NCBI RefSeq assembly: GCF_000613185.1
Contig: NZ_CCBB010000001.1
Span: 310,001 to 374,000 of the forward strand
DNA length: 64,000 bases
Source of the DNA: Mycolicibacterium cosmeticum
GTDB taxonomy: Bacteria > Actinomycetota > Actinomycetes > Mycobacteriales > Mycobacteriaceae
Direction: 5' to 3'
Under the pieces are notes generated by a model, which did not search any database, was not told the origin of the DNA, and was given only the letters and a program-made list of their open reading frames with translations. Both the position numbers and the translations under genes were made by a program. Below are positions 1 through 64,000 of this stretch, in pieces (the first letter of the stretch is position 1; every line of letters starts with the position of its first letter).

Positions 1-44
1 GTTACTGGCCGCGGTTCCGCAACCGGAGGATAAAGTCGATCGCC

Positions 45-1724
45 ATGAAGATCCGTAGCCTGACTTACGGGCTGGCTTCCGTCCTGTTCACCACGGCCCT
101 GGTGCTGTCCGGCTGTTCCAGCGGCGAGCAGACCATCCCGCCGATCGGCGGTGACGCCACGCTGGGCTCCACCAACGACATCAATCCGCAGGACCCCAAC
201 ACCCTGCAGCAGGGCGGCAATCTGCGCCTGGCGCTGCCCGCCATGCCGGCGAACTTCAACCCGCTCAACATCGACAGCGAGGGCACCGGGGCGGCCATGC
301 TGCGCGCCACGCTGCCGCGCGCCTTCTTCGTCGCCCCCGACGGTTCGGTGACGGTGAACCACGACTATTTCACCAGCGTCGAACTCACTAGCGAGAACCC
401 GCAGGTGGTCACCTACACCATCAACCCCAAGGCGGTGTGGACCGACGGCACCCCGATCACCTGGGAGGACATCGCCTCGCAGATCTACGCCACCAGCGGT
501 AAGGACAAGCGCTACCTCATCCCGAGTTCGGCCGGCCAGGACCGGGTGGCGTCGGTGACCCGCGGTGTCGACGACCGGCAGGCCGTCGTCACCTTCGGTC
601 AGCACTACACCGACTGGAAGGGCATGTTCGCGGGCAACACCACGCTGCAACCCAAGAAGATGACGGAGAACCCGGACGTCTTCAACAAGGGCCAGCTCAA
701 CGGTCCCGGACCGTCGGCGGGGCCGTTCATGGTGTCCAACGTCGACCGCACCGCGCAGCGCATCACGCTGGTGCGCAACCCGAAATGGTGGGGCACCCCG
801 CCCCGGCTGGACAGCATCACCTATCTGGTGCTCGACGACGCGGCCCGGGTTCCGGCACTGCAGAACAACACCATCGACGCCACGGGGATCAGCTCGCTCG
901 ACGAGCTGCAGACCGTGCGCAGCACCCCCGGCATCTCGATCCGGCGGGCGCCGGCCCCGCAGTGGTATCACTTCACCTTCAACGGCGCGCCGGGCTCGAT
1001 CCTGGCCGACCCCGCGCTGCGGGTGGCGGTCGCCAAGGGCATCGACCGGCAAGCCATCGCCAACGTCACCCAGCGCGGGCTGGTGGACAATCCCGTCCCG
1101 CTGAACAATCACATCTTCGTGGCCGGCCAGCAGGGTTACCAGGACAACAGCGCGGTGGTGGCGTTCGACCCGGAGAAGGCCAAGGCCGAACTGGATTCGC
1201 TGGGCTGGAAGCTCAACGGCCAGTTCCGCGAGAAGGACGGCCGCCAGCTGGTCATCCGGGATGTCTTCTACGACTCCAAGACCACCCGGCAGATCGCCCA
1301 GCTGGCGCAGAACAGCCTGGCCCAGATCGGGGTCAACCTGCAGCTGGAGGGCAAGCCGGGCGACCGGTTCTTCACCGACTACATCACCGTGGGCAACTTC
1401 GACATCGCCCAGTTCGCCTGGGTGGGCGAGGCGTTCACGCTGTGCTGCCTGAGCCAGATCTACACCACCGGCGCCGAGAGCAATTTCGGCAAGATCAGCA
1501 CACCCGAACTCGACGCCAAGGTGAATCAGGTGCTCGACGAGCTGGACCAGGCCAAGGCGCGGGATCTGGCCAACGAGGCGGACAAGCTGATCTGGGCGGA
1601 GGGCTTCAGCCTGCCGCTGTTCCAGACGCCGGGCAACGTCGCGGTGCGCAGCAATCTGGCGAACTTCGGCGCGGCCGGCCTGGGCGACCTGGACTACACC
1701 GCGATCGGTTTCATGAAGCCCTGA
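45..1724 (+). CDS. oppA: OppA-type oligopeptide ABC transporter substrate-binding lipoprotein
   Basis: This is a 559-residue extracytoplasmic solute-binding protein of family 5 (SBP_bac_5), which delivers peptides to an OppBCD permease at the membrane. The N-terminus is a lipoprotein signal ending in the lipobox LSGC, with Cys24 as the lipidated residue. The mature part contains typical family blocks such as TYTINPKAVWTDGTPITW and the C-terminal DLDYTAIGFM. It matches M. tuberculosis Rv1280c (OppA) closely as I remember that protein, and the downstream gene order agrees. A GGAGGA ribosome site lies at 25-30, somewhat far from the ATG. The permease and ATPase genes are presumably just upstream of the window. 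It overlaps the end of the convergent hydrolase gene by 14 bp. Confidence 0.95.
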   Translation: MKIRSLTYGLASVLFTTALVLSGCSSGEQTIPPIGGDATLGSTNDINPQDPNTLQQGGNLRLALPAMPANFNPLNIDSEGTGAAMLRATLPRAFFVAPDGSVTVNHDYFTSVELTSENPQVVTYTINPKAVWTDGTPITWEDIASQIYATSGKDKRYLIPSSAGQDRVASVTRGVDDRQAVVTFGQHYTDWKGMFAGNTTLQPKKMTENPDVFNKGQLNGPGPSAGPFMVSNVDRTAQRITLVRNPKWWGTPPRLDSITYLVLDDAARVPALQNNTIDATGISSLDELQTVRSTPGISIRRAPAPQWYHFTFNGAPGSILADPALRVAVAKGIDRQAIANVTQRGLVDNPVPLNNHIFVAGQQGYQDNSAVVAFDPEKAKAELDSLGWKLNGQFREKDGRQLVIRDVFYDSKTTRQIAQLAQNSLAQIGVNLQLEGKPGDRFFTDYITVGNFDIAQFAWVGEAFTLCCLSQIYTTGAESNFGKISTPELDAKVNQVLDELDQAKARDLANEADKLIWAEGFSLPLFQTPGNVAVRSNLANFGAAGLGDLDYTAIGFMKP

Positions 1725-2943
1725 CCCGCCCCGGTAGCGCCGATTCGGCGGCGGTGGCCGCGGCCAGCGCCGAGATCACCAGACGCACAAGCGCTTTCGC
1801 CGGCAGGGCGTCGAGTTCGGCGGCGCGGCCGGGCAGTGCCGCCGCGACGCCGGCCCGCACGTCGGCGATCACCGCCAGGGCGGCCCGCTCGCGGGTGTCC
1901 AACACACTGTGCCCGGCGTTGGGCAGCTCCACCAGCACCGCGCCCGGGATCAGCCCGGCCACCCGCCGGGCCAGCGCGGGCGGGGTGACCAGATCGTGCC
2001 CGCCGGACACGACCACCGTCGGCCAGCTGAAGCGCGGCATCTCGGCGGTCAGGTCGAAGGGTTCGCCCTCGAAGTGCAGGCGGTCCGTGTTGGCCTTGGC
2101 CAGGCTGGCCGAGGGGTCCAGCGGGAGACCGTCGGGCACCCCGGCGAAGTCCAGTTCCCGGAACGCGATCCGGTTCACCAGGTCGTCTTCGCTGTGGAAC
2201 GGCGCGGTGTGGTGCGTCATCCGCCGCGCCAGCTTGAGCGCGGACCACACCCAGGTCCGCCCGCTCAGCAGCAGGTCGATCTGGCGGCCCAACAACCCGG
2301 CGCCGCCGTAGCCGTACAGCGCGCCGGCCACCTGCCCGTCGGCGTCGCGCAAGATGCGCTCGTCGAGCAGCTTGCGCACCTTGGGTGCCAGGTCCGCCGT
2401 CTCCGGATCGATGCCGTCGAGCAGCAGGGCCCGGATGGCGGCCCGCATGTACTCGATGTCGTGCGCCGACAACACCGGCGAATCGAGCACCATCTGCGCC
2501 ACCCGGTGTGGATGGCGGACGCCGAGTCCGGCCGCCAGGTAGGTGCCGTAGGAGGTGCCGTAGACCAGCGCCGAACCGACGCCGGCGTCGTCGAGCACGG
2601 CAGCGATATCGTCGATCACCTGCTCGACGGTGATCGCCTCCGGCGGCAGGTCGGCACCGGCATCGTCGTGCCGGGACAACCCCACCCCGCGGTGCTCGAC
2701 CATGATCACGTCCAGGCCGGCGGCCGCGGCGTGCCGGCGCAGCCCCCGGTACGGCGCCACCGACGCCATGCCCGGCCCACCGGGGATGACCAGCAGCGGA
2801 TGCGCCGACTTCAGGCCGGTGCGCACGTAGTACAGGTCGAACTCGCCGGAGCGCCCGGGCGCGATCGGCCGGCGGACGGGGCGCACGCCGGGCAGCCCGG
2901 CGAGCTTGTCGTGGGCCCGGCGGCGTTTGGCGGTCATGGTCAT
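1711..2943 (-). CDS. Alpha/beta hydrolase, proline iminopeptidase-like
   Basis: A 410-residue cytoplasmic alpha/beta-hydrolase of the prolyl aminopeptidase/TAP-like type. The oxyanion loop reads PGGPG at about residues 54-58, the nucleophile elbow is GTSYG with Ser131, and the late part has SGGHD and NAGHS blocks that would supply the catalytic Asp and His. No signal peptide or membrane segment is visible. The family releases N-terminal residues from peptides or hydrolyses esters; lying tail to tail with a peptide-uptake gene, a peptidase role is plausible but inferred. The start is the first ATG, with a second in-frame ATG two codons later. It is divergent from the next gene, about 90 bp away. 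Confidence 0.85.
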   Translation of the reverse strand: MTMTAKRRRAHDKLAGLPGVRPVRRPIAPGRSGEFDLYYVRTGLKSAHPLLVIPGGPGMASVAPYRGLRRHAAAAGLDVIMVEHRGVGLSRHDDAGADLPPEAITVEQVIDDIAAVLDDAGVGSALVYGTSYGTYLAAGLGVRHPHRVAQMVLDSPVLSAHDIEYMRAAIRALLLDGIDPETADLAPKVRKLLDERILRDADGQVAGALYGYGGAGLLGRQIDLLLSGRTWVWSALKLARRMTHHTAPFHSEDDLVNRIAFRELDFAGVPDGLPLDPSASLAKANTDRLHFEGEPFDLTAEMPRFSWPTVVVSGGHDLVTPPALARRVAGLIPGAVLVELPNAGHSVLDTRERAALAVIADVRAGVAAALPGRAAELDALPAKALVRLVISALAAATAAESALPGRVRAS

Positions 2944-3033
2944 CGTGCCTTATTGTGCCCTGCCGTCATTCTTAGGTTCGCGGTGATCGCAAGCAGTGCG
3001 CCGCGGCCGGTCCACTCGGTACTACTTGTCGGC

Positions 3034-4236
3034 ATGACCACCGTGGAAAACACCTCCCGGATCCTGCCCGGATCACCCGAATGGACCGAGCTGCTCACCC
3101 GCATCGGTTCCGGGGCCAAAGACCGAGACCTGAACGACGAGAACCCTTTTGACCAAGTCGCCGCGCTGAAGCGGGCCGGTTTCGGCACCCTGCGCCTGCC
3201 CGCCGAGCTCGGTGGCGCCGGACTGACTGTGCCGCAGCTATTCTCCGCCGTCATCGACGTCGCCCGAGCGGATCCCATTGTCGCCCACATCTTCCGGGCG
3301 CATTTCTGGTTCGTCGAGGAGCGGCTGCGTTCCGACGACCGGCGCTGGCTGGACCTGGTGGCCGACGGCAAGACGTTCGGCAACGCATTCAGCGAGAAGG
3401 GCAGCCTGGCGGTGGGCAGCCTGGTGTTCAACACCCGGCTGCTGCCCGCCGCCGACGGCGGGTACCGCCTGGACGGCGAGAAGTACTACAGCACCGGCTC
3501 CCTGTTCTCCGACTATCTGACCGTCACCGCGACCACCGACCACGATTCGGTGGCCACCGTGGTGCTGCCCGCCGACCGTCCCGGCGTCAAGCTGATCGAC
3601 GACTGGGACGGGTTCGGCCAGCGCCGCACCGGTACCGGCACCACCACGTTCAGCGGTGTCGCGATCGCCGCGGACGAGGTGCTCAGCGACACCCCCTACG
3701 ACGCGCAGCCGACACCGACGGTGCAGTACGCGTCGCTGCAGCTGTACATCCACGCCATCGTTGCCGGCATCCTGCAGGCCGTGGTGGACGACGGTGTGGC
3801 GCTGCTGCGGTCGCGGGCGCGTAGTTTCAGCCATGCGGTGACCGAGAAGCCGACCGAGGATCCGCTGTTGCAGCGGCAGCTCGGTGAGCTGGCCAGCACG
3901 GCGTACATCGCGCGGACCGCGGTGCTGGACGCGGCCGCCGCCATCGCCGCGGCCAACGCCTCCGAGGTCGACGGCGTGCCCGACGCCGATCTGGCCGCCG
4001 AGGCCCAGCTCAAGGCGGCCAAGGTCAAGGTGCACCTGGACGACGTCGCCCCCGAGGCGGCGACCCGGCTGCTGGAGCTCGGCGGGGCCAGCGCGTCCAG
4101 CCGGGCTCGCAACCTCGACCGGCACTGGCGCAACATCCGCACCATCACCCTGCACAACCCGGTGGGCCTCAAGGCCCGCGCCATCGGCCAGCACCTGCTG
4201 CACGGCACCCCCGTCCCGGCCAACGCCTACTTCTGA
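3034..4236 (+). CDS. Acyl-CoA dehydrogenase-fold flavin monooxygenase (SfnB/DszC-like)
   Basis: A 400-residue protein with the acyl-CoA dehydrogenase fold: helical N-domain with the PAELGGAGLTVPQL stretch, a central beta-domain (DGEKYYSTGSLFSDYLTV) and a helical C-domain. This length and the substrate-pocket sequences fit the SfnB/DszC subgroup, which are FMNH2-dependent monooxygenases of sulfur compounds rather than true acyl-CoA dehydrogenases. The next gene encodes the usual partner, an NtaA/SnaA/DszA-type monooxygenase, which supports a role in organosulfur scavenging (inference). The ATG at 3034 was chosen because the frame upstream continues for more than a kilobase opposite the hydrolase gene and has no protein-like content. 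Confidence 0.85.
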   Translation: MTTVENTSRILPGSPEWTELLTRIGSGAKDRDLNDENPFDQVAALKRAGFGTLRLPAELGGAGLTVPQLFSAVIDVARADPIVAHIFRAHFWFVEERLRSDDRRWLDLVADGKTFGNAFSEKGSLAVGSLVFNTRLLPAADGGYRLDGEKYYSTGSLFSDYLTVTATTDHDSVATVVLPADRPGVKLIDDWDGFGQRRTGTGTTTFSGVAIAADEVLSDTPYDAQPTPTVQYASLQLYIHAIVAGILQAVVDDGVALLRSRARSFSHAVTEKPTEDPLLQRQLGELASTAYIARTAVLDAAAAIAAANASEVDGVPDADLAAEAQLKAAKVKVHLDDVAPEAATRLLELGGASASSRARNLDRHWRNIRTITLHNPVGLKARAIGQHLLHGTPVPANAYF

Positions 4237-4238
4237 GA

Positions 4239-4291
4239 GCGATTTGTGGAGCCGTGGCCGTAATGAGTACGGCTGCGGCTCCACAAATCGC
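4239..4291. repeat. Long near-perfect inverted repeat between two monooxygenase genes
   Basis: Two 23-nt arms (4239-4261 and 4269-4291) match at 21 of 23 positions around a 7-nt loop. The outer 16 bp (GCGATTTGTGGAGCCG against its complement) are perfect. The element begins three bases after the upstream stop codon and ends just before the GGGGAAAGG ribosome site of the next gene. There is no T-run, so it is not a classical intrinsic terminator; it may be an mRNA-stabilising or attenuating hairpin, or a copy of a dispersed palindromic repeat. Confidence 0.8.
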
Positions 4292-4308
4292 GGGGAAAGG
4301 ACCCCAGC

Positions 4309-5655
4309 ATGACCCGGCAACTACACCTCGGCGGCTTCCAGATCGCCTCGCAGGTCACCCACAGCCACGCCGCCTGGCGGCACCCCGGCAGCGACACCGG
4401 CTTCACCACCCCGGAGTACTACCACCGGATCGGGCGGATCCTGGAGCGCGGCAAGTTCGACTTCGTGTTCTTCGCCGACCTGCTGGCCGCACCGGTGCGT
4501 TTCGGGGCGGACATCACCGAGCCGCTGCGCCGCGGAACCCAGGCCACCGCCACCCTGGACCCGTCCATCGTGGCGGCCAGCATCGGCGCCGTCACCAGCA
4601 AGCTGGGCGTGGCGATCACCAAGTCCGCCACCTACTTTCACCCCTACGAACTGGCCCGCATCTTCGCCAGCCTGGACCACATCACCCGCGGCCGGGTGGC
4701 ATGGAACATCGTCACCTCGCTGACCCAGAGCGAGGCGCAGAACTTCGGCCACGACGACCATCTGGACCACGAGTTCCGTTACGAGCGGGCCGACGAGTTC
4801 GTGCGCACCGCGCTGGAACTGTGGTCCAGCTGGGACCCCGACGCGCTGGTGCTGGACAAGGCCACCGGCGTGTTCGCCGATCCGGACCGGGTCCGGCGGG
4901 TGGAGCACGACGGCAGGTTCTTCAAGAGCCGCGGCCCGCTCAACGTGCCGCACTCACCGCAGGGCCGGCCGGTGCTGATCCAGGCCGGGGCGTCCAACAC
5001 GGGCCGCGATTTCGCCGCCCGGTGGGCCGAGGCCATCTTCGAGATCGACCCGACGCCGGAGGGCCGGCGCGCCTACTACGACGACATCAAGTCGCGGGCA
5101 AGCAATTTCGGCCGCAATCCGGACGGTGTGTTGATCTTCCCGGCCTTCATCCCGTTCATCGGCGAGACCGAGTCGATCGCCAGGGAGAAGCAGGCCTTCC
5201 ACAACGAGTTGGCCGACCCGATCTCCGGGCTGATCACCTTGAGCGTGCACACCGATCACGACTTCTCCCAGTACGACCTGGACGCACCGGTGGAGGACGT
5301 GCAGGTGACCGGCACGCAGGGCCTGTTCGACACCGCCCGCCGCGTCGCGAACCGGGACAACCTGACGTTGCGTGATATCGGCAAGTGGTACGCCCAGGGT
5401 GTACTGCTGCCGCAGTACGTCGGCACGGCTGCCCAGGTCGCCGATCAGATCGAGGAGTCGTTCCGCGCCGGTGAGGCCGACGGGTGCATGGTGTCGGCGG
5501 CCCAGAGCCCGGGCACCTTCAACGATTTCGTCGACTACGTGGTGCCCGAACTACAGCGCCGTGGCCTGTTCCGCACCGAGTACCAGGGCGACACGCTGCG
5601 CGATCACCTCGGGCTCAGTTCGACCACCGAGCGCGTGGCGCACGCGGTCGCGTAA
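4309..5655 (+). CDS. LLM-class FMN-dependent monooxygenase, NtaA/SnaA/DszA family
   Basis: A 448-residue luciferase-like monooxygenase of the NtaA/SnaA/DszA (SoxA) group, two-component enzymes that use FMNH2 from a separate reductase to oxidise sulfur- or nitrogen-containing substrates. The N-terminal LGGFQI block, FDFVFFADLL, the GRVAWNIVTS segment, and the QAGASNTGRDFAARWAEAIF block are typical of the family, and the length is normal. It follows the SfnB/DszC-like gene, with a long hairpin in the 72-bp gap, and the pair probably acts on one organosulfur compound. No flavin reductase gene is present in the window. Start: ATG preceded by GGGGAAAGG. Confidence 0.9.
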   Translation: MTRQLHLGGFQIASQVTHSHAAWRHPGSDTGFTTPEYYHRIGRILERGKFDFVFFADLLAAPVRFGADITEPLRRGTQATATLDPSIVAASIGAVTSKLGVAITKSATYFHPYELARIFASLDHITRGRVAWNIVTSLTQSEAQNFGHDDHLDHEFRYERADEFVRTALELWSSWDPDALVLDKATGVFADPDRVRRVEHDGRFFKSRGPLNVPHSPQGRPVLIQAGASNTGRDFAARWAEAIFEIDPTPEGRRAYYDDIKSRASNFGRNPDGVLIFPAFIPFIGETESIAREKQAFHNELADPISGLITLSVHTDHDFSQYDLDAPVEDVQVTGTQGLFDTARRVANRDNLTLRDIGKWYAQGVLLPQYVGTAAQVADQIEESFRAGEADGCMVSAAQSPGTFNDFVDYVVPELQRRGLFRTEYQGDTLRDHLGLSSTTERVAHAVA

Positions 5656-5668
5656 CCACGCGGGGACG

Positions 5669-8287
5669 TCAGGCGGTCAGTTCGATCAGGTGCGAGTCGG
5701 CGATGCCGGCGTACCGGTCCGGGTCACAGGTCAACACGATCACCTGACCATCGCCGGCCACCGAGTCGAACACCGCCGCCATCTTGGTCAGCCGGTCGGG
5801 ATCGCTGAAGCCCAACGCGTCGTCGATGACCACCGGCACGGTGTCCTCCTTGGCCACCAGCGACGCGCACGCCAGCCGGGCCACGATCCCGATCTGCTCC
5901 TTGGCGCCGCCGGACAGCGATTCGTAGCCGACGGTCCGGCCACCGACGGTGCGGCTGCAGATCCGCAGCGAGCTGTCGATGTCGACCTCGAAGTCGGCCC
6001 CGAACACCATGCGGCCCAGCCGCTCGATCTCACCACGGAATGGCTCGATATAGCGCAGCCGCGCCGACTCCCGATGCCGTGTCATGACCGAGCGCAGCAG
6101 TTCGGCGGCCCGGGCCCGGCGCTCGATGCGCTGGTACTCCGAGTGCGCATAGGCCCGCTCGGACTCGGCGGCGTCGAGCGCGCCCTTGCGGCCCTGCGTG
6201 CCGTACAGTCGCAGTGCGGTGGCGACGTCGGCCAGTTCCGCGGCCGCGGCCGCCCGGTCCCGCTGGGCGGCCTGCGCCGCGGCGGTGGCTTCGGCCAGTG
6301 CCGTGGTCACCGCATCCGGTTGGGCCGCAGCGAGTTCGGCGTCCAGGGTGGCCACCGCGGCCGCCGCCGTCCTGGCGTGGTCTGCATCCGCCTCGGCCCG
6401 CTGGCGCAGCACGTCGTCGGCGGCCAGCACCCGCTCGCCGGCCAGGCGTTCGGTCGCGGCGGACAGTTCGGCCTGTGCGGTGGCCAGCTTCTCGCGCAAC
6501 ACGCTGGCCGCGACCGTCGCGTCGTGCAGGCGGGTACCCAGAGCGGCCGCCAGCCCGCGCAGTTCCTGGGCCGTGCGACCGGCATTCGCGGCGGCCGCCA
6601 CCGCGGCGTCGAGTTCGGTTCGGGCCGCGTCGATATCGCCCTCGGGATGCGGTTCGCCGGCACAGAGCGCCCGGTGCCGGGCCCGCAACTGCTCCGGCGT
6701 CTCATCGCCGGTGAGCGCATCCACGGTGGCGCGCAACCGGTCCCGCGCGGCGGTGAGCTCGGCGCGCCGGGCGTGCAGTGCGCGGGCGGCCGCGGCGTCG
6801 GCGGCATCGCAGCGGCGCAGCACCTCGGCCAGCGCCCCGCGCGCCGCCTCCAGCGCGGCGGCGGTGTCCACCGCGTCGGCACCCGGGATCACCCGCGCCG
6901 ACAACACCCCGGCGACGTCGATCTCGGTCGGCGCGGCGATGCCCGCCGACCATTGCTGGCCGGCGACCAGCACCATGCTCTGCTGGCCGGTGCGCACCTC
7001 GAGGTCGGCCAGCGCGACGAGTTCGACATGGGCCGAAGCGAGTTCGGCGCGGTCGGCCGCGCGCTCGACGGCCCGTTCGGCGGCCTCGACCTCACGCAGC
7101 AGGGCGTCGGTGATGACGATCGGCGCCAGTTCGGTGCCGATCGTCTGCAGTTCGGCCGCGGCGGCGTCCAGACGCGCCAGCCGGATAGCCAGCCGCGCCG
7201 CCTCGTCACGCGCGGCGAGCGCCGCCACGACACCTCGGGCCGCCTCCACCCTTGCCCGGCTGGTCTCGGCTTCGGCCTCGGCCGTGATCGCGGCCTGCTC
7301 GGCTGCCGCGTGCTCATCTCGCAGCGCGGCCTGCGCACGGGCCGACTCGGCGGCCACCGAGATCAATTCGGCTGCCGCGACGGACCTTTCGTCGATCTCG
7401 GCGCGCAGCCGGTCGCGCTCGGCGACGGCGGCGGTCGACATCCCGGACGTCGCCTTGGCGGCGTCGGCGATCAGCGCCGCCTTGTCCCGTGCCGCGGTGA
7501 GCCGCTGCACGGCCGCCGCGGCCTCCCGCGCCTGCGCCAGTCTGGTCTCCGCGACCTCGACCTGCGTCGTCCGTTCGGCCACCGTGGCGGTGAGCGCCTC
7601 GTGCCGGGCGACGGCGTCGTCGACCTCGGCCACCGCCGCGGCGCAGCTGGCCACCGCCTCGTCGGCCTGGTGCAGGCGGGCGATGGCCGCCGCCCACTCC
7701 CCGGTCGGGCGGCCGGTCTGGGTGAAGTAGGCCAGGTATTCGGCATCGATGCGGTCGACGAGCAGCGGATCGGCATCCCCGGCGGGCCCGGCGTCGTCGC
7801 CGGCACCGGCCGCCACATCCAGCGCCCGGGACAGCGCGTCGCAGCCGGACAGATCCACCGGTGCGGTCGCGGTCGCCTGCAGCACCCGCTGCGCCTGCCA
7901 CAACGCGGTGTCCACGGTCTCGTCCAGCATGGCCAGCACCCGCTCGTGCGCCTCGTCACCGGTGAGCTGCTCACGGCGTGGGGCCAGCACGGTGAGCTCC
8001 GTCTCGGCGCGCTTGTGGAAGCGTTTGCGGTAGACGAAACGATATGGACCGGTGGAGATCTCGGCGATCACCTCGGAACCCACGTCGGCGTGCGTGGGCT
8101 TGACGGCCTTGACCTCTTTCTTGGCCGACCGGTCCTTGGCCATCAGCAGCAGGTCCAGCGCCTCGATCATCGACGACTTGCCGATCTCGTTGGCGCCGCT
8201 GATCACCACGACGCCCCGGTCGGGGAACTCGATCTCGCGGTGCGCCACCCCGCGGTAGTTGACGAGTGTCAGCCGGTGCAGCTTCAT
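5669..8287 (-). CDS. SbcC/Rad50-like AAA ATPase (Rv1278-type)
   Basis: An 872-residue SMC/Rad50-like ATPase: an N-terminal ATPase lobe with Walker A GANEIGKSS (about residues 31-39), a long Ala/Arg/Glu-rich coiled-coil middle, and a C-terminal lobe with the SGGAKEQIG signature and VVIDDALGFSD Walker B. It would partner the nuclease encoded just upstream to process DNA ends. The expected CxxC zinc hook is not evident; at the likely hook (CAGEPHP) only one Cys remains. The ATG at 8287 overlaps the nuclease stop (ATGA), so the two are probably translationally coupled. Gene order and sequence match M. tuberculosis Rv1277-Rv1278. A longer in-frame extension inside the nuclease gene was discarded. 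Confidence 0.9.
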   Translation of the reverse strand: MKLHRLTLVNYRGVAHREIEFPDRGVVVISGANEIGKSSMIEALDLLLMAKDRSAKKEVKAVKPTHADVGSEVIAEISTGPYRFVYRKRFHKRAETELTVLAPRREQLTGDEAHERVLAMLDETVDTALWQAQRVLQATATAPVDLSGCDALSRALDVAAGAGDDAGPAGDADPLLVDRIDAEYLAYFTQTGRPTGEWAAAIARLHQADEAVASCAAAVAEVDDAVARHEALTATVAERTTQVEVAETRLAQAREAAAAVQRLTAARDKAALIADAAKATSGMSTAAVAERDRLRAEIDERSVAAAELISVAAESARAQAALRDEHAAAEQAAITAEAEAETSRARVEAARGVVAALAARDEAARLAIRLARLDAAAAELQTIGTELAPIVITDALLREVEAAERAVERAADRAELASAHVELVALADLEVRTGQQSMVLVAGQQWSAGIAAPTEIDVAGVLSARVIPGADAVDTAAALEAARGALAEVLRRCDAADAAAARALHARRAELTAARDRLRATVDALTGDETPEQLRARHRALCAGEPHPEGDIDAARTELDAAVAAAANAGRTAQELRGLAAALGTRLHDATVAASVLREKLATAQAELSAATERLAGERVLAADDVLRQRAEADADHARTAAAAVATLDAELAAAQPDAVTTALAEATAAAQAAQRDRAAAAAELADVATALRLYGTQGRKGALDAAESERAYAHSEYQRIERRARAAELLRSVMTRHRESARLRYIEPFRGEIERLGRMVFGADFEVDIDSSLRICSRTVGGRTVGYESLSGGAKEQIGIVARLACASLVAKEDTVPVVIDDALGFSDPDRLTKMAAVFDSVAGDGQVIVLTCDPDRYAGIADSHLIELTA

Positions 8288-9441
8288 GCCGCGCTCCCCT
8301 GCCCGCCGGGGCCGGCCAGGCGCAGCAGCAGGGCCAGCGCCGAGCGGGCGTCGTCGGCGTCGGCACCGTCGGTGCGTGCGGTGGCCATCAGTTCCTGCAC
8401 CGCGCCCGCGGCGAACCCGCCGATGGACAGATCGTCGAACTCGCCGTCGGCCGGGATCACCGCGATGTCGGTGTGCCGCTCCCACAGTCGCAGGGAGGCG
8501 AACAGCCGGGCGTAGCGGTCCAGGCAGGCGTCCAGCTTGGCCTTGTCGGTGACGGTGAGCGACCCGGTGAGCACCATCCGCACGACGGTGCGGTCCTTGT
8601 CGGGCAGCTGGTCCAGGTTGATGTCCAGGCCGGCGATATCGCGGTCGTCGTCCACCTGGTGCCGCAGCGTGATGAAGCGCCACCGCCCGACCCGCCGGGC
8701 CTGCACGCCGGCTTCGTCACCGTCGAGGTCGACCACCAGCACATGGCCCGGGTCGGCTTCGACGTCGTCGTAGTTGGTGACCTCCGGTGACCCCGAATAC
8801 CAGACCCGGCCGGTGTCCCCCACGCGGGTGCGGGAATGCTTGTCCCCCAACGCGACATAGTGCACCGCACCGCGGTCCAGCGCGTCGTGCAGCGCGGCCA
8901 GCCGGATCAGCGACGGTTTGGCCGGATCGGGATCCAGCACGTCGACCCCGCCGTGTGCGACGAGCACCCGCAGCGTGCCGTCGGCCGGCAGGGACTGCAG
9001 CACCGCGCCCGCCAGGTCGGTGGTGGGCGCCTTGGAACGCCATGGGGCCGCGACGATTTCGAGACCGGGCCGGACCTCGAACACGCCGTCGCGGTCGAGC
9101 ACCGTGACGTTGTCCGGCCGTTCGGCCAGGAACAGTTCGCTGGTGTAGACGGATCCGGCGTCCAGCGGGTCGTGGTTGCCGGGCAGCAGGTAGACCGGAA
9201 CCCCGATGGCCCGCATGGCCTCCAGCGATTTGCTGACCTCGGCGGGGGCGAGCTGGTTGTGCTCGAACACGTCACCGGCGACCACCACGAACTCCGCCCC
9301 CGTCTCCGCGGCCAGCGCACCGAGACCGGCCACGGCCTCCCGGCGCGCCGCGGAATAGCGGTGCTGGGCGTCGGCGCCGCCGGCATTGAGGAAGTGCCGG
9401 GTCATACCGAGTTGCCAGTCGGCGGTGTGGATGAAGCGCAT
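8284..9441 (-). CDS. SbcD/Mre11-like metallophosphoesterase (Rv1277-type)
   Basis: A 385-residue calcineurin-like phosphoesterase of the exonuclease SbcD/Mre11 type. Visible metal-site blocks are HTADWQLG (residues 5-12), AGDVFEHN, LPGNHDPLD, VAHGGVDV and GDKHSR. The first block reads D-W-Q where canonical SbcD has D-W-H, so one usual metal ligand is replaced by Gln; the M. tuberculosis orthologue shares this as I recall it. It forms a two-gene operon with the downstream ATPase, with overlapping ATGA. The start was placed at the ATG of MRFIHTADW because the fold begins there; a start ten codons earlier is possible. Confidence 0.9.
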   Translation of the reverse strand: MRFIHTADWQLGMTRHFLNAGGADAQHRYSAARREAVAGLGALAAETGAEFVVVAGDVFEHNQLAPAEVSKSLEAMRAIGVPVYLLPGNHDPLDAGSVYTSELFLAERPDNVTVLDRDGVFEVRPGLEIVAAPWRSKAPTTDLAGAVLQSLPADGTLRVLVAHGGVDVLDPDPAKPSLIRLAALHDALDRGAVHYVALGDKHSRTRVGDTGRVWYSGSPEVTNYDDVEADPGHVLVVDLDGDEAGVQARRVGRWRFITLRHQVDDDRDIAGLDINLDQLPDKDRTVVRMVLTGSLTVTDKAKLDACLDRYARLFASLRLWERHTDIAVIPADGEFDDLSIGGFAAGAVQELMATARTDGADADDARSALALLLRLAGPGGQGSAA

Positions 9442-9508
9442 GACGGGGAGTCTAAGTTCGACCGCCGACAAGTCCCGGGATGCGCATCGGCATGGCTACT
9501 GTGAACCG

Positions 9509-10000
9509 GTGCGAACCCTGATCCTGCTGCGGCACGCCAAGTCGGACTACCCGGCCGGGGTGCTCGACCACGACCGCCCGCTGGCGCCACGGGGCATCCG
9601 GGAGGGCGCGCTGGCCGGGGACTGGCTGCGCAAACACGTGCCCGCCGTCGACGCGGTGCTGTGTTCCAGCGCGACGCGGACGCGGCAGACCCTGGCCCGC
9701 ACGGAGATCGAGGCGCCGGTGCAATACGTCGACCGGCTCTACGACGCCACGCCGGGGATCGTCCTGGCCGAGATCAACAAGGTTCCGGCCGAGGTGGGGA
9801 CCCTTCTGGTGGTGGGGCACGAGCCGGTGATGTCGTCGCTGGCGCTGGGCCTGGCCGGGGACGGCAGCGCACCCGAGGCGCTGGAGGCCGTCGGGCACAA
9901 GTACCCGACATCGGCGATCGCCGTGCTGCGCACCGAAAAACCGTGGCATGCGCTGGAACTGGACGGTGCCGCGCTGGTCGCCTTCCACGTGCCGCGTTAG
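9509..10000 (+). CDS. SixA-type histidine phosphatase family protein (Rv1276c-type)
   Basis: A 163-residue phosphoglycerate-mutase-superfamily phosphatase of the short SixA branch. The N-terminal catalytic His lies in LLRHAKSDYP, the DHDRPLAPRG block is typical of SixA, the CSSATRTRQT motif supplies the second Arg, and VVGHEPVMSS supplies the second His. Substrates could be a phosphohistidine protein or a small phosphoester; this cannot be decided. The GTG at 9509 is the best start because the catalytic RHA motif follows within ten residues, as in homologues. It is divergent from the SbcD-like gene (68 bp) and convergent with lprC. Confidence 0.9.
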   Translation: MRTLILLRHAKSDYPAGVLDHDRPLAPRGIREGALAGDWLRKHVPAVDAVLCSSATRTRQTLARTEIEAPVQYVDRLYDATPGIVLAEINKVPAEVGTLLVVGHEPVMSSLALGLAGDGSAPEALEAVGHKYPTSAIAVLRTEKPWHALELDGAALVAFHVPR

Positions 10001-10010
10001 CGGCGGCGCG

Positions 10011-10556
10011 TCACGAACTGGTGGCCAGCGTCAGCTCCATCAGCTTGAGCGCCATCGCGCAGGCGTCGATGCCGGGGGTCTGCGGGTTGACCCACCAGCC
10101 GACGACGCCGCTGGCGTCGCTGGCCACCCCGCACGCCCCGTTGGCCGCCGGGTTCTTCATCACGATGGACGGCACCCCGGCCACCGCGCGGTTCTCCACC
10201 TGGTACTTCAGCTTGTCGGCGACCTGCTTCTCGTTGTCCAGGCTGCCCTGCTCGAACCAGAACCGGGTGATGTCGATCAGGCCGGCCGGGTTGGCGGCCT
10301 GCCAGCGGCAGACCGCGCCGACGAAGGTGCTCTGGATGTCCAGCGGGTCGGCGCCGACCGTCTTGGCCAGGATGTCCTCGGTGAGGACCTCGCATTCCTT
10401 GAGCAGGTTCGGGTAGGTCTTCTGCGAGTCGTCGTTGCGCGGCACGTCGCCGGCGCCGGCCTTGACGGCGGTGCCGTCCACGGTCGACGAGCAGCCGGCC
10501 AGCAGCGCGGTTGCCGCGGCCGTGGCGGCCAGCACGCGGAGGAGGCGGCGGCTCAT
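10011..10556 (-). CDS. lprC: Lipoprotein LprC, DUF3558 family
   Basis: A 181-residue secreted lipoprotein with a basic, Ala-rich signal peptide and lipobox LLAGC, followed by a DUF3558 domain with paired cysteines (CEVL, CRWQ, CGVA, CAMAL). DUF3558 is found mostly in actinobacterial envelope lipoproteins of unknown biochemical role. The ATG at 10556 overlaps the upstream lprB stop (ATGA), so lprB-lprC form a translationally coupled pair. Identity as LprC (Rv1275) rests on gene order beside the SixA-type gene and on family; lprB and lprC are paralogues, so order is the main discriminator. Confidence 0.85.
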   Translation of the reverse strand: MSRRLLRVLAATAAATALLAGCSSTVDGTAVKAGAGDVPRNDDSQKTYPNLLKECEVLTEDILAKTVGADPLDIQSTFVGAVCRWQAANPAGLIDITRFWFEQGSLDNEKQVADKLKYQVENRAVAGVPSIVMKNPAANGACGVASDASGVVGWWVNPQTPGIDACAMALKLMELTLATSS

Positions 10557-11125
10557 TTGGCGTTCACAATCGATTGGCGGGTCAGTTCCTTGGCGATGTC
10601 GCACGGGTCCGGATAGGGCTTCTCGGCGAAGCTGATGGACCACTCGATGAAGTCGTCGTCGAACTGGATGCCGATCTCACACAGGCTCTTACCGAGCACC
10701 GGGTCCTCCCCGACCGCGATGAATCCGTTGCGCCCCTCGATGGTGATGTCGTCGACGCTGGCCCGGGACAGTTCCTCGGTCTTGCGCTCACGGCCGATCG
10801 GGCTGCCGCGGAAACTGGTGAACGAGAAGTGCGGGCCGACGATGCCGCCACCGGCCAGCCACTGGCAGCCCACCGAGTTGCGGGCGGTGTTGACCAGGCC
10901 GGTCACCTTGGTCAGCTGCGCGACGGTCTGGTCGCTGATGCCGCCGCACTCGGGAAAGATCGGGCCGTGCTTGGCCGCGGGCGCCGACGCCGTGCTGGAC
11001 GGCACCTGCGGTGAGCTCGGGGCGTCCGAGTCGGAGCAGGCCGCGAGCGCGGCGACGGCTGCGGTCGCCAGGACCAACGTCTTCGCGGGACCGCTGAATC
11101 GGCGGTGGCCTCGTCTGGGGGTCAC
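10553..11125 (-). CDS. lprB: Lipoprotein LprB, DUF3558 family
   Basis: A roughly 190-residue lipoprotein: short basic start (TPRRGHRR), hydrophobic stretch and lipobox ALAAC, a Ser/Pro/Ala-rich linker, then a DUF3558 domain with conserved Cys in PECGG, VGCQW, LCEIG and DPCDIA. It is the first gene of the lprB-lprC pair and is divergent from the ABC exporter genes, as in M. tuberculosis Rv1274. The GTG at 11125 gives a signal peptide of normal length; a GTG at 11134 or a TTG at 11200 would extend the cytoplasmic end and cannot be excluded, since no clear ribosome site is visible. Confidence 0.85.
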   Translation of the reverse strand: MTPRRGHRRFSGPAKTLVLATAAVAALAACSDSDAPSSPQVPSSTASAPAAKHGPIFPECGGISDQTVAQLTKVTGLVNTARNSVGCQWLAGGGIVGPHFSFTSFRGSPIGRERKTEELSRASVDDITIEGRNGFIAVGEDPVLGKSLCEIGIQFDDDFIEWSISFAEKPYPDPCDIAKELTRQSIVNAK

Positions 11126-11238
11126 GACATGCACTGTAGCGGCAGCCGGGCGCGAACCGCTGTCATGCACATTGACCTGCCCTTTCGTGTCCGGCGCCAA
11201 TGACGGGCGGGCACAGGGTGGTGTGCGACAGTAGCCAG

Positions 11239-12963
11239 ATGCTCTGGGCGTTGCTGCGGCGGTACGTGCGGCCCTACCGCGGGCTGCTCACCGTGGTGGC
11301 CGTGCTGCAGGTGATCAGCACGCTGGCGTCGTTGTATCTGCCGACGATCAACGCCGACATCATCGACGACGGCGTGGCCAAGGGCGACACCGGCGCGATC
11401 GTGCGGCTGGGGGCCGTGATGCTCGGGGTGACCGCCCTGCAGGTGTTGTGCGCGGTGGGCGCGGTGTTCTTCGGGTCCCGCGCCAGCGTCGGGTTCGGCC
11501 GGGATCTGCGGTCGGCGATCTTTCACCATGTGCTCGGTTTCTCGGCCACCGAGACGGCCCGCTTCGGGGCGCCGACGCTGCTGACCCGCACCACCAACGA
11601 CGTCCAGCAGATCCAGTTGCTGGTGCAGATGACGTCGACGATGCTCATCACCGCACCGATCATGGGCGTCGGCGGGATCGCCATGGCGGTGCACCAGGAC
11701 GCCGGCCTGTCCTGGCTGCTGTTGATCAGCGTGCCGGTGCTGGCCGTGGCCAACTATCTGGTGATCCGCAAGCTGCTGCCGATCTTCCGGTCCATGCAAC
11801 GGCTCATCGACGGGATCAACCGGGTGCTGCGCGAGCAGCTCTCCGGCATCCGGGTGGTGCGCGCCTTCGCCAGGGAAGCGCTGGAACGCGGCCGGTTCGA
11901 GGAGGCGAACCGGGCCCTGACCGACACCGCGATCACCGCCGGGCGCTGGCAGGCGATCATGCTGCCGGTGACGACACTGGTCATCAACGTCTCCAGCGTG
12001 GCGTTGATCTGGTTCGGGGGCATGCGCATCGACGCCGGGCAGATGCAGGTCGGTTCGCTGATCGCGTTCCTGGCCTATTTCATGCAAATCCTGATGGCCG
12101 TGCTGCTGGCCACGCTGCTGCTGGTGCTGTTGCCGCGGGCGTCGGCGTGCGCCGAGCGGATCACCGAGGTGCTCGGCACCGCACCGCAGATCACCGACCC
12201 GGCCGATCCGGTGCCCGTCGAGACACTGCGCGGCGAGATCGAGCTGCGCGGCGCGACGTTCAGCTATCCGGGCGCGGATCGCCCGGTGGTGCAGGATGTT
12301 TCGCTGACCGCGCGGCCGGGCACGGTGACCGCGATCGTCGGTAGCACCGGGTCGGGCAAGTCGACGCTGGTGTCGCTGATCTGCAGGCAGTACGACGTCA
12401 CCGCGGGCGCGGTGCTGGTCGACGGCCGCAACATCCGCACCTACGGCACCGAAACCCTGTGGTCGGCACTCGGATTGGTACCCCAGCGCGGCTACCTGTT
12501 CTCCGGCACGGTCGCCGAGAACCTGCGGTACGGGCGCAGTGACGCCACCGAGGACGACATGTGGGCGGCGTTGCGGGTGGCCGACGCCGAGGAGTTCGTC
12601 CGCGCCGACGCCGACGGGCTGCAGATGCGGGTGGCCCAGGGCGGGATCAACTTCTCCGGCGGGCAGCGGCAGCGGCTGGCGATCGCCAGGGCCGTGATCC
12701 GCAGGCCCGCGGTGTATCTGTTCGACGACGCGTTCTCCGCGTTGGACGTCCGCACCGACGCCCGGGTGCGGGCCGCGCTGCGGGCGGTGTCGGACACCGC
12801 GACGGTGATCATCGTGTCGCAGCGGATCTCGACGGTGACGGCCGCCGACCAGGTGATCGTCGTGGACGCCGGCCGGGTGGTGGGCGCGGGCACCCACGAG
12901 TCGCTGCTGCGGGATTGCCCGACGTACGCGGAGTTCGTCGACTCGCAGACGGTGACAGCGTGA
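11239..12963 (+). CDS. ABC exporter half-transporter, permease-ATPase (Rv1273c-type)
   Basis: A 574-residue fused transmembrane-ATPase half-transporter with about six membrane helices (about residues 15-300) and a C-terminal nucleotide-binding domain. Walker A is GSTGSGKST, the signature is [14 protein letters not shown] and Walker B is [12 protein letters not shown], in which the usual catalytic Glu is Asp. With the next gene it forms a heterodimeric exporter-type transporter; M. tuberculosis Rv1272c has been linked to long-chain fatty-acid transport. The start at ATG 11239 (MLWALLRR) matches the beginning of Rv1273c; an ATG at 11200 is a less likely alternative. The stop overlaps the next GTG (GTGA). 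Confidence 0.92.
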
Positions 12964-14846
12964 CCAGACCGATGCGCGGGATGCCGCAACCGCCGGCGGC
13001 TCGATCCCGGGATTTCCGCGGCTCGGCGATCCGGTTGGTGAAGAGGCTGACCCCGCAACGCGGTCTCACGCTGGCGGTGATCGCGCTGGGCGTGGTGGGC
13101 ATCGCGATCGGCGTGATCGGTCCGCGCATCCTCGGCCACGCCACCGACCTGCTGTTCAACGGGGTGGTGGGCCGCGGCCTCCCGGCCGGGATCAGCAAGG
13201 ACCAGGCGATCGAGGCGGCCCGCGCCCGCGGTGACACCGCGTTCGCCGACCTGCTGTCCGGCATGAACGTGGTGCCCGGCCACGGCGTGGACTTCGGCGC
13301 GGTGGGCCGCACCCTGCTGCTCGCCCTGGGCCTGTATCTCATTGGTGCGCTGGCGATCTGGATCCAGGCGCGCATCCTCAACGTCGTCGTGCAGCGCACC
13401 ATCGCCGCACTGCGCGCGGAGATCCAGGACAAGGTGCACCGGCTGCCGCTGTCCTATGTGGACGCCCGGCAGCGCGGCGAGTTGCTCAGCCGGGTGACCA
13501 ATGACGTCGACAACGTGCAATCGTCGCTGGCGATGTCGATCAGTCAGCTGCTCACCGCGGTGCTGACGGTGCTGGCGGTTCTGGTGGCGATGCTCACCAT
13601 CTCGCCGCTGCTGGCGCTGCTGACCGTACTGACGGTGCCGCTGTCGCTGCTGGTGACCCGCGCCATCACCCGCCGCTCGCAGAAACTGTTCGTCGCGCAA
13701 TGGACCAACACCGGCCGGCTCAATGCGCATATCGAGGAGACCTACAGCGGTTTCACCATCGTCAAGACCTACGGGCATCGCGAGCACGCGTCGGCGCAGT
13801 TCGCCGAATTCAATGCCGACGTGTACCGGTCCAGCACGGGTGCGCAGTTCCTGTCCGGTCTGGTCGGGCCCGCCACCACGTTCGTCGGCAATCTCAGTTA
13901 CGTGGCCGTCGCGGTGGTGGGCGGGGTGCAGGTGGCGACGGGGCAGATCACCCTGGGCAGCATCCAGGCGTTCATCCAGTACGTCCGCCAGTTCAATCAG
14001 CCACTGACCCAGGTGGCGGCGATGTTCAACACGCTGCAGTCCGGGATCGCCAGTGCCGAGCGGATCTTCGACGTGCTGGACGCGCCGGAGGAGCCGCCCG
14101 ACCCACCTCGCACGGTCACGATATCCATCGTAGGCCGGGTGGAGTTCGACCGGGTCGGCTTCGGGTACCGGCCGGACACCCCGGTGCTGCAGGACGTGTC
14201 GTTGGTCGCCGAACCGGGAATGACGGTGGCGATCGTCGGGCCGACCGGGGCGGGCAAGACCACGCTGGTGAACCTGCTCATGCGGTTCTACGAGGTCGAC
14301 TCGGGCCGAATCCTGCTGGACGGCACGGATATCACGGCGATGCCGCGGGATGCGCTGCGGTCGCGCATCGGCATGGTGCTGCAGGACACCTGGCTGTTCG
14401 GCGGCAGCATCTACGACAATATCGCCTATGGCCGGCCGGACGCGACACCCGACGAGGTGCACGACGCGGCGCGCGCCGCGTACGTCGACCGGTTCGTGGC
14501 CACCCTGCCCGACGGCTACCAGACCAAGATCGGCGAGGACGGCGGACGGCTCAGCGCCGGCGAGCGCCAGTTGGTCACCATTGCCCGTGCGGTGCTGGCC
14601 AGACCGCAGCTGCTGATCCTGGACGAGGCGACCAGCTCGGTGGACACCCGCACCGAGTTGCTGATACAGCAGGCCATGGCCGAATTACGAAGGGACCGGA
14701 CCAGTTTCATCATCGCGCATCGGCTGTCCACCATCCGTGACGCCGATCTGATCGTGGTGCTGGAGCATGGCCGGATCGTCGAGCAGGGCACCCACGCCGA
14801 GCTGCTGGCGCGCGGCGGCGAGTACTGGGCGATGGCCCGACCCTGA
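12960..14846 (+). CDS. ABC exporter half-transporter, permease-ATPase (Rv1272c-type)
   Basis: A 628-residue half-transporter paired with the preceding gene. After a short basic N-terminus there are six predicted membrane helices, with a long extracytoplasmic insert between the first two (about residues 55-110). The ATPase domain has Walker [10 protein letters not shown], a non-canonical signature [14 protein letters not shown] and a full Walker [13 protein letters not shown]. Because the partner has a canonical signature but a weak Walker B, one composite ATP site should be competent and the other degenerate, as in many heterodimeric exporters. GTG start at 12960 overlaps the upstream TGA. 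Length and order match M. tuberculosis Rv1272c. Confidence 0.92.
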
Positions 14847-14857
14847 GGCCGTCCGGG

Positions 14858-15382
14858 TCAGACCTGCGGCCCCTCGGCCCGCAGATCGTCCACCGCCGTC
14901 ATGGCCGCCCGCAGCTTGGCCAGCCACTCGTCGGTGTGCTCACCGACCAGCCGCACCGACCAGGCCAGCGCGTCGGACCGGGAGCGCGCCACACCGGCGT
15001 CGACCAGCGTGTCCAGCACCTGACGTTCGGGCTGCCGCAGCCGGGTCATCACCGGTACGGCCAAGTGGGTGAACAGGATTCGTTCCTCGCCGGCCTGGAT
15101 GCCCCAGGAGACCTTGCGGGCGAAGCGATCCTGCGCCTCGTCGGCGATCCGCATCCGCTCCCCGCGGGTTTCCTCCCGGAACTTGGCGGCCCGGCCGGAC
15201 GCGCGGGAGGCACTCTCCTCGGTGTCGGCGTCGGGCAACCGGCCGATCACCGTGATTTCTTCGCGGTCGACGGTGACTTCGGGGTCACCGGCGAACCAGC
15301 CGTCGGGGAGCCGGCCGGCGAACCAGTCGGCGGCTTCGGCGGCGTCGTGGGTGGCGCGCCGCGCATGATGATGTGTCTTCAT
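14858..15382 (-). CDS. Conserved hypothetical with ribbon-helix-helix-like C-terminal segment
   Basis: A 174-residue protein without signal peptide or membrane segment. The N-terminal half (His-rich start, then DPEVTVDREEITVIGRLPD) looks like a small alpha/beta domain; the middle is strongly charged (RASGRAAKFREETRGERMR). The last third, LDTLVDAGVARSRSDALAW, resembles the helix-turn-helix of ribbon-helix-helix regulators. No family name is recognised. The ATG at 15382 is directly preceded by four 6-bp half-sites at 8-bp spacing, without a Shine-Dalgarno sequence, suggesting a leaderless, autoregulated transcript. It lies tail to tail with the ABC exporter operon, 11 bp from its stop. Confidence 0.7.
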   Translation of the reverse strand: MKTHHHARRATHDAAEAADWFAGRLPDGWFAGDPEVTVDREEITVIGRLPDADTEESASRASGRAAKFREETRGERMRIADEAQDRFARKVSWGIQAGEERILFTHLAVPVMTRLRQPERQVLDTLVDAGVARSRSDALAWSVRLVGEHTDEWLAKLRAAMTAVDDLRAEGPQV

Positions 15383-15383
15383 G

Positions 15384-15413
15384 ATTACATGATTACACCA
15401 TTACAGCTGTAAT
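15384..15413 (-). promoter_or_regulatory. Tandem 8-bp operator repeats upstream of the RHH-like gene
   Basis: On the plus strand ATTACA occurs at 15384-15389, 15392-15397 and 15400-15405, exactly 8 bp apart, and its complement TGTAAT at 15408-15413 completes the palindrome ATTACAGCTGTAAT. Read in the gene's direction, TGTAAT also resembles a -10 hexamer. Tandem 8-bp half-sites are a known arrangement for ribbon-helix-helix repressors such as MetJ; autoregulation here is an inference. Confidence 0.6.
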
Positions 15414-15453
15414 AGAACGCACTTCACCCACGGCGAACGGGTATTGCCGGTGG

Positions 15454-15657
15454 CTACCGCTTGAGCAGCGCCGCCGCACCGCCGCCCAGCACCAACGCGA
15501 CCAACAGCAGCGCCGCCCATCCCGCACCGACCAGCCACCACACCGCGGCGACGGCGATGATCGCCGGCGAGAGAAGGAACAGCACCATGCCCGGGTGTTG
15601 CCTGACGACTGCCAGGGCACTCTTGGCCCGCATCCGATCGAGCTCGTCACCTGCCAT
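15454..15657 (-). CDS. Small two-helix membrane protein
   Basis: A 67-residue protein with a charged N-terminal helix (DELDRMRAKSALAVVRQHPG) followed by two hydrophobic helices at about residues 24-41 and 45-62 separated by a Gly, ending in LLKR. It is probably an integral membrane protein with both ends in the cytoplasm. No family or function is recognised. The ATG at 15657 was preferred; an in-frame ATG at 15669 would add four residues. It is divergent from the AIM24 gene, about 70 bp away, and 72 bp upstream of the RHH-like gene on the same strand, though the operator repeats between them argue against a shared transcript. Confidence 0.6.
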   Translation of the reverse strand: MAGDELDRMRAKSALAVVRQHPGMVLFLLSPAIIAVAAVWWLVGAGWAALLLVALVLGGGAAALLKR

Positions 15658-15724
15658 ACGAAAAAGCATGCCAGCCTAAGGTGGCTCTAGCACGTACCAA
15701 ACTCTTGAGACCCGAGGAGACGCG

Positions 15725-16570
15725 GTGAGTGGTCAGTGGCTGAGGGATCCCGAAGGCCGGTTCGAGTACCGGTGGTGGGACGGGCAGAGGTGGACCGACC
15801 AGGTGTCCCATCAGGGTCAGGTGCGCACCGCGCCACTCGGCGCGCCGCCCGCGCAGCAGCAGCCGCCGCAACCTCAGCAGCCGGTGCAGGCCGGTGACGG
15901 CTTCACCGGTATCACCGGCGATCTGGTCGACGGCCGGTTCAGCGAGAAGGAGTCCGCGGCCGTCGCCAATCAGAACAGGAAGCTGCTGCGGGTGCGCGTC
16001 GGCGAACCGTTCCTGGCCCGGCAGGGTTCGATGGTGGCCTACCAGGGCAACGTCGACTTCGCCTTCGAGGGCGGCGGTGCCGGCAAGTTCCTCAAGAAGG
16101 CGCTGACGGGCGAGGGACTGCCGCTGATGCGGGTGTCCGGCCAGGGCGATGTGTTCCTCGCCGAGCAGTCCTTCGACGTGCACCTGCTGCACCTGAGCAA
16201 TGCCGGGCTGTCCATCAGCGGCAAGAACGTGCTGGCCTTCTCATCGAACCTGGACTGGAACATCGAGCGGGTCAAGGGCGGCAGCATCGCCACCGGCGGC
16301 CTGTTCAACACCACGCTGCGCGGCAGCGGGTGGGTGGCGCTGACCACCGACGGGCCACCGGTCGTGCTTGACGCCGCCGAGGCGCCGACCTTCGCCGACA
16401 CCAATGCGGTGGTGGCCTGGTCGGCCAACCTGCAGACCTCGCTGAAGACCAGCTTCAAGGCCGGCGCGCTGATCGGGCGCGGCTCCGGCGAGGCGCTGCA
16501 GGTGGCCTTCGCGGGTCAGGGCTTCGTCATCGTCCAGCCGTCGGAGGGCATCCCCGTCCCCACGCAGTGA
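15725..16570 (+). CDS. DUF2510 plus AIM24-family protein
   Basis: A 281-residue protein with an N-terminal DUF2510 motif (WLRDPEGRFEYRWWDGQRWT, residues 5-24), a Gln/Pro-rich linker (about residues 40-55) and a C-terminal AIM24 (formerly DUF124) beta-rich domain containing the VAYQGNVDFAFEG and SGKNVLAF blocks. AIM24 proteins form trypsin-resistant beta-barrels; DUF2510 is common in actinobacterial proteins associated with the membrane or secretion, but the joint role is not known. The start is a GTG at 15725 preceded by GAGGAGA. It is transcribed alone, convergent with the DUF305 gene. Confidence 0.85.
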   Translation: MSGQWLRDPEGRFEYRWWDGQRWTDQVSHQGQVRTAPLGAPPAQQQPPQPQQPVQAGDGFTGITGDLVDGRFSEKESAAVANQNRKLLRVRVGEPFLARQGSMVAYQGNVDFAFEGGGAGKFLKKALTGEGLPLMRVSGQGDVFLAEQSFDVHLLHLSNAGLSISGKNVLAFSSNLDWNIERVKGGSIATGGLFNTTLRGSGWVALTTDGPPVVLDAAEAPTFADTNAVVAWSANLQTSLKTSFKAGALIGRGSGEALQVAFAGQGFVIVQPSEGIPVPTQ

Positions 16571-16577
16571 CCGGGCG

Positions 16578-17186
16578 TCACAACGTCCCGAGCATCGACT
16601 TCATGGTGTCGATCTCTCTCTGCTGGGTATCGACGATGGCGTGGGACAACTCGATCGCCGGGCCGTATTGCCCGTTGGCGATCTCGTCCTGAGCCATCGC
16701 GATCGCGCCCTCGTGATGGGCGATCATCTGGGTGACGTACAGCTTGGCGGCCTCCGGGCCAGGGGCGTTACGCAGCTTGTCGATGTCCTGGGCGGACACC
16801 ATGCCTTGCATCCCGTGGTCCATCGGCGCCGTGGCGGGACTGCCCCACGATGTCAGCCAGCCCTGCATCTGGGCGATCTCGGGTGCCTGCGCGGCCTTGA
16901 TCTCGGTGGCCAGCTGAACGACGCGGGGGTCGACGCCCTGCTTGGCCAGCAGGATGTCGCTCATCTCCACGGCCTGGCTGTGGTGCGGAATCATCATCTG
17001 GGCGAACATCACGTCGGCATCGTTGTGCGCCGCGGCGTCGGCGGTCGCCGACCCGGCAGCCGGCGCGCTGCTCTGATGTCCGCTGTGGCCGGCGTCCTCG
17101 GTCGGGCCGGATCCGTTACTCCCATTACTACAGCCCACCACCAGAACGGCGACCGCCGCCGCGATCGCTGCCGTTGCCTTCACCAT
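16578..17186 (-). CDS. DUF305 (CopM-like) secreted lipoprotein
   Basis: A 202-residue exported lipoprotein (signal ending VLVVGC) followed by a Ser/Gly/His-rich linker and a DUF305 four-helix domain. The domain carries the paired motifs [15 protein letters not shown] and [15 protein letters not shown], and a Met/His-rich MDHGMQGM stretch; such His and Met clusters bind copper in characterised CopM proteins. It lies divergent from the copper chaperone and copper ATPase genes with a CsoR-like operator in the 62-bp gap, so joint copper induction is likely. The ATG at 17186 has AGGAG four bases upstream; a GTG at 17198 is the alternative. Confidence 0.88.
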
Positions 17187-17220
17187 GTCTCTCCTCACAT
17201 CTGGATCGGATCATTTACCC

Positions 17221-17237
17221 ATACCCCCTACCGGTAT
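17221..17237. promoter_or_regulatory. CsoR/RcnR-like copper operator
   Basis: The sequence ATACCCCCTACCGGTAT is an inverted repeat (ATACC and GGTAT, 7-nt spacer) with the C-run typical of CsoR-family operators. It lies centred between the divergent DUF305 gene (start 17186) and the metallochaperone gene (start 17249), where a repressor would cover both promoters. No csoR gene is in the window, so the regulator must be encoded elsewhere. Confidence 0.6.
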
Positions 17238-17248
17238 ATCATGGGCTC

Positions 17249-17452
17249 ATGAACATCGTTCTCCGTGTCGAGGGTATGAGTTGCGGCCACTGCGTCTCGG
17301 CGATCACCGCCGCGGTGCAGCCGCTGCCCGGCGTCGCCTCCGTCGCCGTCGACCTCGCGGCCGGCACCGTCACGGTGGCCGGCACCCCCGACCCCGACAC
17401 CGTCGCCGCGGCCATCGAGGACTGCGGGTACGACGTCGCGAGTGCGGCATGA
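17249..17452 (+). CDS. CopZ-like heavy-metal-associated chaperone
   Basis: A 67-residue single HMA domain with the metal motif GMSCGHC (Cys12, Cys15) and the beta-alpha-beta-beta-alpha-beta pattern ending in EDCGYDV. Such proteins carry Cu(I) in the cytoplasm to a P1B ATPase. Its stop codon overlaps the ATG of the ATPase gene, so the two are co-translated. The ATG at 17249 starts the fold directly; upstream in-frame codons run into the operator and were discarded. Confidence 0.92.
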
Positions 17453-19653
17453 GCACCCTGACGCTCGACGTCGGCGGCATGACGTGCGCTTCCTGCGCGG
17501 CGCGAATCGAGAAGCGGCTCAACCGGATCGACGGGGTGCACGCCACCGTCAACTTCGCCACCGAGCAGGCCCGGGTCGACTTCCCGGACACCGTCAGCCC
17601 CGACGACCTGGTCGCCGCGGTGGCCGCGACGGGGTACACCGCGACGCTGCCCACCCCGGAGCCCGCCCCCGAGCCCACAGCGTCGCCCGAGCCCGAGCGC
17701 GATGACGCCGACGGGTGGCGGCAACGGGTCCTGGTCAGCGCAGCGCTGAGCGTGCCGGTGGTCGCGCTGTCGATGATCCCGGCGTTGCAGTTCACCAATT
17801 GGCAGTGGCTGGCCTTCACGCTGGCCTCGCCGGTGGTGGTGTGGGGCGCGTGGCCCTTCCACCGGGCCGCCTGGACCAACCTGCGGCACGGCGCCGCGAC
17901 CATGGACACGCTGATCTCGGTGGGCGTGACCGCGGCCTATCTGTGGTCGGTGTGGGCGCTGTTCTTCACGCATGCCGGGATGCCGGGCATGAAGATGCCC
18001 TTCGAGTGGGTGTCTCGGGGTGGCGCGCCGCACCTGTACCTGGAGGTCGCCGCGGCCGTCACCACGTTTCTGCTCACCGGGCGGTATTTCGAGGCGCGGG
18101 CCAAGCGCAAGTCCGGTGCCGCCCTGCGCGCGCTGCTGGATATGGGCGCCAAGGACGTCGCGGTACTGCGCACCCATGGCGAGGTGCGGATCCCCATCGC
18201 CCAGCTGGCCGTCGGTGACGTCTTCGTGGTGCGGCCCGGGGAGAAGATCGCCACGGACGGCACCGTCACGACCGGCACATCGGCCGTCGACGCCTCGATG
18301 CTGACCGGAGAGCCGGTGCCGGTCGAGGTCGGGCCCGGCGACACCGCGGTCGGCGCCACCGTCAACGTCGGTGGCCGCCTCGAGGTGCGGGCGACGCATG
18401 TCGGCGCCGACACCCAGCTGGCCCAGATGGCTCGCCTGGTCAGTGAGGCCCAGAGCGGTAAGGCCGAGGTCCAGCGGCTGGCCGATCGGGTCTCGGCGAT
18501 CTTCGTACCGATCGTCTTCGGGTTGGCCCTGCTGACGCTGGCCGGGTGGCTGCTCACCGGAAACTCGGTGGCCGCGGCGTTCACCGCCGCCGTCGCGGTG
18601 CTGATCATCGCGTGCCCGTGCGCGCTGGGTCTGGCCACGCCGACCGCGCTGCTGGTGGGCACGGGCCGGGGCGCCCAGCTCGGCATCCTGATCAAGGGGC
18701 CGCAGGTGTTGGAGTCGACCCGTCGGGTGGACACCGTGGTGCTGGACAAGACCGGAACGGTGACCACCGGTCGGATGTCGGTGGTCGGCGTGCACGTCGC
18801 CGACGGGGAATCCGAGGCCGAGATCGTCCGGCTGGCAGGCGCTTTGGAGCACGCCTCGGAGCACCCGATCGCCAGGGCGATCGCCGAGTATGCCGGCGGT
18901 GGGTTGCCGCCGGTGACCGGGTTCGAGAATCACGGTGGCCGCGGGGTGACCGGCGTGGTCGAGGGCCGGGCCGCCGCCGCGGGCCGGGCCTCCTGGCTGG
19001 AGCTGCCGGTTCCCGCCGGGCTGAGCGCCGCGGCCGAGGCCGCCGAGGCCGAGGGCCGGACACCGGTCTGGTTCGCCGCCGACGGGCGCATCCGCGCGGT
19101 GATCATCGTCTCGGACACCATCAAGGACACCGCGGCCGAGGCGATCGACCAGTTCCGCGCCCTCGGTCTGACCCCGGTGCTGCTGACCGGCGACAACCGC
19201 GGTGCCGCGGAAGCCGTTGCGGCGCAACTGGGTATCGAGCAGGTGGTGGCCGAGGTGCTGCCCGCGGACAAGGTGGCCGAGGTGAAGCGGCTGCAGGCCG
19301 ACGGCGCGGTGGTGGCGATGGTCGGTGATGGCGTGAACGACGCCGCCGCGCTGGCGCAGGCCGACCTGGGCTTGGCGATGGGCACCGGCACCGATGTCGC
19401 GATCGAGGCGTCGGACCTGACCCTGGTGCGCGGTGACCTGCGGGCGGCCGCCGACGCGATCCGGTTGTCCCGGGCCACCCTGCGCACCATCAAAGGCAAT
19501 CTGTTCTGGGCGTTCGCCTACAACGTCGCCGCGTTGCCGCTGGCCGCGCTGGGGCTGCTGAACCCGCTGATAGCGGGGGCCGCGATGGCGTTCAGCTCGG
19601 TGTTCGTGGTGACGAACAGCCTTCGACTGCGCCGCTTTTCACCGGTGCGCTAA
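17449..19653 (+). CDS. Copper-exporting P1B-type ATPase (CopA/CtpA/CtpV family)
   Basis: A 734-residue heavy-metal P-type ATPase. It has one N-terminal HMA domain ([15 protein letters not shown], Cys13 and Cys16), eight expected membrane helices, the transport motif CPC at residues 389-391, the phosphorylated Asp433 in DKTGT, the HP motif [10 protein letters not shown] and the hinge [13 protein letters not shown] with these neighbours indicates Cu(I)/Ag(I) export. It overlaps the chaperone gene by 4 bp and the convergent adenylyl cyclase gene by 15 bp. M. tuberculosis has CtpA, CtpB and CtpV of this type; I cannot tell which is closest. Confidence 0.95.
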
Positions 19654-20751
19654 CCGGGCCCGGAACAGTTTGGTGTCGTCCTTGATGCCCTTGAGGCGGC
19701 GCGCGCCGGCGAAGGACCACTCGAACCCGGAGCCGTCGCCGATCGCGTCGCGGACGGCCTCGGACACCAGCACCGAACCCGGCCTGGCCACCCCGGTGAT
19801 CCGGCTGGCCAGGTTGACCGGGCTGCCGAACCAGTCCCCGCTGCGGTTGACGGCCAAGCCGGTGGCCACACCGGCGCGCAGTCGCAGGAAGTCGTCACCG
19901 GCCTCGGTGGCGTCGACGAGTGCCAACATGGTGGTCAGCAGCGGTGCGGGATCGGGGCTGACCAGCATCACGGCGTCGCCGATGGATTTGATGAATCGCA
20001 CCGGCGGGACCACGACATCGCGGGTCAGGTCGACCAGCCGGCGAGCGAGGTCCTCCAACTCCTCCGGGGGCACCGCCTCACCGAGCCGAGTGAAGCCGAC
20101 CAGGTCGGCGAAGGCGACCGCCACCGGCCGGGCCCCGGGCAACGGGAGGCCGGCGGCGCGCTCCCCCGCGGTGACGGCCTCGGTCTCCATGGTGTGCCGC
20201 AGCTGCAGCCGCAGCATGTCCTGGATCATCGGGCCGAGCAGCGGCTGGGCGGACAGCAGCAGCGCCTCCGAGGATTTCGCGATGTCGAGTTCGGTGGTGC
20301 CGCCCGCGGAGATCATCGCCGACAGGGCCGTGAACCGCAGCGCCTCAGCGGTTTTGGCCAACCCGTCGGCGATCACCCGGACCACCGCGACGATCCGTTC
20401 CTCGTCGAAGCCCAGGTCGACGAACTGCTTGACGTAGGTGAACATCTCGGCGTCGACGGCGGGATGCACGGGTGCGTCCGGGTCGTCGGACTGCGGCACC
20501 CCGATGGCCCGTTGGATGTGGCCGACCAGATCCGGATCCACGCCGTACGTCTGGCTGATCTGCCGTGCCGAGACCAGCCTGCCGTCGTCGCCGAGCGCGC
20601 GACGGGACACCAACAGCAGCGGCGCGTACGAATCCCGGATCTGTTCGACGGTGATGCCCCGCTCCAACAGCCAGGGGATCAACTCGGCCCGCTCCGCGCG
20701 CGCCTCGCCCTCGAGGCCGTCGAGCAGGTCGGCGAAATCTGGGGAGTCCAC
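19639..20751 (-). CDS. Class III adenylyl cyclase with helical regulatory domain (Rv1264-type)
   Basis: A 370-residue cytoplasmic adenylyl cyclase: an all-helical N-terminal domain (about residues 1-190), like the autoinhibitory pH-sensing part of M. tuberculosis Rv1264, and a C-terminal class III catalytic domain. Metal Asp residues are in [11 protein letters not shown] and IKSIGDAVM; the Lys of FIKSIGD and the Asp of GDWFGSPVN specify ATP; Asn and Arg in VNLASRITG are transition-state residues, so the enzyme looks active. Its position next to amiB2 matches Rv1264-Rv1263. The GTG at 20751 ([10 protein letters not shown]) is preferred; no ribosome site is obvious, so it may be leaderless. Confidence 0.9.
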
Positions 20752-20785
20752 GACGCCAAGGTAGCGGTATGCGACAGTCAGTGGA

Positions 20786-21274
20786 ATGACCGACGTGCTG
20801 CTCGGGCTCCCGCCGTTGATCGGGCCCGGCGCCCGGCTGCTGATCTGCGGCAACATGCCCAGCGTGATGTCACTGGCCTCCGGCGAGTATTACGGCAACC
20901 CGCGCAACGCGTTCTGGCGGATCACCGCGGAGGTCGTCGGCTTCGACGTGGCGGCGGCCTACCCAGCACGGGTCGCGGCGCTGCTGGACCACGGCATCGC
21001 GGTGTGGGATGTGCTGCGGTCGTGTGTGCGCCAGGGCAGTCTCGACTCCGCGGTGCGACCCGAGAGCATGGTGCCCAACGACTTCGCCACGTTCCTCGAC
21101 CGCCACCCGACGATCGAACGGATGGTGTTCAACGGGGCGGCCGCCGAGACGAATTACCGGCGCCTGGTCGGCACTCCGGACATCCCCGCGCAGCGACTGC
21201 CGTCCACCAGCCCGGCCCAGACCATGCGCTACGCCGACAAATTGGCCGCTTGGCGAACAGCCCTGGCCGATTAG
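20786..21274 (+). CDS. DNA-deoxyinosine (hypoxanthine) glycosylase, UDG superfamily
   Basis: A 162-residue single-domain uracil-DNA-glycosylase-superfamily enzyme. Motif A reads [19 protein letters not shown] followed by PRNAFW, and motif B is LPSTSPA, which matches family 6 (HDG) enzymes that excise hypoxanthine from deaminated DNA rather than uracil. Length is normal for the family. It is divergent from the cyclase gene with only 34 bp between starts, and its ATG has little space for a ribosome site, so leaderless initiation is possible. It adds to the repair genes in this window (UdgB, MSMEG_6728-like). Confidence 0.85.
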
Positions 21275-21345
21275 GATCGCGCCGATGCCGGCTTCGGGTC
21301 ACCGCCATCCTCAACCGGATCAAGGCTGAGGTCGAGGCGGGCCGA

Positions 21346-22743
21346 TCACGCGGCCGTTCCCGGCGGTGCGTCCGGTCTGGGCGTCCGGCCGGGGTTCTTG
21401 TCGCCCATGATGACTTCGGGGTGGTGGTAGGTGTTGGTGCGGGCCTGGCCGGTGTCCAGGGCCGGGGGCGGGATCCATTCGACGGAACCGTCGTCGCCGA
21501 TGACGGTGGTCCAGCCACCATCGCCGACGAGTCGGTTGTGCGGGCCGCAGGCCAGCACGAGTTCCTCGATGTCGGTCTGCCCGTCGCGGGCGAAGTCGCT
21601 CTTCGCGTGGTGGGCCTGGCAGCCGTAGGCGGGCACCCGGCAGCCCGGGAACGTGCACCCGCGCTGCCGATAGGTCAACACCAGACGCTGGTCCGGGCTG
21701 GCGCAGCGCCGGGTCCGCCCGAAATGCAATGGCTGCCCGGTCACGTCGTCGAACACCGCCAAACACCACCACGCGTGGGCGGCCATCCGAAGGACATCGC
21801 GCATCGGCACCCGAGACCCACCCGCGGTGACCGCCTGCCCGGTGACCTCCTCGAATTCGGCCATCTTGGCTCCGAGCACCACCGTCACCGGCAACCCGTT
21901 GTGCTGCCCCAACTCCCCCGATGCCAGCGCGTTGCGCGCCACGGTGACCAGCGCGTCATGCTGACGCTGCCCCAGCGTCCGGGTGTCGGCATCGATCGCC
22001 TCCTGCGACGGGGTGCCCTTTGTACACGGGATCTCGTCCTCGGGATTGCACATCCCCGGACCGGCCAGCTTGCCCAGCATCGGTTCCAGGTAGGCCCGGC
22101 CTTCCGGGGTGATGGTGCCGTGGAAATCGCTGTTGCCATCCTCGTCTTGGGGGCCCAGCACGAAGCTGCGACGATCCTCGCGGCGTGCGGCGGCGTCATC
22201 GTCGTTGGGTTCGGGACCGTCGGGGTCGACGACCTCCAGCAGGTGTTTGGCCAGCCGACGCAGGGTGTCGGGGTCGTGGGCCGTGGCGTAGGCGGCCAGC
22301 TGCGCCTCCGCGTCGGCGCGGGTCGGCTCGTCCACCCCTGCCGGGAGTTTCTTCAGAGTCTTCGTGATGATCCGGATGTGTTCAGCCGTGATGTCACCCC
22401 GGGCTTGGGCGGCCGAGGTTGCCGGATACACCGGATCCAGTGGTTCCCCGGTCACGGTGCGGCGCGGGGCGAGCAGCTCCCCTTCGGTCAGCCGCCGGTG
22501 GGCTTCCTTGTTCGACAGGCGCAGCCGGATACCCAACGCATCGGCCCAGCTGCGCGCCCCCAGCTCAGCCGGGCCCGCTTGGGCTTTGAGCGCGGCCATC
22601 ACCCGATGCTGTACCGCCGGAATCCGGCGGTACAGCTGTTCCAACGCGGTCTGGATGTCCAGCAGCTCGGTGATCGAGGCGTCGTCGAAGGAGGCGCCCG
22701 ACAGTGTGTCGACCACCGCGATCAGATCGACCACGACCTCCAT
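21346..22743 (-). CDS. DUF222 / HNH endonuclease (13E12 repeat family)
   Basis: A 465-residue DUF222 protein with a C-terminal HNH nuclease domain (CQAHHAKSDFARDG, ELVLACGPHNRLV). This is the REP13E12-type family, present in many diverged copies in mycobacterial genomes and sometimes used as phage integration targets. The N-terminal DUF222 part is helical and begins at MEVVVDLIAV; an ATG ten codons upstream (22773) is possible. Zinc-binding Cys residues are in GCTFPGCRVP. The biological role of these genes is unclear; no flanking repeats were found here, so it is annotated as a gene and not as part of a mobile element. Confidence 0.88.
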   Translation of the reverse strand: MEVVVDLIAVVDTLSGASFDDASITELLDIQTALEQLYRRIPAVQHRVMAALKAQAGPAELGARSWADALGIRLRLSNKEAHRRLTEGELLAPRRTVTGEPLDPVYPATSAAQARGDITAEHIRIITKTLKKLPAGVDEPTRADAEAQLAAYATAHDPDTLRRLAKHLLEVVDPDGPEPNDDDAAARREDRRSFVLGPQDEDGNSDFHGTITPEGRAYLEPMLGKLAGPGMCNPEDEIPCTKGTPSQEAIDADTRTLGQRQHDALVTVARNALASGELGQHNGLPVTVVLGAKMAEFEEVTGQAVTAGGSRVPMRDVLRMAAHAWWCLAVFDDVTGQPLHFGRTRRCASPDQRLVLTYRQRGCTFPGCRVPAYGCQAHHAKSDFARDGQTDIEELVLACGPHNRLVGDGGWTTVIGDDGSVEWIPPPALDTGQARTNTYHHPEVIMGDKNPGRTPRPDAPPGTAA

Positions 22744-22923
22744 GCATCGAACACTAGTACGAACCACCGACATCTGCCGGGGTTATCCACAATCACGGAT
22801 TTATCCACAACCGCACGCCTGCAACAGGTTTCGGTTGTCGCTGAAAAGTCGCTCGGAGGCGGGCATCGGGCATATGGTGCGGCACCGCGTTCAGCTGTTC
22901 AGGCGCGCACCACCGCCCGCACC

Positions 22924-23187
22924 TCAGCCCAGCCGCTCCACGATGTCCTTCGCCTCCCGCAGGCTCAACCCGGTCTCGTCCCGGAACACCTTGATGGCTT
23001 CGATCTTCTTGCCCTGCAACACCAGATTGCGCACCGTCACGCTGGCCCAGGTTTCGTTGGGCTCCCCCACCGGTCGCGACGGCGGCACCGCGGCACCCAT
23101 CGCCCGTTCCAGTGCGGCCACCCGGCGTTCGAGTTCCTCGACCCGCCGCTGGACATCGTCCGCACCCGCGCTACCGAATAGACCCAT
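22924..23187 (-). CDS. Small protein with ribosomal L7/L12 C-terminal-like domain
   Basis: An 87-residue protein: residues 1-35 form a heptad-rich coiled coil (VQRRVEELERRVAALERAM), then a Pro-containing linker, then a segment (VLQGKKIEAIKVFRDETG, LSLREAKDIVERLG) that closely resembles the C-terminal domain of ribosomal protein L7/L12, the part that contacts translation factors. It is not RplL itself, which is longer and lies elsewhere. Function is unknown; the coiled coil suggests a dimer or trimer. Its start overlaps the end of the amidase gene by 17 bp on the same strand, so it is probably the last gene of the AraC-amidase operon. Confidence 0.8.
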   Translation of the reverse strand: MGLFGSAGADDVQRRVEELERRVAALERAMGAAVPPSRPVGEPNETWASVTVRNLVLQGKKIEAIKVFRDETGLSLREAKDIVERLG

Positions 23188-24568
23188 GGGGCACAGTGTG
23201 CACCGGCGGCCGCCGATTCGCCCAGGGCCGCGCCGTCTCGAGTTGCGCGCTCAACGACAACAGGGTCGCCTCGTCGAACGGCCGGCCCATCAACTGGATC
23301 GACATCGGGATCCCATCCCCGTCCAGGCCCCACGGCACCACCGCGGCGGGTTGTCCGGTGACATTGCACATGGCCTGGAACGGCACCCGGCCGGCCACCC
23401 GGGCCAGCGTGGAGATCGCGCCCCGGCGCTGGTAGGCACCGATGCGGGACGGCCCGGTGGCCGCCCCCGGCGTGATGACGACGTCGACCTCGTCGAAAAT
23501 GGACAGCACGCGCGCTGCGATGGCCGGTTCGGCCGCCAGGACGGACTCCATCCGACGCTGCGGGATCAGCCCACCGATACGGGCGAAAGCCCTTGTCCGG
23601 GAATCGAGCCGGTCCGGGTGCGGCAGCGCGCGAACGTCGTCGTACACGCCACGGAAGTACCGCGGCAACGCGTGTCCGTACACCGAACCGAGCGGATAAT
23701 CCGGGTCCCGCTCGACGACGTGATGCCCCAATTCCCGCAGCACGGCGGCGGCGTCGGTCACCGCCGCCTGCTGCGGGGCACCCACCCGCGCGGTCACCAG
23801 CGGCGGCACCTTGCGGCTCACCGCGATCCGCAACCGGCCCGGCGGCCGCGTCGCCGCGGCCACGAAATCATGTCCGGGCGCGGTGACATCGAGGAACAGT
23901 GCGGCATCCTCGACCGTGCGTGCGAGCGGCCCGTTCGCCACCAGTCCGCACCACGAATTCTCGTGCGGCGCCGTCGGCACCCGATCCCGTTGCGGCTTGA
24001 TCCCGAACAGTCCACACCACGTGGACGGTATCCGGATCGACCCCATCCCGTCGGACCCCAGCGCGATCGACGCGAGGCCCGCGGCGACGGCCGCACCGCT
24101 GCCGCCGCTGCTGCCGCCGGGGGCGAAGTCGCGATTCCACGGGTTGCGCGTCGCGCCGTAGGTGAGTGTCTCGGTGAACGGCCAGATCATCATCTCCGGC
24201 ACCGCCGTCTTGCCCAGGATCACCGCACCCGCCGCGCGCAGCCGACGCACCACCTCGGCATCGGCGGCCACCGCGGGGCCGTGCGCGCTGCTGCCGTAGG
24301 TGGTCACCTGGCCGGCGATATCGGTGTCGTCCTTGATCGCGACGGGCACCCCGAGCAGCGGCAGCCGCTCGCCCGCGGCCAGCCGGGCCTGTGCCGCGGC
24401 CGCTTCGGCCCGCGCCGATTCGGTGAGAACCACGCGATAGGAACGAATTTCGGGATCGATTTGCGCTATCCGGCCCAGGAAGAGCTCCAGCAGGTCCGGC
24501 GCGGTGACCGTCCCGGCGGCCAGCATGCGGGCGTGTTCGGCCGCGCCGGCGAACGCGATATCACTCAT
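23171..24568 (-). CDS. amiB2: Amidase AmiB2
   Basis: A 465-residue amidase-signature enzyme that hydrolyses a carboxamide of unknown identity. The Ser-cisSer-Lys triad is present: Lys79 in VPVAIKDD, the cis-Ser in PGGSSGGSGAA (about 154) and the nucleophile in GSDGMGSIRIPS (about 177). Length and position beside the Rv1264-type cyclase and the Rv1262c-type HIT gene match M. tuberculosis AmiB2 (Rv1263). Its ATG overlaps the stop of the upstream AraC-type gene (ATGA), so this regulator and the amidase are co-translated. No signal peptide is visible. Confidence 0.92.
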   Translation of the reverse strand: MSDIAFAGAAEHARMLAAGTVTAPDLLELFLGRIAQIDPEIRSYRVVLTESARAEAAAAQARLAAGERLPLLGVPVAIKDDTDIAGQVTTYGSSAHGPAVAADAEVVRRLRAAGAVILGKTAVPEMMIWPFTETLTYGATRNPWNRDFAPGGSSGGSGAAVAAGLASIALGSDGMGSIRIPSTWCGLFGIKPQRDRVPTAPHENSWCGLVANGPLARTVEDAALFLDVTAPGHDFVAAATRPPGRLRIAVSRKVPPLVTARVGAPQQAAVTDAAAVLRELGHHVVERDPDYPLGSVYGHALPRYFRGVYDDVRALPHPDRLDSRTRAFARIGGLIPQRRMESVLAAEPAIAARVLSIFDEVDVVITPGAATGPSRIGAYQRRGAISTLARVAGRVPFQAMCNVTGQPAAVVPWGLDGDGIPMSIQLMGRPFDEATLLSLSAQLETARPWANRRPPVHTVPHGSIR

Positions 24569-25413
24569 TGGCGCAACGCTAGCGCCCCGGGTCCGTGCGT
24601 GGTGGCGTACTCGCCGGGTGTGCAGCCCAGCATGACCCGGAAGTCGTTGCCGAAATGCGCCTGGTCATACCAGCCGAGCCGGGTGGCCAGGTCGGCGAAG
24701 TCGACGTCGGGCGTGCTCTCGATCTCCAGGGCCGCCTGCTGCAACCGGTAGCGGCACAGCACCCATTTCACCGGGACGCCGACGTAGTGGGCAAAGATCC
24801 GCTGCGTGGTCCGCACACTCCACGGTGACAGCGCCATCACCTGCGACACCTTGTGCAGGCCGGGATCGGCCTGCATCCGCGCCACCAACTCGGTCAGCCG
24901 GACGTACACCGGGTCCGGCGTCCCCCCGAAGGCACCGATCGCCGCGTCCAGCCGGGTCCGCACCGCGTCGACGTCATCGTCGAACTCGATTGCCGCACCG
25001 AAGAGTTCGTCGTCAACCGGCCGGACAAGACCGGTGAGCTGCGCCGCGTCCCTGCCGAACCGGGCGGTGAAGCCGCCCGGCAGGAACCGGGCTCCCACCA
25101 CCGTGCCGCATGCGCGGATGGTGGTGCGGAAAACCTTCGGCACCACACCGTGCACCAGGGTGACCGGCAGCGGGAAGCCGTGCCGGACACCGTCTTCGCC
25201 CCATTCCCGGGTCAGGTGCAGCGCCGGAAAAGTGATCACCGTGCTGTCGAAGGGACCCTCGCGGCGCCGGTCCCACCGCACCGACCAGAAGTGCTCGACG
25301 AACCGGCCCGCCGCCTCCGAGGGCGGCCAGCGCCGCAGTTCGAAGGCCGACACACTGCCCGCCCGGCCCACCACCCCGCGCACCGGGGCTGGCGTGTTTT
25401 TCCAAGCCGCCAT
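24565..25413 (-). CDS. AraC-family transcriptional regulator
   Basis: A 282-residue regulator. The N-terminal part carries an AraC-type binding domain (FVEHFWSVRWDRR and later ARFLPGGFTARFG blocks), and the C-terminal two helix-turn-helix units end in the AraC signature (LGWYDQAHFGNDFRVMLG, TPGEYA). It precedes amiB2 in an overlapping operon and probably controls it or a nearby catabolic gene; the ligand is unknown. The ATG at 25413 (MAAWKNTP) was chosen; it leaves a short gap to the divergent VOC gene at 25440, whereas upstream in-frame starts would overlap that gene. Confidence 0.85.
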   Translation of the reverse strand: MAAWKNTPAPVRGVVGRAGSVSAFELRRWPPSEAAGRFVEHFWSVRWDRRREGPFDSTVITFPALHLTREWGEDGVRHGFPLPVTLVHGVVPKVFRTTIRACGTVVGARFLPGGFTARFGRDAAQLTGLVRPVDDELFGAAIEFDDDVDAVRTRLDAAIGAFGGTPDPVYVRLTELVARMQADPGLHKVSQVMALSPWSVRTTQRIFAHYVGVPVKWVLCRYRLQQAALEIESTPDVDFADLATRLGWYDQAHFGNDFRVMLGCTPGEYATTHGPGALALRQ

Positions 25414-25439
25414 GGCCGCAAGGCTACGAAACTGGCGGT

Positions 25440-25907
25440 ATGAGCAACACACCGATCCCCCACGGATACACCAGCCTGACCCCGTTCCTCTGCGTCGACG
25501 GTGCCGCCGCGGCGATCGACTTCTATGTCGCTGTTTTCGGCGCCACGCTGGTCAGCCGGATGGACGGGCCGAACGGGACCGTCGCACACGCCGAACTGGA
25601 CTTCGGCGCGGGCCGGCTGCAACTCGGCGATCCGCAGGACGCCTACCAGCTGGCCGCCCCCGACCGCGGTGCCTTCGCCACCGAGTCGATCGGCCTGTAC
25701 TGCGCCGACGCCGACACGGTCGTGGCGCGGGCCGTCGACGCCGGCGCCACCGTCCGTGAACCACTGCAGACCTTCGTCACCGGCGACCGGTTCGCCTCGA
25801 TCATCGACCCGTTCGGCTGGCGCTGGACCGTGATGACCCGGGTCGAGGACATCACGCCAGAAGAGCAGGAGCGCCGGCTGGCCGAATGGGCGTCCGCCAA
25901 CGCCTGA
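25440..25907 (+). CDS. VOC-family (glyoxalase/PhnB-like) protein
   Basis: A 155-residue vicinal-oxygen-chelate protein with two beta-alpha-beta-beta-beta modules: the first begins LTPFLCVDGAAAAIDFY and the second ESIGLYCADADTVVARA, ending with the IDPFGWRWTVMT block that resembles PhnB-like members. Functions in this branch range from bleomycin-type binding to dioxygenases, and the substrate is not evident. The ATG follows the divergent AraC-type gene by 26 bp. The C-terminal tail ITPEEQERRL is typical of PhnB-like VOC proteins. Confidence 0.85.
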   Translation: MSNTPIPHGYTSLTPFLCVDGAAAAIDFYVAVFGATLVSRMDGPNGTVAHAELDFGAGRLQLGDPQDAYQLAAPDRGAFATESIGLYCADADTVVARAVDAGATVREPLQTFVTGDRFASIIDPFGWRWTVMTRVEDITPEEQERRLAEWASANA

Positions 25908-25930
25908 CGACAGGCGGCTAACGTGGCGGA

Positions 25931-26368
25931 ATGGCCTGCGTGTTCTGTTCGATCGTCGCCGGGGAGGCCCCCGCGCTGCGGATCCACGAGGACGACGAAT
26001 TTCTCGCCTTCCTCGACATCCGGCCGTTCACCCGCGGGCACACCCTGGTGATCCCGAAGCGGCACACCGTGGACCTGACCGACACGCCACCGGACACCGT
26101 CGCCGGCCTGGCGGTGCTCGGGCAGCGCATCGCCAAGGCCGCGCGGCTGTCCGGCCTGCACGCCGACGGCAACAACATCGCGATCAACGACGGCAAGGCC
26201 GCCTTCCAGACGGTGTTCCACCTGCACCTGCATGTGGTGCCGCGGCGCACCGGTGACAAATTGTCGTTCGCGAAAGGCCTGGTGCTGCGCCGCGATCCGG
26301 ATCGAGCGGCGTCGGCGCGGCTGTTACGTGCGGCATTGGCGAACCTGGACGAAACCGCGCAGGATTGA
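25931..26368 (+). CDS. HIT-family nucleotide hydrolase/transferase (Rv1262c-type)
   Basis: A 145-residue histidine-triad protein. The N-terminus CVFCSIVAGEAPA is the usual HIT start with a CxxC pair, and the catalytic triad is in FHLHLHVVPR. HIT proteins hydrolyse AMP-linked compounds such as adenosine phosphoramidates or dinucleoside polyphosphates. Position next to amiB2 matches M. tuberculosis Rv1262c. It probably forms an operon with the following F420-dependent gene, whose ATG lies 4 bp after this stop. Confidence 0.93.
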   Translation: MACVFCSIVAGEAPALRIHEDDEFLAFLDIRPFTRGHTLVIPKRHTVDLTDTPPDTVAGLAVLGQRIAKAARLSGLHADGNNIAINDGKAAFQTVFHLHLHVVPRRTGDKLSFAKGLVLRRDPDRAASARLLRAALANLDETAQD

Positions 26369-26372
26369 GGCC

Positions 26373-26822
26373 ATGACACATCTGTCGCCGATCGAGCAGG
26401 TCGGGCTGCGGGTCCTGCACCTGCACGACCTGCTGTATCAGAAGACCAACGGGCTGATCGGGCATCGCATCCCCGGGATGCCGAACAGCCTGCTGTTGCA
26501 CACGGTCGGGGCCAAGACCGGGCAACCACGCATCAACACCCTGAGCTACGCCCGCGACGGCAAGGACTACCTGGTGGTGGCGTCGATGGGCGGTGCGCCA
26601 CGCTCGCCGGGCTGGTATCACAATCTCAAGGCCCACCCGGACGTCGAAATCAACGTCGGGACAACGCGTTTGGAGGTCACCGCGCGGCCCATCCTGCCGG
26701 ACGACCCGGACTATGCGCGGTTGTGGCAACTGGTCAACCGCAACAATGCCAACCGCTATGAGGCGTACCAGAAGAAAACCACCCGGCCGATCCCGATCGT
26801 CGCGCTGACGCCGCGGGCCTGA
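26373..26822 (+). CDS. Deazaflavin (F420)-dependent nitroreductase-family protein (Rv1261c-type)
   Basis: A 149-residue split-beta-barrel protein of the Ddn/DUF385 family, which use reduced coenzyme F420 to reduce quinones or nitro compounds. Family blocks are VGAKTGQPRINTLSYARDG, YLVVASMGGAPRSPGWYHN and LKAHPDVEI. M. tuberculosis Rv1261c, in the same position, is a described Ddn homologue. The first residues (RVLHLHDLLYQKTNGLIGHR) include a membrane-facing helix typical of this family. Start: ATG 4 bp after the HIT stop. Confidence 0.92.
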   Translation: MTHLSPIEQVGLRVLHLHDLLYQKTNGLIGHRIPGMPNSLLLHTVGAKTGQPRINTLSYARDGKDYLVVASMGGAPRSPGWYHNLKAHPDVEINVGTTRLEVTARPILPDDPDYARLWQLVNRNNANRYEAYQKKTTRPIPIVALTPRA

Positions 26823-26824
26823 GG

Positions 26825-27304
26825 TCAGCGCGCGACCCGCCGCTCCCGGTCCGAGGCCGGCCACACGTAGGGCAGGTCATCCGGGATGCCGGGGAACAGC
26901 GGTCCGTAGTGGACCGGGTCCTTGCGCAGCAGCGCGGACTGGTGGCTGCGGTGGAAGGCGGGCTCACCGAGCCAGGGCGGCAACTCGCCGGCGCGTTCCA
27001 GCTGCGGCTGGGTGCGCACCGTGCGCACTCCGGTGCCCGAGGTGAGGTCGGCCAGCAAGGTGGTGCTGCAGGTGTCGGCGCGGCCCGCCGCGCACCACAC
27101 ACCGCAGACGTCCATGCCGTAGCGCACCAGCGCCTCTTCGTAGCCGGCCCACATTGCGGCCGCCGGATGATGACGCCAGCCGTATCCGGGAACCGTCAGC
27201 GCGCGCAGCACCTGAATGGCTTCCACCCGCTGTTTGCCGAGCCGGCGGAGGTCCAGCACTTCGGCACTCCTGACGAAATCCGGGCACGGCAAGAAGGTCT
27301 GCAT
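26825..27304 (-). CDS. MSMEG_6728-like / pyrimidine-dimer glycosylase-related protein
   Basis: A 159-residue protein beginning MQTFLPCPDFVRSAEVLDLR, then LGKQRVEAIQVLRAL, a tract that recalls the T4 endonuclease V-like (Pyr_excise-related) MSMEG_6728 family. The middle (WRHHPAAAMWAGYEEALVRYG) and the C-terminal HRSHQSALLRKDPVHYG are characteristic. Endonuclease V relatives cleave at UV dimers, but most members of this branch are untested, so a repair role is inferred. It is convergent with the F420 gene, with only 2 bp between stops. Confidence 0.75.
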   Translation of the reverse strand: MQTFLPCPDFVRSAEVLDLRRLGKQRVEAIQVLRALTVPGYGWRHHPAAAMWAGYEEALVRYGMDVCGVWCAAGRADTCSTTLLADLTSGTGVRTVRTQPQLERAGELPPWLGEPAFHRSHQSALLRKDPVHYGPLFPGIPDDLPYVWPASDRERRVAR

Positions 27305-27385
27305 CCACGCCTCCTGTCGGCCGGCCCCGTCCAGGACTTGCCGCTGCGGCGCCGGTTGAAACCTCGGCCGCCGCGGGACCGGACG

Positions 27386-28441
27386 TCAGAGCAGTTCTTT
27401 GGCCAGCAGCTCGAGCGTGGTCTCCCGGGCCGGTGCCGTCGCAGGCGCGGTGCCGCGGTACGCCGAGCCGACGGGGCTGATCATCACCTCGTCCACGTCG
27501 AATTGCTCTGCCAGGGCGCGGATCTGATCAGCGGCCTCGGCCGGTTCGCCCACCACGGTGCGGGCCCGGCCGGAATCCACGATCAGCTGCTCCTGCGCCG
27601 AGATGGTCGCCGCCAGGGCGTCTTCCACCAGATCCAGCGGTCCCAGCGGCCGCCCGGTGCGCAGGCGGCCCATCATCTGCAGGTTGGGCAGCAGCAGGTC
27701 CTCCGCCTCGGTCCGCGTCGGTGCCACCGATGCATTCACGGTGAGGAATGTCAGCGGTTCGGAAAGTTCTGCGCTGGGCCGGAACTCGGCGCGGTAGGCG
27801 GCCAGTGCCTCCGCCGTGCCCTGACCGCTGAAGTGGTTGGCGAAGACATAGGGCAATCCCTTGGCCGCGGCCAGGTGCGCCGAGTACATCGACGAGCCCA
27901 GCAGCCACAACCGCGGCTCGCTGGCCGCGTTGGGGGTGGCCTTGAGCACGTAGTCCTGCTGCTGCAGCAGTCCGCCCCTGGTCAGTTCGACGCGGACGCC
28001 GCGGGCACCCATCAGGGCGGCGACATCGTCGAGGTACTGCGGGAAGCGTTCGATATCCGAATCGTCACGCCCGGCCGCGCCACGCAATGCCACCGAGGTC
28101 ACCGGGTCGGAGCCGGGCGCGCGGCCGATGCCCAGGTCGATCCGTCCCGGGGCGGCCGCCTCCAGCAGGGCGAACTGCTCGGCCACCGCCAGGGGTGCGT
28201 GGTTGGGCAGCATCACCCCGCCCGAACCCAACCGGATCGTGGCCGTCTGGGCGGCCAGGTAGGCGATCAGCACCGGTGGGCTGGTGGCCGCCACGGCCGC
28301 CATGTTGTGGTGCTCGGCCACCCAGTACCTGGTGAAACCCAGCCGGTCGGCGGTCTTGGCCAGCGCCGCGGTGGCCGCCAGGGCGTCGGCTGTCGACTGG
28401 TCGGAGCGGACGGGAACGAGATCGAGAACAGAAAGCCGCAC
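27386..28441 (-). CDS. LLM-class flavin-dependent oxidoreductase (MsnO8-type)
   Basis: A 351-residue luciferase-like monooxygenase of the single-component-annotated MsnO8 group. The N-terminus RLSVLDLVPVRSDQ, WVAEHHNMAAVA, GSGGVMLPNHAPLAVAEQF and DLGIGRAPGSDP are diagnostic. It binds FMN or F420; the substrate is unknown. The GTG at 28441 starts 7 bp after the udgB stop, so both are probably one transcript. No unusual features were seen. Confidence 0.9.
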   Translation of the reverse strand: MRLSVLDLVPVRSDQSTADALAATAALAKTADRLGFTRYWVAEHHNMAAVAATSPPVLIAYLAAQTATIRLGSGGVMLPNHAPLAVAEQFALLEAAAPGRIDLGIGRAPGSDPVTSVALRGAAGRDDSDIERFPQYLDDVAALMGARGVRVELTRGGLLQQQDYVLKATPNAASEPRLWLLGSSMYSAHLAAAKGLPYVFANHFSGQGTAEALAAYRAEFRPSAELSEPLTFLTVNASVAPTRTEAEDLLLPNLQMMGRLRTGRPLGPLDLVEDALAATISAQEQLIVDSGRARTVVGEPAEAADQIRALAEQFDVDEVMISPVGSAYRGTAPATAPARETTLELLAKELL

Positions 28442-28448
28442 GTGGGCG

Positions 28449-29282
28449 TCAACGCGGCGCGATGCCGGATCGTTCCCGCGCCGCCAGGAAAACGTCGTCG
28501 AGCATGGCCGGGGTCAACCGGCCGGTGAACATGTTCTGCTGGCTCGGGTGGTAGCAGCCCAAGAGCACCCGCCCCGTTGCCAGCGGTACCGCCGCGCCAT
28601 GACCGAACACCGGCTTTGGTGGCCCGTCCACTTCGTCGGCCAGCAGCGTCAAGGCGGTCTGCCAGGCGAAGGTGCCCAGCGCCACCACCACCCGTACGTA
28701 CGGCGCCACCAGCCGCCATTCGGCGTGCAGCCACGGCGCGCAGGTCGTCCGCTCCTGCGGTGTCGGTTTGTTGGCGGGCGGGGCGCAGCGCACCGGTGCC
28801 ACGATCCGCACCCCGTTGGCCCGCATCCCGTCGGCGGCGTCGACGCTGTAGCCCGAACTCACCAGCCCGGCCCGGTGCATCGCCGCGAACAGCTGGTCAC
28901 CGGACCGGTCGCCGGTGAACACCCGGCCGGTGCGGTTGGCGCCGTTGGCCGCGGGCGCCAGTCCGACCACCAGCACGCGGGGCCGGGCCGCCCCCCAGCC
29001 GGCCACCGGCCGGCCCCAGTACGGCTCGTCGGCGAAGGCCCGGCGCTTGGTGGCCGCAACCTCCTCCCGCCAGGCGACCAGCCGCGGACACGCCTTGCAG
29101 ACCGTGACCGCCGCGTCGAGTTCGGTGACGGTGCCGATCCCGGCGGCCAGCGCGGACACGGTCTCGGCGTCGACAGCCACGGGTGTGCCGGGTTTCGCCC
29201 GGTCCCCCGGCCAACCCGTCCCCGGCGGCACCGGCGACGGGAACAACCGGCCGGTACGCGGATGGGGAAGCCTGCCGGTCAC
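28449..29282 (-). CDS. udgB: Family 5 uracil-DNA glycosylase UdgB
   Basis: A 277-residue iron-sulfur uracil-DNA glycosylase. Fe-S cysteines are visible in [11 protein letters not shown] and in the later RCAPP and RTTCAPWL stretches; motif A is [19 protein letters not shown] and motif [11 protein letters not shown]. Family 5 enzymes remove uracil, hypoxanthine and similar lesions and lack the polar catalytic residue of family 1, consistent with the Ala-rich motif A here. Gene order (next to tap) matches M. tuberculosis Rv1259. The GTG at 29282 was chosen; the frame is open far upstream without protein-like sequence. Confidence 0.9.
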
Positions 29283-29298
29283 GCATCCATCCTGTCTG

Positions 29299-29336
29299 AA
29301 ATTCGGTGGTCGGGGATCGTAGGGCGCTGTTAGATT
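29299..29336 (+). promoter_or_regulatory. Candidate WhiB7-type promoter of tap
   Basis: An AT-rich AAATT (29299-29303) lies three bases upstream of a weak -35 (TGGTCG, 29307-29312), followed by an 18-bp spacer and a good -10 hexamer TAGATT (29331-29336), about 15 bp before the tap ATG. WhiB7-dependent promoters have this arrangement of an AT patch directly upstream of a poor -35, and M. tuberculosis tap belongs to the WhiB7 regulon. Confidence 0.45.
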
Positions 29337-29351
29337 CTGCGGCGATACGCC

Positions 29352-30575
29352 ATGAACATACGTCACCGCGGCCCCGCGCTGCTGATCCTTTTCGCAGCGC
29401 TGGCCGCGGGTTCGGGTAACGGCATATCGATGATCGCGTTCCCGTGGCTTGTGCTGCAACGCAACGGATCTGCGCTCGACGCCTCGGTGGTGGCAATGGC
29501 CGGGACCCTGCCGCTGCTGGCCTCCACCGTGATCGCCGGTACCGCGGTCGACTACATCGGCCGGCGCCGGGTGTCGATGATCGCCGACGGGCTGTCGGCC
29601 CTGTCGGTCATCGCCGTGCCGGTGCTCGCCCTGATCTTCGGCGCGCAGGTGGTCAACGTCGCCGTGCTGGCCGGTCTGGCCGCCCTGGGCGCCGCATTCG
29701 ACCCGGCAGGCATGACCGCGCGCGAATCGATGCTGCCCGAGGCCGCCAACCGCGCCGGGTGGACGCTCGACCACGCCAACAGCGTGTACGAGGCGGTGTT
29801 CAACCTCGCCTATATCGTCGGGCCCGGCATCGGCGGCCTGCTCATCACCACGCTCGGCCGGGTGAACACCATGTGGGTCACCGCGGCGATGTTCGGGTTG
29901 TCCATCCTGGCCATCGGGGCCCTGCGCCTGGAGGGCGCGGGCAAGCCGGACCGCGACGCGTTGCCCGACGGGGTGCTCTCGGGTGTCGTCGAAGGCCTGT
30001 CGTTCGTGTGGAACACCAAGGTGTTGCGCACCCTGGCGATCATCGACCTGACCGCCACCGGGCTGTACATGCCGATGGAGAGCGTGCTGTTCCCCAAGTA
30101 CTTCACCGACCGCAACGAGCCGGCGCAGTTGGGTTGGGTGCTCATGGCGCTGTCGGTGGGCGGGCTGGTCGGCGCACTGGGATACGCGGTGATGTCCAGA
30201 TTCCTGAAGCGGCGCACCACGATGCTCATCGCGGTGATCACCCTCGGGGTGGCCATGACGATCGTGGCCTTCCTGCCCCCGCTGCCGGTGATCCTGGTGC
30301 TGTGCGCCGTCGTCGGTTTCGTGTACGGCCCGATCGCCCCGATCTACAACTACGTCATGCAGACCCGGGCCCCGCAGCACCTGCGCGGCCGGGTGGTGGG
30401 CGTGATGGGATCGCTCGCGTACGCCGCGGGCCCGCTGGGCCTGTTGCTGGCCGGCCCGCTGGCCGACTCGGCCGGATTGCACGCCACCTTCCTGGCGCTG
30501 TCCCTGCCGATGCTGGCGATCGGCGTGATCGCCGTCGCGCTGCCGTCCCTGCGCGAACTCGACCGGCCCGCATGA
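29352..30575 (+). CDS. tap: Tap-like multidrug efflux MFS transporter
   Basis: A 407-residue major-facilitator protein with about twelve membrane helices. It matches M. tuberculosis Rv1258c (Tap) closely as remembered, including [14 protein letters not shown] between helices 2 and 3, [19 protein letters not shown] and the [20 protein letters not shown] stretch. Tap exports tetracycline, aminoglycosides and other drugs by proton antiport. Its position beside udgB and the GlcD-type gene agrees with Rv1259-Rv1258c-Rv1257c. A WhiB7-like promoter lies just upstream. A short GGCGG-AAT-CCGCC hairpin follows the stop codon. Confidence 0.92.
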
Positions 30576-30633
30576 CGCGGCGGAATCCGCCTAACGCTAG
30601 GCATTCTGCACAGCTCGCTCTTAGGCTGCATAG

Positions 30634-33249
30634 GTGCGTTTGACCTGGCCGTTGACGGGCCGCTCCGCGGAGATCGGGGCCGTCCGCGCCGGGGTGTCGG
30701 CCCGCGACACCGCCGGGGTGGTGGTCTGTGGCCCGGCCGGTGTCGGCAAGAGCCGCCTGGTCCGTGACGCGCTGCAGGGCAGCGAGTGCCGCTGGATCGT
30801 CGGCACCACGTCGGCCCGCGACATCCCGCTGGGCGCCTTCACGGCGTGGACCAGGTCGGCCGACGACGACCGGCTGAGGTTGGTGCACAGCGTGATCGAC
30901 GCGGTGACCGCGGCCCCGCCCGGGCGCGGCGTGATCGTCGCCGTCGACGACGCCCATCTGCTCGACGACCTGTCGGTCTTCGTGCTGCACCAGATCGTGC
31001 AGTGGGGTGCGGCCAAAGTGGTGCTCACGGTGCGTGACGGCAGTGACGGGTCGGGAATCCCCGAGAGTGTCCGTGAGCTCTGGAAGGACAAGGACAATCG
31101 GGCCTTCGCCCGCCTCGACCTACAGCCGCTGGCCCGGCAGGAGTCCGCGGACCTGCTCGCCGCGGCGCTGAACGGCCCGGTCGATCCCGACGCCGCGGCC
31201 CGGCTCTGGACGCTCACCCGCGGCAACGTGCTGTACCTGCGCAACATCGTCGAGCAGGAACTGGCCGACGGCCGCCTGCAGCAGCACGCCGGATGCTGGC
31301 AATGGGTCGGCGAGCCGGTGCTGCCCAGCAGCCTGGTGGAACTCATCGACTCCCGATTCGGCGACCTGCCGCCCGCCGTCGCCACGGTCGTCGACGTGCT
31401 CGCCGTCGGCGAACCCATCGAACTGGCCACCCTGCAGCGCATCACCGACCGAGAGTCGGTCGAGGAAGCCAATATTCGCGGCCTGATCACCGTGGACCCC
31501 TGCGATTCCGGCATGCAGGCGCGGGTCGCCCATCCGCTCTACGGCGAGATCCGCCGGGTGCGGGCCCCGTCGACGACGCTGCGCAGGCTGCGCGGCCTGG
31601 TGGCCACCGAACTGGCCGCCGGCCCCGATCGCGACGAATTGCGCGTGGTGGTGCGCCGGGCCAGTCTCAGCCTGGACTCCGACCTGCCGCCCGACGCCGA
31701 CCTGCTGGTGCACGCGGCCAGGGGCGCGATCTGGCTGGCCGACCTGCAGCTGGCCGGCCGGCTGGCCGAGGCCGCCATCGCCGGCGGCGCCGGGGCGGAC
31801 GCGCACTTCCTGCACGCCCACGCGTTGTCGTGGTCCTTCCGCGGCGCGGAGGCCGAACGCGCGCTGGCCGAGCTGATCACGCGGCCGTGGGACGACCTCG
31901 ACCGCGCCCGATTCACCTACCTGCGGGCCACCAACCTGTTGTGGGCGCTGTCCCGGCCGGACGAGGCCAAGGCCCTCGTCGACGCGGTGTCGGTCGGCCC
32001 CGACGGCCGCAGCTGGATCGACGCATTCCTGGTCATCTACTGGTTCGCCACGGACCGGCCGGCCGCCGCGCTGGAGGCCGCGAAGGCCATCAATCTGCCC
32101 GACCTGCCCGGCGTGGTGGGCGCCGAAACGGCGTTCGCGCTCACGGTGGTCACCGCGGATGCCGGCCGGACATCGGACGCCCTGAAGACCGCCGAGACCG
32201 GCTATGCCGCCGCGATGCGCGGCCACGACGCCCCGCACATGCGCTTCAACATCGCCGACGCCGAGCTGGGTGCGCTGCTGTTGGCGGGACGTCTGGCCGA
32301 CGTCGAGCCGCTGGCCGAGCGCGTGCGCGCGCAGTCCGCCGAACTCCCGGGCGCCGCGCACGCGCTCGGTGCGGCGATCGCCGGCCGGGCGGCGCTGGGC
32401 ACGGGCCGGCTGCATGACGCCTGCGGGCTGCTCGACCAGGCGGCCGTGGCGTTCGCCGCCCATCACTCCACCGGCTGGGGTTACCGCTACAACGTCGTCC
32501 GAGCCACCGCACTGGCCATGCACGGCCAGGTCACCGAAGCCGCCGCCATCCTGGACGAGATCGACGCGCTGGCGCGGCCGTTCCGGTCGTTGTCCTACGA
32601 ACGCAGTATCGGACGGGCCTGGGTGGCGGCCGGTCAGGGCGTGGTGAGCGAGGCGGTCGGCATCCTCGCGGTGGCCGCCGAGACGGCGGCCGCCAACGGC
32701 CAATTCGCCGCCGAGGTGATGTGCCTGCAGGTGGCCACCCAGTTCGGCAGCCACGAGCACGCCGATCGGCTGGCCGAGCTGGCCGGCCTGACCGAAGGCC
32801 CGCGGTCCGGGCTGGCGGCCCGGTTCGCGGCCGCGCTGCGCGACGAGGACGCCCAGGAACTGGCGGCCGTATCAGAGGCTTTCGAGGCGATGGGCGACCT
32901 GGCCGCGGCCATGGACGCCGCCGCGCACGCCGCCATCTGTCACCGCGGCCGGGGCCGCCGCGGGTCGGCGCTGAACTGCTCGGTGCGCGCCGAGGCGCTG
33001 GCCGAACACACCGGGGTCATCACCCCGGCGCTCGAGCAGGCCGCCGAGCCGTTGCCGCTGACCGAGCGCGAGTGCGAGGTGGTCGCCCTCATCGCGGCCG
33101 AGCTGCTCAACAAGGAGATCGCCGAGCGGCTGCACCTGTCCGCCCGCACGGTCGAGGGACACGTCTACCGCGCCATGCACAAGACCGGAACCTCCAGCCG
33201 CGAGGAACTGGCCGAGCTCTGGCGGCGGCGCAGGCGGCGCCCGCAATAG
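30634..33249 (+). CDS. LuxR-family regulator with large STAND ATPase domain (LAL type)
   Basis: An 871-residue regulator: an N-terminal ATPase with Walker A GPAGVGKS (residues 33-40) and Walker B-like VIVAVDDAHLLDD, a long helical repeat region (about 300-800) and a C-terminal LuxR helix-turn-helix (LTERECEVVALIAAELLNK, EIAERLHLSARTVEGH). Such LAL/MalT-like proteins integrate small-molecule signals to activate transcription. No obvious target is implied, though the GlcD-sulfatase genes follow 36 bp downstream. The GTG at 30634 begins RLTWPLTGR, which opens the ATPase domain; it is 58 bp after tap. Confidence 0.9.
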   Translation: MRLTWPLTGRSAEIGAVRAGVSARDTAGVVVCGPAGVGKSRLVRDALQGSECRWIVGTTSARDIPLGAFTAWTRSADDDRLRLVHSVIDAVTAAPPGRGVIVAVDDAHLLDDLSVFVLHQIVQWGAAKVVLTVRDGSDGSGIPESVRELWKDKDNRAFARLDLQPLARQESADLLAAALNGPVDPDAAARLWTLTRGNVLYLRNIVEQELADGRLQQHAGCWQWVGEPVLPSSLVELIDSRFGDLPPAVATVVDVLAVGEPIELATLQRITDRESVEEANIRGLITVDPCDSGMQARVAHPLYGEIRRVRAPSTTLRRLRGLVATELAAGPDRDELRVVVRRASLSLDSDLPPDADLLVHAARGAIWLADLQLAGRLAEAAIAGGAGADAHFLHAHALSWSFRGAEAERALAELITRPWDDLDRARFTYLRATNLLWALSRPDEAKALVDAVSVGPDGRSWIDAFLVIYWFATDRPAAALEAAKAINLPDLPGVVGAETAFALTVVTADAGRTSDALKTAETGYAAAMRGHDAPHMRFNIADAELGALLLAGRLADVEPLAERVRAQSAELPGAAHALGAAIAGRAALGTGRLHDACGLLDQAAVAFAAHHSTGWGYRYNVVRATALAMHGQVTEAAAILDEIDALARPFRSLSYERSIGRAWVAAGQGVVSEAVGILAVAAETAAANGQFAAEVMCLQVATQFGSHEHADRLAELAGLTEGPRSGLAARFAAALRDEDAQELAAVSEAFEAMGDLAAAMDAAAHAAICHRGRGRRGSALNCSVRAEALAEHTGVITPALEQAAEPLPLTERECEVVALIAAELLNKEIAERLHLSARTVEGHVYRAMHKTGTSSREELAELWRRRRRRPQ

Positions 33250-33285
33250 ATCTTCGGTCGGTGACGGCGGCCATACACTGGCCCG

Positions 33286-34650
33286 GTGAGTTCCCCGCTG
33301 GACAGCCTGATCGCGGCCTTGCCCGAGGGCACCGTGGTCACTGATCCCGATATCGTCGCCTCCTACCGGCAGGACCGCGCCGCCGATCCCCATGCCGGGA
33401 CCGCGCTGGCGGTGGTCCGGCCCACGCGCACCGAAGAGGTGCAGGCCGTGTTGCGCTGGGCCAGTGGGCACGGTGTGGCGGTGGTGCCCCGCGGCGCCGG
33501 GACGGGCCTGTCCGGCGGCGCCACCGCCGTCGACGGCGGCATCGTGCTGTCCACCGAGCGGATGCGCGATATCACCGTCGACACGGCCACCCGCACCGCC
33601 GTCGTGCAGCCCGGACTGCTCAACGCGGAGGTCAAGAAGGCCGTCGCCGCGCACGGATTGTGGTATCCGCCGGACCCGTCGTCGTTCGAGATCTGCAGCA
33701 TCGGCGGCAACATCGCCACCAACGCCGGCGGGCTGTGTTGCGTGAAGTACGGCGTGACCACCGACTACGTGCTGGGCTTGCAGGTGGTGCTGGCCGACGG
33801 TACCGCCGTGCGCCTCGGTGGTCCGCGACTGAAGGATGTCGCCGGGCTGAGCCTGACCAAACTGTTCGTGGGCAGTGAGGGCACGCTGGGCGTCGTCACC
33901 GAGGTGACGCTGAAACTGCTTCCCGCCCAGCATGGTCCGTGCACCGTGGTGGCCTCCTTCGACTCCGTGGCTGCCGCGGCCGACGCGGTGGTGACGATCA
34001 CCGGCAAGATCCGCCCGTCGATGCTGGAGTTCATGGACGCGGTGGCCATCAACGCCGTCGAGGACAAGCTGAAGATGGGGTTGGACCGCAACGCCGCGGC
34101 GATGATGGTGGCCGCCTCGGACGAACGCGGGCCCGCGGGCGCCGACGACGCCGCGTTCATGGCGCAGGTGTTCACCGACCACGGTGCCACCGAAGTGTTT
34201 TCGACGTCCGACCCGGACGAGGGTGAGGCGTTCGTGGCGGCCCGCCGTTATGCGATCCCGGCGGTCGAGGCCAAGGGCACCCTGCTGTTGGAGGATGTCG
34301 GGGTGCCGCTGCCGGCGCTGGCCGATCTGGTGGCGGGCATCGAGAAGATCGCGGCACAGCGCGAGGTGATGATCTCGGTGATCGCGCACGCCGGTGACGG
34401 CAACACCCATCCGCTGATCGTGTTCGATCCCGCCGACGTCGACATGGCGCGGCGCGCCGATGTCGCGTTCGGCGAAATCATGGATCTGGCGGTGGCGCTG
34501 GGCGGCACCATCACCGGTGAGCACGGGGTGGGCCGGCTCAAGCGGCCCTGGCTGGCCGGCCAGATCGGGCCGGAAGCTTTGGAATTGAACCGGCGGATCA
34601 AGGCCGCACTGGATCCGGCCGGCATCCTCAACCCGGGCGCGGGGATCTGA
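33286..34650 (+). CDS. FAD-linked oxidoreductase, GlcD/LDH-D type (Rv1257c-type)
   Basis: A 454-residue flavoprotein of the glycolate oxidase subunit D / D-lactate dehydrogenase family. The N-terminal FAD-binding domain has PRGAGTGLSGGA and NAGGLCCVKYGVT, and the C-terminal cap has HAGDGNTHPLIVFDP and GEHGVGRLK. It oxidises a D-2-hydroxy acid, passing electrons to the respiratory chain or a cofactor. Length and place match M. tuberculosis Rv1257c. Its GTG follows the LuxR-type stop by 36 bp and the sulfatase gene begins 2 bp after its stop, so the last two form one unit. Confidence 0.9.
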   Translation: MSSPLDSLIAALPEGTVVTDPDIVASYRQDRAADPHAGTALAVVRPTRTEEVQAVLRWASGHGVAVVPRGAGTGLSGGATAVDGGIVLSTERMRDITVDTATRTAVVQPGLLNAEVKKAVAAHGLWYPPDPSSFEICSIGGNIATNAGGLCCVKYGVTTDYVLGLQVVLADGTAVRLGGPRLKDVAGLSLTKLFVGSEGTLGVVTEVTLKLLPAQHGPCTVVASFDSVAAAADAVVTITGKIRPSMLEFMDAVAINAVEDKLKMGLDRNAAAMMVAASDERGPAGADDAAFMAQVFTDHGATEVFSTSDPDEGEAFVAARRYAIPAVEAKGTLLLEDVGVPLPALADLVAGIEKIAAQREVMISVIAHAGDGNTHPLIVFDPADVDMARRADVAFGEIMDLAVALGGTITGEHGVGRLKRPWLAGQIGPEALELNRRIKAALDPAGILNPGAGI

Positions 34651-34652
34651 GC

Positions 34653-36995
34653 GTGTCTTTCGACGGAGTGGTGGCAACCGATATCAGGGAGTCCACCCCG
34701 GACTGGGCGGCGTACCGCGAGGCGACGGCGCCACCGGGCGCACCCAATGTGCTGTACCTGTTGTGGGACGACATCGGCATTGCCACCTGGGACTGCTACG
34801 GCGGCCTGGTGCGGATGCCCAATATCGCCAGGATTGCCGACCGCGGACTCCGGTTGACCCAATTCCACACCACCGCACTGTGTTCCCCCACCCGGGCCGC
34901 GTTGTTGACCGGCCGCAATCCGACCAGTGTCGGGGTGGCGTCGGTGCTGAACCTGGCCGAGGGTTTCCCGGGTCATCACGGCCGGATCCCCGCCGAGACC
35001 GCCCTGCTCTCGGAGGTGCTCTCCGAACGCGGGTGGTCCACCTACGCCGTCGGCAAATGGCATCTGGCGCCGATCGAGGACTGCCAGGCGGCCGGGTCGC
35101 GACGGTACTGGCCGCTGCGCCGCGGCTTCGACAGGTTCTACGGCTTCCTCGACGGGATGACCGACCAGTGGTATCCGACCCTGGTCCGGGACAACGACCC
35201 GATCGATCCACCGGCCAGCCCCGAGCAGGGCTACCATCTGTCGAAAGACCTGGCCGACAACGCGATCGGATTCTTGCGGGATCACCGTGCGGCGGCACCG
35301 GACAAGCCGTGGTTCATGTACCTGTGCCCCGGAGCCGGGCACTCCCCGCACCAGGTGGCCACGGAATGGGCGGACCGGTACCAGGGCGCGTTCGACATGG
35401 GTTACGAGCGCTACCGCGAGACGGCGCTGGCCAACCAGAAGGCGCTCGGCCTGCTGCCGCCGGAAACCGAGCTGTCCCCGATGAACCCGTACGCCGACGC
35501 CACCAGCCCGGACGGGATCCCGTGGCCGGCCAACGAGAATGTCCGGCCCTGGGATTCGTTGTCCGATGACGAGAAACGCGTGTCGTGCCGGATGGCCGAG
35601 GTGTTCGCCGGATTCCTGTCCTACACCGATGCCCAGATCGGCCGGATCCTCGACCATCTGGAGGAAACCGGGCAACTCGACAACACCATCGTGGTCGTGA
35701 TGTCCGACAACGGGGCCAGCGGCGAGGGCGGACCCAACGGCACCCTGGACGAATCGGTCCCGATGCTGGGCGGGCTCGACACCACCGAGGACGGTCTGCG
35801 CCTGTTCGGTGAACTCGGGGGCCCCGGCACGGCGATGAATTATCCGAACGGCTGGGCCATGGCGTTCAACACGCCGTACAAGCTGTTCAAGCGATACGCC
35901 TCGCACGAGGGCGGGATCGCCGACCCGTGCATCATCTCCTGGCCGGCCGGACTGCCCGGCCGCGGCGCCGTCCGTGATCATTACGCGCACGTCAGCGACG
36001 TCACCCCGACGGTGTACGAGCTGCTCGGCATCGGCGACATCACGACGGTCAACGGTATCGCCCAGCGACCCCTGGAGGGCACGAGTTTCGCTGCCGCACT
36101 TGCCGACCCGGCCGGCCCCGCACCGAAGCACACCCAGTTCTACTCGATGCTGGGCACCCGCGGGATCTGGCATGAGGGCTGGTTCGCCAATACGGTGCAT
36201 CCGCCGACGGCGGTCGGTCCGCGTGGCTGGGCCGCGTTCGACCGGGATCGCTGGGAGCTGTTCCACATCGAGGCCGACCGCAGCCAGATCCACGACCTCT
36301 CCGCCGAACACCCGGACAAGCTGGCCACCCTGCAGGCGCTGTGGCACGAGCACGCGCAGAAATACCAGGCCTATCCCCTGGCCGATCTGAGCGTGCAGGA
36401 GATCGTGCAACGGGCCGCCGCCAGGATCGGCGAACCGGTGGCACGGGCGGTGTTCTATCCGGGCGCCCCGGCCGGGCACACCGCGTTCCGGGGCCTGGTG
36501 CGCGGCCGGTCGTTCCGCTTGCGGACGACGGTGTCGCTGGAGCGTGCCGGCGCCGGGGGCGTGCTGTTCTCCGCGGGCAGCCGGACGGGCGGCCAGGCGC
36601 TGTTCCTGGCCGGTGGCCACCTGCACTATGTGTGCAATGCGGCGGGGCGCGAACAGACCGTCACCTCGGCGGCGGCGATTCCGTTGGGGCGGCACACCTT
36701 CGAGGTGCGCTACACCCGCACCGGCGCGGTGGAGGGCACCCTGGACATGGTCGGCGACGTCGCGCTGGCGGTCGACGATGAGGTGGTGGGGTCGGCCGCC
36801 GGGTTCCGCATGGCGGGACTGGACATCATGCAGACCGTGTCGGCGGGCCGGGCCGTGACCTATTCCGTATCGGCGGCGTTCACCTCGCCGTTCCCGTTCA
36901 CCGGCGGCACCTTCGACGAGGTCGTGCTGGATTTCACCGGCGATCCCGGCTCCGCCGTCCGGGAGGTGGTGGACACGGCATTCCGGCGCGACTGA
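34653..36995 (+). CDS. Large arylsulfatase (AtsA/AtsD-like)
   Basis: A 780-residue sulfatase. The N-terminal alkaline-phosphatase-fold domain contains LLWDDIGIATWDCYGG for metal binding and the formylglycine motif LCSPTRAALLTG with Cys77 as the residue converted to formylglycine. The C-terminal 200 residues form an extension with a beta-rich region (GGVLFSAGSRTGGQAL), as in mycobacterial AtsA and AtsD of about 787 residues. It hydrolyses sulfate esters; no signal peptide is visible. GTG start just after the GlcD-type stop suggests an operon, perhaps linked to sulfate scavenging. Confidence 0.9.
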   Translation: MSFDGVVATDIRESTPDWAAYREATAPPGAPNVLYLLWDDIGIATWDCYGGLVRMPNIARIADRGLRLTQFHTTALCSPTRAALLTGRNPTSVGVASVLNLAEGFPGHHGRIPAETALLSEVLSERGWSTYAVGKWHLAPIEDCQAAGSRRYWPLRRGFDRFYGFLDGMTDQWYPTLVRDNDPIDPPASPEQGYHLSKDLADNAIGFLRDHRAAAPDKPWFMYLCPGAGHSPHQVATEWADRYQGAFDMGYERYRETALANQKALGLLPPETELSPMNPYADATSPDGIPWPANENVRPWDSLSDDEKRVSCRMAEVFAGFLSYTDAQIGRILDHLEETGQLDNTIVVVMSDNGASGEGGPNGTLDESVPMLGGLDTTEDGLRLFGELGGPGTAMNYPNGWAMAFNTPYKLFKRYASHEGGIADPCIISWPAGLPGRGAVRDHYAHVSDVTPTVYELLGIGDITTVNGIAQRPLEGTSFAAALADPAGPAPKHTQFYSMLGTRGIWHEGWFANTVHPPTAVGPRGWAAFDRDRWELFHIEADRSQIHDLSAEHPDKLATLQALWHEHAQKYQAYPLADLSVQEIVQRAAARIGEPVARAVFYPGAPAGHTAFRGLVRGRSFRLRTTVSLERAGAGGVLFSAGSRTGGQALFLAGGHLHYVCNAAGREQTVTSAAAIPLGRHTFEVRYTRTGAVEGTLDMVGDVALAVDDEVVGSAAGFRMAGLDIMQTVSAGRAVTYSVSAAFTSPFPFTGGTFDEVVLDFTGDPGSAVREVVDTAFRRD

Positions 36996-37008
36996 CGCCG
37001 CGGATTCG

Positions 37009-38430
37009 CTACGGCGCGTAGCCGACCGCCGCCTTGACCTCCAGATACTCGTCGAAGCCCGCGTCGCCCCATTCCCGGCCGTTGCCGCTGCGTTTGTACC
37101 CGCCGAATGGCGCGGCGATGTCGAACGCGTGGTTGATGGCCACCGAACCGGCCCGGATCCGGCGGGCGACCGCGCGGGCCGCATCCAGGTCGGCGGCCGA
37201 AACATAGCCCGCCAGACCATAATCGGTGTCGTTGGCGATCTGGACCGCCTGGTCCAGGTCGTCGTAGCCGAGGATGCACAGCACCGGGCCGAAGATCTCC
37301 TCCCGCGCGATCACCATGTCATTGGTGACGTCGGCGAACACGGTCGGTTTGACGAAATAGCCGGCATCGAGCCCGTCGGGGCGGCCCGGGCCGCCGGCCA
37401 CCAGCGTCGCGCCCTCGTCGATGCCCTTGTTGATCAGGCCCTGGATCTTGTCGTACTGGGCCCTGGACGCGACCGGCCCGATGGCAGACTTGTCGTCGGG
37501 ATCACCGACGGCGACACTGGAGGCGACCTGCCGCGCGATCGCGATGGCCTCGTCCATCCGCGCGTTCGGAACGAGCATGCGCGACGGCGCATTACAGCTC
37601 TGCCCGCTGTTCAGCATCATCACCTTGACCCCGGCCGCGACCCCCTTGGCGAACTCGGCGTCGTCCAGCACGATGTTGGGGCTCTTGCCGCCGAGTTCCT
37701 GGCTGACCCGCTTCACGGTGGGCGCGGCGTTGCGGGCGACCTCGATGCCGGCGCGGGTCGACCCGGTGAAGGACACCATGTCGATGTCGGGGTGGCCGGC
37801 GATCGCCGCACCCACACCCTGTCCGTCGCCGAACACCATGTTGAAGACGCCGGCCGGTACGCCCGCGGCATCGAGGATCTCGGCGAAGATCTGGGCGGAG
37901 TACGGCGCCACCTCCGAGGGCTTGAGCACCATGGTGCAACCGGTGGCCAGGGCCGGGAAGACCTTGACGGCGATCTGGTTGAGCGGCCAGTTCCACGGGG
38001 TGATCAGTCCGCAGACGCCGACGGGTTCCTTGATCAGCAGGGTGGAGCCGCGTTGCTCGTCGAACTCGAATCCGGTGAGCACGTCGATCGCCGTGGCCAG
38101 ATGTCCCAGGCCGAGGTTGACCTGCGGCCCGGCCGCCAGTCCAGGTGGGGCGCCCATCTCTTCGCTCACCGCGTCGGCCAGGTCGCCGGCCCGGTTCCGG
38201 TATTCGGCGAGGATCGCGCCCAGCACCGCCAACCGGTCCTCCTTGCCGGTCTGCGACCAGGACCCGAAGGCACGCCGCGCGGCCCGCACCGCGACGTCGA
38301 CGTCGTCGGCCGAGCCGTTGGCGATGCGGCCCGATATGTGCTCGGTTCGCGGGTCGTCGACATCGATCGTGGCGGGATGCACCGGGGCGACCCACTGACC
38401 GTCGATATAGAAGCTGAGGTATTCGCGCAT
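37009..38430 (-). CDS. NAD(P)-dependent aldehyde dehydrogenase
   Basis: A 473-residue aldehyde dehydrogenase with catalytic Cys279 in NSGQSCNAPSR, general-base Glu245 in QELGGKS, the TPWNWPLNQIAVK coenzyme loop and a C-terminal GGYKRSGNGREWG block. Substrate specificity cannot be read. It is convergent with the sulfatase (14 bp between stops) and stands alone, about 100 bp from the divergent MBL gene. It is not a close copy of the aldehyde dehydrogenase at 61101. Confidence 0.93.
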   Translation of the reverse strand: MREYLSFYIDGQWVAPVHPATIDVDDPRTEHISGRIANGSADDVDVAVRAARRAFGSWSQTGKEDRLAVLGAILAEYRNRAGDLADAVSEEMGAPPGLAAGPQVNLGLGHLATAIDVLTGFEFDEQRGSTLLIKEPVGVCGLITPWNWPLNQIAVKVFPALATGCTMVLKPSEVAPYSAQIFAEILDAAGVPAGVFNMVFGDGQGVGAAIAGHPDIDMVSFTGSTRAGIEVARNAAPTVKRVSQELGGKSPNIVLDDAEFAKGVAAGVKVMMLNSGQSCNAPSRMLVPNARMDEAIAIARQVASSVAVGDPDDKSAIGPVASRAQYDKIQGLINKGIDEGATLVAGGPGRPDGLDAGYFVKPTVFADVTNDMVIAREEIFGPVLCILGYDDLDQAVQIANDTDYGLAGYVSAADLDAARAVARRIRAGSVAINHAFDIAAPFGGYKRSGNGREWGDAGFDEYLEVKAAVGYAP

Positions 38431-38531
38431 GGACCCAACCCTTCCCTAGCGCGGGCGGTTCGGGAACCGGTTTGGGCCCGATTCGAGCTCGATTCAGGCA
38501 TGATCGGGCGTCGGCGGGGTAGCCCGCAGCC

Positions 38532-39335
38532 ATGGACATCACGGTCACCTTCATCGGGAACGCCACCACGCTGATCAGCAGCCGCGGCTTGACCGTGCTG
38601 ACCGACCCGAACTTCCTGCATCGCGGGCAGCACGCCTATCTCGGCTACGGCCTGGTCTCCAAGCGCCTGCACGATCCTGCCCTGGACATCGACGCGCTGC
38701 CGCCGTTGGACGCCGTGGTGCTGTCCCATATGCACGGCGACCACTGGGACCGCGTCACGCAGTCCCGGCTCGACCGGTCGCTGCCGGTGTGGACGACGCC
38801 GCACGCGGCAAAACGGCTGCGCCGCCGTGGTTTCGGCGCGGCGGTCGGCCTGCGGACCTGGCAGTGTCAGCGCAATACCCGCGGTGATGCGAGCGTCACC
38901 GTGACGGCCCTACCGGGCCGGCACGCTCCCACCCCGGTGGACAGGTTCCTGCCGCCGGTGATGGGGTCGATGATCGAGTTCGCGGGGGCCGGTGGTCCGG
39001 CGCGGCGCGTGTACGTCTCCGGGGACACCCTGCTGGTCGAGGAGCTCGACGAGATCCCCCGCCGGTTCCCCGATATCGACGCCGGGGTGCTGCATCTCGG
39101 TGGCACCCGCCTGCCGTTCGGGCGGCATGCGCCGTTCGGCCTCACCGTCACCATGGACGGGCAACAGGGTGCGGGTCTGGTGGACCTTCTGGATCTGCCG
39201 CGGGTCATTCCGGTGCACTTCGACGATTACGGCGTCTTCGCCTCGCCGCTGCGAGACTTCCTGGGGACGATGCAACGCCGGGGGCTGGCCGATCGGGTGG
39301 TCGAGCTGGCCCGCGGCGCGTCGGTCACCGTGTGA
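38532..39335 (+). CDS. MBL-fold metal-dependent hydrolase (UlaG/NAPE-PLD-like)
   Basis: A 267-residue metallo-beta-lactamase-fold protein. The metal motif is LSHMHGDHWD, further ligands lie in ALPGRHAP, VYVSGDT and PVHFDDYG. The Asp-rich DPNF start after the first strand and the missing domain of larger relatives place it with UlaG- or NAPE-PLD-like hydrolases. The substrate is unknown. It lies alone between the aldehyde dehydrogenase and the DUF218 gene, with which it converges by adjacent stops. Confidence 0.85.
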   Translation: MDITVTFIGNATTLISSRGLTVLTDPNFLHRGQHAYLGYGLVSKRLHDPALDIDALPPLDAVVLSHMHGDHWDRVTQSRLDRSLPVWTTPHAAKRLRRRGFGAAVGLRTWQCQRNTRGDASVTVTALPGRHAPTPVDRFLPPVMGSMIEFAGAGGPARRVYVSGDTLLVEELDEIPRRFPDIDAGVLHLGGTRLPFGRHAPFGLTVTMDGQQGAGLVDLLDLPRVIPVHFDDYGVFASPLRDFLGTMQRRGLADRVVELARGASVTV

Positions 39336-39899
39336 TCAGCCGATCGGGACGAACGGACTCATCACGTCGCGGACGAATTGCACGATGTTGGTGCCCGGCG
39401 ACCCGTCCGGGAAGCTGACCGTCGCCAGCACGTTACCGCCCGCGTCGGCGAAGTTGCCGTCGGCCCGGTCCTGGTGGGTTGACGAGGTCACCAGGATGAT
39501 GCCCGACGTGCCGGCCTCCTTGGCCATCGGCACGGAGAATCTCGCGTTCTGCACCGTGCTGTTGGCGCGGTCCTCGACGACGATCCGGTTAGCCGGGAAA
39601 CCGAGCAGCATCAGCATGTTTCGCATCTCACCGGCCTCGGTCCTGCCGTTCTTCGGGTTGCCGCCGGTGACGATGACCGGTGATTGCGGGAAGAACTGGG
39701 CCACCGCCAGCCCGGCGAGTACGCGGCGCTGCAGGACAGGGCGCATGCTGCCGTCGGGCCGCAGACCGTAGCCGAGGATGACGATCGCGGGTTTGGAGAA
39801 GTCCTTGCCCACCGGGCCGGGTGCCGCGTGTGCGGCCGGGGCGAGCGGACCCCACAGCGCCGCGAACACCAATACCAGCACCGCGATCCGGCTCCGCAT
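39336..39899 (-). CDS. Secreted YdcF/DUF218-family protein
   Basis: A 187-residue exported protein with a Sec-type signal (hydrophobic AVLVLVFAALWGPLAP, AxA cleavage near HAA) followed by a DUF218 domain: AIVILGYGLRPDGSM, VIVTGGNPKNGRTEAGEM and VVEDRANSTVQNARFS are the diagnostic blocks. E. coli YdcF binds S-adenosylmethionine; envelope members are linked to murein or vancomycin sensitivity (SanA). Role here is unknown. ATG 39899 was used; a GTG directly before it is possible. Confidence 0.85.
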   Translation of the reverse strand: MRSRIAVLVLVFAALWGPLAPAAHAAPGPVGKDFSKPAIVILGYGLRPDGSMRPVLQRRVLAGLAVAQFFPQSPVIVTGGNPKNGRTEAGEMRNMLMLLGFPANRIVVEDRANSTVQNARFSVPMAKEAGTSGIILVTSSTHQDRADGNFADAGGNVLATVSFPDGSPGTNIVQFVRDVMSPFVPIG

Positions 39900-40010
39900 C
39901 ACCGCAAGTCCCCCTATTTGACGTTAGCGCTACTAAGGGGTTAGTCGGCGGGGTGTGCGGTGGTGTTACAGGGTGACTGTCAGCACAGACCTGAGGCTTA
40001 CGGCATCCAC

Positions 40011-40049
40011 GTCAGACAGCTGACAACGCACCAGCGATCGCGTTATCCT
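40011..40049 (+). promoter_or_regulatory. Promoter and palindrome of the three-gene cassette
   Basis: A -35 CTGACA at 40020-40025 (five of six to TTGACA) and a -10 in TTATCCT (40043-40049) are separated by 17-18 bp, the best promoter-like sequence in this part. The -35 is overlapped by an inverted repeat GTCAG-ACAG-CTGAC (40011-40024), which could be the operator for the RHH protein encoded third in the cassette. Confidence 0.55.
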
Positions 40050-40070
40050 GGCCGGCTCTCGCAAATCTCG

Positions 40071-40110
40071 AGGAGGTGGTTCCCATGTCGTAGCTGACAT
40101 GGAAGGAGGG
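40071..40110 (+). promoter_or_regulatory. Leader with a two-codon upstream ORF and hairpin
   Basis: AGGAGG (40071-40076) lies at the ideal 8-nt distance from ATG TCG TAG (40085-40093), a Met-Ser-stop minimal ORF. This start-stop unit sits inside an inverted repeat, CCATGTC (40083-40089) and GACATGG (40096-40102), whose right arm abuts the second ribosome site GGAAGGAGGG (40101-40110) used by the next gene. The layout would allow translation of the leader to control access to the second site. Confidence 0.5.
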
Positions 40111-40116
40111 CTACCG

Positions 40117-40434
40117 ATGGCCCACACAGACAAGGATCATCCCAGCGCCAGAGACTTCCCTCGCTGGCATGAAGCGCGCTGCCCCTGCGGCTGCCACCTT
40201 CCGCCTACGTGGCGACACTGCGGCTGGAACTGCCGCTGCATGAAGGCCGATCCGTCGTACCGTCTCGACGGATTTCGGATCGGTTCCAAACCGAGCTCAT
40301 GGAGCCGAAATGAACGGCGCGCAGAACGGGCATTACTGCGCCACCAGATCCAACGCGCCCGCGCGGGCCACGCAGACTGGGATGATCTCCCCACCGGGGC
40401 GGGGCGCGTGTACGGGCGTGACGACTACTGGTGA
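40117..40434 (+). CDS. Cys-rich small protein, cassette gene A
   Basis: A 105-residue protein not recognised as any family. Its key feature is a cluster of six cysteines (residues 22, 24, 26, 35, 39 and 41) with His at 27 and 34, a pattern CxCxC-N8-CxxxCxC that suggests a zinc-binding knuckle. The remainder is basic and rich in Arg (SRNERRAERALLRHQIQRAR) and ends in an acidic/aromatic tail RVYGRDDYW. It has a strong ribosome site (GGAAGGAGGG, 6 nt before the ATG). The stop overlaps the next GTG (GTGA). Codon use looks less GC-biased than in backbone genes. Confidence 0.6.
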   Translation: MAHTDKDHPSARDFPRWHEARCPCGCHLPPTWRHCGWNCRCMKADPSYRLDGFRIGSKPSSWSRNERRAERALLRHQIQRARAGHADWDDLPTGAGRVYGRDDYW

Positions 40435-40676
40435 TACCCGTTACCTCCATCATCGCCGCCGGCTGCCGGAAATGTCGCCGAGACGCTGCCGATCTCCGCG
40501 CCGAGCACCATCGCCGACAACGCCAGCTGGCGTCTCGATCTCGCGCGGGAATCCTGGGAGGTCTAGCGTGGGCGGGATGGGTTTGTTCAGTCATGAGGAG
40601 TTCCGGGCCCCGGCCGACGGCGTTGGTGGCGGCGCTAGCGGTGGGGCTGTTGAGCATGCTCGGGGTGCTCAGGTGA
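40431..40676 (+). CDS. Small membrane protein, cassette gene B
   Basis: An 81-residue protein with a CRKC pair near residue 12, a basic region (AEHHRRQRQLASRSR) and two hydrophobic stretches (about 40-53 and 61-80, ending LLSMLGVLR). This looks like a small double-pass membrane protein with a cytoplasmic basic loop. No homologue is recognised. It uses a GTG start overlapping the upstream stop and its own stop overlaps the start of gene C in the same GTGA manner, which is the main evidence that it is translated. Confidence 0.5.
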   Translation: MIPVTSIIAAGCRKCRRDAADLRAEHHRRQRQLASRSRAGILGGLAWAGWVCSVMRSSGPRPTALVAALAVGLLSMLGVLR

Positions 40677-40945
40677 GCGAGTACGAGGTGGATGAACCCG
40701 TGGTGGTGGGTCCGGGGTTGCCGCCTGAGGACGGTTCATGCGGTCAGTTCGCTGTGCAGTTTCACGTCTCTACGTCAATGCTGCTCGGGCTGAAACGGAT
40801 TGCGGATATGCGTGGGGTGAGCGTGCCGGAGGTATGCCGGCAGGTGGTCGGTGTGTTCGTTGCCCAGCAGGAGGGCGAACTGGGTGCATTGCTTGCGGCC
40901 GAGGCGGAGGCCGCTGATTACCGCCCGAGTTTGGGACAGGCGTAG
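40673..40945 (+). CDS. Ribbon-helix-helix-like protein, cassette gene C
   Basis: A 90-residue protein with an acidic N-terminal arm (EYEVDEPVVVG) and a central stretch, FAVQFHVSTSMLLGLKRIAD followed by MRGVSVPEVCRQVVGVFVAQ, that fits the beta strand, helix, turn, helix pattern of ribbon-helix-helix DNA-binding domains. It would be the regulator of the cassette, with the palindrome at 40011-40024 a natural operator; both assignments are inferred. GTG start in a GTGA overlap with gene B. Confidence 0.6.
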   Translation: MSEYEVDEPVVVGPGLPPEDGSCGQFAVQFHVSTSMLLGLKRIADMRGVSVPEVCRQVVGVFVAQQEGELGALLAAEAEAADYRPSLGQA

Positions 40946-41070
40946 CCGCGCCCGCCTCAGGGGTGCCGCCTGGATCTATCCGTGCTCCGATGAGGTCCGG
41001 CTACCTCCGAATAGCGCTGGCGCTCAAGAGCTCCAGGGCAGGTGATCACCCAGCCGACCTTTCTGCTCCG

Positions 41071-42726
<1,656 letters not shown>

Positions 42727-42762
42727 TCAGCGCTGGTCGGCATCGTTGTCGTGAGCCGTGGT

Positions 42763-43245
42763 TCAGGCGGCTGAGTTCGGCCAGTTGGCACGTCGTCCCA
42801 GGACGGGTTGCCGACGACGTCCATGGCCCCACCCCGGGGCCCACGGGAAACGTCCCCGTTCGTCAGCCCATACCAATTGCAAGGCAGGGAAATTGCGACC
42901 AAAGAGCTCGACCGCGAATCTCATATGGACATCCGGGTGCTCCACCTGAGCCACCTCGATGAGAAACCGATCTTCGTAATCGATGTGCATTGCCGGCGCA
43001 AGCTCGACGCCGTCGTCGACCATCATGTGCGCGATCGAGTTGAGCACTCGACAGGAGACGTTGGCGGACAGCCCGGTCATCAACAGTTCTGGAAGATTGC
43101 GGCTGTGCAGCCCGACCGTGTACGCCAACGGTCGCTTGTCACTCTCGACGTATTGAACAGCCCACCCGTGGTCCTGAATCATCGCGCGCAGGTGGTCCAG
43201 GTACTCCTCCGCGGTGCCGTCCGGGTTGTCGCATTTCCAGCACAT
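42763..43245 (-). CDS. DUF4262-family protein
   Basis: A 160-residue protein of the DUF4262 family, found widely in actinobacteria with no assigned role. It starts MCWKCDNPDG (a CxxC pair), then IQDHGWAVQYVESDKRPLA, YTVGLHSRNLPELLMTGL (typical of DUF4262), and ends in a proline/Trp-rich tail with a HGRRRQPVLG stretch. A strong AAAGGGGG ribosome site precedes the ATG at 43245. The downstream sulfatase start is 79 bp away; a shared transcript is possible but not shown. An in-frame extension upstream was rejected because it lacks protein-like sequence. Confidence 0.75.
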   Translation of the reverse strand: MCWKCDNPDGTAEEYLDHLRAMIQDHGWAVQYVESDKRPLAYTVGLHSRNLPELLMTGLSANVSCRVLNSIAHMMVDDGVELAPAMHIDYEDRFLIEVAQVEHPDVHMRFAVELFGRNFPALQLVWADERGRFPWAPGWGHGRRRQPVLGRRANWPNSAA

Positions 43246-43325
43246 CGTGGCCCCCTTTCGTTGTGGATGCCGCCAGCATGCGCGCACCCTCCGACATATG
43301 TGCTGGGGCTCGGTCCGACGATCGT

Positions 43326-44438
43326 TCAGCCGCGCGGTGTCGTGGTGATGTGTACGTGGTCGAAGTGACCGTATCCCGTCGCCTGAGGCCCGGCCGGCGT
43401 GGAATAGACACCCCGCCAGATCACGTCCTGTAACCCGAACGAGGGCCCGTTGGCCAGCGCGAACGCGCGGATCTGGTCGCCGAGCGCGATACCTTCCGGG
43501 CTCTCGGGGTGGGGAATCATGATGTCGATCGCGAGACCGCGCGGATGCCACGGCTTCGAGTCCGGCCGTACTCCGTCGATGGTCGCGATCTGGGGGAATT
43601 GCGCGCTGATCATTCGGGCAGCAAGGACAGTATTGGGTTGTAGGCCAATCTCATTCGCGACACCCACGGGCAGTGCGGCGGGATCGTCTGTGATCGCAAT
43701 CTGGGGCGGCGGAGCTAGGTCGCCCGCCGGCAGGTTTGGCATCGCGACGATCGCGGGATCCTGCGCAGGCGGCGTTTCCGGCGGCAGTGGCGGTGCAACA
43801 GCGCTCTCGATCACCGCTTGCTGCTGCGGAGTCAACAGGGCGTACTGTGCTTCCGCTGCGGCGATACGGCGCAGCAGATCCTGCAGTGCGGTTTGCAGGT
43901 CCGCGCGTACTGCGGCAGCTCGCTCCGCCGAGACGCGCGCGTCTGCGGCCGAGCGCTCCGAGGCCAAGGCAGCGGCAGCGGCACGCTCGCGCGTTTCGCG
44001 GTAAGCCCTCAGCTGGTCGGTGGCCGTGGCTTCCATCGTGTGTTGCAGCGAGAGCCCGTCGATGAGACGTTGCGGCGATGACGCCGTGAGGGCTGCGGTC
44101 ATTTGGCTGTGACCACCGCCCATGTAGGTCATCGCGGCGAGGCGATCGACGGCCCTCTGGTGCGGTGCCAACTGGGTGTCCGCTGCCTCCAATGCCGTCA
44201 GGTCGGCGCGCTGGCGGTCCTCAGCTACGGCCTGTCGAGCGTGGGCAGCGTCGGCGTCGCGCTGAGCCGTGGTGACGGCCTCCCGGCTGCGCACCGCCTG
44301 CGCAGAAAGCTCGTCGAGCTTGGCCAACGCGTCGTCCGCGGGTTCGGCATGCGCGGCGCCCATCGCCGCGGCCGTCACCAGGAGCGCCGATCCGGCGCCG
44401 CACATCCTCCGTCGAAAGCGGTCGCGAATCCCGGTCAT
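43326..44438 (-). CDS. Secreted coiled-coil protein with M15-like C-terminal domain
   Basis: A 370-residue exported protein: signal peptide (residues 1-31, ending AHA), a long coiled coil of about 170 residues (Ala/Arg/Glu-rich, RIPA/NlpC-like in organisation), a Pro-rich linker (PPLPPETPPAQDP), and a compact C-terminal domain from IGLQPNTVLAARMI. That domain ends in HPRGLAIDIMIPHPES and YGHFDHVHITT, a His/Asp arrangement like the zinc site of M15 D,D-peptidases and related mycobacterial or phage proteins. A cell-wall processing role is plausible, not proven. ATG at 44438. Confidence 0.75.
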   Translation of the reverse strand: MTGIRDRFRRRMCGAGSALLVTAAAMGAAHAEPADDALAKLDELSAQAVRSREAVTTAQRDADAAHARQAVAEDRQRADLTALEAADTQLAPHQRAVDRLAAMTYMGGGHSQMTAALTASSPQRLIDGLSLQHTMEATATDQLRAYRETRERAAAAALASERSAADARVSAERAAAVRADLQTALQDLLRRIAAAEAQYALLTPQQQAVIESAVAPPLPPETPPAQDPAIVAMPNLPAGDLAPPPQIAITDDPAALPVGVANEIGLQPNTVLAARMISAQFPQIATIDGVRPDSKPWHPRGLAIDIMIPHPESPEGIALGDQIRAFALANGPSFGLQDVIWRGVYSTPAGPQATGYGHFDHVHITTTPRG

Positions 44439-44651
44439 GCGGATTTGTCACGATCCTTCGGTCATGGTGCGGCCTGGCCCCGGCTGTCGATGTCCCGGGA
44501 CAGGCTACGAACTGTGCTCGGCGATGTCTAGACGGCATGGAGGCTGACGCGAGGCCGAAGGCCTCGGGCCGCAATCGGACGTGGGTTGGCGATAGCGGGT
44601 GAACACTCGCATCGGTAGAGCCACAGTTGCAGATCAGGAGGCCTCCGGTGA

Positions 44652-44835
44652 GTTTCAACGGTACGAGTGTCGCCCACCAAGGATTCCTCGGGGACCTCAT
44701 GCGTGCAGGGTTCGATCACCAAAGCAGGCAACGCCCGCGTCCGGCGACTATTGATCGAATCGGCCTGCCACCACCGGGCGGTCTACCCCAATCCCGGACC
44801 CACGATGCGGGCCCGCTGGGCCAAGGTCGACCCGG
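44652..44835 (+). pseudogene. Remnant of an IS110-family transposase (C-terminal part)
   Basis: A short stretch in one frame reads DSSGTSCVQGSITKAGNARV followed by RRLLIESACHHRAVYPNPG and MRARWAKV, the strongly conserved C-terminal region of IS116/IS110/IS902 transposases (usually QGSITKxGN...RRLLVEAAWHHR). Both ends break off into unrelated sequence, so the gene is a truncated scar. IS110 elements have no classical inverted repeats, and none are seen here. It marks a junction within the accessory region. Confidence 0.75.
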
Positions 44836-45406
44836 TGCCCTTGAGTTTCTGTCAGCAACATGTCAGCGACGCGCGGAATCAGGTTCTAGGCCTTCGGATT
44901 CCCGCCACATATCGCGCCGTAGGTCGTCGTGCATCCGTTGTTCGAAGTCATTGCAGCCGTGCAGTGTTTGACGCAGGTTGTGAGACGGCATCGAATTCCC
45001 TCATGACTGATACGAGCGCTCGGAGAGCGACCAGCGCGGCATCCGCTCGGGAACGTCAAATCGGACGGTGAACTCTGCCAGCGTCGATACACACCGCAGG
45101 CGCGCGCTGTCCGAATATCCGGCCAAGATGGCGGACGCCGAATTCCACTTTCGATGGCGGATCCCATGACCGTACGGTTGTACAAATCTGGAGAGTGCCC
45201 TGCGACGGATCAAGTTCAGACGCTGAGTCGCTGCCTGGCGCACCGGACGGACACGGTATCCCCGGGTAGCCCGTACGTCGGGCCGCGCAGTTCGAGTCCG
45301 CTGTCCACCTCTCCGGCCGCCCAATGCTCTGCTGGATCAGTACGCTTTTCGCCGCGGTGTGGGTACTTGCGTCCGGCCAGTCCTGTTGAGCGAGTGACAT
45401 TTCAGC
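44836..45406. other. Intergenic stretch without a supported gene
   Basis: This 570-bp stretch lies between the IS110 scar and the whiB gene, and no open frame has recognisable protein features. Short palindromes include ACCGTACGGT (45169-45178) and TTGTACAA (45178-45185), which touch each other and could be operator-like. It is less GC-rich than the backbone, and may be decayed mobile DNA. No RNA gene could be supported. Confidence 0.5.
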
Positions 45407-45691
45407 TCACCGCAATCCGCCTTCGCGCATCGCGAGTAGCACTGCACGGTCATCCTCGGACATCCCGCCCCACGTGCCGTAGTCCTCACCGCTTTCGATG
45501 GCGAACTCGGCGCACCGCCATTTGACCGTGCAGCCGTCGCAGATCTTCTTCGCTCGTTCGAACCGCTCCCTCCGTGCCGTCGACCGCTCGTTGTCGGGAT
45601 GAAAAAACAGGTTGGGGTCAGTGCCGCGACAGCGTGCCGACTCTCGCCAGTCGTTTGCGAGAGCCGACCGAGCAGCCGTGATCGGGTGCAT
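45407..45691 (-). CDS. WhiB-family iron-sulfur transcriptional regulator
   Basis: A 94-residue WhiB protein with the four Fe-S cysteines at residues 21, 51, 54 and 60 (ARCRGTDP and ICDGCTVKWRC) and the conserved YGTWGGMSEDDR turn. The segment FFHPDNERSTARRERFERA between them is closest to the WhiB3-like group from memory, so I do not assign a number. WhiB proteins bind sigma factor and respond to redox. It is divergent from the alanine racemase gene across a gap with a strong inverted repeat. The ATG at 45691 was chosen; a GTG five codons upstream is possible. It lacks the C-terminal AT-hook of WhiB7. Confidence 0.9.
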   Translation of the reverse strand: MHPITAARSALANDWRESARCRGTDPNLFFHPDNERSTARRERFERAKKICDGCTVKWRCAEFAIESGEDYGTWGGMSEDDRAVLLAMREGGLR

Positions 45692-45815
45692 GTCCGTTTC
45701 TTTCACATGGGCGTTCGGCGCTGACGGTGCAAGACCGGGGACCGGCGTTGAAAGTCGAGGAGTTGTTCGGCCCGGCCATACCGTGGCAGCGACACAGGCA
45801 GTGCGCTAACCTATC

Positions 45816-45842
45816 CAAATGGAGTTTTTTCAACTCCATTTG
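45816..45842. repeat. Perfect AT-rich inverted repeat upstream of alr
   Basis: CAAATGGAGTT (45816-45826) and its exact complement AACTCCATTTG (45832-45842) flank a TTTTC loop. The element is unusually AT-rich and lies 67 bp upstream of the alanine racemase ATG, in the gap shared with whiB. The inner half-site AAATGGAGTT recurs once more, at 57792-57801 upstream of the phosphotriesterase-like operon. A binding site for a regulator is more likely than a terminator at this position. Confidence 0.6.
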
Positions 45843-45908
45843 TAACATATTGCGGCGGAGGTTCACCAGGCCCGGCCGCGTTCTGAATGCTGGAAGGCCT
45901 ACACCCCA

Positions 45909-47078
45909 ATGGAATCCGTCCCTATCGGACAGGCGAACGCCGAAATGGTCATCGATCTGGATGCGATAGACCGCAACGTCCGCACTCTGTGCCGGGTGGC
46001 CGGTGATGCCGCGGTGATGGCCGTGGTCAAGGCGGATGGATACAACCACGGGGCCACGCGTATCGCCGCCACCGCCGTCGCCGCGGGTGCACGAGAGATC
46101 GGCGTCGCCACCTTGAGCGAAGCGCTGGAACTCCGGGACAGCGGGATCGAAGCACCAATCATGTTCTGGCTGAGCGGACCCGGCGATGACTTCGCTGCGG
46201 CCATCGCCCGAGATTGTGAGATCGCGGTGACCTCGGAGCGCCATCTCGATGCCGTCTGTGCGGCCGCCAGGTCGGCGGGAAGGCCAGCAACGATCTCGAT
46301 CAAGGTCGACACCGGCCTCAACCGAAATGGTTTCTGCCCCAGAGACTATCGTGCACTCCTGACCAGGATCCGCTGTGTGAAAGATGCCGGCCTCATTCGG
46401 GTTCGGGGCATCTTCTCCCATCTGGCCTGCGCCGATGATCCGAATTGTTCGATCACCGAAACCCAGCGGAGCCGCTTTCTGAACGCCCTCGAGACGGCTT
46501 CGGCCCATGGCATCACTCCTGAAGTCACCCATATCGCCAATTCCGCCGCGGCACTCACCCGGCCGGATCTCCACTTTCAGATGGTGCGCGCGGGCATCGC
46601 GCTTTATGGACTCAGCCCGGTGGCCACCGCCGCGCAGTTGGTTCCGGCGATGACGTTGCAGGCGCGCGTGGTGTTGGTCAAGGACATCGCGGCCGGCGAG
46701 GGGGTGTCCTACGGTCACATGTGGACGGCATTGCACGACACCACGATTGCGCTTCTCCCGATTGGCTATGCCGATGGGCTACCCAGGGCCCTGAGCGGGA
46801 AGTTCAGCGTCCTGATTGGCCACAAGCGGTACCCGAGCGTTGGTCGCATCTGCATGGATCAGGTCGTCGTCGACGTGGGTCAGCACAGCGGTGTGCGGGA
46901 AGGCGATGTCGCTGTGTTGTTCGGCAACGGTCGGCATGGCGAATCCCGTGCGCAGGATTGGGCCGAGACGCTCGACACCATTCACTATGAGATTGTTACC
47001 GGGCCGCGCGGCCGTGTACGCCGGCGGTTCATTGGTGGCGCGTCAACGACCACGGCGGGTCAGGCGCAGAACGCCTGA
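45909..47078 (+). CDS. alr: Alanine racemase (fold type III, PLP-dependent)
   Basis: A 389-residue alanine racemase. PLP Lys41 lies in VVKADGYNHG, and the second catalytic Tyr in GVSYGHMW; further blocks are VDTGLNRNGF, FSHLACAD and GRICMDQVVVDVG. It interconverts L- and D-alanine, although paralogues in catabolic islands may act on other amino acids. Mycobacteria carry a housekeeping alr elsewhere, so this is probably a second copy; that cannot be confirmed from the window. The ATG at 45909 has GGAAGG 11 nt upstream. It converges with the cupin gene through a hairpin at its stop codon. Confidence 0.9.
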   Translation: MESVPIGQANAEMVIDLDAIDRNVRTLCRVAGDAAVMAVVKADGYNHGATRIAATAVAAGAREIGVATLSEALELRDSGIEAPIMFWLSGPGDDFAAAIARDCEIAVTSERHLDAVCAAARSAGRPATISIKVDTGLNRNGFCPRDYRALLTRIRCVKDAGLIRVRGIFSHLACADDPNCSITETQRSRFLNALETASAHGITPEVTHIANSAAALTRPDLHFQMVRAGIALYGLSPVATAAQLVPAMTLQARVVLVKDIAAGEGVSYGHMWTALHDTTIALLPIGYADGLPRALSGKFSVLIGHKRYPSVGRICMDQVVVDVGQHSGVREGDVAVLFGNGRHGESRAQDWAETLDTIHYEIVTGPRGRVRRRFIGGASTTTAGQAQNA

Positions 47079-47084
47079 CCCGCC
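47054..47084. terminator. Bidirectional-type hairpin between alr and the P450 operon
   Basis: A perfect 13-bp stem (GGCGGGTCAGGCG and its complement) with a 5-nt loop spans the alr stop codon and the short gap to the convergent cupin stop. No T-run follows, as is common for mycobacterial terminators. Its position between two converging units suggests it stops transcription from both sides. Confidence 0.7.
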
Positions 47085-47099
47085 GCAGCATAGCTAGCC

Positions 47100-47456
47100 T
47101 CAAAAGACGGTGTATACCTTCAGGATCGTCTCGTGGATATCCCAGGTGCCCGTCCAGCCCTTGGCGAAGACCGCGCTGTCGCCGGCGTTGATGTCATAAG
47201 TCTGACCACCTTCTTCGCTGACTGTCATCCGACCCTCCAACACGGTGATGGACTCGTTGGTCTCGAACACCCAGCGAGAGGGGCCAGGCGCGCATTTCCA
47301 CAGTCCCACTTCGAGGACACCGTCACCGGTCCAGAGTTTCTTGCCGGCGGTGGCCATGGGTTCGGCGGTCGCCTCCGGCAGGGGGCCCCAATCCTCCAAT
47401 TCGATTGCGCGTGCATCTGAAATTACCGCAGTCGAGGTGGAAGTGCTTGTAGTCAT
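47100..47456 (-). CDS. DUF861 cupin protein
   Basis: A 118-residue single-cupin protein. The stretch LWKCAPGPSRWVFETNESIT followed by VLEGRMTVSEEGGQTYDINA and GDSAVFAKGWTGTWDIHET matches the Cupin_3/DUF861 family, many of which accompany amine or ureide catabolism genes. The Ser/Thr-rich start precedes the fold. Metal ligands are weak: the usual Glu is in NESI, and His is mostly lacking, so it may be a binding or isomerase protein. It is the last gene of the P450 operon, 82 bp after the P450 stop. AAAGGA precedes the ATG at 47456. Confidence 0.85.
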   Translation of the reverse strand: MTTSTSTSTAVISDARAIELEDWGPLPEATAEPMATAGKKLWTGDGVLEVGLWKCAPGPSRWVFETNESITVLEGRMTVSEEGGQTYDINAGDSAVFAKGWTGTWDIHETILKVYTVF

Positions 47457-47538
47457 GCGTATCCTTTCATTGTCTTACTCTGTTGCTATCCGGGGAGCTG
47501 GGGTTCTGCCAGGCGCCGCATCGAGCGCGTGCGGCCGA

Positions 47539-48756
47539 TTACGGGATGAGCCGAAGCGGCAGTGAGTGATAGTGGCGCGAGGCGTCGGTGTTCTTGATGA
47601 CGGGTGGCGCCGCGAGTTCGATGCGTGAGTACCGTGCGGCGATCCGCTCCCAGATCACGCGGACCTCAGCTTCGGCGAGCAGGCGCCCCTGGCAGGCGTG
47701 AGTCCCGAGGCTGAAGGTCAAGTTTCGCGTCTGCTCGGGTGGCCGGTTGTAGTCGAAGTCGTCGGGATTGTCGAAGACCTCCGGATCATGGTTCGCCGCT
47801 CCCAGCATGAGCCGCAGCGTGCTCCCGGCCGGTACCGTAACGCCGCGGATGACCAGGGGCTCAGTCGTGGTGCGCGTGACGACAGGTTCGGGAGCGTCGA
47901 AACGCACCAGTTCGGTGACGATGGCTTCTCGCACCTCGGGCCGGTGCCGGAACACCTCGAAGATGTCGGGCCGTCGGGTAAACATGTGCAGTCCCGAGCA
48001 GATCAGGTAGCTGGCATCCATATGACCGACGAAGTAGAAGAACAAGGTGGTTGCATGCACTTCGGCCGCAGTCATCTCACCGCTATCCTCGAGTGCGAGT
48101 AGGTGGTCGAGAAGGCCCGTGCCAGGCTGGTCGCGCTTCATCTCGATGAGTTCGGCCGCTCGGCTCCGCAGATAGACGTGCGCTTCCTCGCATGCTTGGA
48201 AGTCCTCGGGAGTGGGGACGGCACTGAGAACGGGCATGGCTTTGCGCATTTGTGTGCGAACTTCGTCGATCTGATCGTCAGGCACCTCCAGCAGCCGGCA
48301 TACGGTGCGGTGGGTGGCTTCCACTGCGATGTCGAAACCGTCGATGAGCCCGTCGTCGCCGACGCGGTCGAGGATTTCGTCGGTGACGGCCGCGGTGATG
48401 GTAATCCAGTGTTTGACCTGTTTGGGCGTCAGCCACTTGCTGGTCAGCCGGCGCAGTCGGGTGTGCTCGGGCTCGTCCTTGCCCAGCGCCATGTGTTCGA
48501 GGATTTTCCAGCCGCCGGCCTTCTCCCACTCAGGCCCGATGACAACCGACGGCAGTCGGCCGTAGTGCATCAGGTCCTCATAGCGGGTCAGCACGAAGGT
48601 GCCGTCATCGTCGATGGTGATCGGTGCCTCGGCGAGGGCGCGCGCATAGAACGGATACGGATCCTCGCGAAGCTTGGCATCCTTCCAGGGAAGGTAGTCG
48701 CGGGTTGCCGGGCAACCGGGATCCGTTGACACTGCGATTGTGTGGCTGGTGGTCAT
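47539..48756 (-). CDS. Cytochrome P450, soluble bacterial class
   Basis: A 405-residue P450. The heme-binding loop FSLGTHACQGR carries Cys355; the ExxR pair is Glu282-Arg285 in ELVRF. The I-helix, however, reads VGHMDAS at residues 243-249 where most P450s have AGHETT, so the conserved acid-alcohol pair used for proton delivery is missing. The partners encoded in the same operon are a flavodoxin and an adrenodoxin-reductase-like flavoprotein, as in the P450cin and XplA systems, not a ferredoxin. The substrate is unknown; a nitrogen compound is suggested by the permease and the flanking genes. Family numbering cannot be assigned by eye. Confidence 0.93.
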   Translation of the reverse strand: MTTSHTIAVSTDPGCPATRDYLPWKDAKLREDPYPFYARALAEAPITIDDDGTFVLTRYEDLMHYGRLPSVVIGPEWEKAGGWKILEHMALGKDEPEHTRLRRLTSKWLTPKQVKHWITITAAVTDEILDRVGDDGLIDGFDIAVEATHRTVCRLLEVPDDQIDEVRTQMRKAMPVLSAVPTPEDFQACEEAHVYLRSRAAELIEMKRDQPGTGLLDHLLALEDSGEMTAAEVHATTLFFYFVGHMDASYLICSGLHMFTRRPDIFEVFRHRPEVREAIVTELVRFDAPEPVVTRTTTEPLVIRGVTVPAGSTLRLMLGAANHDPEVFDNPDDFDYNRPPEQTRNLTFSLGTHACQGRLLAEAEVRVIWERIAARYSRIELAAPPVIKNTDASRHYHSLPLRLIP

Positions 48757-48795
48757 GGACGTTTTCCTTTCTGATCTCGGGTGGGCGCCGGTTCG

Positions 48796-50304
48796 TCACA
48801 TACGAGTCGGCGTGACGGCATCGGCTGATTCGGGCTGACCGGTGTCCGCCCGGCCAAGGCGGGCGAAGATATGCGGTCTTGCGGACCGGAAGTACAACGC
48901 CACACCGGCTCCGATCACCAATGAGGCGGCGAGCACGATGAGCAGCCCGAGATTCTGGCCGGGTTCACCGCCGACGACGAGGTCGAAGTGCAGCACGCTG
49001 AGGATCACAGTGGCGCCCAGAGTGAGGATGGCCAGCGCGGGGGCGATGTAGCACTTGAAGATGTTGGCGTCGGCGGGAATTCCCCTGCGGCTGAACCACA
49101 CGATCACGGCGAAGCTGACGAGCGCCATCAGGGTGAGGATGCCGACGGTGCCGAGGCCGAACAACTGTGCATCGAGCCCTTCACCTTCGGGGTTTGCGAT
49201 ACTCAAGGGGATGAGAAGCGCGGCCACGACAATCGCGACGGCGACCGAGGCACGGGCCGGCGAGTGATGTCGCGGGTGGACTTTGGCGAAGAACGACGGC
49301 AGCGCTTTGTCATGCCCGAGGTTGTAGAAGTAGCGTGATGCCACGTTGTGCACGGAGATGGCCGCAGCCAACTCGGACGTGATGATCATCATGAAAGTCA
49401 GTTGTGTGAAGAACCCCGCCGCGAGATGGCCGATAGCGCTGGGGAACATCATCTTCGGATCGTCGGTGGCGGCCTGCACTGCGTTTGATCCGTATGCGGT
49501 GGTAAGCAGGTAGCAGGACACGGTGTAGAGGACACCGACGAACGCGACGGCGCCGTAGGTGGCACGCGGAATGGTTGTGCCCGGGTCGCGTACTTCATCG
49601 CGGAATACAGCGGTGGCCTCGAAGCCGAGGAATATCATGATGGCGAACAGCAGCCCGACGCCGATGTCGCCCTGCGACAAGGAGGCGGGGTTGAACGGCG
49701 CGGCAGTGAACCCATCCGGGCCGCCACCGTGCAGAAGAACAGCGACATTGAAGATCACGACGATGGCGACCTCCAAAACCATGGCGACACTGAGGATTTT
49801 CGCCGAGACCTCGATGTGGAAGTAACAGAGGACACTGACTAGTGCCCAGGCGATGATCGTCCACAACCACCACGGTGTCTCCGGTCCGCCCATGCTGGTG
49901 ATCAGCTCGGTCAGGGTCATGCCGATGAAGGGAAAGCAACCACCGAGCATGAGCAGATAGGAGACGACCGCAAGGAAGGCAGAGCCCAGGCCGGTCACCT
50001 TGCCCAGGCCGGCGCTGATGAATGCATAGAAGGAGCCTGGTCTGGGAAGGTGTTTTGTCATGGTGACATAGCCGACGGCGAACAGCAGGAGGCTGACCGT
50101 CGCAACAGCGAAGATCAAACTTGCTCCCGGACCACCGAATTGGATGCAGAACGGGATGAACCCGGCGACGGCAGCAATCGGTGCCGAGAACGCCAGGACC
50201 GTAAGCATGAGGGAGCTGACTCCCATGCGGCCGGACAGTTCGGTGTCGGATCCGGGTTGTAGGGTTGTGGCTCGCGGGTTGGCCTCGGCGGCGTCTGATG
50301 ACAT
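48796..50304 (-). CDS. APC-family amino acid/amine permease (P450 operon)
   Basis: A 502-residue amino acid-polyamine-organocation permease with about twelve membrane helices and long soluble ends. Typical blocks are MLTVLAFSAPIAAVAGFIPF in helix 1, the FLGFEATAVFRDEVRDPGTT signature after helix 6, and SVHNVASRYFYNLGHDKALP. This type imports amino acids, amines or small organic cations by proton symport. Being between flavodoxin and P450 genes, it probably imports the P450 substrate. It is only distantly similar to the permease at 54017. Confidence 0.92.
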   Translation of the reverse strand: MSSDAAEANPRATTLQPGSDTELSGRMGVSSLMLTVLAFSAPIAAVAGFIPFCIQFGGPGASLIFAVATVSLLLFAVGYVTMTKHLPRPGSFYAFISAGLGKVTGLGSAFLAVVSYLLMLGGCFPFIGMTLTELITSMGGPETPWWLWTIIAWALVSVLCYFHIEVSAKILSVAMVLEVAIVVIFNVAVLLHGGGPDGFTAAPFNPASLSQGDIGVGLLFAIMIFLGFEATAVFRDEVRDPGTTIPRATYGAVAFVGVLYTVSCYLLTTAYGSNAVQAATDDPKMMFPSAIGHLAAGFFTQLTFMMIITSELAAAISVHNVASRYFYNLGHDKALPSFFAKVHPRHHSPARASVAVAIVVAALLIPLSIANPEGEGLDAQLFGLGTVGILTLMALVSFAVIVWFSRRGIPADANIFKCYIAPALAILTLGATVILSVLHFDLVVGGEPGQNLGLLIVLAASLVIGAGVALYFRSARPHIFARLGRADTGQPESADAVTPTRM

Positions 50305-50323
50305 GTGGGGTCCTTGGGTTGGT

Positions 50324-50355
<32 letters not shown>

Positions 50356-50357
50356 TT

Positions 50358-50810
50358 CTAGATGGTTGCAGCGGTGAAGAGGTCGTCGACCCAGGAAACA
50401 GCGACCTCGGAAGCATCGAGTCCGCTGTCGGCATCGTGGTGCCCGGTCTCCCCCATCTGGGTGGCACCGAGATCGGTGAATGCGGCGGCCAACCGCGCGA
50501 TGCCGCGGTTGTAGGTCTCGTAGGTGCTGTCGCCCAATCCGAACGCGGCGAACCGTGTCGATGAGAGGTCGGGGCGGACCTCGTTGAGCGCATCGAAGAA
50601 GGGCAACGCCGTTTGAGGCAGCTCGCCTTCGCCGTAGGTCGAGGATACGACGATGACCAGCTTCTGCGCGCCGAGATCGGCGACATCGTAGTGCTCCATG
50701 TCGAAGACCTCGCTCTTGATGCCGTTGCGCTCCAGGGCGGTACAGATGTCTTCGGCGACCATTTCGGAGTTGCCCGATTCCGTACCGTAGAGGATCGTCA
50801 CTGTGTCCAC
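50358..50810 (-). CDS. Flavodoxin, single FMN-binding domain
   Basis: A 150-residue flavodoxin. The FMN phosphate loop is LYGTESGNSEM near the N-terminus, followed by VIVVSSTYGEGELPQTALPF and FGLGDSTYETYN, which stack on the isoalloxazine. It passes electrons from the reductase encoded just upstream to the P450, as cindoxin does for P450cin. The GTG at 50810 starts VDTVTILYGTES and has AAAGG nine bases upstream. It belongs to the same minus-strand operon as reductase, permease, P450 and cupin. Confidence 0.93.
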   Translation of the reverse strand: MDTVTILYGTESGNSEMVAEDICTALERNGIKSEVFDMEHYDVADLGAQKLVIVVSSTYGEGELPQTALPFFDALNEVRPDLSSTRFAAFGLGDSTYETYNRGIARLAAAFTDLGATQMGETGHHDADSGLDASEVAVSWVDDLFTAATI

Positions 50811-50850
50811 GTGCCAGCCTTTCTGCTGAATGTCTGTGAATTGACTTGAT

Positions 50851-52230
50851 TTACGTTGCGCTGGTGAGCTTCTCGCCGGAAGTCGCGATCGCGAGCATGG
50901 TGTCGACGTCGACGATCTTGCGACGGCAGCGGTCCGGGTGCGCCGACTGCCGCTCGTGCAGCTCGATGCGCTGCCAGCCGGCGAAGGTGACGACCTGGCT
51001 GCCCAGCTGCGGCCCGATGGCCTCAAACCCTGCTCTGCCCAAGGCTAGTCGGCCGGAAGACACGTCGCTGACGATCGCGTCGACAACCTGCTGCGCATCC
51101 TTGCGGTTCTCCGGAATCGTCCCTTTCGGGCCGCGACGCAGCCATCCCACGCGGTAGACTTGCGGACCGGTCCAGGCCGGCGACGGGCACGACCGATCGT
51201 CGGTACCCCCGCAGGTGAATCCGACGGCGGTGATGACGGAGTCGACGGCAAAGTCCATCCGCTCGCCGTGGCCGCGTCGGGCCCTGAGCAGAGTGTGGCC
51301 GTCACCGCGCTCGATCGCCTCAGGAGTCACGCCGAAGTGCAGGCTTACCCTGGTGCGCCGCAGCGTCGATCCAGTACTCACCGCGCCGGCCACATCGACC
51401 CGTGATGCGTGCGGGCGCAACAGGTCTGCGATCGGCCCCTGGTCGCTGTCCGTCAGGCCGGTGACCTCGATCTCGACGTTGTCCAGCGAGACCACTTCCC
51501 GCAGCATCGCCGCGTCGCATTTGGCCTCGGCTGCCACTGACCGGCCGATGACGTCGATTGTCATCGGTGCCGTCGGGCGCAGCTGTCCCAGTATGTCGTC
51601 GTCGATATCGGATCCGATGAACCCGTCGGCGCCCTTGGACAGCAGGCGCACCACATCGACGGCGACATTGCCCATGCCGACGACCGCAATGCTCTGCCCC
51701 AGCGGCGTGTGAGCGCCCGTCTCGTCGCACGGCAGGCGTCGGGCGGGGAAACCGTTGAGCGTCCGCAGAAGTGCTCCAGCGCCGATCACGCGGCTGCCCG
51801 GTTCTTGCGGGATGTCCAACGACCGGTCTTCGGGCAGGCCGGTGGCCAGCACGACGATGTCGAAGCCGGCAGCCAACTCGTCGAAGCCGATATCCCGGCC
51901 CACCGACACGTTGCCGACGAACCGCACGCCGCCCGTCGTGAACATCCGGTCGAACTGCCGTATCACGCCTTTCGCGCCTTGGTGGTCGGCCGCGACCCCG
52001 TAGCGGATGAGGCCGTAGGGCGCCGGCAGCGCTTCGAAGATCGTGATGTCGGCCCCCGGCCATCTCTTGGCCAGAAATTGTCCCGCGTAGCAGCCGGACG
52101 GACCGCTGCCGACGATGGCGATCGTCGGCAGCGAGCCGCCCGTCACGCCATCGGAGACTGGCGCGCCGGGAGTCTTGCCAACGGATTCACCTGCATTTTT
52201 GGGTGCCGCGACGAGGGTGGCGTCGTACAT
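50851..52230 (-). CDS. Adrenodoxin-reductase-type NAD(P)H:flavodoxin/ferredoxin reductase (FprA-like)
   Basis: A 459-residue two-dinucleotide-binding flavoprotein. The FAD motif is IAIVGSGPSGCYAGQFLAKR, followed by FEALPAPYGLIRYGVAADHQ, and the NADPH motif is VVGMGNVAVDVVRLL; the order and length match mycobacterial FprA and adrenodoxin reductase. An N-terminal 33-residue extension precedes the FAD fold. It would feed electrons to the flavodoxin and P450 of the operon. GAGGTG precedes the ATG at 52230. It is the first gene of the operon, divergent from the TetR gene. Confidence 0.93.
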   Translation of the reverse strand: MYDATLVAAPKNAGESVGKTPGAPVSDGVTGGSLPTIAIVGSGPSGCYAGQFLAKRWPGADITIFEALPAPYGLIRYGVAADHQGAKGVIRQFDRMFTTGGVRFVGNVSVGRDIGFDELAAGFDIVVLATGLPEDRSLDIPQEPGSRVIGAGALLRTLNGFPARRLPCDETGAHTPLGQSIAVVGMGNVAVDVVRLLSKGADGFIGSDIDDDILGQLRPTAPMTIDVIGRSVAAEAKCDAAMLREVVSLDNVEIEVTGLTDSDQGPIADLLRPHASRVDVAGAVSTGSTLRRTRVSLHFGVTPEAIERGDGHTLLRARRGHGERMDFAVDSVITAVGFTCGGTDDRSCPSPAWTGPQVYRVGWLRRGPKGTIPENRKDAQQVVDAIVSDVSSGRLALGRAGFEAIGPQLGSQVVTFAGWQRIELHERQSAHPDRCRRKIVDVDTMLAIATSGEKLTSAT

Positions 52231-52286
52231 TGGTTCACCTCGAAAGAGTGGCCGAATGAGGCATCGACTCTGAACTTAGACTAGAG

Positions 52287-52304
52287 ACGCGACTGGAGTC
52301 GCGT
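52287..52304. promoter_or_regulatory. 18-bp palindrome between reductase and TetR genes
   Basis: ACGCGACT (52287-52294) and AGTCGCGT (52297-52304) are exact complements separated by GG, in the 262-bp gap between the divergent reductase and TetR genes. A related GCGACTCCGC lies at about 52324-52333, and an AT-rich TATAGT (-10 like) at 52314-52319. This is the best operator candidate for the adjacent TetR protein. Confidence 0.6.
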
Positions 52305-52492
52305 ATTTGAAAATATAGTTGCGGCGACTCCGCATGTCCATAGGCGAAAGCGCCATTTACGAGGCGGTTACGTCCAGGAAACCGAGCCGGCCGCTTCCGA
52401 GCCGACCCAAAACCCGACTGGGATCGCGACACGGTTACACTCACGTTGCCTGCACCTGCTGGAACGGTGGGCGTCGAACCAAGGGGGTATTG

Positions 52493-53152
52493 GTGACACA
52501 GTCCGTGAGTCCGACGGTCAGCACCGCCTGGCATCACGAACTCGCCGGCGGTCTGCGCAAGCGACCGCTTCAGGAACGGTCCCGCGCCATGATCCAGCGC
52601 ATCCTCGACACGGCGGCCGCGCTGGTCGAAGAGGTCGGTTACGAAGCGGTCGTCGGGTCACCGAACCTGCTGCTCGACAAATCGGGTGTCAGCCGGGGGT
52701 CGTTCTACGCCTTCTTCGAAACACCCGAGCGGGTGCTCGACGAACTCTCATATCAGCGCATCCAGCAATCGGCGGTCGCCTTCGCGGAGGCACTGCACTC
52801 GCGGCGCGGTGACCGATGGATCGAGATCGTCAACACGGTGATCGACTTCTACACGGCCGAGCACCGAATCCCGTTGATCCGCGAACTGTGGGTCCGCCAG
52901 AATCTGACGCATCGAGTCCGACAGCTCGACCACCTGGCCATCAATGACTTTGCGAATGTTGTGCTGACCGAATTCCGCAGGCACGCACCACTGTTCGACT
53001 CGCTCACCGAGCTGCAGTGCCGGGTCGCCATGCACGCGGTGGAGCGCCTGTTCCAGTTGGCCTTCACCGATGACCCGGACGGCGACCCCGCCACCATCGC
53101 CGAAGCACGCCGCATGCTCGCCGACTACTTCGCCGGTTACTCCGGCGAGTGA
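52493..53152 (+). CDS. TetR-family transcriptional regulator
   Basis: A 219-residue TetR repressor: the N-terminal HTH spans about residues 30-75 with SGVSRGSFYAFFETPERVLD as the recognition part, and the rest is a helical ligand domain with HLAINDFANVVLTEFRR. It is divergent from the P450 operon and shares a palindrome-containing gap, so it probably represses that operon and itself in response to the substrate. GTG at 52493 is preceded by AAGGGGG. It converges with the GntR gene, 16 bp between stops. Confidence 0.88.
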   Translation: MTQSVSPTVSTAWHHELAGGLRKRPLQERSRAMIQRILDTAAALVEEVGYEAVVGSPNLLLDKSGVSRGSFYAFFETPERVLDELSYQRIQQSAVAFAEALHSRRGDRWIEIVNTVIDFYTAEHRIPLIRELWVRQNLTHRVRQLDHLAINDFANVVLTEFRRHAPLFDSLTELQCRVAMHAVERLFQLAFTDDPDGDPATIAEARRMLADYFAGYSGE

Positions 53153-53168
53153 CACGCAGACCACATCC

Positions 53169-54002
53169 TCACCCCGCAGGCGATGTGACGTGGCGGTCTT
53201 TGAGCGTGGCCAGCAACTTCTGCACGCTCCACATGCTGCGCTGAACGTGAGCGCTCATCGCCCGCTCGGCCTCGTCGGGCTTACGGGCCCGTACCGCCGC
53301 CAAGACCTCCTGATGCTCGGCGATGGTGGCTTCGTGGAAGGTCCCGCCTTCGGGCAGCAATGCCAGTGCCGGGTGACAACACTGCCGGGTCTCCTCGATG
53401 CCGCGGATCAGGAACGGATTCGCGGTGATGTGCGCGAGGGTCAGATGGAAGACGGCGTCACTGCGCATGAACGAGGCATCGTCGGAGGCCTCTTGCAACA
53501 ACGCATGCGCGGCCTCGAGGTCGTTGAGTTCGGTGGCGGTGCGTCGCTCACTGGCCAGCCGGGACACCGCAGGTTCCACCAGGCACCGATACTCCATGGC
53601 GAGGCGGATCTCATCACGGTTCTCGATAGCTTCCACGATGACATCACGGAAGCGGGACTCGTCCTCCCCCGCACCGCGAACGAACGCGCCACCGTTGCGG
53701 CCGCGGCGCCGCTCGATCAGGCCTTCGGCCTGTAACTGCCTGAACGCCAACTGAACCGGCGTGCGGCCGACCCCCAGCATGTCGGCGAATTCGCGTTCGG
53801 AGGGCAACGCCGAACCTGGCGGCAGCAGGCCCAGCCGGATCTCGCGACGAACCAGGTCGGCCACATAGCGGTTGATATCGACGTGGGAGGGCGGCAGTGC
53901 GACGGTCCCCGACGATATCCCGCTGATCAGGGCACTCATTCTCTCGACCGGCCCGGTTTCCTGGTCATCGGACAATGCTAACCAGTCGATGTTGCTCGAC
54001 AT
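53169..54002 (-). CDS. GntR-family regulator, FCD (FadR) subfamily
   Basis: A 277-residue regulator with a winged HTH (LPSEREFADMLGVGRTPVQL, then AFRQLQAEGLIERRRGRNGG) and a helical FCD effector domain with the metal-site residues expected in DAVFHLTLAHITANPF and TIAEHQEVLAA. FCD domains usually sense organic acids through a metal. It is the last gene of the operon with the phosphotriesterase-like, glutamine-synthetase-like and permease genes, so it probably controls them. ATG at 54002 is 14 nt after the permease stop; longer in-frame extensions were rejected because they enter the permease gene. Confidence 0.88.
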   Translation of the reverse strand: MSSNIDWLALSDDQETGPVERMSALISGISSGTVALPPSHVDINRYVADLVRREIRLGLLPPGSALPSEREFADMLGVGRTPVQLAFRQLQAEGLIERRRGRNGGAFVRGAGEDESRFRDVIVEAIENRDEIRLAMEYRCLVEPAVSRLASERRTATELNDLEAAHALLQEASDDASFMRSDAVFHLTLAHITANPFLIRGIEETRQCCHPALALLPEGGTFHEATIAEHQEVLAAVRARKPDEAERAMSAHVQRSMWSVQKLLATLKDRHVTSPAG

Positions 54003-54016
54003 GACCAACTGGCTCC

Positions 54017-55426
54017 TCAGTCCGACTCCGCGGGGTCGAGCATCTTCATATGCGTCGATGACCGGGGCCGCACATAGCAGACGTAGTAGGCCAGTGACGT
54101 CGCCACGATCACGATCGCGGTAATCTGGTCCTGGCGGGTCTGTTCGAACAGCACCACGAGGCACAGCGCGATCGCCGCCAGCGGAGCCGCCGGCCACAAC
54201 GGCATGCGGTACGGACGCACGAGGTCGGGGAAGCGCACCCGACTGACGATGGCCGAGAGCGCAACCAGGATCATCTCCAATGCGATGACCGTGCCGATCA
54301 CGGTCGCCATGGCCTCGACATCCATCGTCAGTATCAGGATGATGCCGGCCGCCCCGATGACGAGCGTGGCGACCCATGGTGTCTCGAAACGGGGATGCAC
54401 CTTTGCCAGCGCCTTACTGACCGGGGCCGGCCACACCATATCGCGACCGGAGCTGTAGATCACTCGGGCGAAGTAAGGGGTCAGGGCCATCACGCCGTTC
54501 ACCACGGCCAATGCGATCCCGAGGCTGACGACGGTATTGAACGCCTCGCCGCCGGTCTCGGTGAGGAACTGCTGCCACGGCGTGGCCGACGTCGTGAACT
54601 CCGACAGCGATCGAGCTCCCAACAACCCGCCCAGCACCGGTATGACGCCGAACGACACTGCGACGCCTAGTGAGATGAACACCGAACGAGCGATGTTGCG
54701 GCCACCGCCCGCGGTCTCCTCCGAGAACAGCAAGGCGCCTTGAAAGCCGTTGTAGGTGAACGCCGCTACCGCGACCGCGGCCAGCAGCGTGCCAACCGCC
54801 AGGGCCTGCGGTCCGTCGGACCCGAACACGGTGGGGGTGAGCACCTCCGTCAGCGAATGCTGGGTCTGGGCGAAGCCGAGGATCGTCACGAACACGACGA
54901 CCAAGAGCTCGACCGCGAGCAGCAGACCGACCAGGCGAGCACTCAACCGGACACCGAGGATCGCGATGACAGTCCCGATCGCGATCACCACGGCCCCCAC
55001 CCAGCGGGCGTCCAGTGGCACGATGACGTTGAGGTAGGTGGCTATTGTCAGGGCGACCACCGCGGGGATGAGGAATGCACAAACCGGTCCGGTGAACACC
55101 AGCGATACGAATCCGGCCGACTTTCCGAGGGTCCGCATGACCACCGAATAATCGCCTCCGGCAATGGGATACGCACTGCCCAGTTCGCCGTAGCAGGCGG
55201 CCATCGACAGCCCGAGGAGGCCGGCGATGACCAGCGCCCACACTGCACCGGTGCCCGCCATGTTGAGCAGAATGGGGGCGATGGCAAATACCCCCACCGC
55301 GGGCGTGATGGCGGCGACACACAACGCCACATTGCCCCACAACCCGAGGCTTCGGCTCAGCTCCTGGTCGTAACGCGCCGGTTCTGCCACATCGCTACCG
55401 GTCCCGTCAGATATGCGGTCAGGCAT
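54017..55426 (-). CDS. APC-family permease (glutamine-synthetase-like operon)
   Basis: A 469-residue APC-superfamily transporter with about twelve membrane helices; helix 1 carries GLWGNVALCVAAITPAVGVF and FNGFQGALLFSEETAGGGRN corresponds to the loop after helix 6. It resembles ethanolamine- or amino-acid-type permeases of this superfamily, but the substrate is not determined. The ATG overlaps the stop of the glutamine-synthetase-like gene by 8 bp, so the two are coupled. It may import an amine destined for gamma-glutamylation. Confidence 0.88.
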   Translation of the reverse strand: MPDRISDGTGSDVAEPARYDQELSRSLGLWGNVALCVAAITPAVGVFAIAPILLNMAGTGAVWALVIAGLLGLSMAACYGELGSAYPIAGGDYSVVMRTLGKSAGFVSLVFTGPVCAFLIPAVVALTIATYLNVIVPLDARWVGAVVIAIGTVIAILGVRLSARLVGLLLAVELLVVVFVTILGFAQTQHSLTEVLTPTVFGSDGPQALAVGTLLAAVAVAAFTYNGFQGALLFSEETAGGGRNIARSVFISLGVAVSFGVIPVLGGLLGARSLSEFTTSATPWQQFLTETGGEAFNTVVSLGIALAVVNGVMALTPYFARVIYSSGRDMVWPAPVSKALAKVHPRFETPWVATLVIGAAGIILILTMDVEAMATVIGTVIALEMILVALSAIVSRVRFPDLVRPYRMPLWPAAPLAAIALCLVVLFEQTRQDQITAIVIVATSLAYYVCYVRPRSSTHMKMLDPAESD

Positions 55427-56759
55427 AGCGTTGCCGTTCCCACTCACTGACCGCGTTCTGCCAGGCGTGCAGTTCCCATTCCCTGGTCTGCAAGTAGTGC
55501 GTACAGAACTCATCACCCAGGACCTCGTCCAAAGCCCTGTCACGACTCCGGAATTTGGTGATCGCGCCCTCCAAGCTCGTCGGCAACGCTCCGTCGTGGC
55601 CGTCGATCCATTTCCGGTCGGGCACGGTGCGCTCCTTCAGGCCGAGGTGCACCGAAGCCGCTATCGCGGCCAACGTCAGGTAGGGATTGCAGTCGGCGCC
55701 CGGCCGGCGCAATTCGAATCGGCTGGCCGCCGAGCCCTTCAGCAGCGCCCGCAGGGCATATGAGCGGTCGTCGGGCCCGCACGCCGCACTGACCGGGGCG
55801 AAGAAACCAGGCACCAACCGCTTGTAGGAGTTGATCGTCGGGTTGTAGATGAGGCTCAGGGCGGGCAGATGGGTGAGCATGCCCCAGGCGACCCGTCGAT
55901 AGAACTCGTCGTCCGGATCGCCCGCCGCTGAGCGCAGAGCGTTCTCCCCGTACTGGTCCCACATGGAGAAGTGCACGTGGGCGCTCGAACCCTCCTGGTG
56001 GGCAATGGGTTTGGCCATGAAGTTTGCCGTCAAGCCATGACGGCGGGCGGCCTCGACCGCGACCAGCCGCAACAGCGCCGCGGTGTCCGCGGCCGCCAGA
56101 CCGTCTTGCGGATCGACGTTCACCTCGATGAGCCCCGGCGCTCCCTCGCTGTGCACGACCGACAAACCCAGACGTAGTTCGTCGGCGTATCGCCGCAGGG
56201 TGCCGATGAAGTCGGTGACATGCGACAGCGTCATCGGGCTGTAGCTGAGCCCCGACATCGCCGGCTCCCATGTGCCCTCACGAAACAGACGGAACTCGAA
56301 TTCGAAGGCGGCCTTCATCCGGATGCCGTGACCGGCGAGCGCGTCGAGTGCTCGACGTAGCACCTGACGTGGACTCACCGCGCAGGGTGCTCCGCTCGTT
56401 TCGTGGAGATCACCGACGAGCAGGTAAGCGGCCGGGAACCACGGCATTGGGCGCAGCGTCGCGAGATCAGGCCGCAGCAGCAGATCCTTGGCACCGCCCT
56501 TGAGCCCCATGTTCGACAATGTCGTGATCGGCTCGTCGGTCGGGTCGACGGCGAGCAGCAGATCGGTGCTCGGGACCCCCTCGCTGAGGGCCTGATCCGA
56601 CCCGATCACCCTGGGATCGACCAGCTTTCCCCGGAGATTTCCATGAATGTCGGGGAAGAGCAGGGCTATCGAGTGGGCATCCGGTGGCAGCCCGTTCACG
56701 ACATCGACGGGCGCCGCATCGGCATACATTGTGGACAACTGTTCTTCCCCTAGATCCAT
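55419..56759 (-). CDS. Glutamine-synthetase-like gamma-glutamyl-amine ligase
   Basis: A 446-residue member of the glutamine synthetase fold (GlnA3/GlnA4/PuuA type). Catalytic-site stretches are AAFEFEFRLF, EVNVDPQDGLAAAD, VHFSMWDQYGE, NPTINSYKRLVPGF and ELRRPGADCNPYL, all similar to but distinct from housekeeping GlnA; the adenylylation Tyr loop is not seen. In this branch ATP drives gamma-glutamylation of an amine (putrescine, ethanolamine and others) rather than of ammonia. It lies 4 bp after the phosphotriesterase-like stop and overlaps the permease start by 8 bp. The ATG at 56759 was used. Confidence 0.88.
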   Translation of the reverse strand: MDLGEEQLSTMYADAAPVDVVNGLPPDAHSIALLFPDIHGNLRGKLVDPRVIGSDQALSEGVPSTDLLLAVDPTDEPITTLSNMGLKGGAKDLLLRPDLATLRPMPWFPAAYLLVGDLHETSGAPCAVSPRQVLRRALDALAGHGIRMKAAFEFEFRLFREGTWEPAMSGLSYSPMTLSHVTDFIGTLRRYADELRLGLSVVHSEGAPGLIEVNVDPQDGLAAADTAALLRLVAVEAARRHGLTANFMAKPIAHQEGSSAHVHFSMWDQYGENALRSAAGDPDDEFYRRVAWGMLTHLPALSLIYNPTINSYKRLVPGFFAPVSAACGPDDRSYALRALLKGSAASRFELRRPGADCNPYLTLAAIAASVHLGLKERTVPDRKWIDGHDGALPTSLEGAITKFRSRDRALDEVLGDEFCTHYLQTREWELHAWQNAVSEWERQRYA

Positions 56760-56763
56760 GGAG

Positions 56764-57780
56764 TCAAGGCCGATCGAGCAGTCGGCGTGGGTTTTCGACC
56801 ATCATCTGCGTGACCACGTCGTCGCCGACCCCGTGTTGGTCACGCAGCAACGGCAGGATTCGGCGATGCAGATGCTCGTAGCCGAAACCGCCGTAGCTCT
56901 TGAGGTTCGCCTTGGTCCAGACGTCACAGGCCAGCACTAGCTGTCCGGCGTGGCCGTCGTGCAACAGCGGCAGCAGGTGGTCGATCCGCTCGAGGTCGGT
57001 GGGGTCCTTGAACAGCCCGCTGAAATAAAAATCCGAACCGAACGTGTCGAACGCCATCGCCACACCGGACTGAGCGACATCGGCGTGGTAGGCCTTGTCG
57101 AGGTGCTCGTCGAGGTGGCCCATGATCACCCGGTCGGGTGACATTCCCTGCGCAACCAGAATATCCAGCACGTTCAGTGCTTCCGCACCGCGTGGCTCAA
57201 GGTGGATGCTCACCGAGGCCTGGGTCACCACCGCGGCCGTACCCGCCGCCGCGATCACCTTCTTCTCCCGTTCGGTGACCGGTGAACTGGTGCCGATTTC
57301 CCCGATGAGCGCCGGCTTGATTGCGGTCCCGTCGATCCCTTCTTGCAGCTCCGCCACCAATAGCTCGGCGAGCCGGTCGACGCTCCATTGCTCGACGTAG
57401 TCGGGGTGGGAATCGTGGATGTAGAAACCGCACCCGCTCATCACATGCACACCACTGCGTTTGGATATCACGGCCAGGTCTTCGATCCGACGGCCGAGGC
57501 CGATGTTGGTGAGGTCCACCAGCCCGGCGTTCGGCACGCCGGAGAAGTATTCGAGTTCGCGCACAGCCACGTCGACGTCGTCTATCAACAAGTTGTCTTC
57601 GAGGCTGACCAGGTTCCAGTGCACGAAACCCAGGTTCTCGAGGGAGACGGCGGCCGGTTCGGGGACGGGTTCACGCGCGGGTTCGAACCAGACGCGTCCG
57701 TCGATCAGCAAGTGTTCGTGCATGCTGGTCTGACCCAGCTCTGCAGGGTCGATGGGACCAAGGACGGTATGAATCGGCAT
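56764..57780 (-). CDS. Phosphotriesterase-family metal-dependent hydrolase
   Basis: A 338-residue amidohydrolase-superfamily protein of the phosphotriesterase branch. The metal motif HEH is at residues 21-23 (TSMHEHLLIDG), the bridging residue seems to be the Glu of IGEIGTSS instead of a carboxylated Lys, and further ligands are in SIHLEP, IMGHLDEH and LACDVW. Such enzymes hydrolyse lactones, amides or phosphoesters; mammalian PTER is an N-acetyltaurine amidase. The enzyme is the first gene of an operon with the GS-like ligase, permease and GntR regulator, suggesting it frees an amine or acid from its precursor; this is inferred. AAGGA precedes the ATG. Confidence 0.85.
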   Translation of the reverse strand: MPIHTVLGPIDPAELGQTSMHEHLLIDGRVWFEPAREPVPEPAAVSLENLGFVHWNLVSLEDNLLIDDVDVAVRELEYFSGVPNAGLVDLTNIGLGRRIEDLAVISKRSGVHVMSGCGFYIHDSHPDYVEQWSVDRLAELLVAELQEGIDGTAIKPALIGEIGTSSPVTEREKKVIAAAGTAAVVTQASVSIHLEPRGAEALNVLDILVAQGMSPDRVIMGHLDEHLDKAYHADVAQSGVAMAFDTFGSDFYFSGLFKDPTDLERIDHLLPLLHDGHAGQLVLACDVWTKANLKSYGGFGYEHLHRRILPLLRDQHGVGDDVVTQMMVENPRRLLDRP

Positions 57781-57791
57781 CGGACATCCTT

Positions 57792-57801
57792 AAATGGAGT
57801 T
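57792..57801. promoter_or_regulatory. AAATGGAGTT box upstream of the phosphotriesterase-like operon
   Basis: This 10-mer is identical to the half-site of the inverted repeat upstream of alr (45816-45842). It lies 12-21 bp before the ATG of the phosphotriesterase-like gene, in the 255-bp gap shared with the divergent pdxS operon. No second arm is present here. It could mark shared regulation, for example by the GntR protein. Confidence 0.4.
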
Positions 57802-58035
57802 CGGTGAATGCCTTTTTATCAGACGCCAGAAGCCTTGGCAACACCCACATGCCGAATGGGCCGGCCAGGCTCCGCCATTGCATGCGGTCGGCCGCGAGGC
57901 CGCTAGCCGATGCGCGAAAGTCGTTTGTAACCGGTGTATTACGGGACAGCGCCGGAGCGTTTTCCCGGGCCGCACCGAACCTCACACCCGCTCACGCCTT
58001 GACGAAACCCGATGCATCACGGTAGACAATGGATC

Positions 58036-58953
58036 GTGTCGCAATCCAATCAACCATCGGTCACGCCCTCGCCCGGCGTTGGCACCGCCCGGGTGAAGCG
58101 CGGCATGGCCGAGATGCTCAAGGGCGGCGTCATCATGGATGTGGTCACCCCGGAGCAGGCCCGGATCGCCGAGGCCGCCGGTGCGGTGGCGGTGATGGCC
58201 CTGGAGCGGGTGCCCGCCGATATCCGCGCCCAGGGCGGGGTGTCGCGGATGAGCGATCCGGACATGATCGAGGGCATCATCGACGCGGTCACCATCCCGG
58301 TGATGGCCAAGGCCCGGATCGGGCATTTCGTCGAGGCGCAGATCCTGCAGAGCCTCGGTGTGGACTACATCGACGAGTCCGAGGTGCTGACTCCGGCCGA
58401 CTATGCCAACCACATCGACAAGTGGCGCTTCACCGTGCCGTTCGTCTGTGGCGCCACCAACTTGGGTGAGGCGCTGCGCCGGATCACCGAGGGCGCGGCG
58501 ATGATCCGGTCCAAGGGGGAGGCCGGTACCGGGGACGTCTCCAATGCCACCACTCATATGCGGACCATCGGCGCCGAGATCCGCCGGCTGACCTCGTTGA
58601 GCGAGGACGAGTTGTTCGTGGCGGCCAAGGACCTACAGGCCCCGTATGACCTGGTGGTCGAGGTGGCCCGGGCCGGCAAGCTGCCGGTCACGATGTTCAC
58701 CGCCGGTGGCATCGCGACGCCGGCGGACGCGGCGATGATGATGCAGCTGGGCGCCGAGGGCGTGTTCGTGGGCTCGGGCATCTTCAAGTCCGGTGACCCG
58801 GCCGCCCGCGCGGCGGCGATCGTGAAGGCCACCACCTTCTACGACGATCCCGATGTGCTGGCCAAGGTCTCCCGCGGCCTCGGTGAGGCGATGGTCGGCA
58901 TCAACGTCGACGACATCCCGGTCCCGCACAGGCTAGCCCAACGCGGCTGGTGA
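58036..58953 (+). CDS. pdxS: Pyridoxal 5'-phosphate synthase lyase subunit PdxS
   Basis: A 305-residue PdxS (Pdx1) protein, a TIM-barrel that forms PLP from ribose 5-phosphate, glyceraldehyde 3-phosphate and ammonia. The active-site lysines appear in [10 protein letters not shown] (K81-type) and [11 protein letters not shown] (K149-type), and blocks such as [20 protein letters not shown] and [12 protein letters not shown] are typical; the protein looks complete. Normally pdxT (glutaminase) is adjacent, but no pdxT is seen here. It heads a plus-strand operon with an aminotransferase. GTG at 58036 is preferred; an ATG eight codons upstream is possible. It is probably a second copy. Confidence 0.92.
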
Positions 58954-58984
58954 GAAGACAAACCATAAAGAAAGGGAACAGATC

Positions 58985-60358
58985 ATGACCTCTCTGCCGA
59001 ACCGGCACGCGTTGGAAGCGCAGGCGCTGGACCACCTGTGGTTGCACAGCAACGACCTGGAATGGAACGAACTCATCGAGGGTGGGTTGCGGGTCTTCGT
59101 GGAAGGCCGCGGCTCGACGTTGATCGACGTGAACGGCAAGGAATACATCGACGGCCTGGCCGGACTGTTCGTGGTCGCGGCAGGCCACGGCCGCGCCGAG
59201 ATCGGCGAGGCCATGGCCGAACAGGCCGGCAAGATCGCCTACACCGCCGCGTCCAACGCCGCCAACCCCGCGGCGATCAAGCTGGCCGCCAAGATCGCCT
59301 CCCTCACCCCGGGCGACCTCGACCGGATCTTCCTGTGCTCGGGCGGATCCGAGGCGGTGGAGAGCGCAATGAAGATTGCCAAGCAGGTCCAGGTCATGCG
59401 TGGATTTGGCAAGCGCTACAAGATCATTGCTCGCCGGGGCTCTTACCACGGCACCACGTTCGGCGCCGCCAGCCTCACCGGCAGCGCGAGCGAGAAGTAC
59501 TTCGGACCGTTCATGGCCGGCGTGAGCAAGGTGCCGAACCCCAACCACTATCGCAACGATTTCGGGCTTGAGGGTGAAGCCGGTGACATCATGTGCGCCC
59601 GCTACGTCGAGCAGGAGATCCTCAACCAGGGCCCGGAACACGTCGCGGCGGTGATCGGCGAACCGATCTCGGTCGCCAACGGCACTCATCTGCCCAGCCC
59701 GGTGTACTGGCAGATGCTGCGCGATATTTGCGACAAGTACGGCGTTCTTCTGATCATGGACGAGGTCATCACCGGCTGGGGACGGACTGGCAAGGTGTTC
59801 GCCGCCGAGCACTACGGGGTGGTTCCCGACATCATGACCATGGCCAAAGGTCTTTCGAGTGGCTACGCACCGGTGGCGGCCGTGGCCGTTCGGTCGTCGA
59901 TCTTCGATGATTTCCGCCCCGATGGCCGCGCACTGGGCCACCTGATCACCTTCGGCGGCCACGCGGTGGCAGCTGCCGCTGCGTTGAAGAACATCGAGAT
60001 CCTCGAACGCGAGAATTTGGTCGAACGCTCGGCCGAGATGGGCACCTACCTCTTCGAGTTGGCCCAAGAATTGCGCAGCCATCCCACCGTCGGTGATGTC
60101 CGCGGCGGTAAAGGCCTCTTGTGCGCCATCGATTTCGTCAAGAGCAAGGAAACCCGTGAGGCGTGGGGAACATCGCATCCGTTCATCAAGCAGCTCGCCC
60201 TGCGCACGCAGGAAGAGGGCCTGGTCACCCGGGTGTGGGACGTTTTGCACCTCGCGCCGCCGTTCGTGCTGACCCACAGCGAGGCCGAGCGCGCCATCGA
60301 GATCGTCGACCGCTGCCTCACCGAGGCAGAGGCGAAGTTCGCGGCCGAGATCGGCTGA
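58985..60358 (+). CDS. Class III PLP-dependent omega-aminotransferase
   Basis: A 457-residue class III aminotransferase (GABA/putrescine/omega-amino acid type). The PLP Lys288 is in MTMAKGLSSGY; other blocks are FLCSGGSEAVESAMKIAKQ, the ring-stacking SYHGTTFGAAS and the ILIMDEVITGWGRTGK-like LLIMDEVITGWGRTG, plus ITFGGHAVAAAAALKNIE. It transfers an amino group from an omega-amino compound to a keto acid, in the cytoplasm. It follows pdxS by 31 bp and precedes the gamma-glutamyl hydrolase gene by 6 bp, so it most likely acts at the beginning or end of the same pathway. Confidence 0.93.
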   Translation: MTSLPNRHALEAQALDHLWLHSNDLEWNELIEGGLRVFVEGRGSTLIDVNGKEYIDGLAGLFVVAAGHGRAEIGEAMAEQAGKIAYTAASNAANPAAIKLAAKIASLTPGDLDRIFLCSGGSEAVESAMKIAKQVQVMRGFGKRYKIIARRGSYHGTTFGAASLTGSASEKYFGPFMAGVSKVPNPNHYRNDFGLEGEAGDIMCARYVEQEILNQGPEHVAAVIGEPISVANGTHLPSPVYWQMLRDICDKYGVLLIMDEVITGWGRTGKVFAAEHYGVVPDIMTMAKGLSSGYAPVAAVAVRSSIFDDFRPDGRALGHLITFGGHAVAAAAALKNIEILERENLVERSAEMGTYLFELAQELRSHPTVGDVRGGKGLLCAIDFVKSKETREAWGTSHPFIKQLALRTQEEGLVTRVWDVLHLAPPFVLTHSEAERAIEIVDRCLTEAEAKFAAEIG

Positions 60359-60364
60359 TCCGAC

Positions 60365-61099
60365 ATGACCGCACCCGTGATCGGCGTCTGCGCCGCGTTC
60401 GAGAAGGCCAGCTGGGGCTTCTGGAATCAGCAGGCCGCCATCGTGCCGGCCACTTATCTCGCGAAAATTCATGCCGCAGGCGGAGTCCCGGTGGGATTGA
60501 TACCCGACACGCGTGTGGTCGAGAGTGCGGGACTGCTCATCGACCGCATCGACGGATTGCTGTTGATCGGCGGCGTCGATGTCGAGCCTGCATCGTACGG
60601 CGCCACCGACAACGGCCGTACTGAAGCCACCGAACCGCTACGCGACGAGTTCGAGTTGGTTCTGGCGCGGGAAGCAATGCGACGAGACATTCCGGTACTC
60701 GGAGTATGCCGTGGCATGCAGGTTCTCAACGTGGCGGCCGGGGGGACGCTGCACCAGCATTTGCTCGACGCAGGCTACGTTGAACACCGCCCCAGCCCCG
60801 GCCGGCTCGACCACGAAACCTTCCACGAAGTCGAGGTGGACTACGGCACCCATGCGGCGATGTTGTGCGGCAGCGGTGTCCAGATCGTCAACTCCCACCA
60901 CCATCAAGGTGTGGACCGGCTCGGCAACGGCGCGGTGGTCACCGCCCGATCACTACCCGACCAGCTGCCCGAAGCCATCGAGTGGCCCGGTCAACGTTAC
61001 GCGCTCGGCGTGCAATGGCATCCGGAAGCCGCCGAACTTCAGCACGCTCTCACCGATTTCGTCAACAGCGCCGCACACGCACTCGGAGGACAACACTGA
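60365..61099 (+). CDS. Gamma-glutamyl-gamma-aminobutyrate hydrolase-like (PuuD family, peptidase C26)
   Basis: A 244-residue class I glutamine-amidotransferase-fold hydrolase. The nucleophile Cys115 is in LGVCRGMQVLNV, and GVQWHPEAAE supplies the catalytic His and Glu. The fold and length match PuuD, which removes the gamma-glutamyl group from gamma-glutamyl-GABA. Together with the GS-like ligase in the opposing operon it completes a glutamylation-deglutamylation cycle. It is 6 bp after the aminotransferase stop and 1 bp before the aldehyde dehydrogenase ATG. Confidence 0.92.
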   Translation: MTAPVIGVCAAFEKASWGFWNQQAAIVPATYLAKIHAAGGVPVGLIPDTRVVESAGLLIDRIDGLLLIGGVDVEPASYGATDNGRTEATEPLRDEFELVLAREAMRRDIPVLGVCRGMQVLNVAAGGTLHQHLLDAGYVEHRPSPGRLDHETFHEVEVDYGTHAAMLCGSGVQIVNSHHHQGVDRLGNGAVVTARSLPDQLPEAIEWPGQRYALGVQWHPEAAELQHALTDFVNSAAHALGGQH

Positions 61100-61100
61100 C

Positions 61101-62462
61101 ATGGCCGTCATCGACGTCATCGAACCCTCGACCGAACAGGTCATCGAATCGCTCGAACAGATCACCCCCGCGGGATTGGATGACGTGGTCGCCCGCGCCA
61201 CCACCGCACAGCGGCAATGGGCCGCCCAGCCACCCCAGTTCCGTGCCGAGGTCTTGCTGTCCATCGCAGCAGCGGTCGACGACAACCGCGAAGCCCTCGC
61301 CCAGCTGGAAGCGCGCAACGTCGGCATGCCCATCAGCGATGCGCGCGGTGCAATCGCCGGCGTGGCGGCGACCTTCCGCTACTACGCAGCCGCACCGGAA
61401 CGCCTTCTCGGCCACACCATCCCGGTGGCCGGGGGCGTGGACATGACATTCCGCGAACCCATCGGGGTAGTCGGACTGATCACCCCGTGGAACTATCCGC
61501 TGACCATCGCCGCCTGGAAGGTGGCGCCGGCGTTGGCGGCCGGCAACGCGGTGGTGCTCAAACCCGCTGAGCTCACGCCCTTGACCTCGCTGCGGCTGGG
61601 ACAGCTCGCCGTCGGTGCCGGGCTGCCCGCCGACCTGTTCAACGTCGTCGTCGGCCCCGGACGGACGATCGGCAGCCGGCTGGTCGAACATCCCGGCGTC
61701 GGGAAGATAGCGTTCACCGGATCGACGAGCGTCGGCCAGGACATCGCGCGACGCGCGGCCGACGGGATCAAACGCGTCACGCTGGAACTGGGCGGCAAGT
61801 CGGCGGCCCTCGTCTTCGCCGACGCCGACCTGGACGCGGCGGCCGAGGGCCTCACGGGTGCCGTGTTCGGGAACTCGGGCCAGGATTGCTGCGCCAGGTC
61901 GCGGGTGTTCGTCGAACGCTCTGTCCTCGACATGTTCTTGGAGAAACTGGAGAAGGTCGTCGCCAATATCGTCGTAGGTGACCCACTTTCGGAGAACACC
62001 CAGATGGGTCCACTGATCTCGGCAGCACACGCGGCGACCGTCCAGAGCTACGTCGACGACGCACCGGTGCTCTTCCGTGGATCGGCGCCGACCGGCCCCG
62101 GCTTCTGGTTTGCCCCCACCGTGCTGCACCCCATCGCCGACAATCATCGTTCGGCGCGTGAGGAAATCTTCGGACCGGTCGTGTCGGTCCTCGCCTTCGA
62201 CAGCGAGGATGAAGCGGTTGCCCGGGCCAACGACACCATCTACGGTCTGGCCGGCTCAATCTGGACATCGAATGCGGCACGTTCGATGCGGGTGGCCCGT
62301 GGCGTCGCGGCGGGTGCGTTGGCGGTGAACTCGTACACCTCGGTGCGGATCACGACACCGTTCGGCGGTTTCAAGCAGTCCGGACTCGGGCGCGAACTCG
62401 GCCCCGACGCGCTGGAGGCCTACACGGAAGTCAAGAACGTCTTCTTCAACACCGCCTCGTAG
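61101..62462 (+). CDS. Aldehyde dehydrogenase (PuuC/betaine-aldehyde type)
   Basis: A 453-residue aldehyde dehydrogenase, slightly short at the N-terminus relative to most. Catalytic Cys263 is in NSGQDCCARSRV (two adjacent Cys), the Glu in TLELGGKSAALV, the TPWNYPLTIAAWKVAP loop binds NAD, and the C-terminal FGGFKQSGLGRELG is typical of amino-aldehyde dehydrogenases. In the glutamylated pathway it would oxidise a gamma-glutamyl-amino aldehyde. The ATG is adjacent to the previous stop, in a tightly packed operon. Confidence 0.93.
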   Translation: MAVIDVIEPSTEQVIESLEQITPAGLDDVVARATTAQRQWAAQPPQFRAEVLLSIAAAVDDNREALAQLEARNVGMPISDARGAIAGVAATFRYYAAAPERLLGHTIPVAGGVDMTFREPIGVVGLITPWNYPLTIAAWKVAPALAAGNAVVLKPAELTPLTSLRLGQLAVGAGLPADLFNVVVGPGRTIGSRLVEHPGVGKIAFTGSTSVGQDIARRAADGIKRVTLELGGKSAALVFADADLDAAAEGLTGAVFGNSGQDCCARSRVFVERSVLDMFLEKLEKVVANIVVGDPLSENTQMGPLISAAHAATVQSYVDDAPVLFRGSAPTGPGFWFAPTVLHPIADNHRSAREEIFGPVVSVLAFDSEDEAVARANDTIYGLAGSIWTSNAARSMRVARGVAAGALAVNSYTSVRITTPFGGFKQSGLGRELGPDALEAYTEVKNVFFNTAS

Positions 62463-62483
62463 ACCCTTTTTCCGATGACCTGA

Positions 62484-62762
62484 GTGGCCGACCAGCTCGT
62501 GACGAATCAATTCGATTGGGAAATGCTGCGTTTCGTCGTCTCTTGGGCGCCCTACGGAGGACCACATGACGAGGAGACCGTGCCGAGGTTCGGGATGAAC
62601 TCCGAACGCCTCAAGGCTAGGTTCGCAGAAATCGTTCGAGCGCTCGTTTCAAGCGACGCACCGCTCGATTTCGATCAGCGGCAGCTGCTGCGACGGGCGC
62701 GCGCGTTGGCGGCACCGGCGACCCGCCAAGGCCATCCCCGACAAGACAGGAGAACCGTATGA
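62484..62762 (+). CDS. Small DUF3263-like protein in the amine operon
   Basis: A 92-residue protein between the aldehyde and mycothiol dehydrogenase genes. It contains [20 protein letters not shown] and [17 protein letters not shown], a pattern reminiscent of the DUF3263 or RHH-like HTH proteins of actinobacteria, and a basic tail ([10 protein letters not shown]). The stop overlaps the ATG of the next gene, supporting translation. Assignment is uncertain; it may be a small regulator or partner of the dehydrogenase. GTG start at 62484. Confidence 0.55.
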
Positions 62763-63847
62763 CAAGTCAGACAGTGCGCGGTGTGATTTCCCGGTCGAAG
62801 AAGCAGCCCGTCGAGTTGGTCGACATCGTGATCCCCGATCCCGGTCCGGGTGAGGTGGTGGTCGACATCATCGCGTGCGGGGTATGCCACACCGACCTGA
62901 CCTACCGCGAGGGCGGCATCAACGACGAGTACCCGTTCCTGCTCGGGCATGAGGCCGCCGGCACCGTCGAGTCCATCGGCGACGGTGTCACCCATGTCGC
63001 CCCCGGCGATTTCGTGATCCTGAACTGGCGCGCGGTGTGCGGCGAATGCCGGGCCTGCAAACGCGGCCGCCCGAACCTGTGTTTCGACACCTTCAACGCC
63101 ACCCAGAAAATGACCCTGACCGACGGCACCGAACTGACCCCCGCCCTCGGGATCGGGGCGTTCGCCGACAAAACCCTCGTGCATCAGGGCCAGTGCACCA
63201 AGGTCGATCCCGAAGCCGACCCGGCCGTGGCCGGTCTGCTCGGCTGCGGGGTGATGGCCGGCATCGGCGCGGCCATCAACACCGGCAACGTGGGCCGCAA
63301 CGACACCGTCGCGGTCATCGGCTGCGGCGGGGTGGGTGATGCCGCCATCGCCGGGGCGGCCCTGGTCGGGGCCAAGACGATCATCGCCGTGGACACCGAC
63401 AACCGGAAACTGGACTGGGCCCGCGGGTTCGGGGCCACCCACACCATCAACGCCAAAGAACTCGACCCCGTGGAGACCATCCAGGATCTGACCGACGGGT
63501 TCGGCGCCGACGTGGTCATCGACGCCGTCGGGCGCCCCGAAACCTGGAAGCAGGCCTTCTACGCCCGCGACCTGGCCGGCACCGTCGTGCTCGTCGGCGT
63601 CCCGACCCCGGACATGACCCTAGAAATGCCGTTGGTGGACTTCTTCTCCCGCGGCGGAGCACTCAAGTCGTCCTGGTACGGCGACTGCCTACCCGAACGC
63701 GACTTCCCCACCCTCATCAGTCTCTATCGCCAGGGCCGGCTGCCCCTGGAGAAATTCGTCTCCGAACGCATCGGCCTCGACCAGATCGAAGACGCCTTCC
63801 ACAAAATGCACGCCGGCGAGGTCCTGCGCTCCGTGGTCATCCTCTGA
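62759..63847 (+). CDS. mscR: S-(hydroxymethyl)mycothiol dehydrogenase (formaldehyde oxidation)
   Basis: A 362-residue zinc-dependent medium-chain dehydrogenase. Catalytic-zinc residues lie in [12 protein letters not shown] and [15 protein letters not shown], the structural-zinc lobe in [15 protein letters not shown], and the NAD motif in [15 protein letters not shown]. The sequence closely fits the mycothiol-dependent formaldehyde dehydrogenase (MscR/AdhE2, Rv2259 in M. tuberculosis), which oxidises the adduct of formaldehyde and mycothiol. It is followed immediately by an MBL-fold gene, the same order as Rv2259-Rv2260. Its place in the operon suggests that the pathway releases formaldehyde. 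Confidence 0.93.
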
Positions 63848-64000
63848 TGGGTGCCATCACCCGGGTCGTCACCAGCGGCACCTTCTCCCTCGACGGCGGC
63901 ACCTGGGACGTCGACAACAACATCTGGCTCGTCGGCGACGACTCAGATGTCATCGTCTTCGACGCCGCCCACACCGCCGCCCCCATCATCGAGGCCGTCG
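63847..64000 (+). CDS. MBL-fold hydrolase (Rv2260-type), truncated by window end
   Basis: The first 51 codons of a metallo-beta-lactamase-fold protein, reading TRVVTSGTFSLDGGTWDVDN and WLVGDDSDVIVFDAAH before the window ends. Such genes directly follow mscR in mycobacteria and may hydrolyse S-formylmycothiol or a similar adduct; this is inferred from gene order. The ATG overlaps the mscR stop (TGATG). The metal motif is outside the window. Confidence 0.8.
   Translation, partial: MGAITRVVTSGTFSLDGGTWDVDNNIWLVGDDSDVIVFDAAHTAAPIIEAV

Follow-up and report, generated by a model that had tools for sequence, protein, structure and literature searches.

A conserved gene island of Mycolicibacterium cosmeticum joining an XplA-family P450 to a GoaS-like ligase, and its probable role in a two-tier breakdown of small amines

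An island of about 18 kb, located at positions 45909..64000 of the 64-kb stretch of M. cosmeticum DNA analyzed here (the window), probably encodes a two-tier variant of the gamma-glutamyl-amine (GoaS/Ipu) pathways, by which a small amine, either N-alkyl or cyclic, would be broken down. Its best reading is that of a flavodoxin-type branch added to these pathways, which handle compounds such as the isopropylamine released from atrazine (PMC6776027, excerpt). No publication describing the island was found in the open-access literature. All of the genes named in a previous reading of the DNA letters (the sequence-only reading) were recovered by Pfam and NCBIfam matches, namely a P450, a flavodoxin, a reductase, two APC permeases, a cupin, PTE-like, GS-like and PuuD-like proteins, an aminotransferase, an aldehyde dehydrogenase and a PLP synthase, the last represented by the PdxS subunit and not by PdxT. 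The formaldehyde-detoxification gene of that reading was identified as an S-(hydroxymethyl)mycothiol dehydrogenase. Three further genes were identified: an alanine racemase, whose first position is also the left boundary given in the sequence-only reading, a TetR regulator and a GntR/FCD regulator. The features are as follows:

45818..45840, no strand: FCD-type operator box AATGGA-N11-TCCATT, 0 mismatches, 69 bp before the start of the alanine racemase gene
45909..47078, plus: alanine racemase (Alr), TIGR00492 above cut-off
47100..47456, minus: EutQ-type cupin, Pfam Cupin_3
47539..48756, minus: XplA-family cytochrome P450, M246/D247 replacing the I-helix acid-Thr pair, heme Cys355
48796..50304, minus: APC permease 1 (APC1), Pfam AA_permease_2
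50358..50810, minus: flavodoxin (Fld), a gene on its own, Pfam Flavodoxin_1
50851..52230, minus: XplB-like FAD/NAD(P) reductase (FdR), Pfam Pyr_redox_2
52287..52304, no strand: TetR-type operator box ACGCGACTnnAGTCGCGT, 0 mismatches
52490..53152, plus: TetR-family regulator, divergent from FdR, Pfam TetR_C
53169..54002, minus: GntR/FCD regulator, Pfam GntR and FCD
54017..55426, minus: APC permease 2 (APC2), NCBIfam permease matches below cut-offs
55419..56759, minus: GS-like putative gamma-glutamyl-amine ligase of GoaS/IpuC type, Pfam Gln-synt_C
56764..57780, minus: phosphotriesterase-related amidohydrolase (PTE), Pfam PTE, best solved matches 3k2g and 9efa
57793..57815, no strand: FCD-type operator box, on the PTE side
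58028..58050, no strand: FCD-type operator box, on the PdxS side
58093..58953, plus: PdxS, PLP synthase subunit, Pfam SOR_SNZ, alternative ORF start at 58012
58985..60358, plus: class III aminotransferase (AMT3), Pfam Aminotran_3
60365..61099, plus: PuuD-like putative gamma-glutamyl hydrolase, Pfam Peptidase_C26, top NCBIfam model gamma-Glu-GABA hydrolase, below cut-off
61101..62462, plus: aldehyde dehydrogenase (ALDH), Pfam Aldedh
62759..63847, plus: S-(hydroxymethyl)mycothiol dehydrogenase (MscR), TIGR03451 above cut-off
63847..64000, on to about 64470 beyond the window, plus: MBL-fold hydrolase gene, start only, recognized by eye

The proposed layout of two minus-strand operons and one divergent plus-strand operon was borne out by the gene coordinates and gaps. 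With gene starts called by codon usage, on which the gap lengths rest, the intergenic gaps were 39–82 bp in FdR-Fld-APC1-P450-cupin, 4–28 bp in PTE-GS-APC2-FCD and 1–31 bp in PdxS-AMT3-PuuD-ALDH, followed by 296 bp to MscR. The unit extends about 470 bp beyond the window edge, into the MBL-fold gene. The G+C content of the island was 64–66%, against 69–72% in the first 40 kb of the window; it was 66% at 40–44 kb and 68–70% in the right flank (6 kb beyond the window), with another dip at 70–72 kb.

The three operons were found to be conserved as a set, so that the island survived one of the refuting conditions set in the sequence-only reading. The cupin, P450, permease, flavodoxin and reductase genes remain grouped in all 11 orthologous loci, which come from four genera, the cupin (67–80% identity) lying beside the P450 and APC1 showing 71–90% identity. 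The TetR regulator (61–92%; at another place of the stretch from Rhodococcus triatomae), the GntR/FCD regulator and the GS-like ligase were likewise present in all 11 stretches. A close orthologue of APC2 was found in 5 of the 11 loci, every one from Mycolicibacterium/Mycobacterium, PTE was 83–90% identical in five loci and 32–36% in another four, and AMT3 was 87–97% identical among the loci long enough to include it. Within the genus, a close P450 and the GS-like ligase were each carried by the identical 8 of 396 genomes, and 14 of 31 P450 relatives matched a ligase relative in the length of their longest contig, taken as a proxy for location on one contig. Gene order was rearranged in three Amycolatopsis loci, yet the set was kept together. 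Additionally, a second, diverged grouping of an XplA-family P450 with GS, PuuD-like, ALDH, APC and one-carbon genes was observed in Streptomyces canus and two other genomes.

The perfect co-occurrence in 8 of 396 genomes, together with the survival of the set through the Amycolatopsis rearrangement, argues against two unrelated neighboring pathways, one for polyamines (Puu-like) and one a P450 system for a compound such as a terpenoid, and so does the amino-acid-type permease within the P450 operon. Such a pair of pathways would agree with the different operator boxes of the operons and with P450cin, another flavodoxin P450, which oxidizes cineole. It would also agree with the P450 relatives of 46–48% identity in three other mycobacteria, which have SDR- and acyl-CoA-type neighbors but neither a flavodoxin nor a ligase gene beside them. 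Together with a similar reductase-flavodoxin pair in different surroundings on a Rhodococcus pyridinivorans plasmid, these relatives indicated that the parts are not linked to amines everywhere. Nevertheless, we regard two unrelated pathways as improbable.

Two conserved operator-like boxes divide the island into the P450 unit and a ligase/aminotransferase regulon that includes the alanine racemase. All 11 loci have the TetR-type box in front of FdR (0–3 mismatches); in the host genome this was its sole place at ≤1 mismatch, and the reversed control pattern likewise gave one place. The PTE-PdxS intergenic region carries two FCD-type boxes in all 11 loci, with ≤1 mismatch each. The degenerate FCD pattern matched exactly at four places in the 6.46-Mb genome, three of them within the island, and its reversed control at none; at ≤2 mismatches the window had 11 matches against 17.7 expected, and hence no enrichment. 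The TetR and FCD regulators presumably pair with the boxes of their respective types.

The racemase and PdxS share the box type of the ligase operon, a point that would suit resistance to, and breakdown of, a cycloserine-like amine antimetabolite hitting PLP enzymes, in which the extra racemase and PLP synthase would protect and the P450 would destroy the compound. This seems very improbable, given that the racemase was present at 1 of 12 loci (the one described here), that PdxS was present in 7 of the 11 other stretches, and that no pointer to a cycloserine-like compound was seen. The racemase was absent from the 11 other stretches as far as these reach, that of locus L013 stopping 560 bp past the cupin. 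The host genome has three alr-like loci, the other two being 53% (with one internal stop) and 50% identical to the island Alr.

When aligned with six other GS-family proteins of the host genome, including GlnA, the GS-like ligase was found to keep neither the Asp50 loop nor Glu327 of GlnA, which we take to be the ammonium-site residues of that enzyme. By this residue comparison it resembles the GoaS enzymes, GS-I type proteins that lack the ammonium site, and the best reading is that it would join glutamate to an organic amine. With this loss, and with the same gene core in the Ipu clusters, amine catabolism via gamma-glutamylation, as the sequence-only reading had proposed, stands as the best reading. 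The claim that no described pathway has this set did not hold, and an undescribed gene set was rejected, since the core is shared by two isopropylamine (Ipu) gene clusters, one on pTC2 of Paenarthrobacter aurescens TC1 and one on pYJNG of Microbacterium YJN-G. These contain a P450 with redox partners, an IpuC-type ligase (36–38% identity to that of the island), a PuuD-like hydrolase (37–38%), an ALDH (49–55%) and an APC permease (31–38%), as well as a class III aminotransferase on pTC2 (37%). Hence, the Ipu combination of GS-like ligase, monooxygenase, gamma-glutamyl hydrolase, ALDH and permease also occurs in the island, whereas an Ipu-type ferredoxin P450 does not: the Ipu P450s are only 24–30% identical to the island P450, keep Asp-Thr in helix I and adjoin ferredoxin genes, while the partner in the island is a flavodoxin. 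The Ipu clusters also have SDR and GAF-domain genes, and neither cupin, PTE, PdxS nor MscR was among their annotated features seen. The Puu putrescine pathway of E. coli shares the GS-like ligase, PuuD-like hydrolase, ALDH, aminotransferase and permease, but none of the island genes identified was a PuuB-type oxidase, and the gamma-glutamylputrescine synthetase, PuuC and gamma-Glu-GABA hydrolase models matched below NCBIfam cut-offs. The ferredoxin-driven Pip/Mor secondary-amine P450s of Mycobacterium, which occur with a GS-like gene and serve cyclic-amine breakdown, are a further parallel; a search of the open-access literature for morpholine/piperidine gene clusters found nothing.

Both by sequence (44% identity) and by fold, the island P450 came nearest to XplA, whose family we take to be CYP177. 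The flavodoxin was 57% identical to the flavodoxin domain of XplA, with Cindoxin (4oxx) as its best solved match, and the reductase was 39–40% identical to XplB of Gordonia KTR9 (pGKT2) and of Rhodococcus DN22. These results support the proposed kinship with the XplA/XplB and cindoxin systems. The flavodoxin is encoded by a separate gene, unlike the fused domain of XplA proper, and gene order differs; on pGKT2 a single reading frame encodes both the reductase and a GS-like domain. P450cin shares the flavodoxin type of partner, but it did not appear among the top 60 of the 336 solved structures matched by the island P450, and no cineole genes were recognized in the island.

Like XplA, the island P450 has no acid-alcohol pair in helix I, where M246/D247 stand instead. 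This loss has been described as unusual for XplA (PMC8081977, excerpt), but the pair was missing throughout the sampled family and not in XplA alone: Asp or Glu occupied the acid position in 0 of 174 clusters, a sample picked for resemblance to either XplA or the window P450 (listings of 44 and of the best 120 of 147 matches, plus the loci), with P0032 (317 aa) and one outgroup left out of the count by a 330-aa cut-off. Among the 29 other P450 matches of the host genome, all seven that were aligned have Glu-Thr or Glu-Ser. In the Thr place, the change from Asp or Asn to Ala395 was found only in XplA among the 174 clusters; the island P450 has Asp247 there. Direct descent of XplA from the window P450 was rejected, because XplA is closer to other, unfused P450s, namely P0046 (65%) and Streptomyces P0048 (61%), among the best 120 of 147 matches; the tree, which included two misread rows (L076 and L078), also placed the window clade apart. 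The structure 8q5j is of a P450 from S. scabiei (PMC11355015, excerpt), and no functional report on it was found in the open-access literature search.

In the pathway that we propose, the upper tier, behind the TetR box, would begin with entry of the amine through APC1. Electrons from NAD(P)H would travel by way of the XplB-like reductase and then the cindoxin-like flavodoxin and so reach the P450, which may hydroxylate the carbon adjoining the nitrogen and so bring about ring opening or N-alkyl removal; any formaldehyde formed would be handled by MscR and the MBL hydrolase. In the lower tier, behind the FCD box, the ligase would couple the resulting amine to L-glutamate at the expense of ATP, AMT3 and ALDH would oxidize the tail, and the PuuD-like hydrolase would release the product and glutamate. 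The scheme gives neither PTE nor the cupin a step, which counts against it. The acceptor of AMT3 is probably pyruvate, the alanine being recycled via the boxed racemase here and via alanine dehydrogenase in strain NS-7484, where the latter gene (59% identical to the pTC2 enzyme) adjoins the cupin.

We lean slightly toward the P450 acting before the ligase; the opposite order is a possible but weaker candidate. Permeases resembling APC1 (36–47%) accompany XplA-family P450s in a Klebsiella plasmid, Rhodococcus R138 and Sinorhizobium without a ligase in the stretches examined, which suggests that the P450 takes the free compound as its substrate. The fuller alternative, rather unlikely in our view, follows isopropylamine: the amine would be glutamylated on entry, the P450 would oxidize the gamma-glutamyl amide, and alanine would be the end product. 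Glutamylation is placed before the oxygenase both in the Ipu pathway (PMC6776027, excerpt) and in aniline/naphthylamine oxidation (PMC11335346, excerpt). A route ending in alanine would explain the racemase, which sits behind an FCD-type box, and the alanine dehydrogenase, which lies near both Ipu clusters as well as beside the NS-7484 cupin. Against it speak the separate operons and different boxes of P450 and ligase, the P450-operon relatives that lack a ligase, and the absence of any recognized SDR from the island, unlike in Ipu.

RDX is a man-made compound, and nothing links the island itself to it. Since the best-known cousin of the island P450 degrades this explosive, the island may reveal the role of the family in nature, and it provides a conserved, testable setting for the natural chemistry of XplA-family P450s. 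As a tentative proposal, XplA could have branched off recently from an ancient and widespread P450 family that lacks the acid-alcohol pair, takes its electrons from a flavodoxin and normally oxidizes small amines; islands of the present kind would be one of its natural homes. The change from Asp/Asn to Ala395 would then be a candidate step toward RDX reduction, the Asp/Asn of the family activating oxygen or holding a cationic amine. XplA is under development for RDX phytoremediation (PMC8081977, excerpt), and a field trial with it appears in the references of PMC10820124 (excerpt).

Finally, MscR is weak as proof of formaldehyde, because extra copies are common: at least two were found in 8 of the 13 genomes searched, and in four of these none was seen beside the cluster. 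The island MscR is 98% identical to a second copy in the host genome. It was not beside ALDH in the mycobacterial loci L057 and L061 or in the three Amycolatopsis stretches; the Pseudonocardia and Rhodococcus triatomae stretches end within ALDH, short of any MscR position. Tropane-type substrates were considered from the gene surroundings in Sinorhizobium, and the open-access literature search yielded nothing relevant to that link. Near XplA-family P450s, a thiol-dependent formaldehyde dehydrogenase was observed in several mycobacteria and its glutathione form in Sinorhizobium.

The gene identities of the island were assigned by Pfam and NCBIfam in a genome of 6.46 Mb (5 contigs), and the genes are arranged in the window (G000:C1:310001-374000) as follows:

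First unit, minus strand, in order of transcription: XplB-like reductase (FdR), flavodoxin, permease APC1, XplA-family cytochrome P450 and cupin, with gaps of 39–82 bp
TetR regulator gene, divergent from FdR
Second unit, minus strand: phosphotriesterase-related protein (PTE), GS-like gamma-glutamyl-amine ligase, permease APC2 and GntR/FCD regulator, with gaps of 4–28 bp
Plus-strand unit: PLP synthase subunit PdxS, class III aminotransferase (AMT3), PuuD-like gamma-glutamyl hydrolase and aldehyde dehydrogenase (ALDH), with gaps of 1–31 bp; then, after 296 bp, S-(hydroxymethyl)mycothiol dehydrogenase (MscR) and an MBL-fold gene
Alanine racemase gene, at the left edge of the island

The G+C content of the island (approximately 45.8 to 64.5 kb) was 64–66%, compared with 69–72% for the leftmost 40 kb of the window, 68–70% immediately to the right and intermediate values at 40–44 kb; no tRNA was found in the 64-kb window. 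The coordinates given in the sequence-only reading start at the alanine racemase, a gene that its description omitted. A further alanine racemase-like gene (53%), possibly a pseudogene, is located at G000:C3:828646-829773 and contains one in-frame stop. To the left of the island, where the G+C content falls (41071-45706), a sulfatase-like ORF and a WhiB-like ORF were recognized by eye, together with a DUF4262 protein; no integrase was noticed.

The island is real and conserved, with signs of joint regulation. A contig scan with the window P450 yielded 20 loci, 11 of which (L009–L019) held close orthologues (65–77% identity) and the remaining nine relatives of 25–29%. The 11 orthologous loci belonged to Mycolicibacterium/Mycobacterium, Rhodococcus triatomae, Amycolatopsis and Pseudonocardia, and, when the P450 is counted by itself, a Gordonia protein (P0030, 65%) brings the number of genera to five. 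The order FdR-flavodoxin-APC1-P450-cupin was retained in all 11, and the TetR, FCD and GS-like genes were also inside every compared stretch. AMT3, PuuD-like and ALDH genes were present, whole or partial, in L011, L012, L016, L017 and L019, and were found after extending the stretches in M. wolinskyi, M. brisbanense, G128, G087 and the related strain NS-7484; the stretches of L010, L013 and L014 stop short of these genes. PdxS was detected in 7 of the 11 loci, close APC2 and close PTE (83–90%) in five, and a distant PTE (32–36%) in four more. The three Amycolatopsis loci are rearranged, their ligase and aminotransferase units being placed on the opposite side of the P450 unit.

The co-occurrence of the P450 and the GS-like ligase, previously proposed as a check, was borne out within the genus. 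The P450 was found (E<=1e-80) in 13 of 396 same-genus genomes, eight at 66% identity or more (window included) and five at 36–48%, and the GS-like protein (E<=1e-100) was found in exactly the same eight genomes as the close P450. Apparently, five of these eight are assemblies already among the loci of the contig scan. Because these linked genes sit in related species, the shared distribution reflects inheritance as a single unit and not eight independent events. At the class level the close P450 was present in 2 of 394 genomes, both of the same genus, with relatives of 37–38% in three others. When 31 close P450 relatives from a large protein collection were compared with 40 close GS relatives, 14 of the former matched one of the latter in the length of their longest contig, taken as a proxy for the same contig. 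Among the matches listed, the identity of the GS-like relatives falls from 66% to 50% with none in between, and the ligase therefore forms a distinct subfamily.

The comparison of intergenic regions detected two operator-like elements. Box 1, ACGCGACTnnAGTCGCGT, has an exact copy in the TetR–FdR intergenic region of the window and is found upstream of FdR in 11/11 loci with 0–3 mismatches; the matches with 3 mismatches (Rhodococcus triatomae and M. porcinum) are weak, 0.59 of that quality being expected by chance per window. At one mismatch or fewer it occurred in a single place in the genome, and, because the reversed control also had one place, the case for box 1 rests on its conserved position. 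Box 2, AWWGGM-N11-TCCWWT, was present in two copies (<=1 mismatch) in the region separating the ligase operon from the divergent aminotransferase operon in 11/11 loci, and the window has a third, exact copy 69 bp upstream of the racemase gene. The exact pattern occurred in four places genome-wide, three of them inside the island, versus none for the reversed control; random sequence of island composition gave 0.05 matches per 64 kb on one strand. Seven related genomes carried the island pair plus 1–5 other places each (control, 0–2 matches per strand). At two mismatches or fewer, box 2 was not enriched in the window (11 found, 17.7 expected). From their positions, box 1 is a putative TetR site and box 2 a putative FCD site. 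This layout is suggestive of two regulatory tiers, upper and lower, with the racemase belonging to the lower one in the window genome.

The GS-like protein retains the ATP/glutamate motifs. In the alignment with GlnA of the same genome, it lacked the 'FDGSS' loop, which holds Asp50 of GlnA, and showed 'PGFFAP' instead of 'PGYEAP' (Glu327); in glutamine synthetases both residues belong to the ammonium site. Its plasmid match carrying a functional gene name was ipuC of Paenarthrobacter aurescens TC1 (36.7%). On pTC2 the order, with a few other genes interspersed, is alanine dehydrogenase, ferredoxin reductase, ferredoxin, P450, glutamine amidotransferase, SDR, ipuC, a protein containing a flavodoxin-like segment, ALDH, permease and class III aminotransferase; the region of Microbacterium YJN-G is similar, the aminotransferase being absent from the stretch shown. 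The identities between the isopropylamine (Ipu) proteins and those of the island were 49–55% for ALDH, 31–38% for APC1, 37–38% for PuuD, 36–38% for GS, 37% for the aminotransferase and 24–30% for the P450. Because of this shared gene set and these identities, the island encodes the same kind of pathway as Ipu with another P450 and electron donor. Thus, the earlier statement that no described pathway has this set does not hold, and the island is a variant of the gamma-glutamyl-amine pathway, not a separate kind. Its interest lies in its XplA-family P450, for which it offers a testable natural setting; XplA's best-known oddity is common to the whole sampled family.

Two orders of the first steps are candidates. 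The ligase may act before the P450, the order given for both precedents, the Ipu (PMC6776027) and aniline (PMC11335346) pathways; for TC1, proteomics was interpreted as permease, IpuC, P450 system, a postulated amidotransferase and alaninol oxidation towards alanine (PMC6776027). The P450 may instead act first, the somewhat favoured order: it has its own operon, box and permease, and APC1-like permeases (36–47%) accompany XplA-family P450s in a Klebsiella plasmid, Rhodococcus R138 and Sinorhizobium, where the compared stretch contains no ligase. In NS-7484 the cupin has as its neighbour an alanine dehydrogenase 59% identical to that of pTC2. This gene, its counterpart near the Ipu clusters and the boxed racemase in the window point to alanine, which would be either a product or the form in which AMT3 collects the amino group.

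MscR is the neighbour of ALDH in the window, in G245 and in G128, and in NS-7484 a fragment of it is present where the contig ends; it was not found beside ALDH in M. brisbanense or G087, nor in the three Amycolatopsis stretches. The distance between MscR and the 46% P450 relative is about 1.9 kb in G295 and 5 kb in G244, with no MscR seen near the relative in G109, and in Sinorhizobium the glutathione form of formaldehyde dehydrogenase lies between the reductase/flavodoxin pair and the P450s. The island MscR is an extra copy, 98% identical to another in the same genome, but at least two copies were present in 8 of 13 related genomes. In S. canus and two further genomes, an XplA-family P450 is accompanied by one-carbon (folD, purU type), GS, PuuD-like, ALDH and APC genes, ferredoxin replacing flavodoxin. 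Taken together, a small N-alkyl or cyclic amine is the favoured class of substrate.

Other settings of the family were also recorded. L031 (S. canus plasmid), L096 and L097 carry an XplA-family P450, ferredoxin, GS, PuuD-like protein, two ALDH, folD, purU, aminomethyltransferase and homoprotocatechuate-type ring-cleavage genes (annotated as such in L031 and recognized by likeness in the other two), possibly an N-methylated phenethylamine pathway. The 46–48% P450 relatives of L062, L063 and L065 lie in a common mycobacterial block with SDR, acyl-CoA and alcohol dehydrogenase-type genes (by eye), with cupin and MscR near in two of the three and flavodoxin in none. Plasmid pM63-1 of Klebsiella pneumoniae (L032, 8189-14962), typed as conjugative IncFIB/IncFII, encodes reductase, flavodoxin, XplA-family P450 (38%), TetR and an APC1-like permease (43%); a P450 match was counted in five Klebsiella records and one Enterobacter record. 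Sinorhizobium chiapasense pB (L030, L089), also typed as conjugative, carries two XplA-family P450s, reductase, flavodoxin, APC permeases, Rid hydrolase, a 3-keto-5-aminohexanoate cleavage protein and glutathione-dependent formaldehyde dehydrogenase. Finally, in pGKT2 of Gordonia KTR9 (L029, ~9000-11443), a GS-like domain and XplB form a single 814-aa open reading frame adjoining xplA, and a second, unrelated P450 in which Asp-Thr is kept lies upstream.
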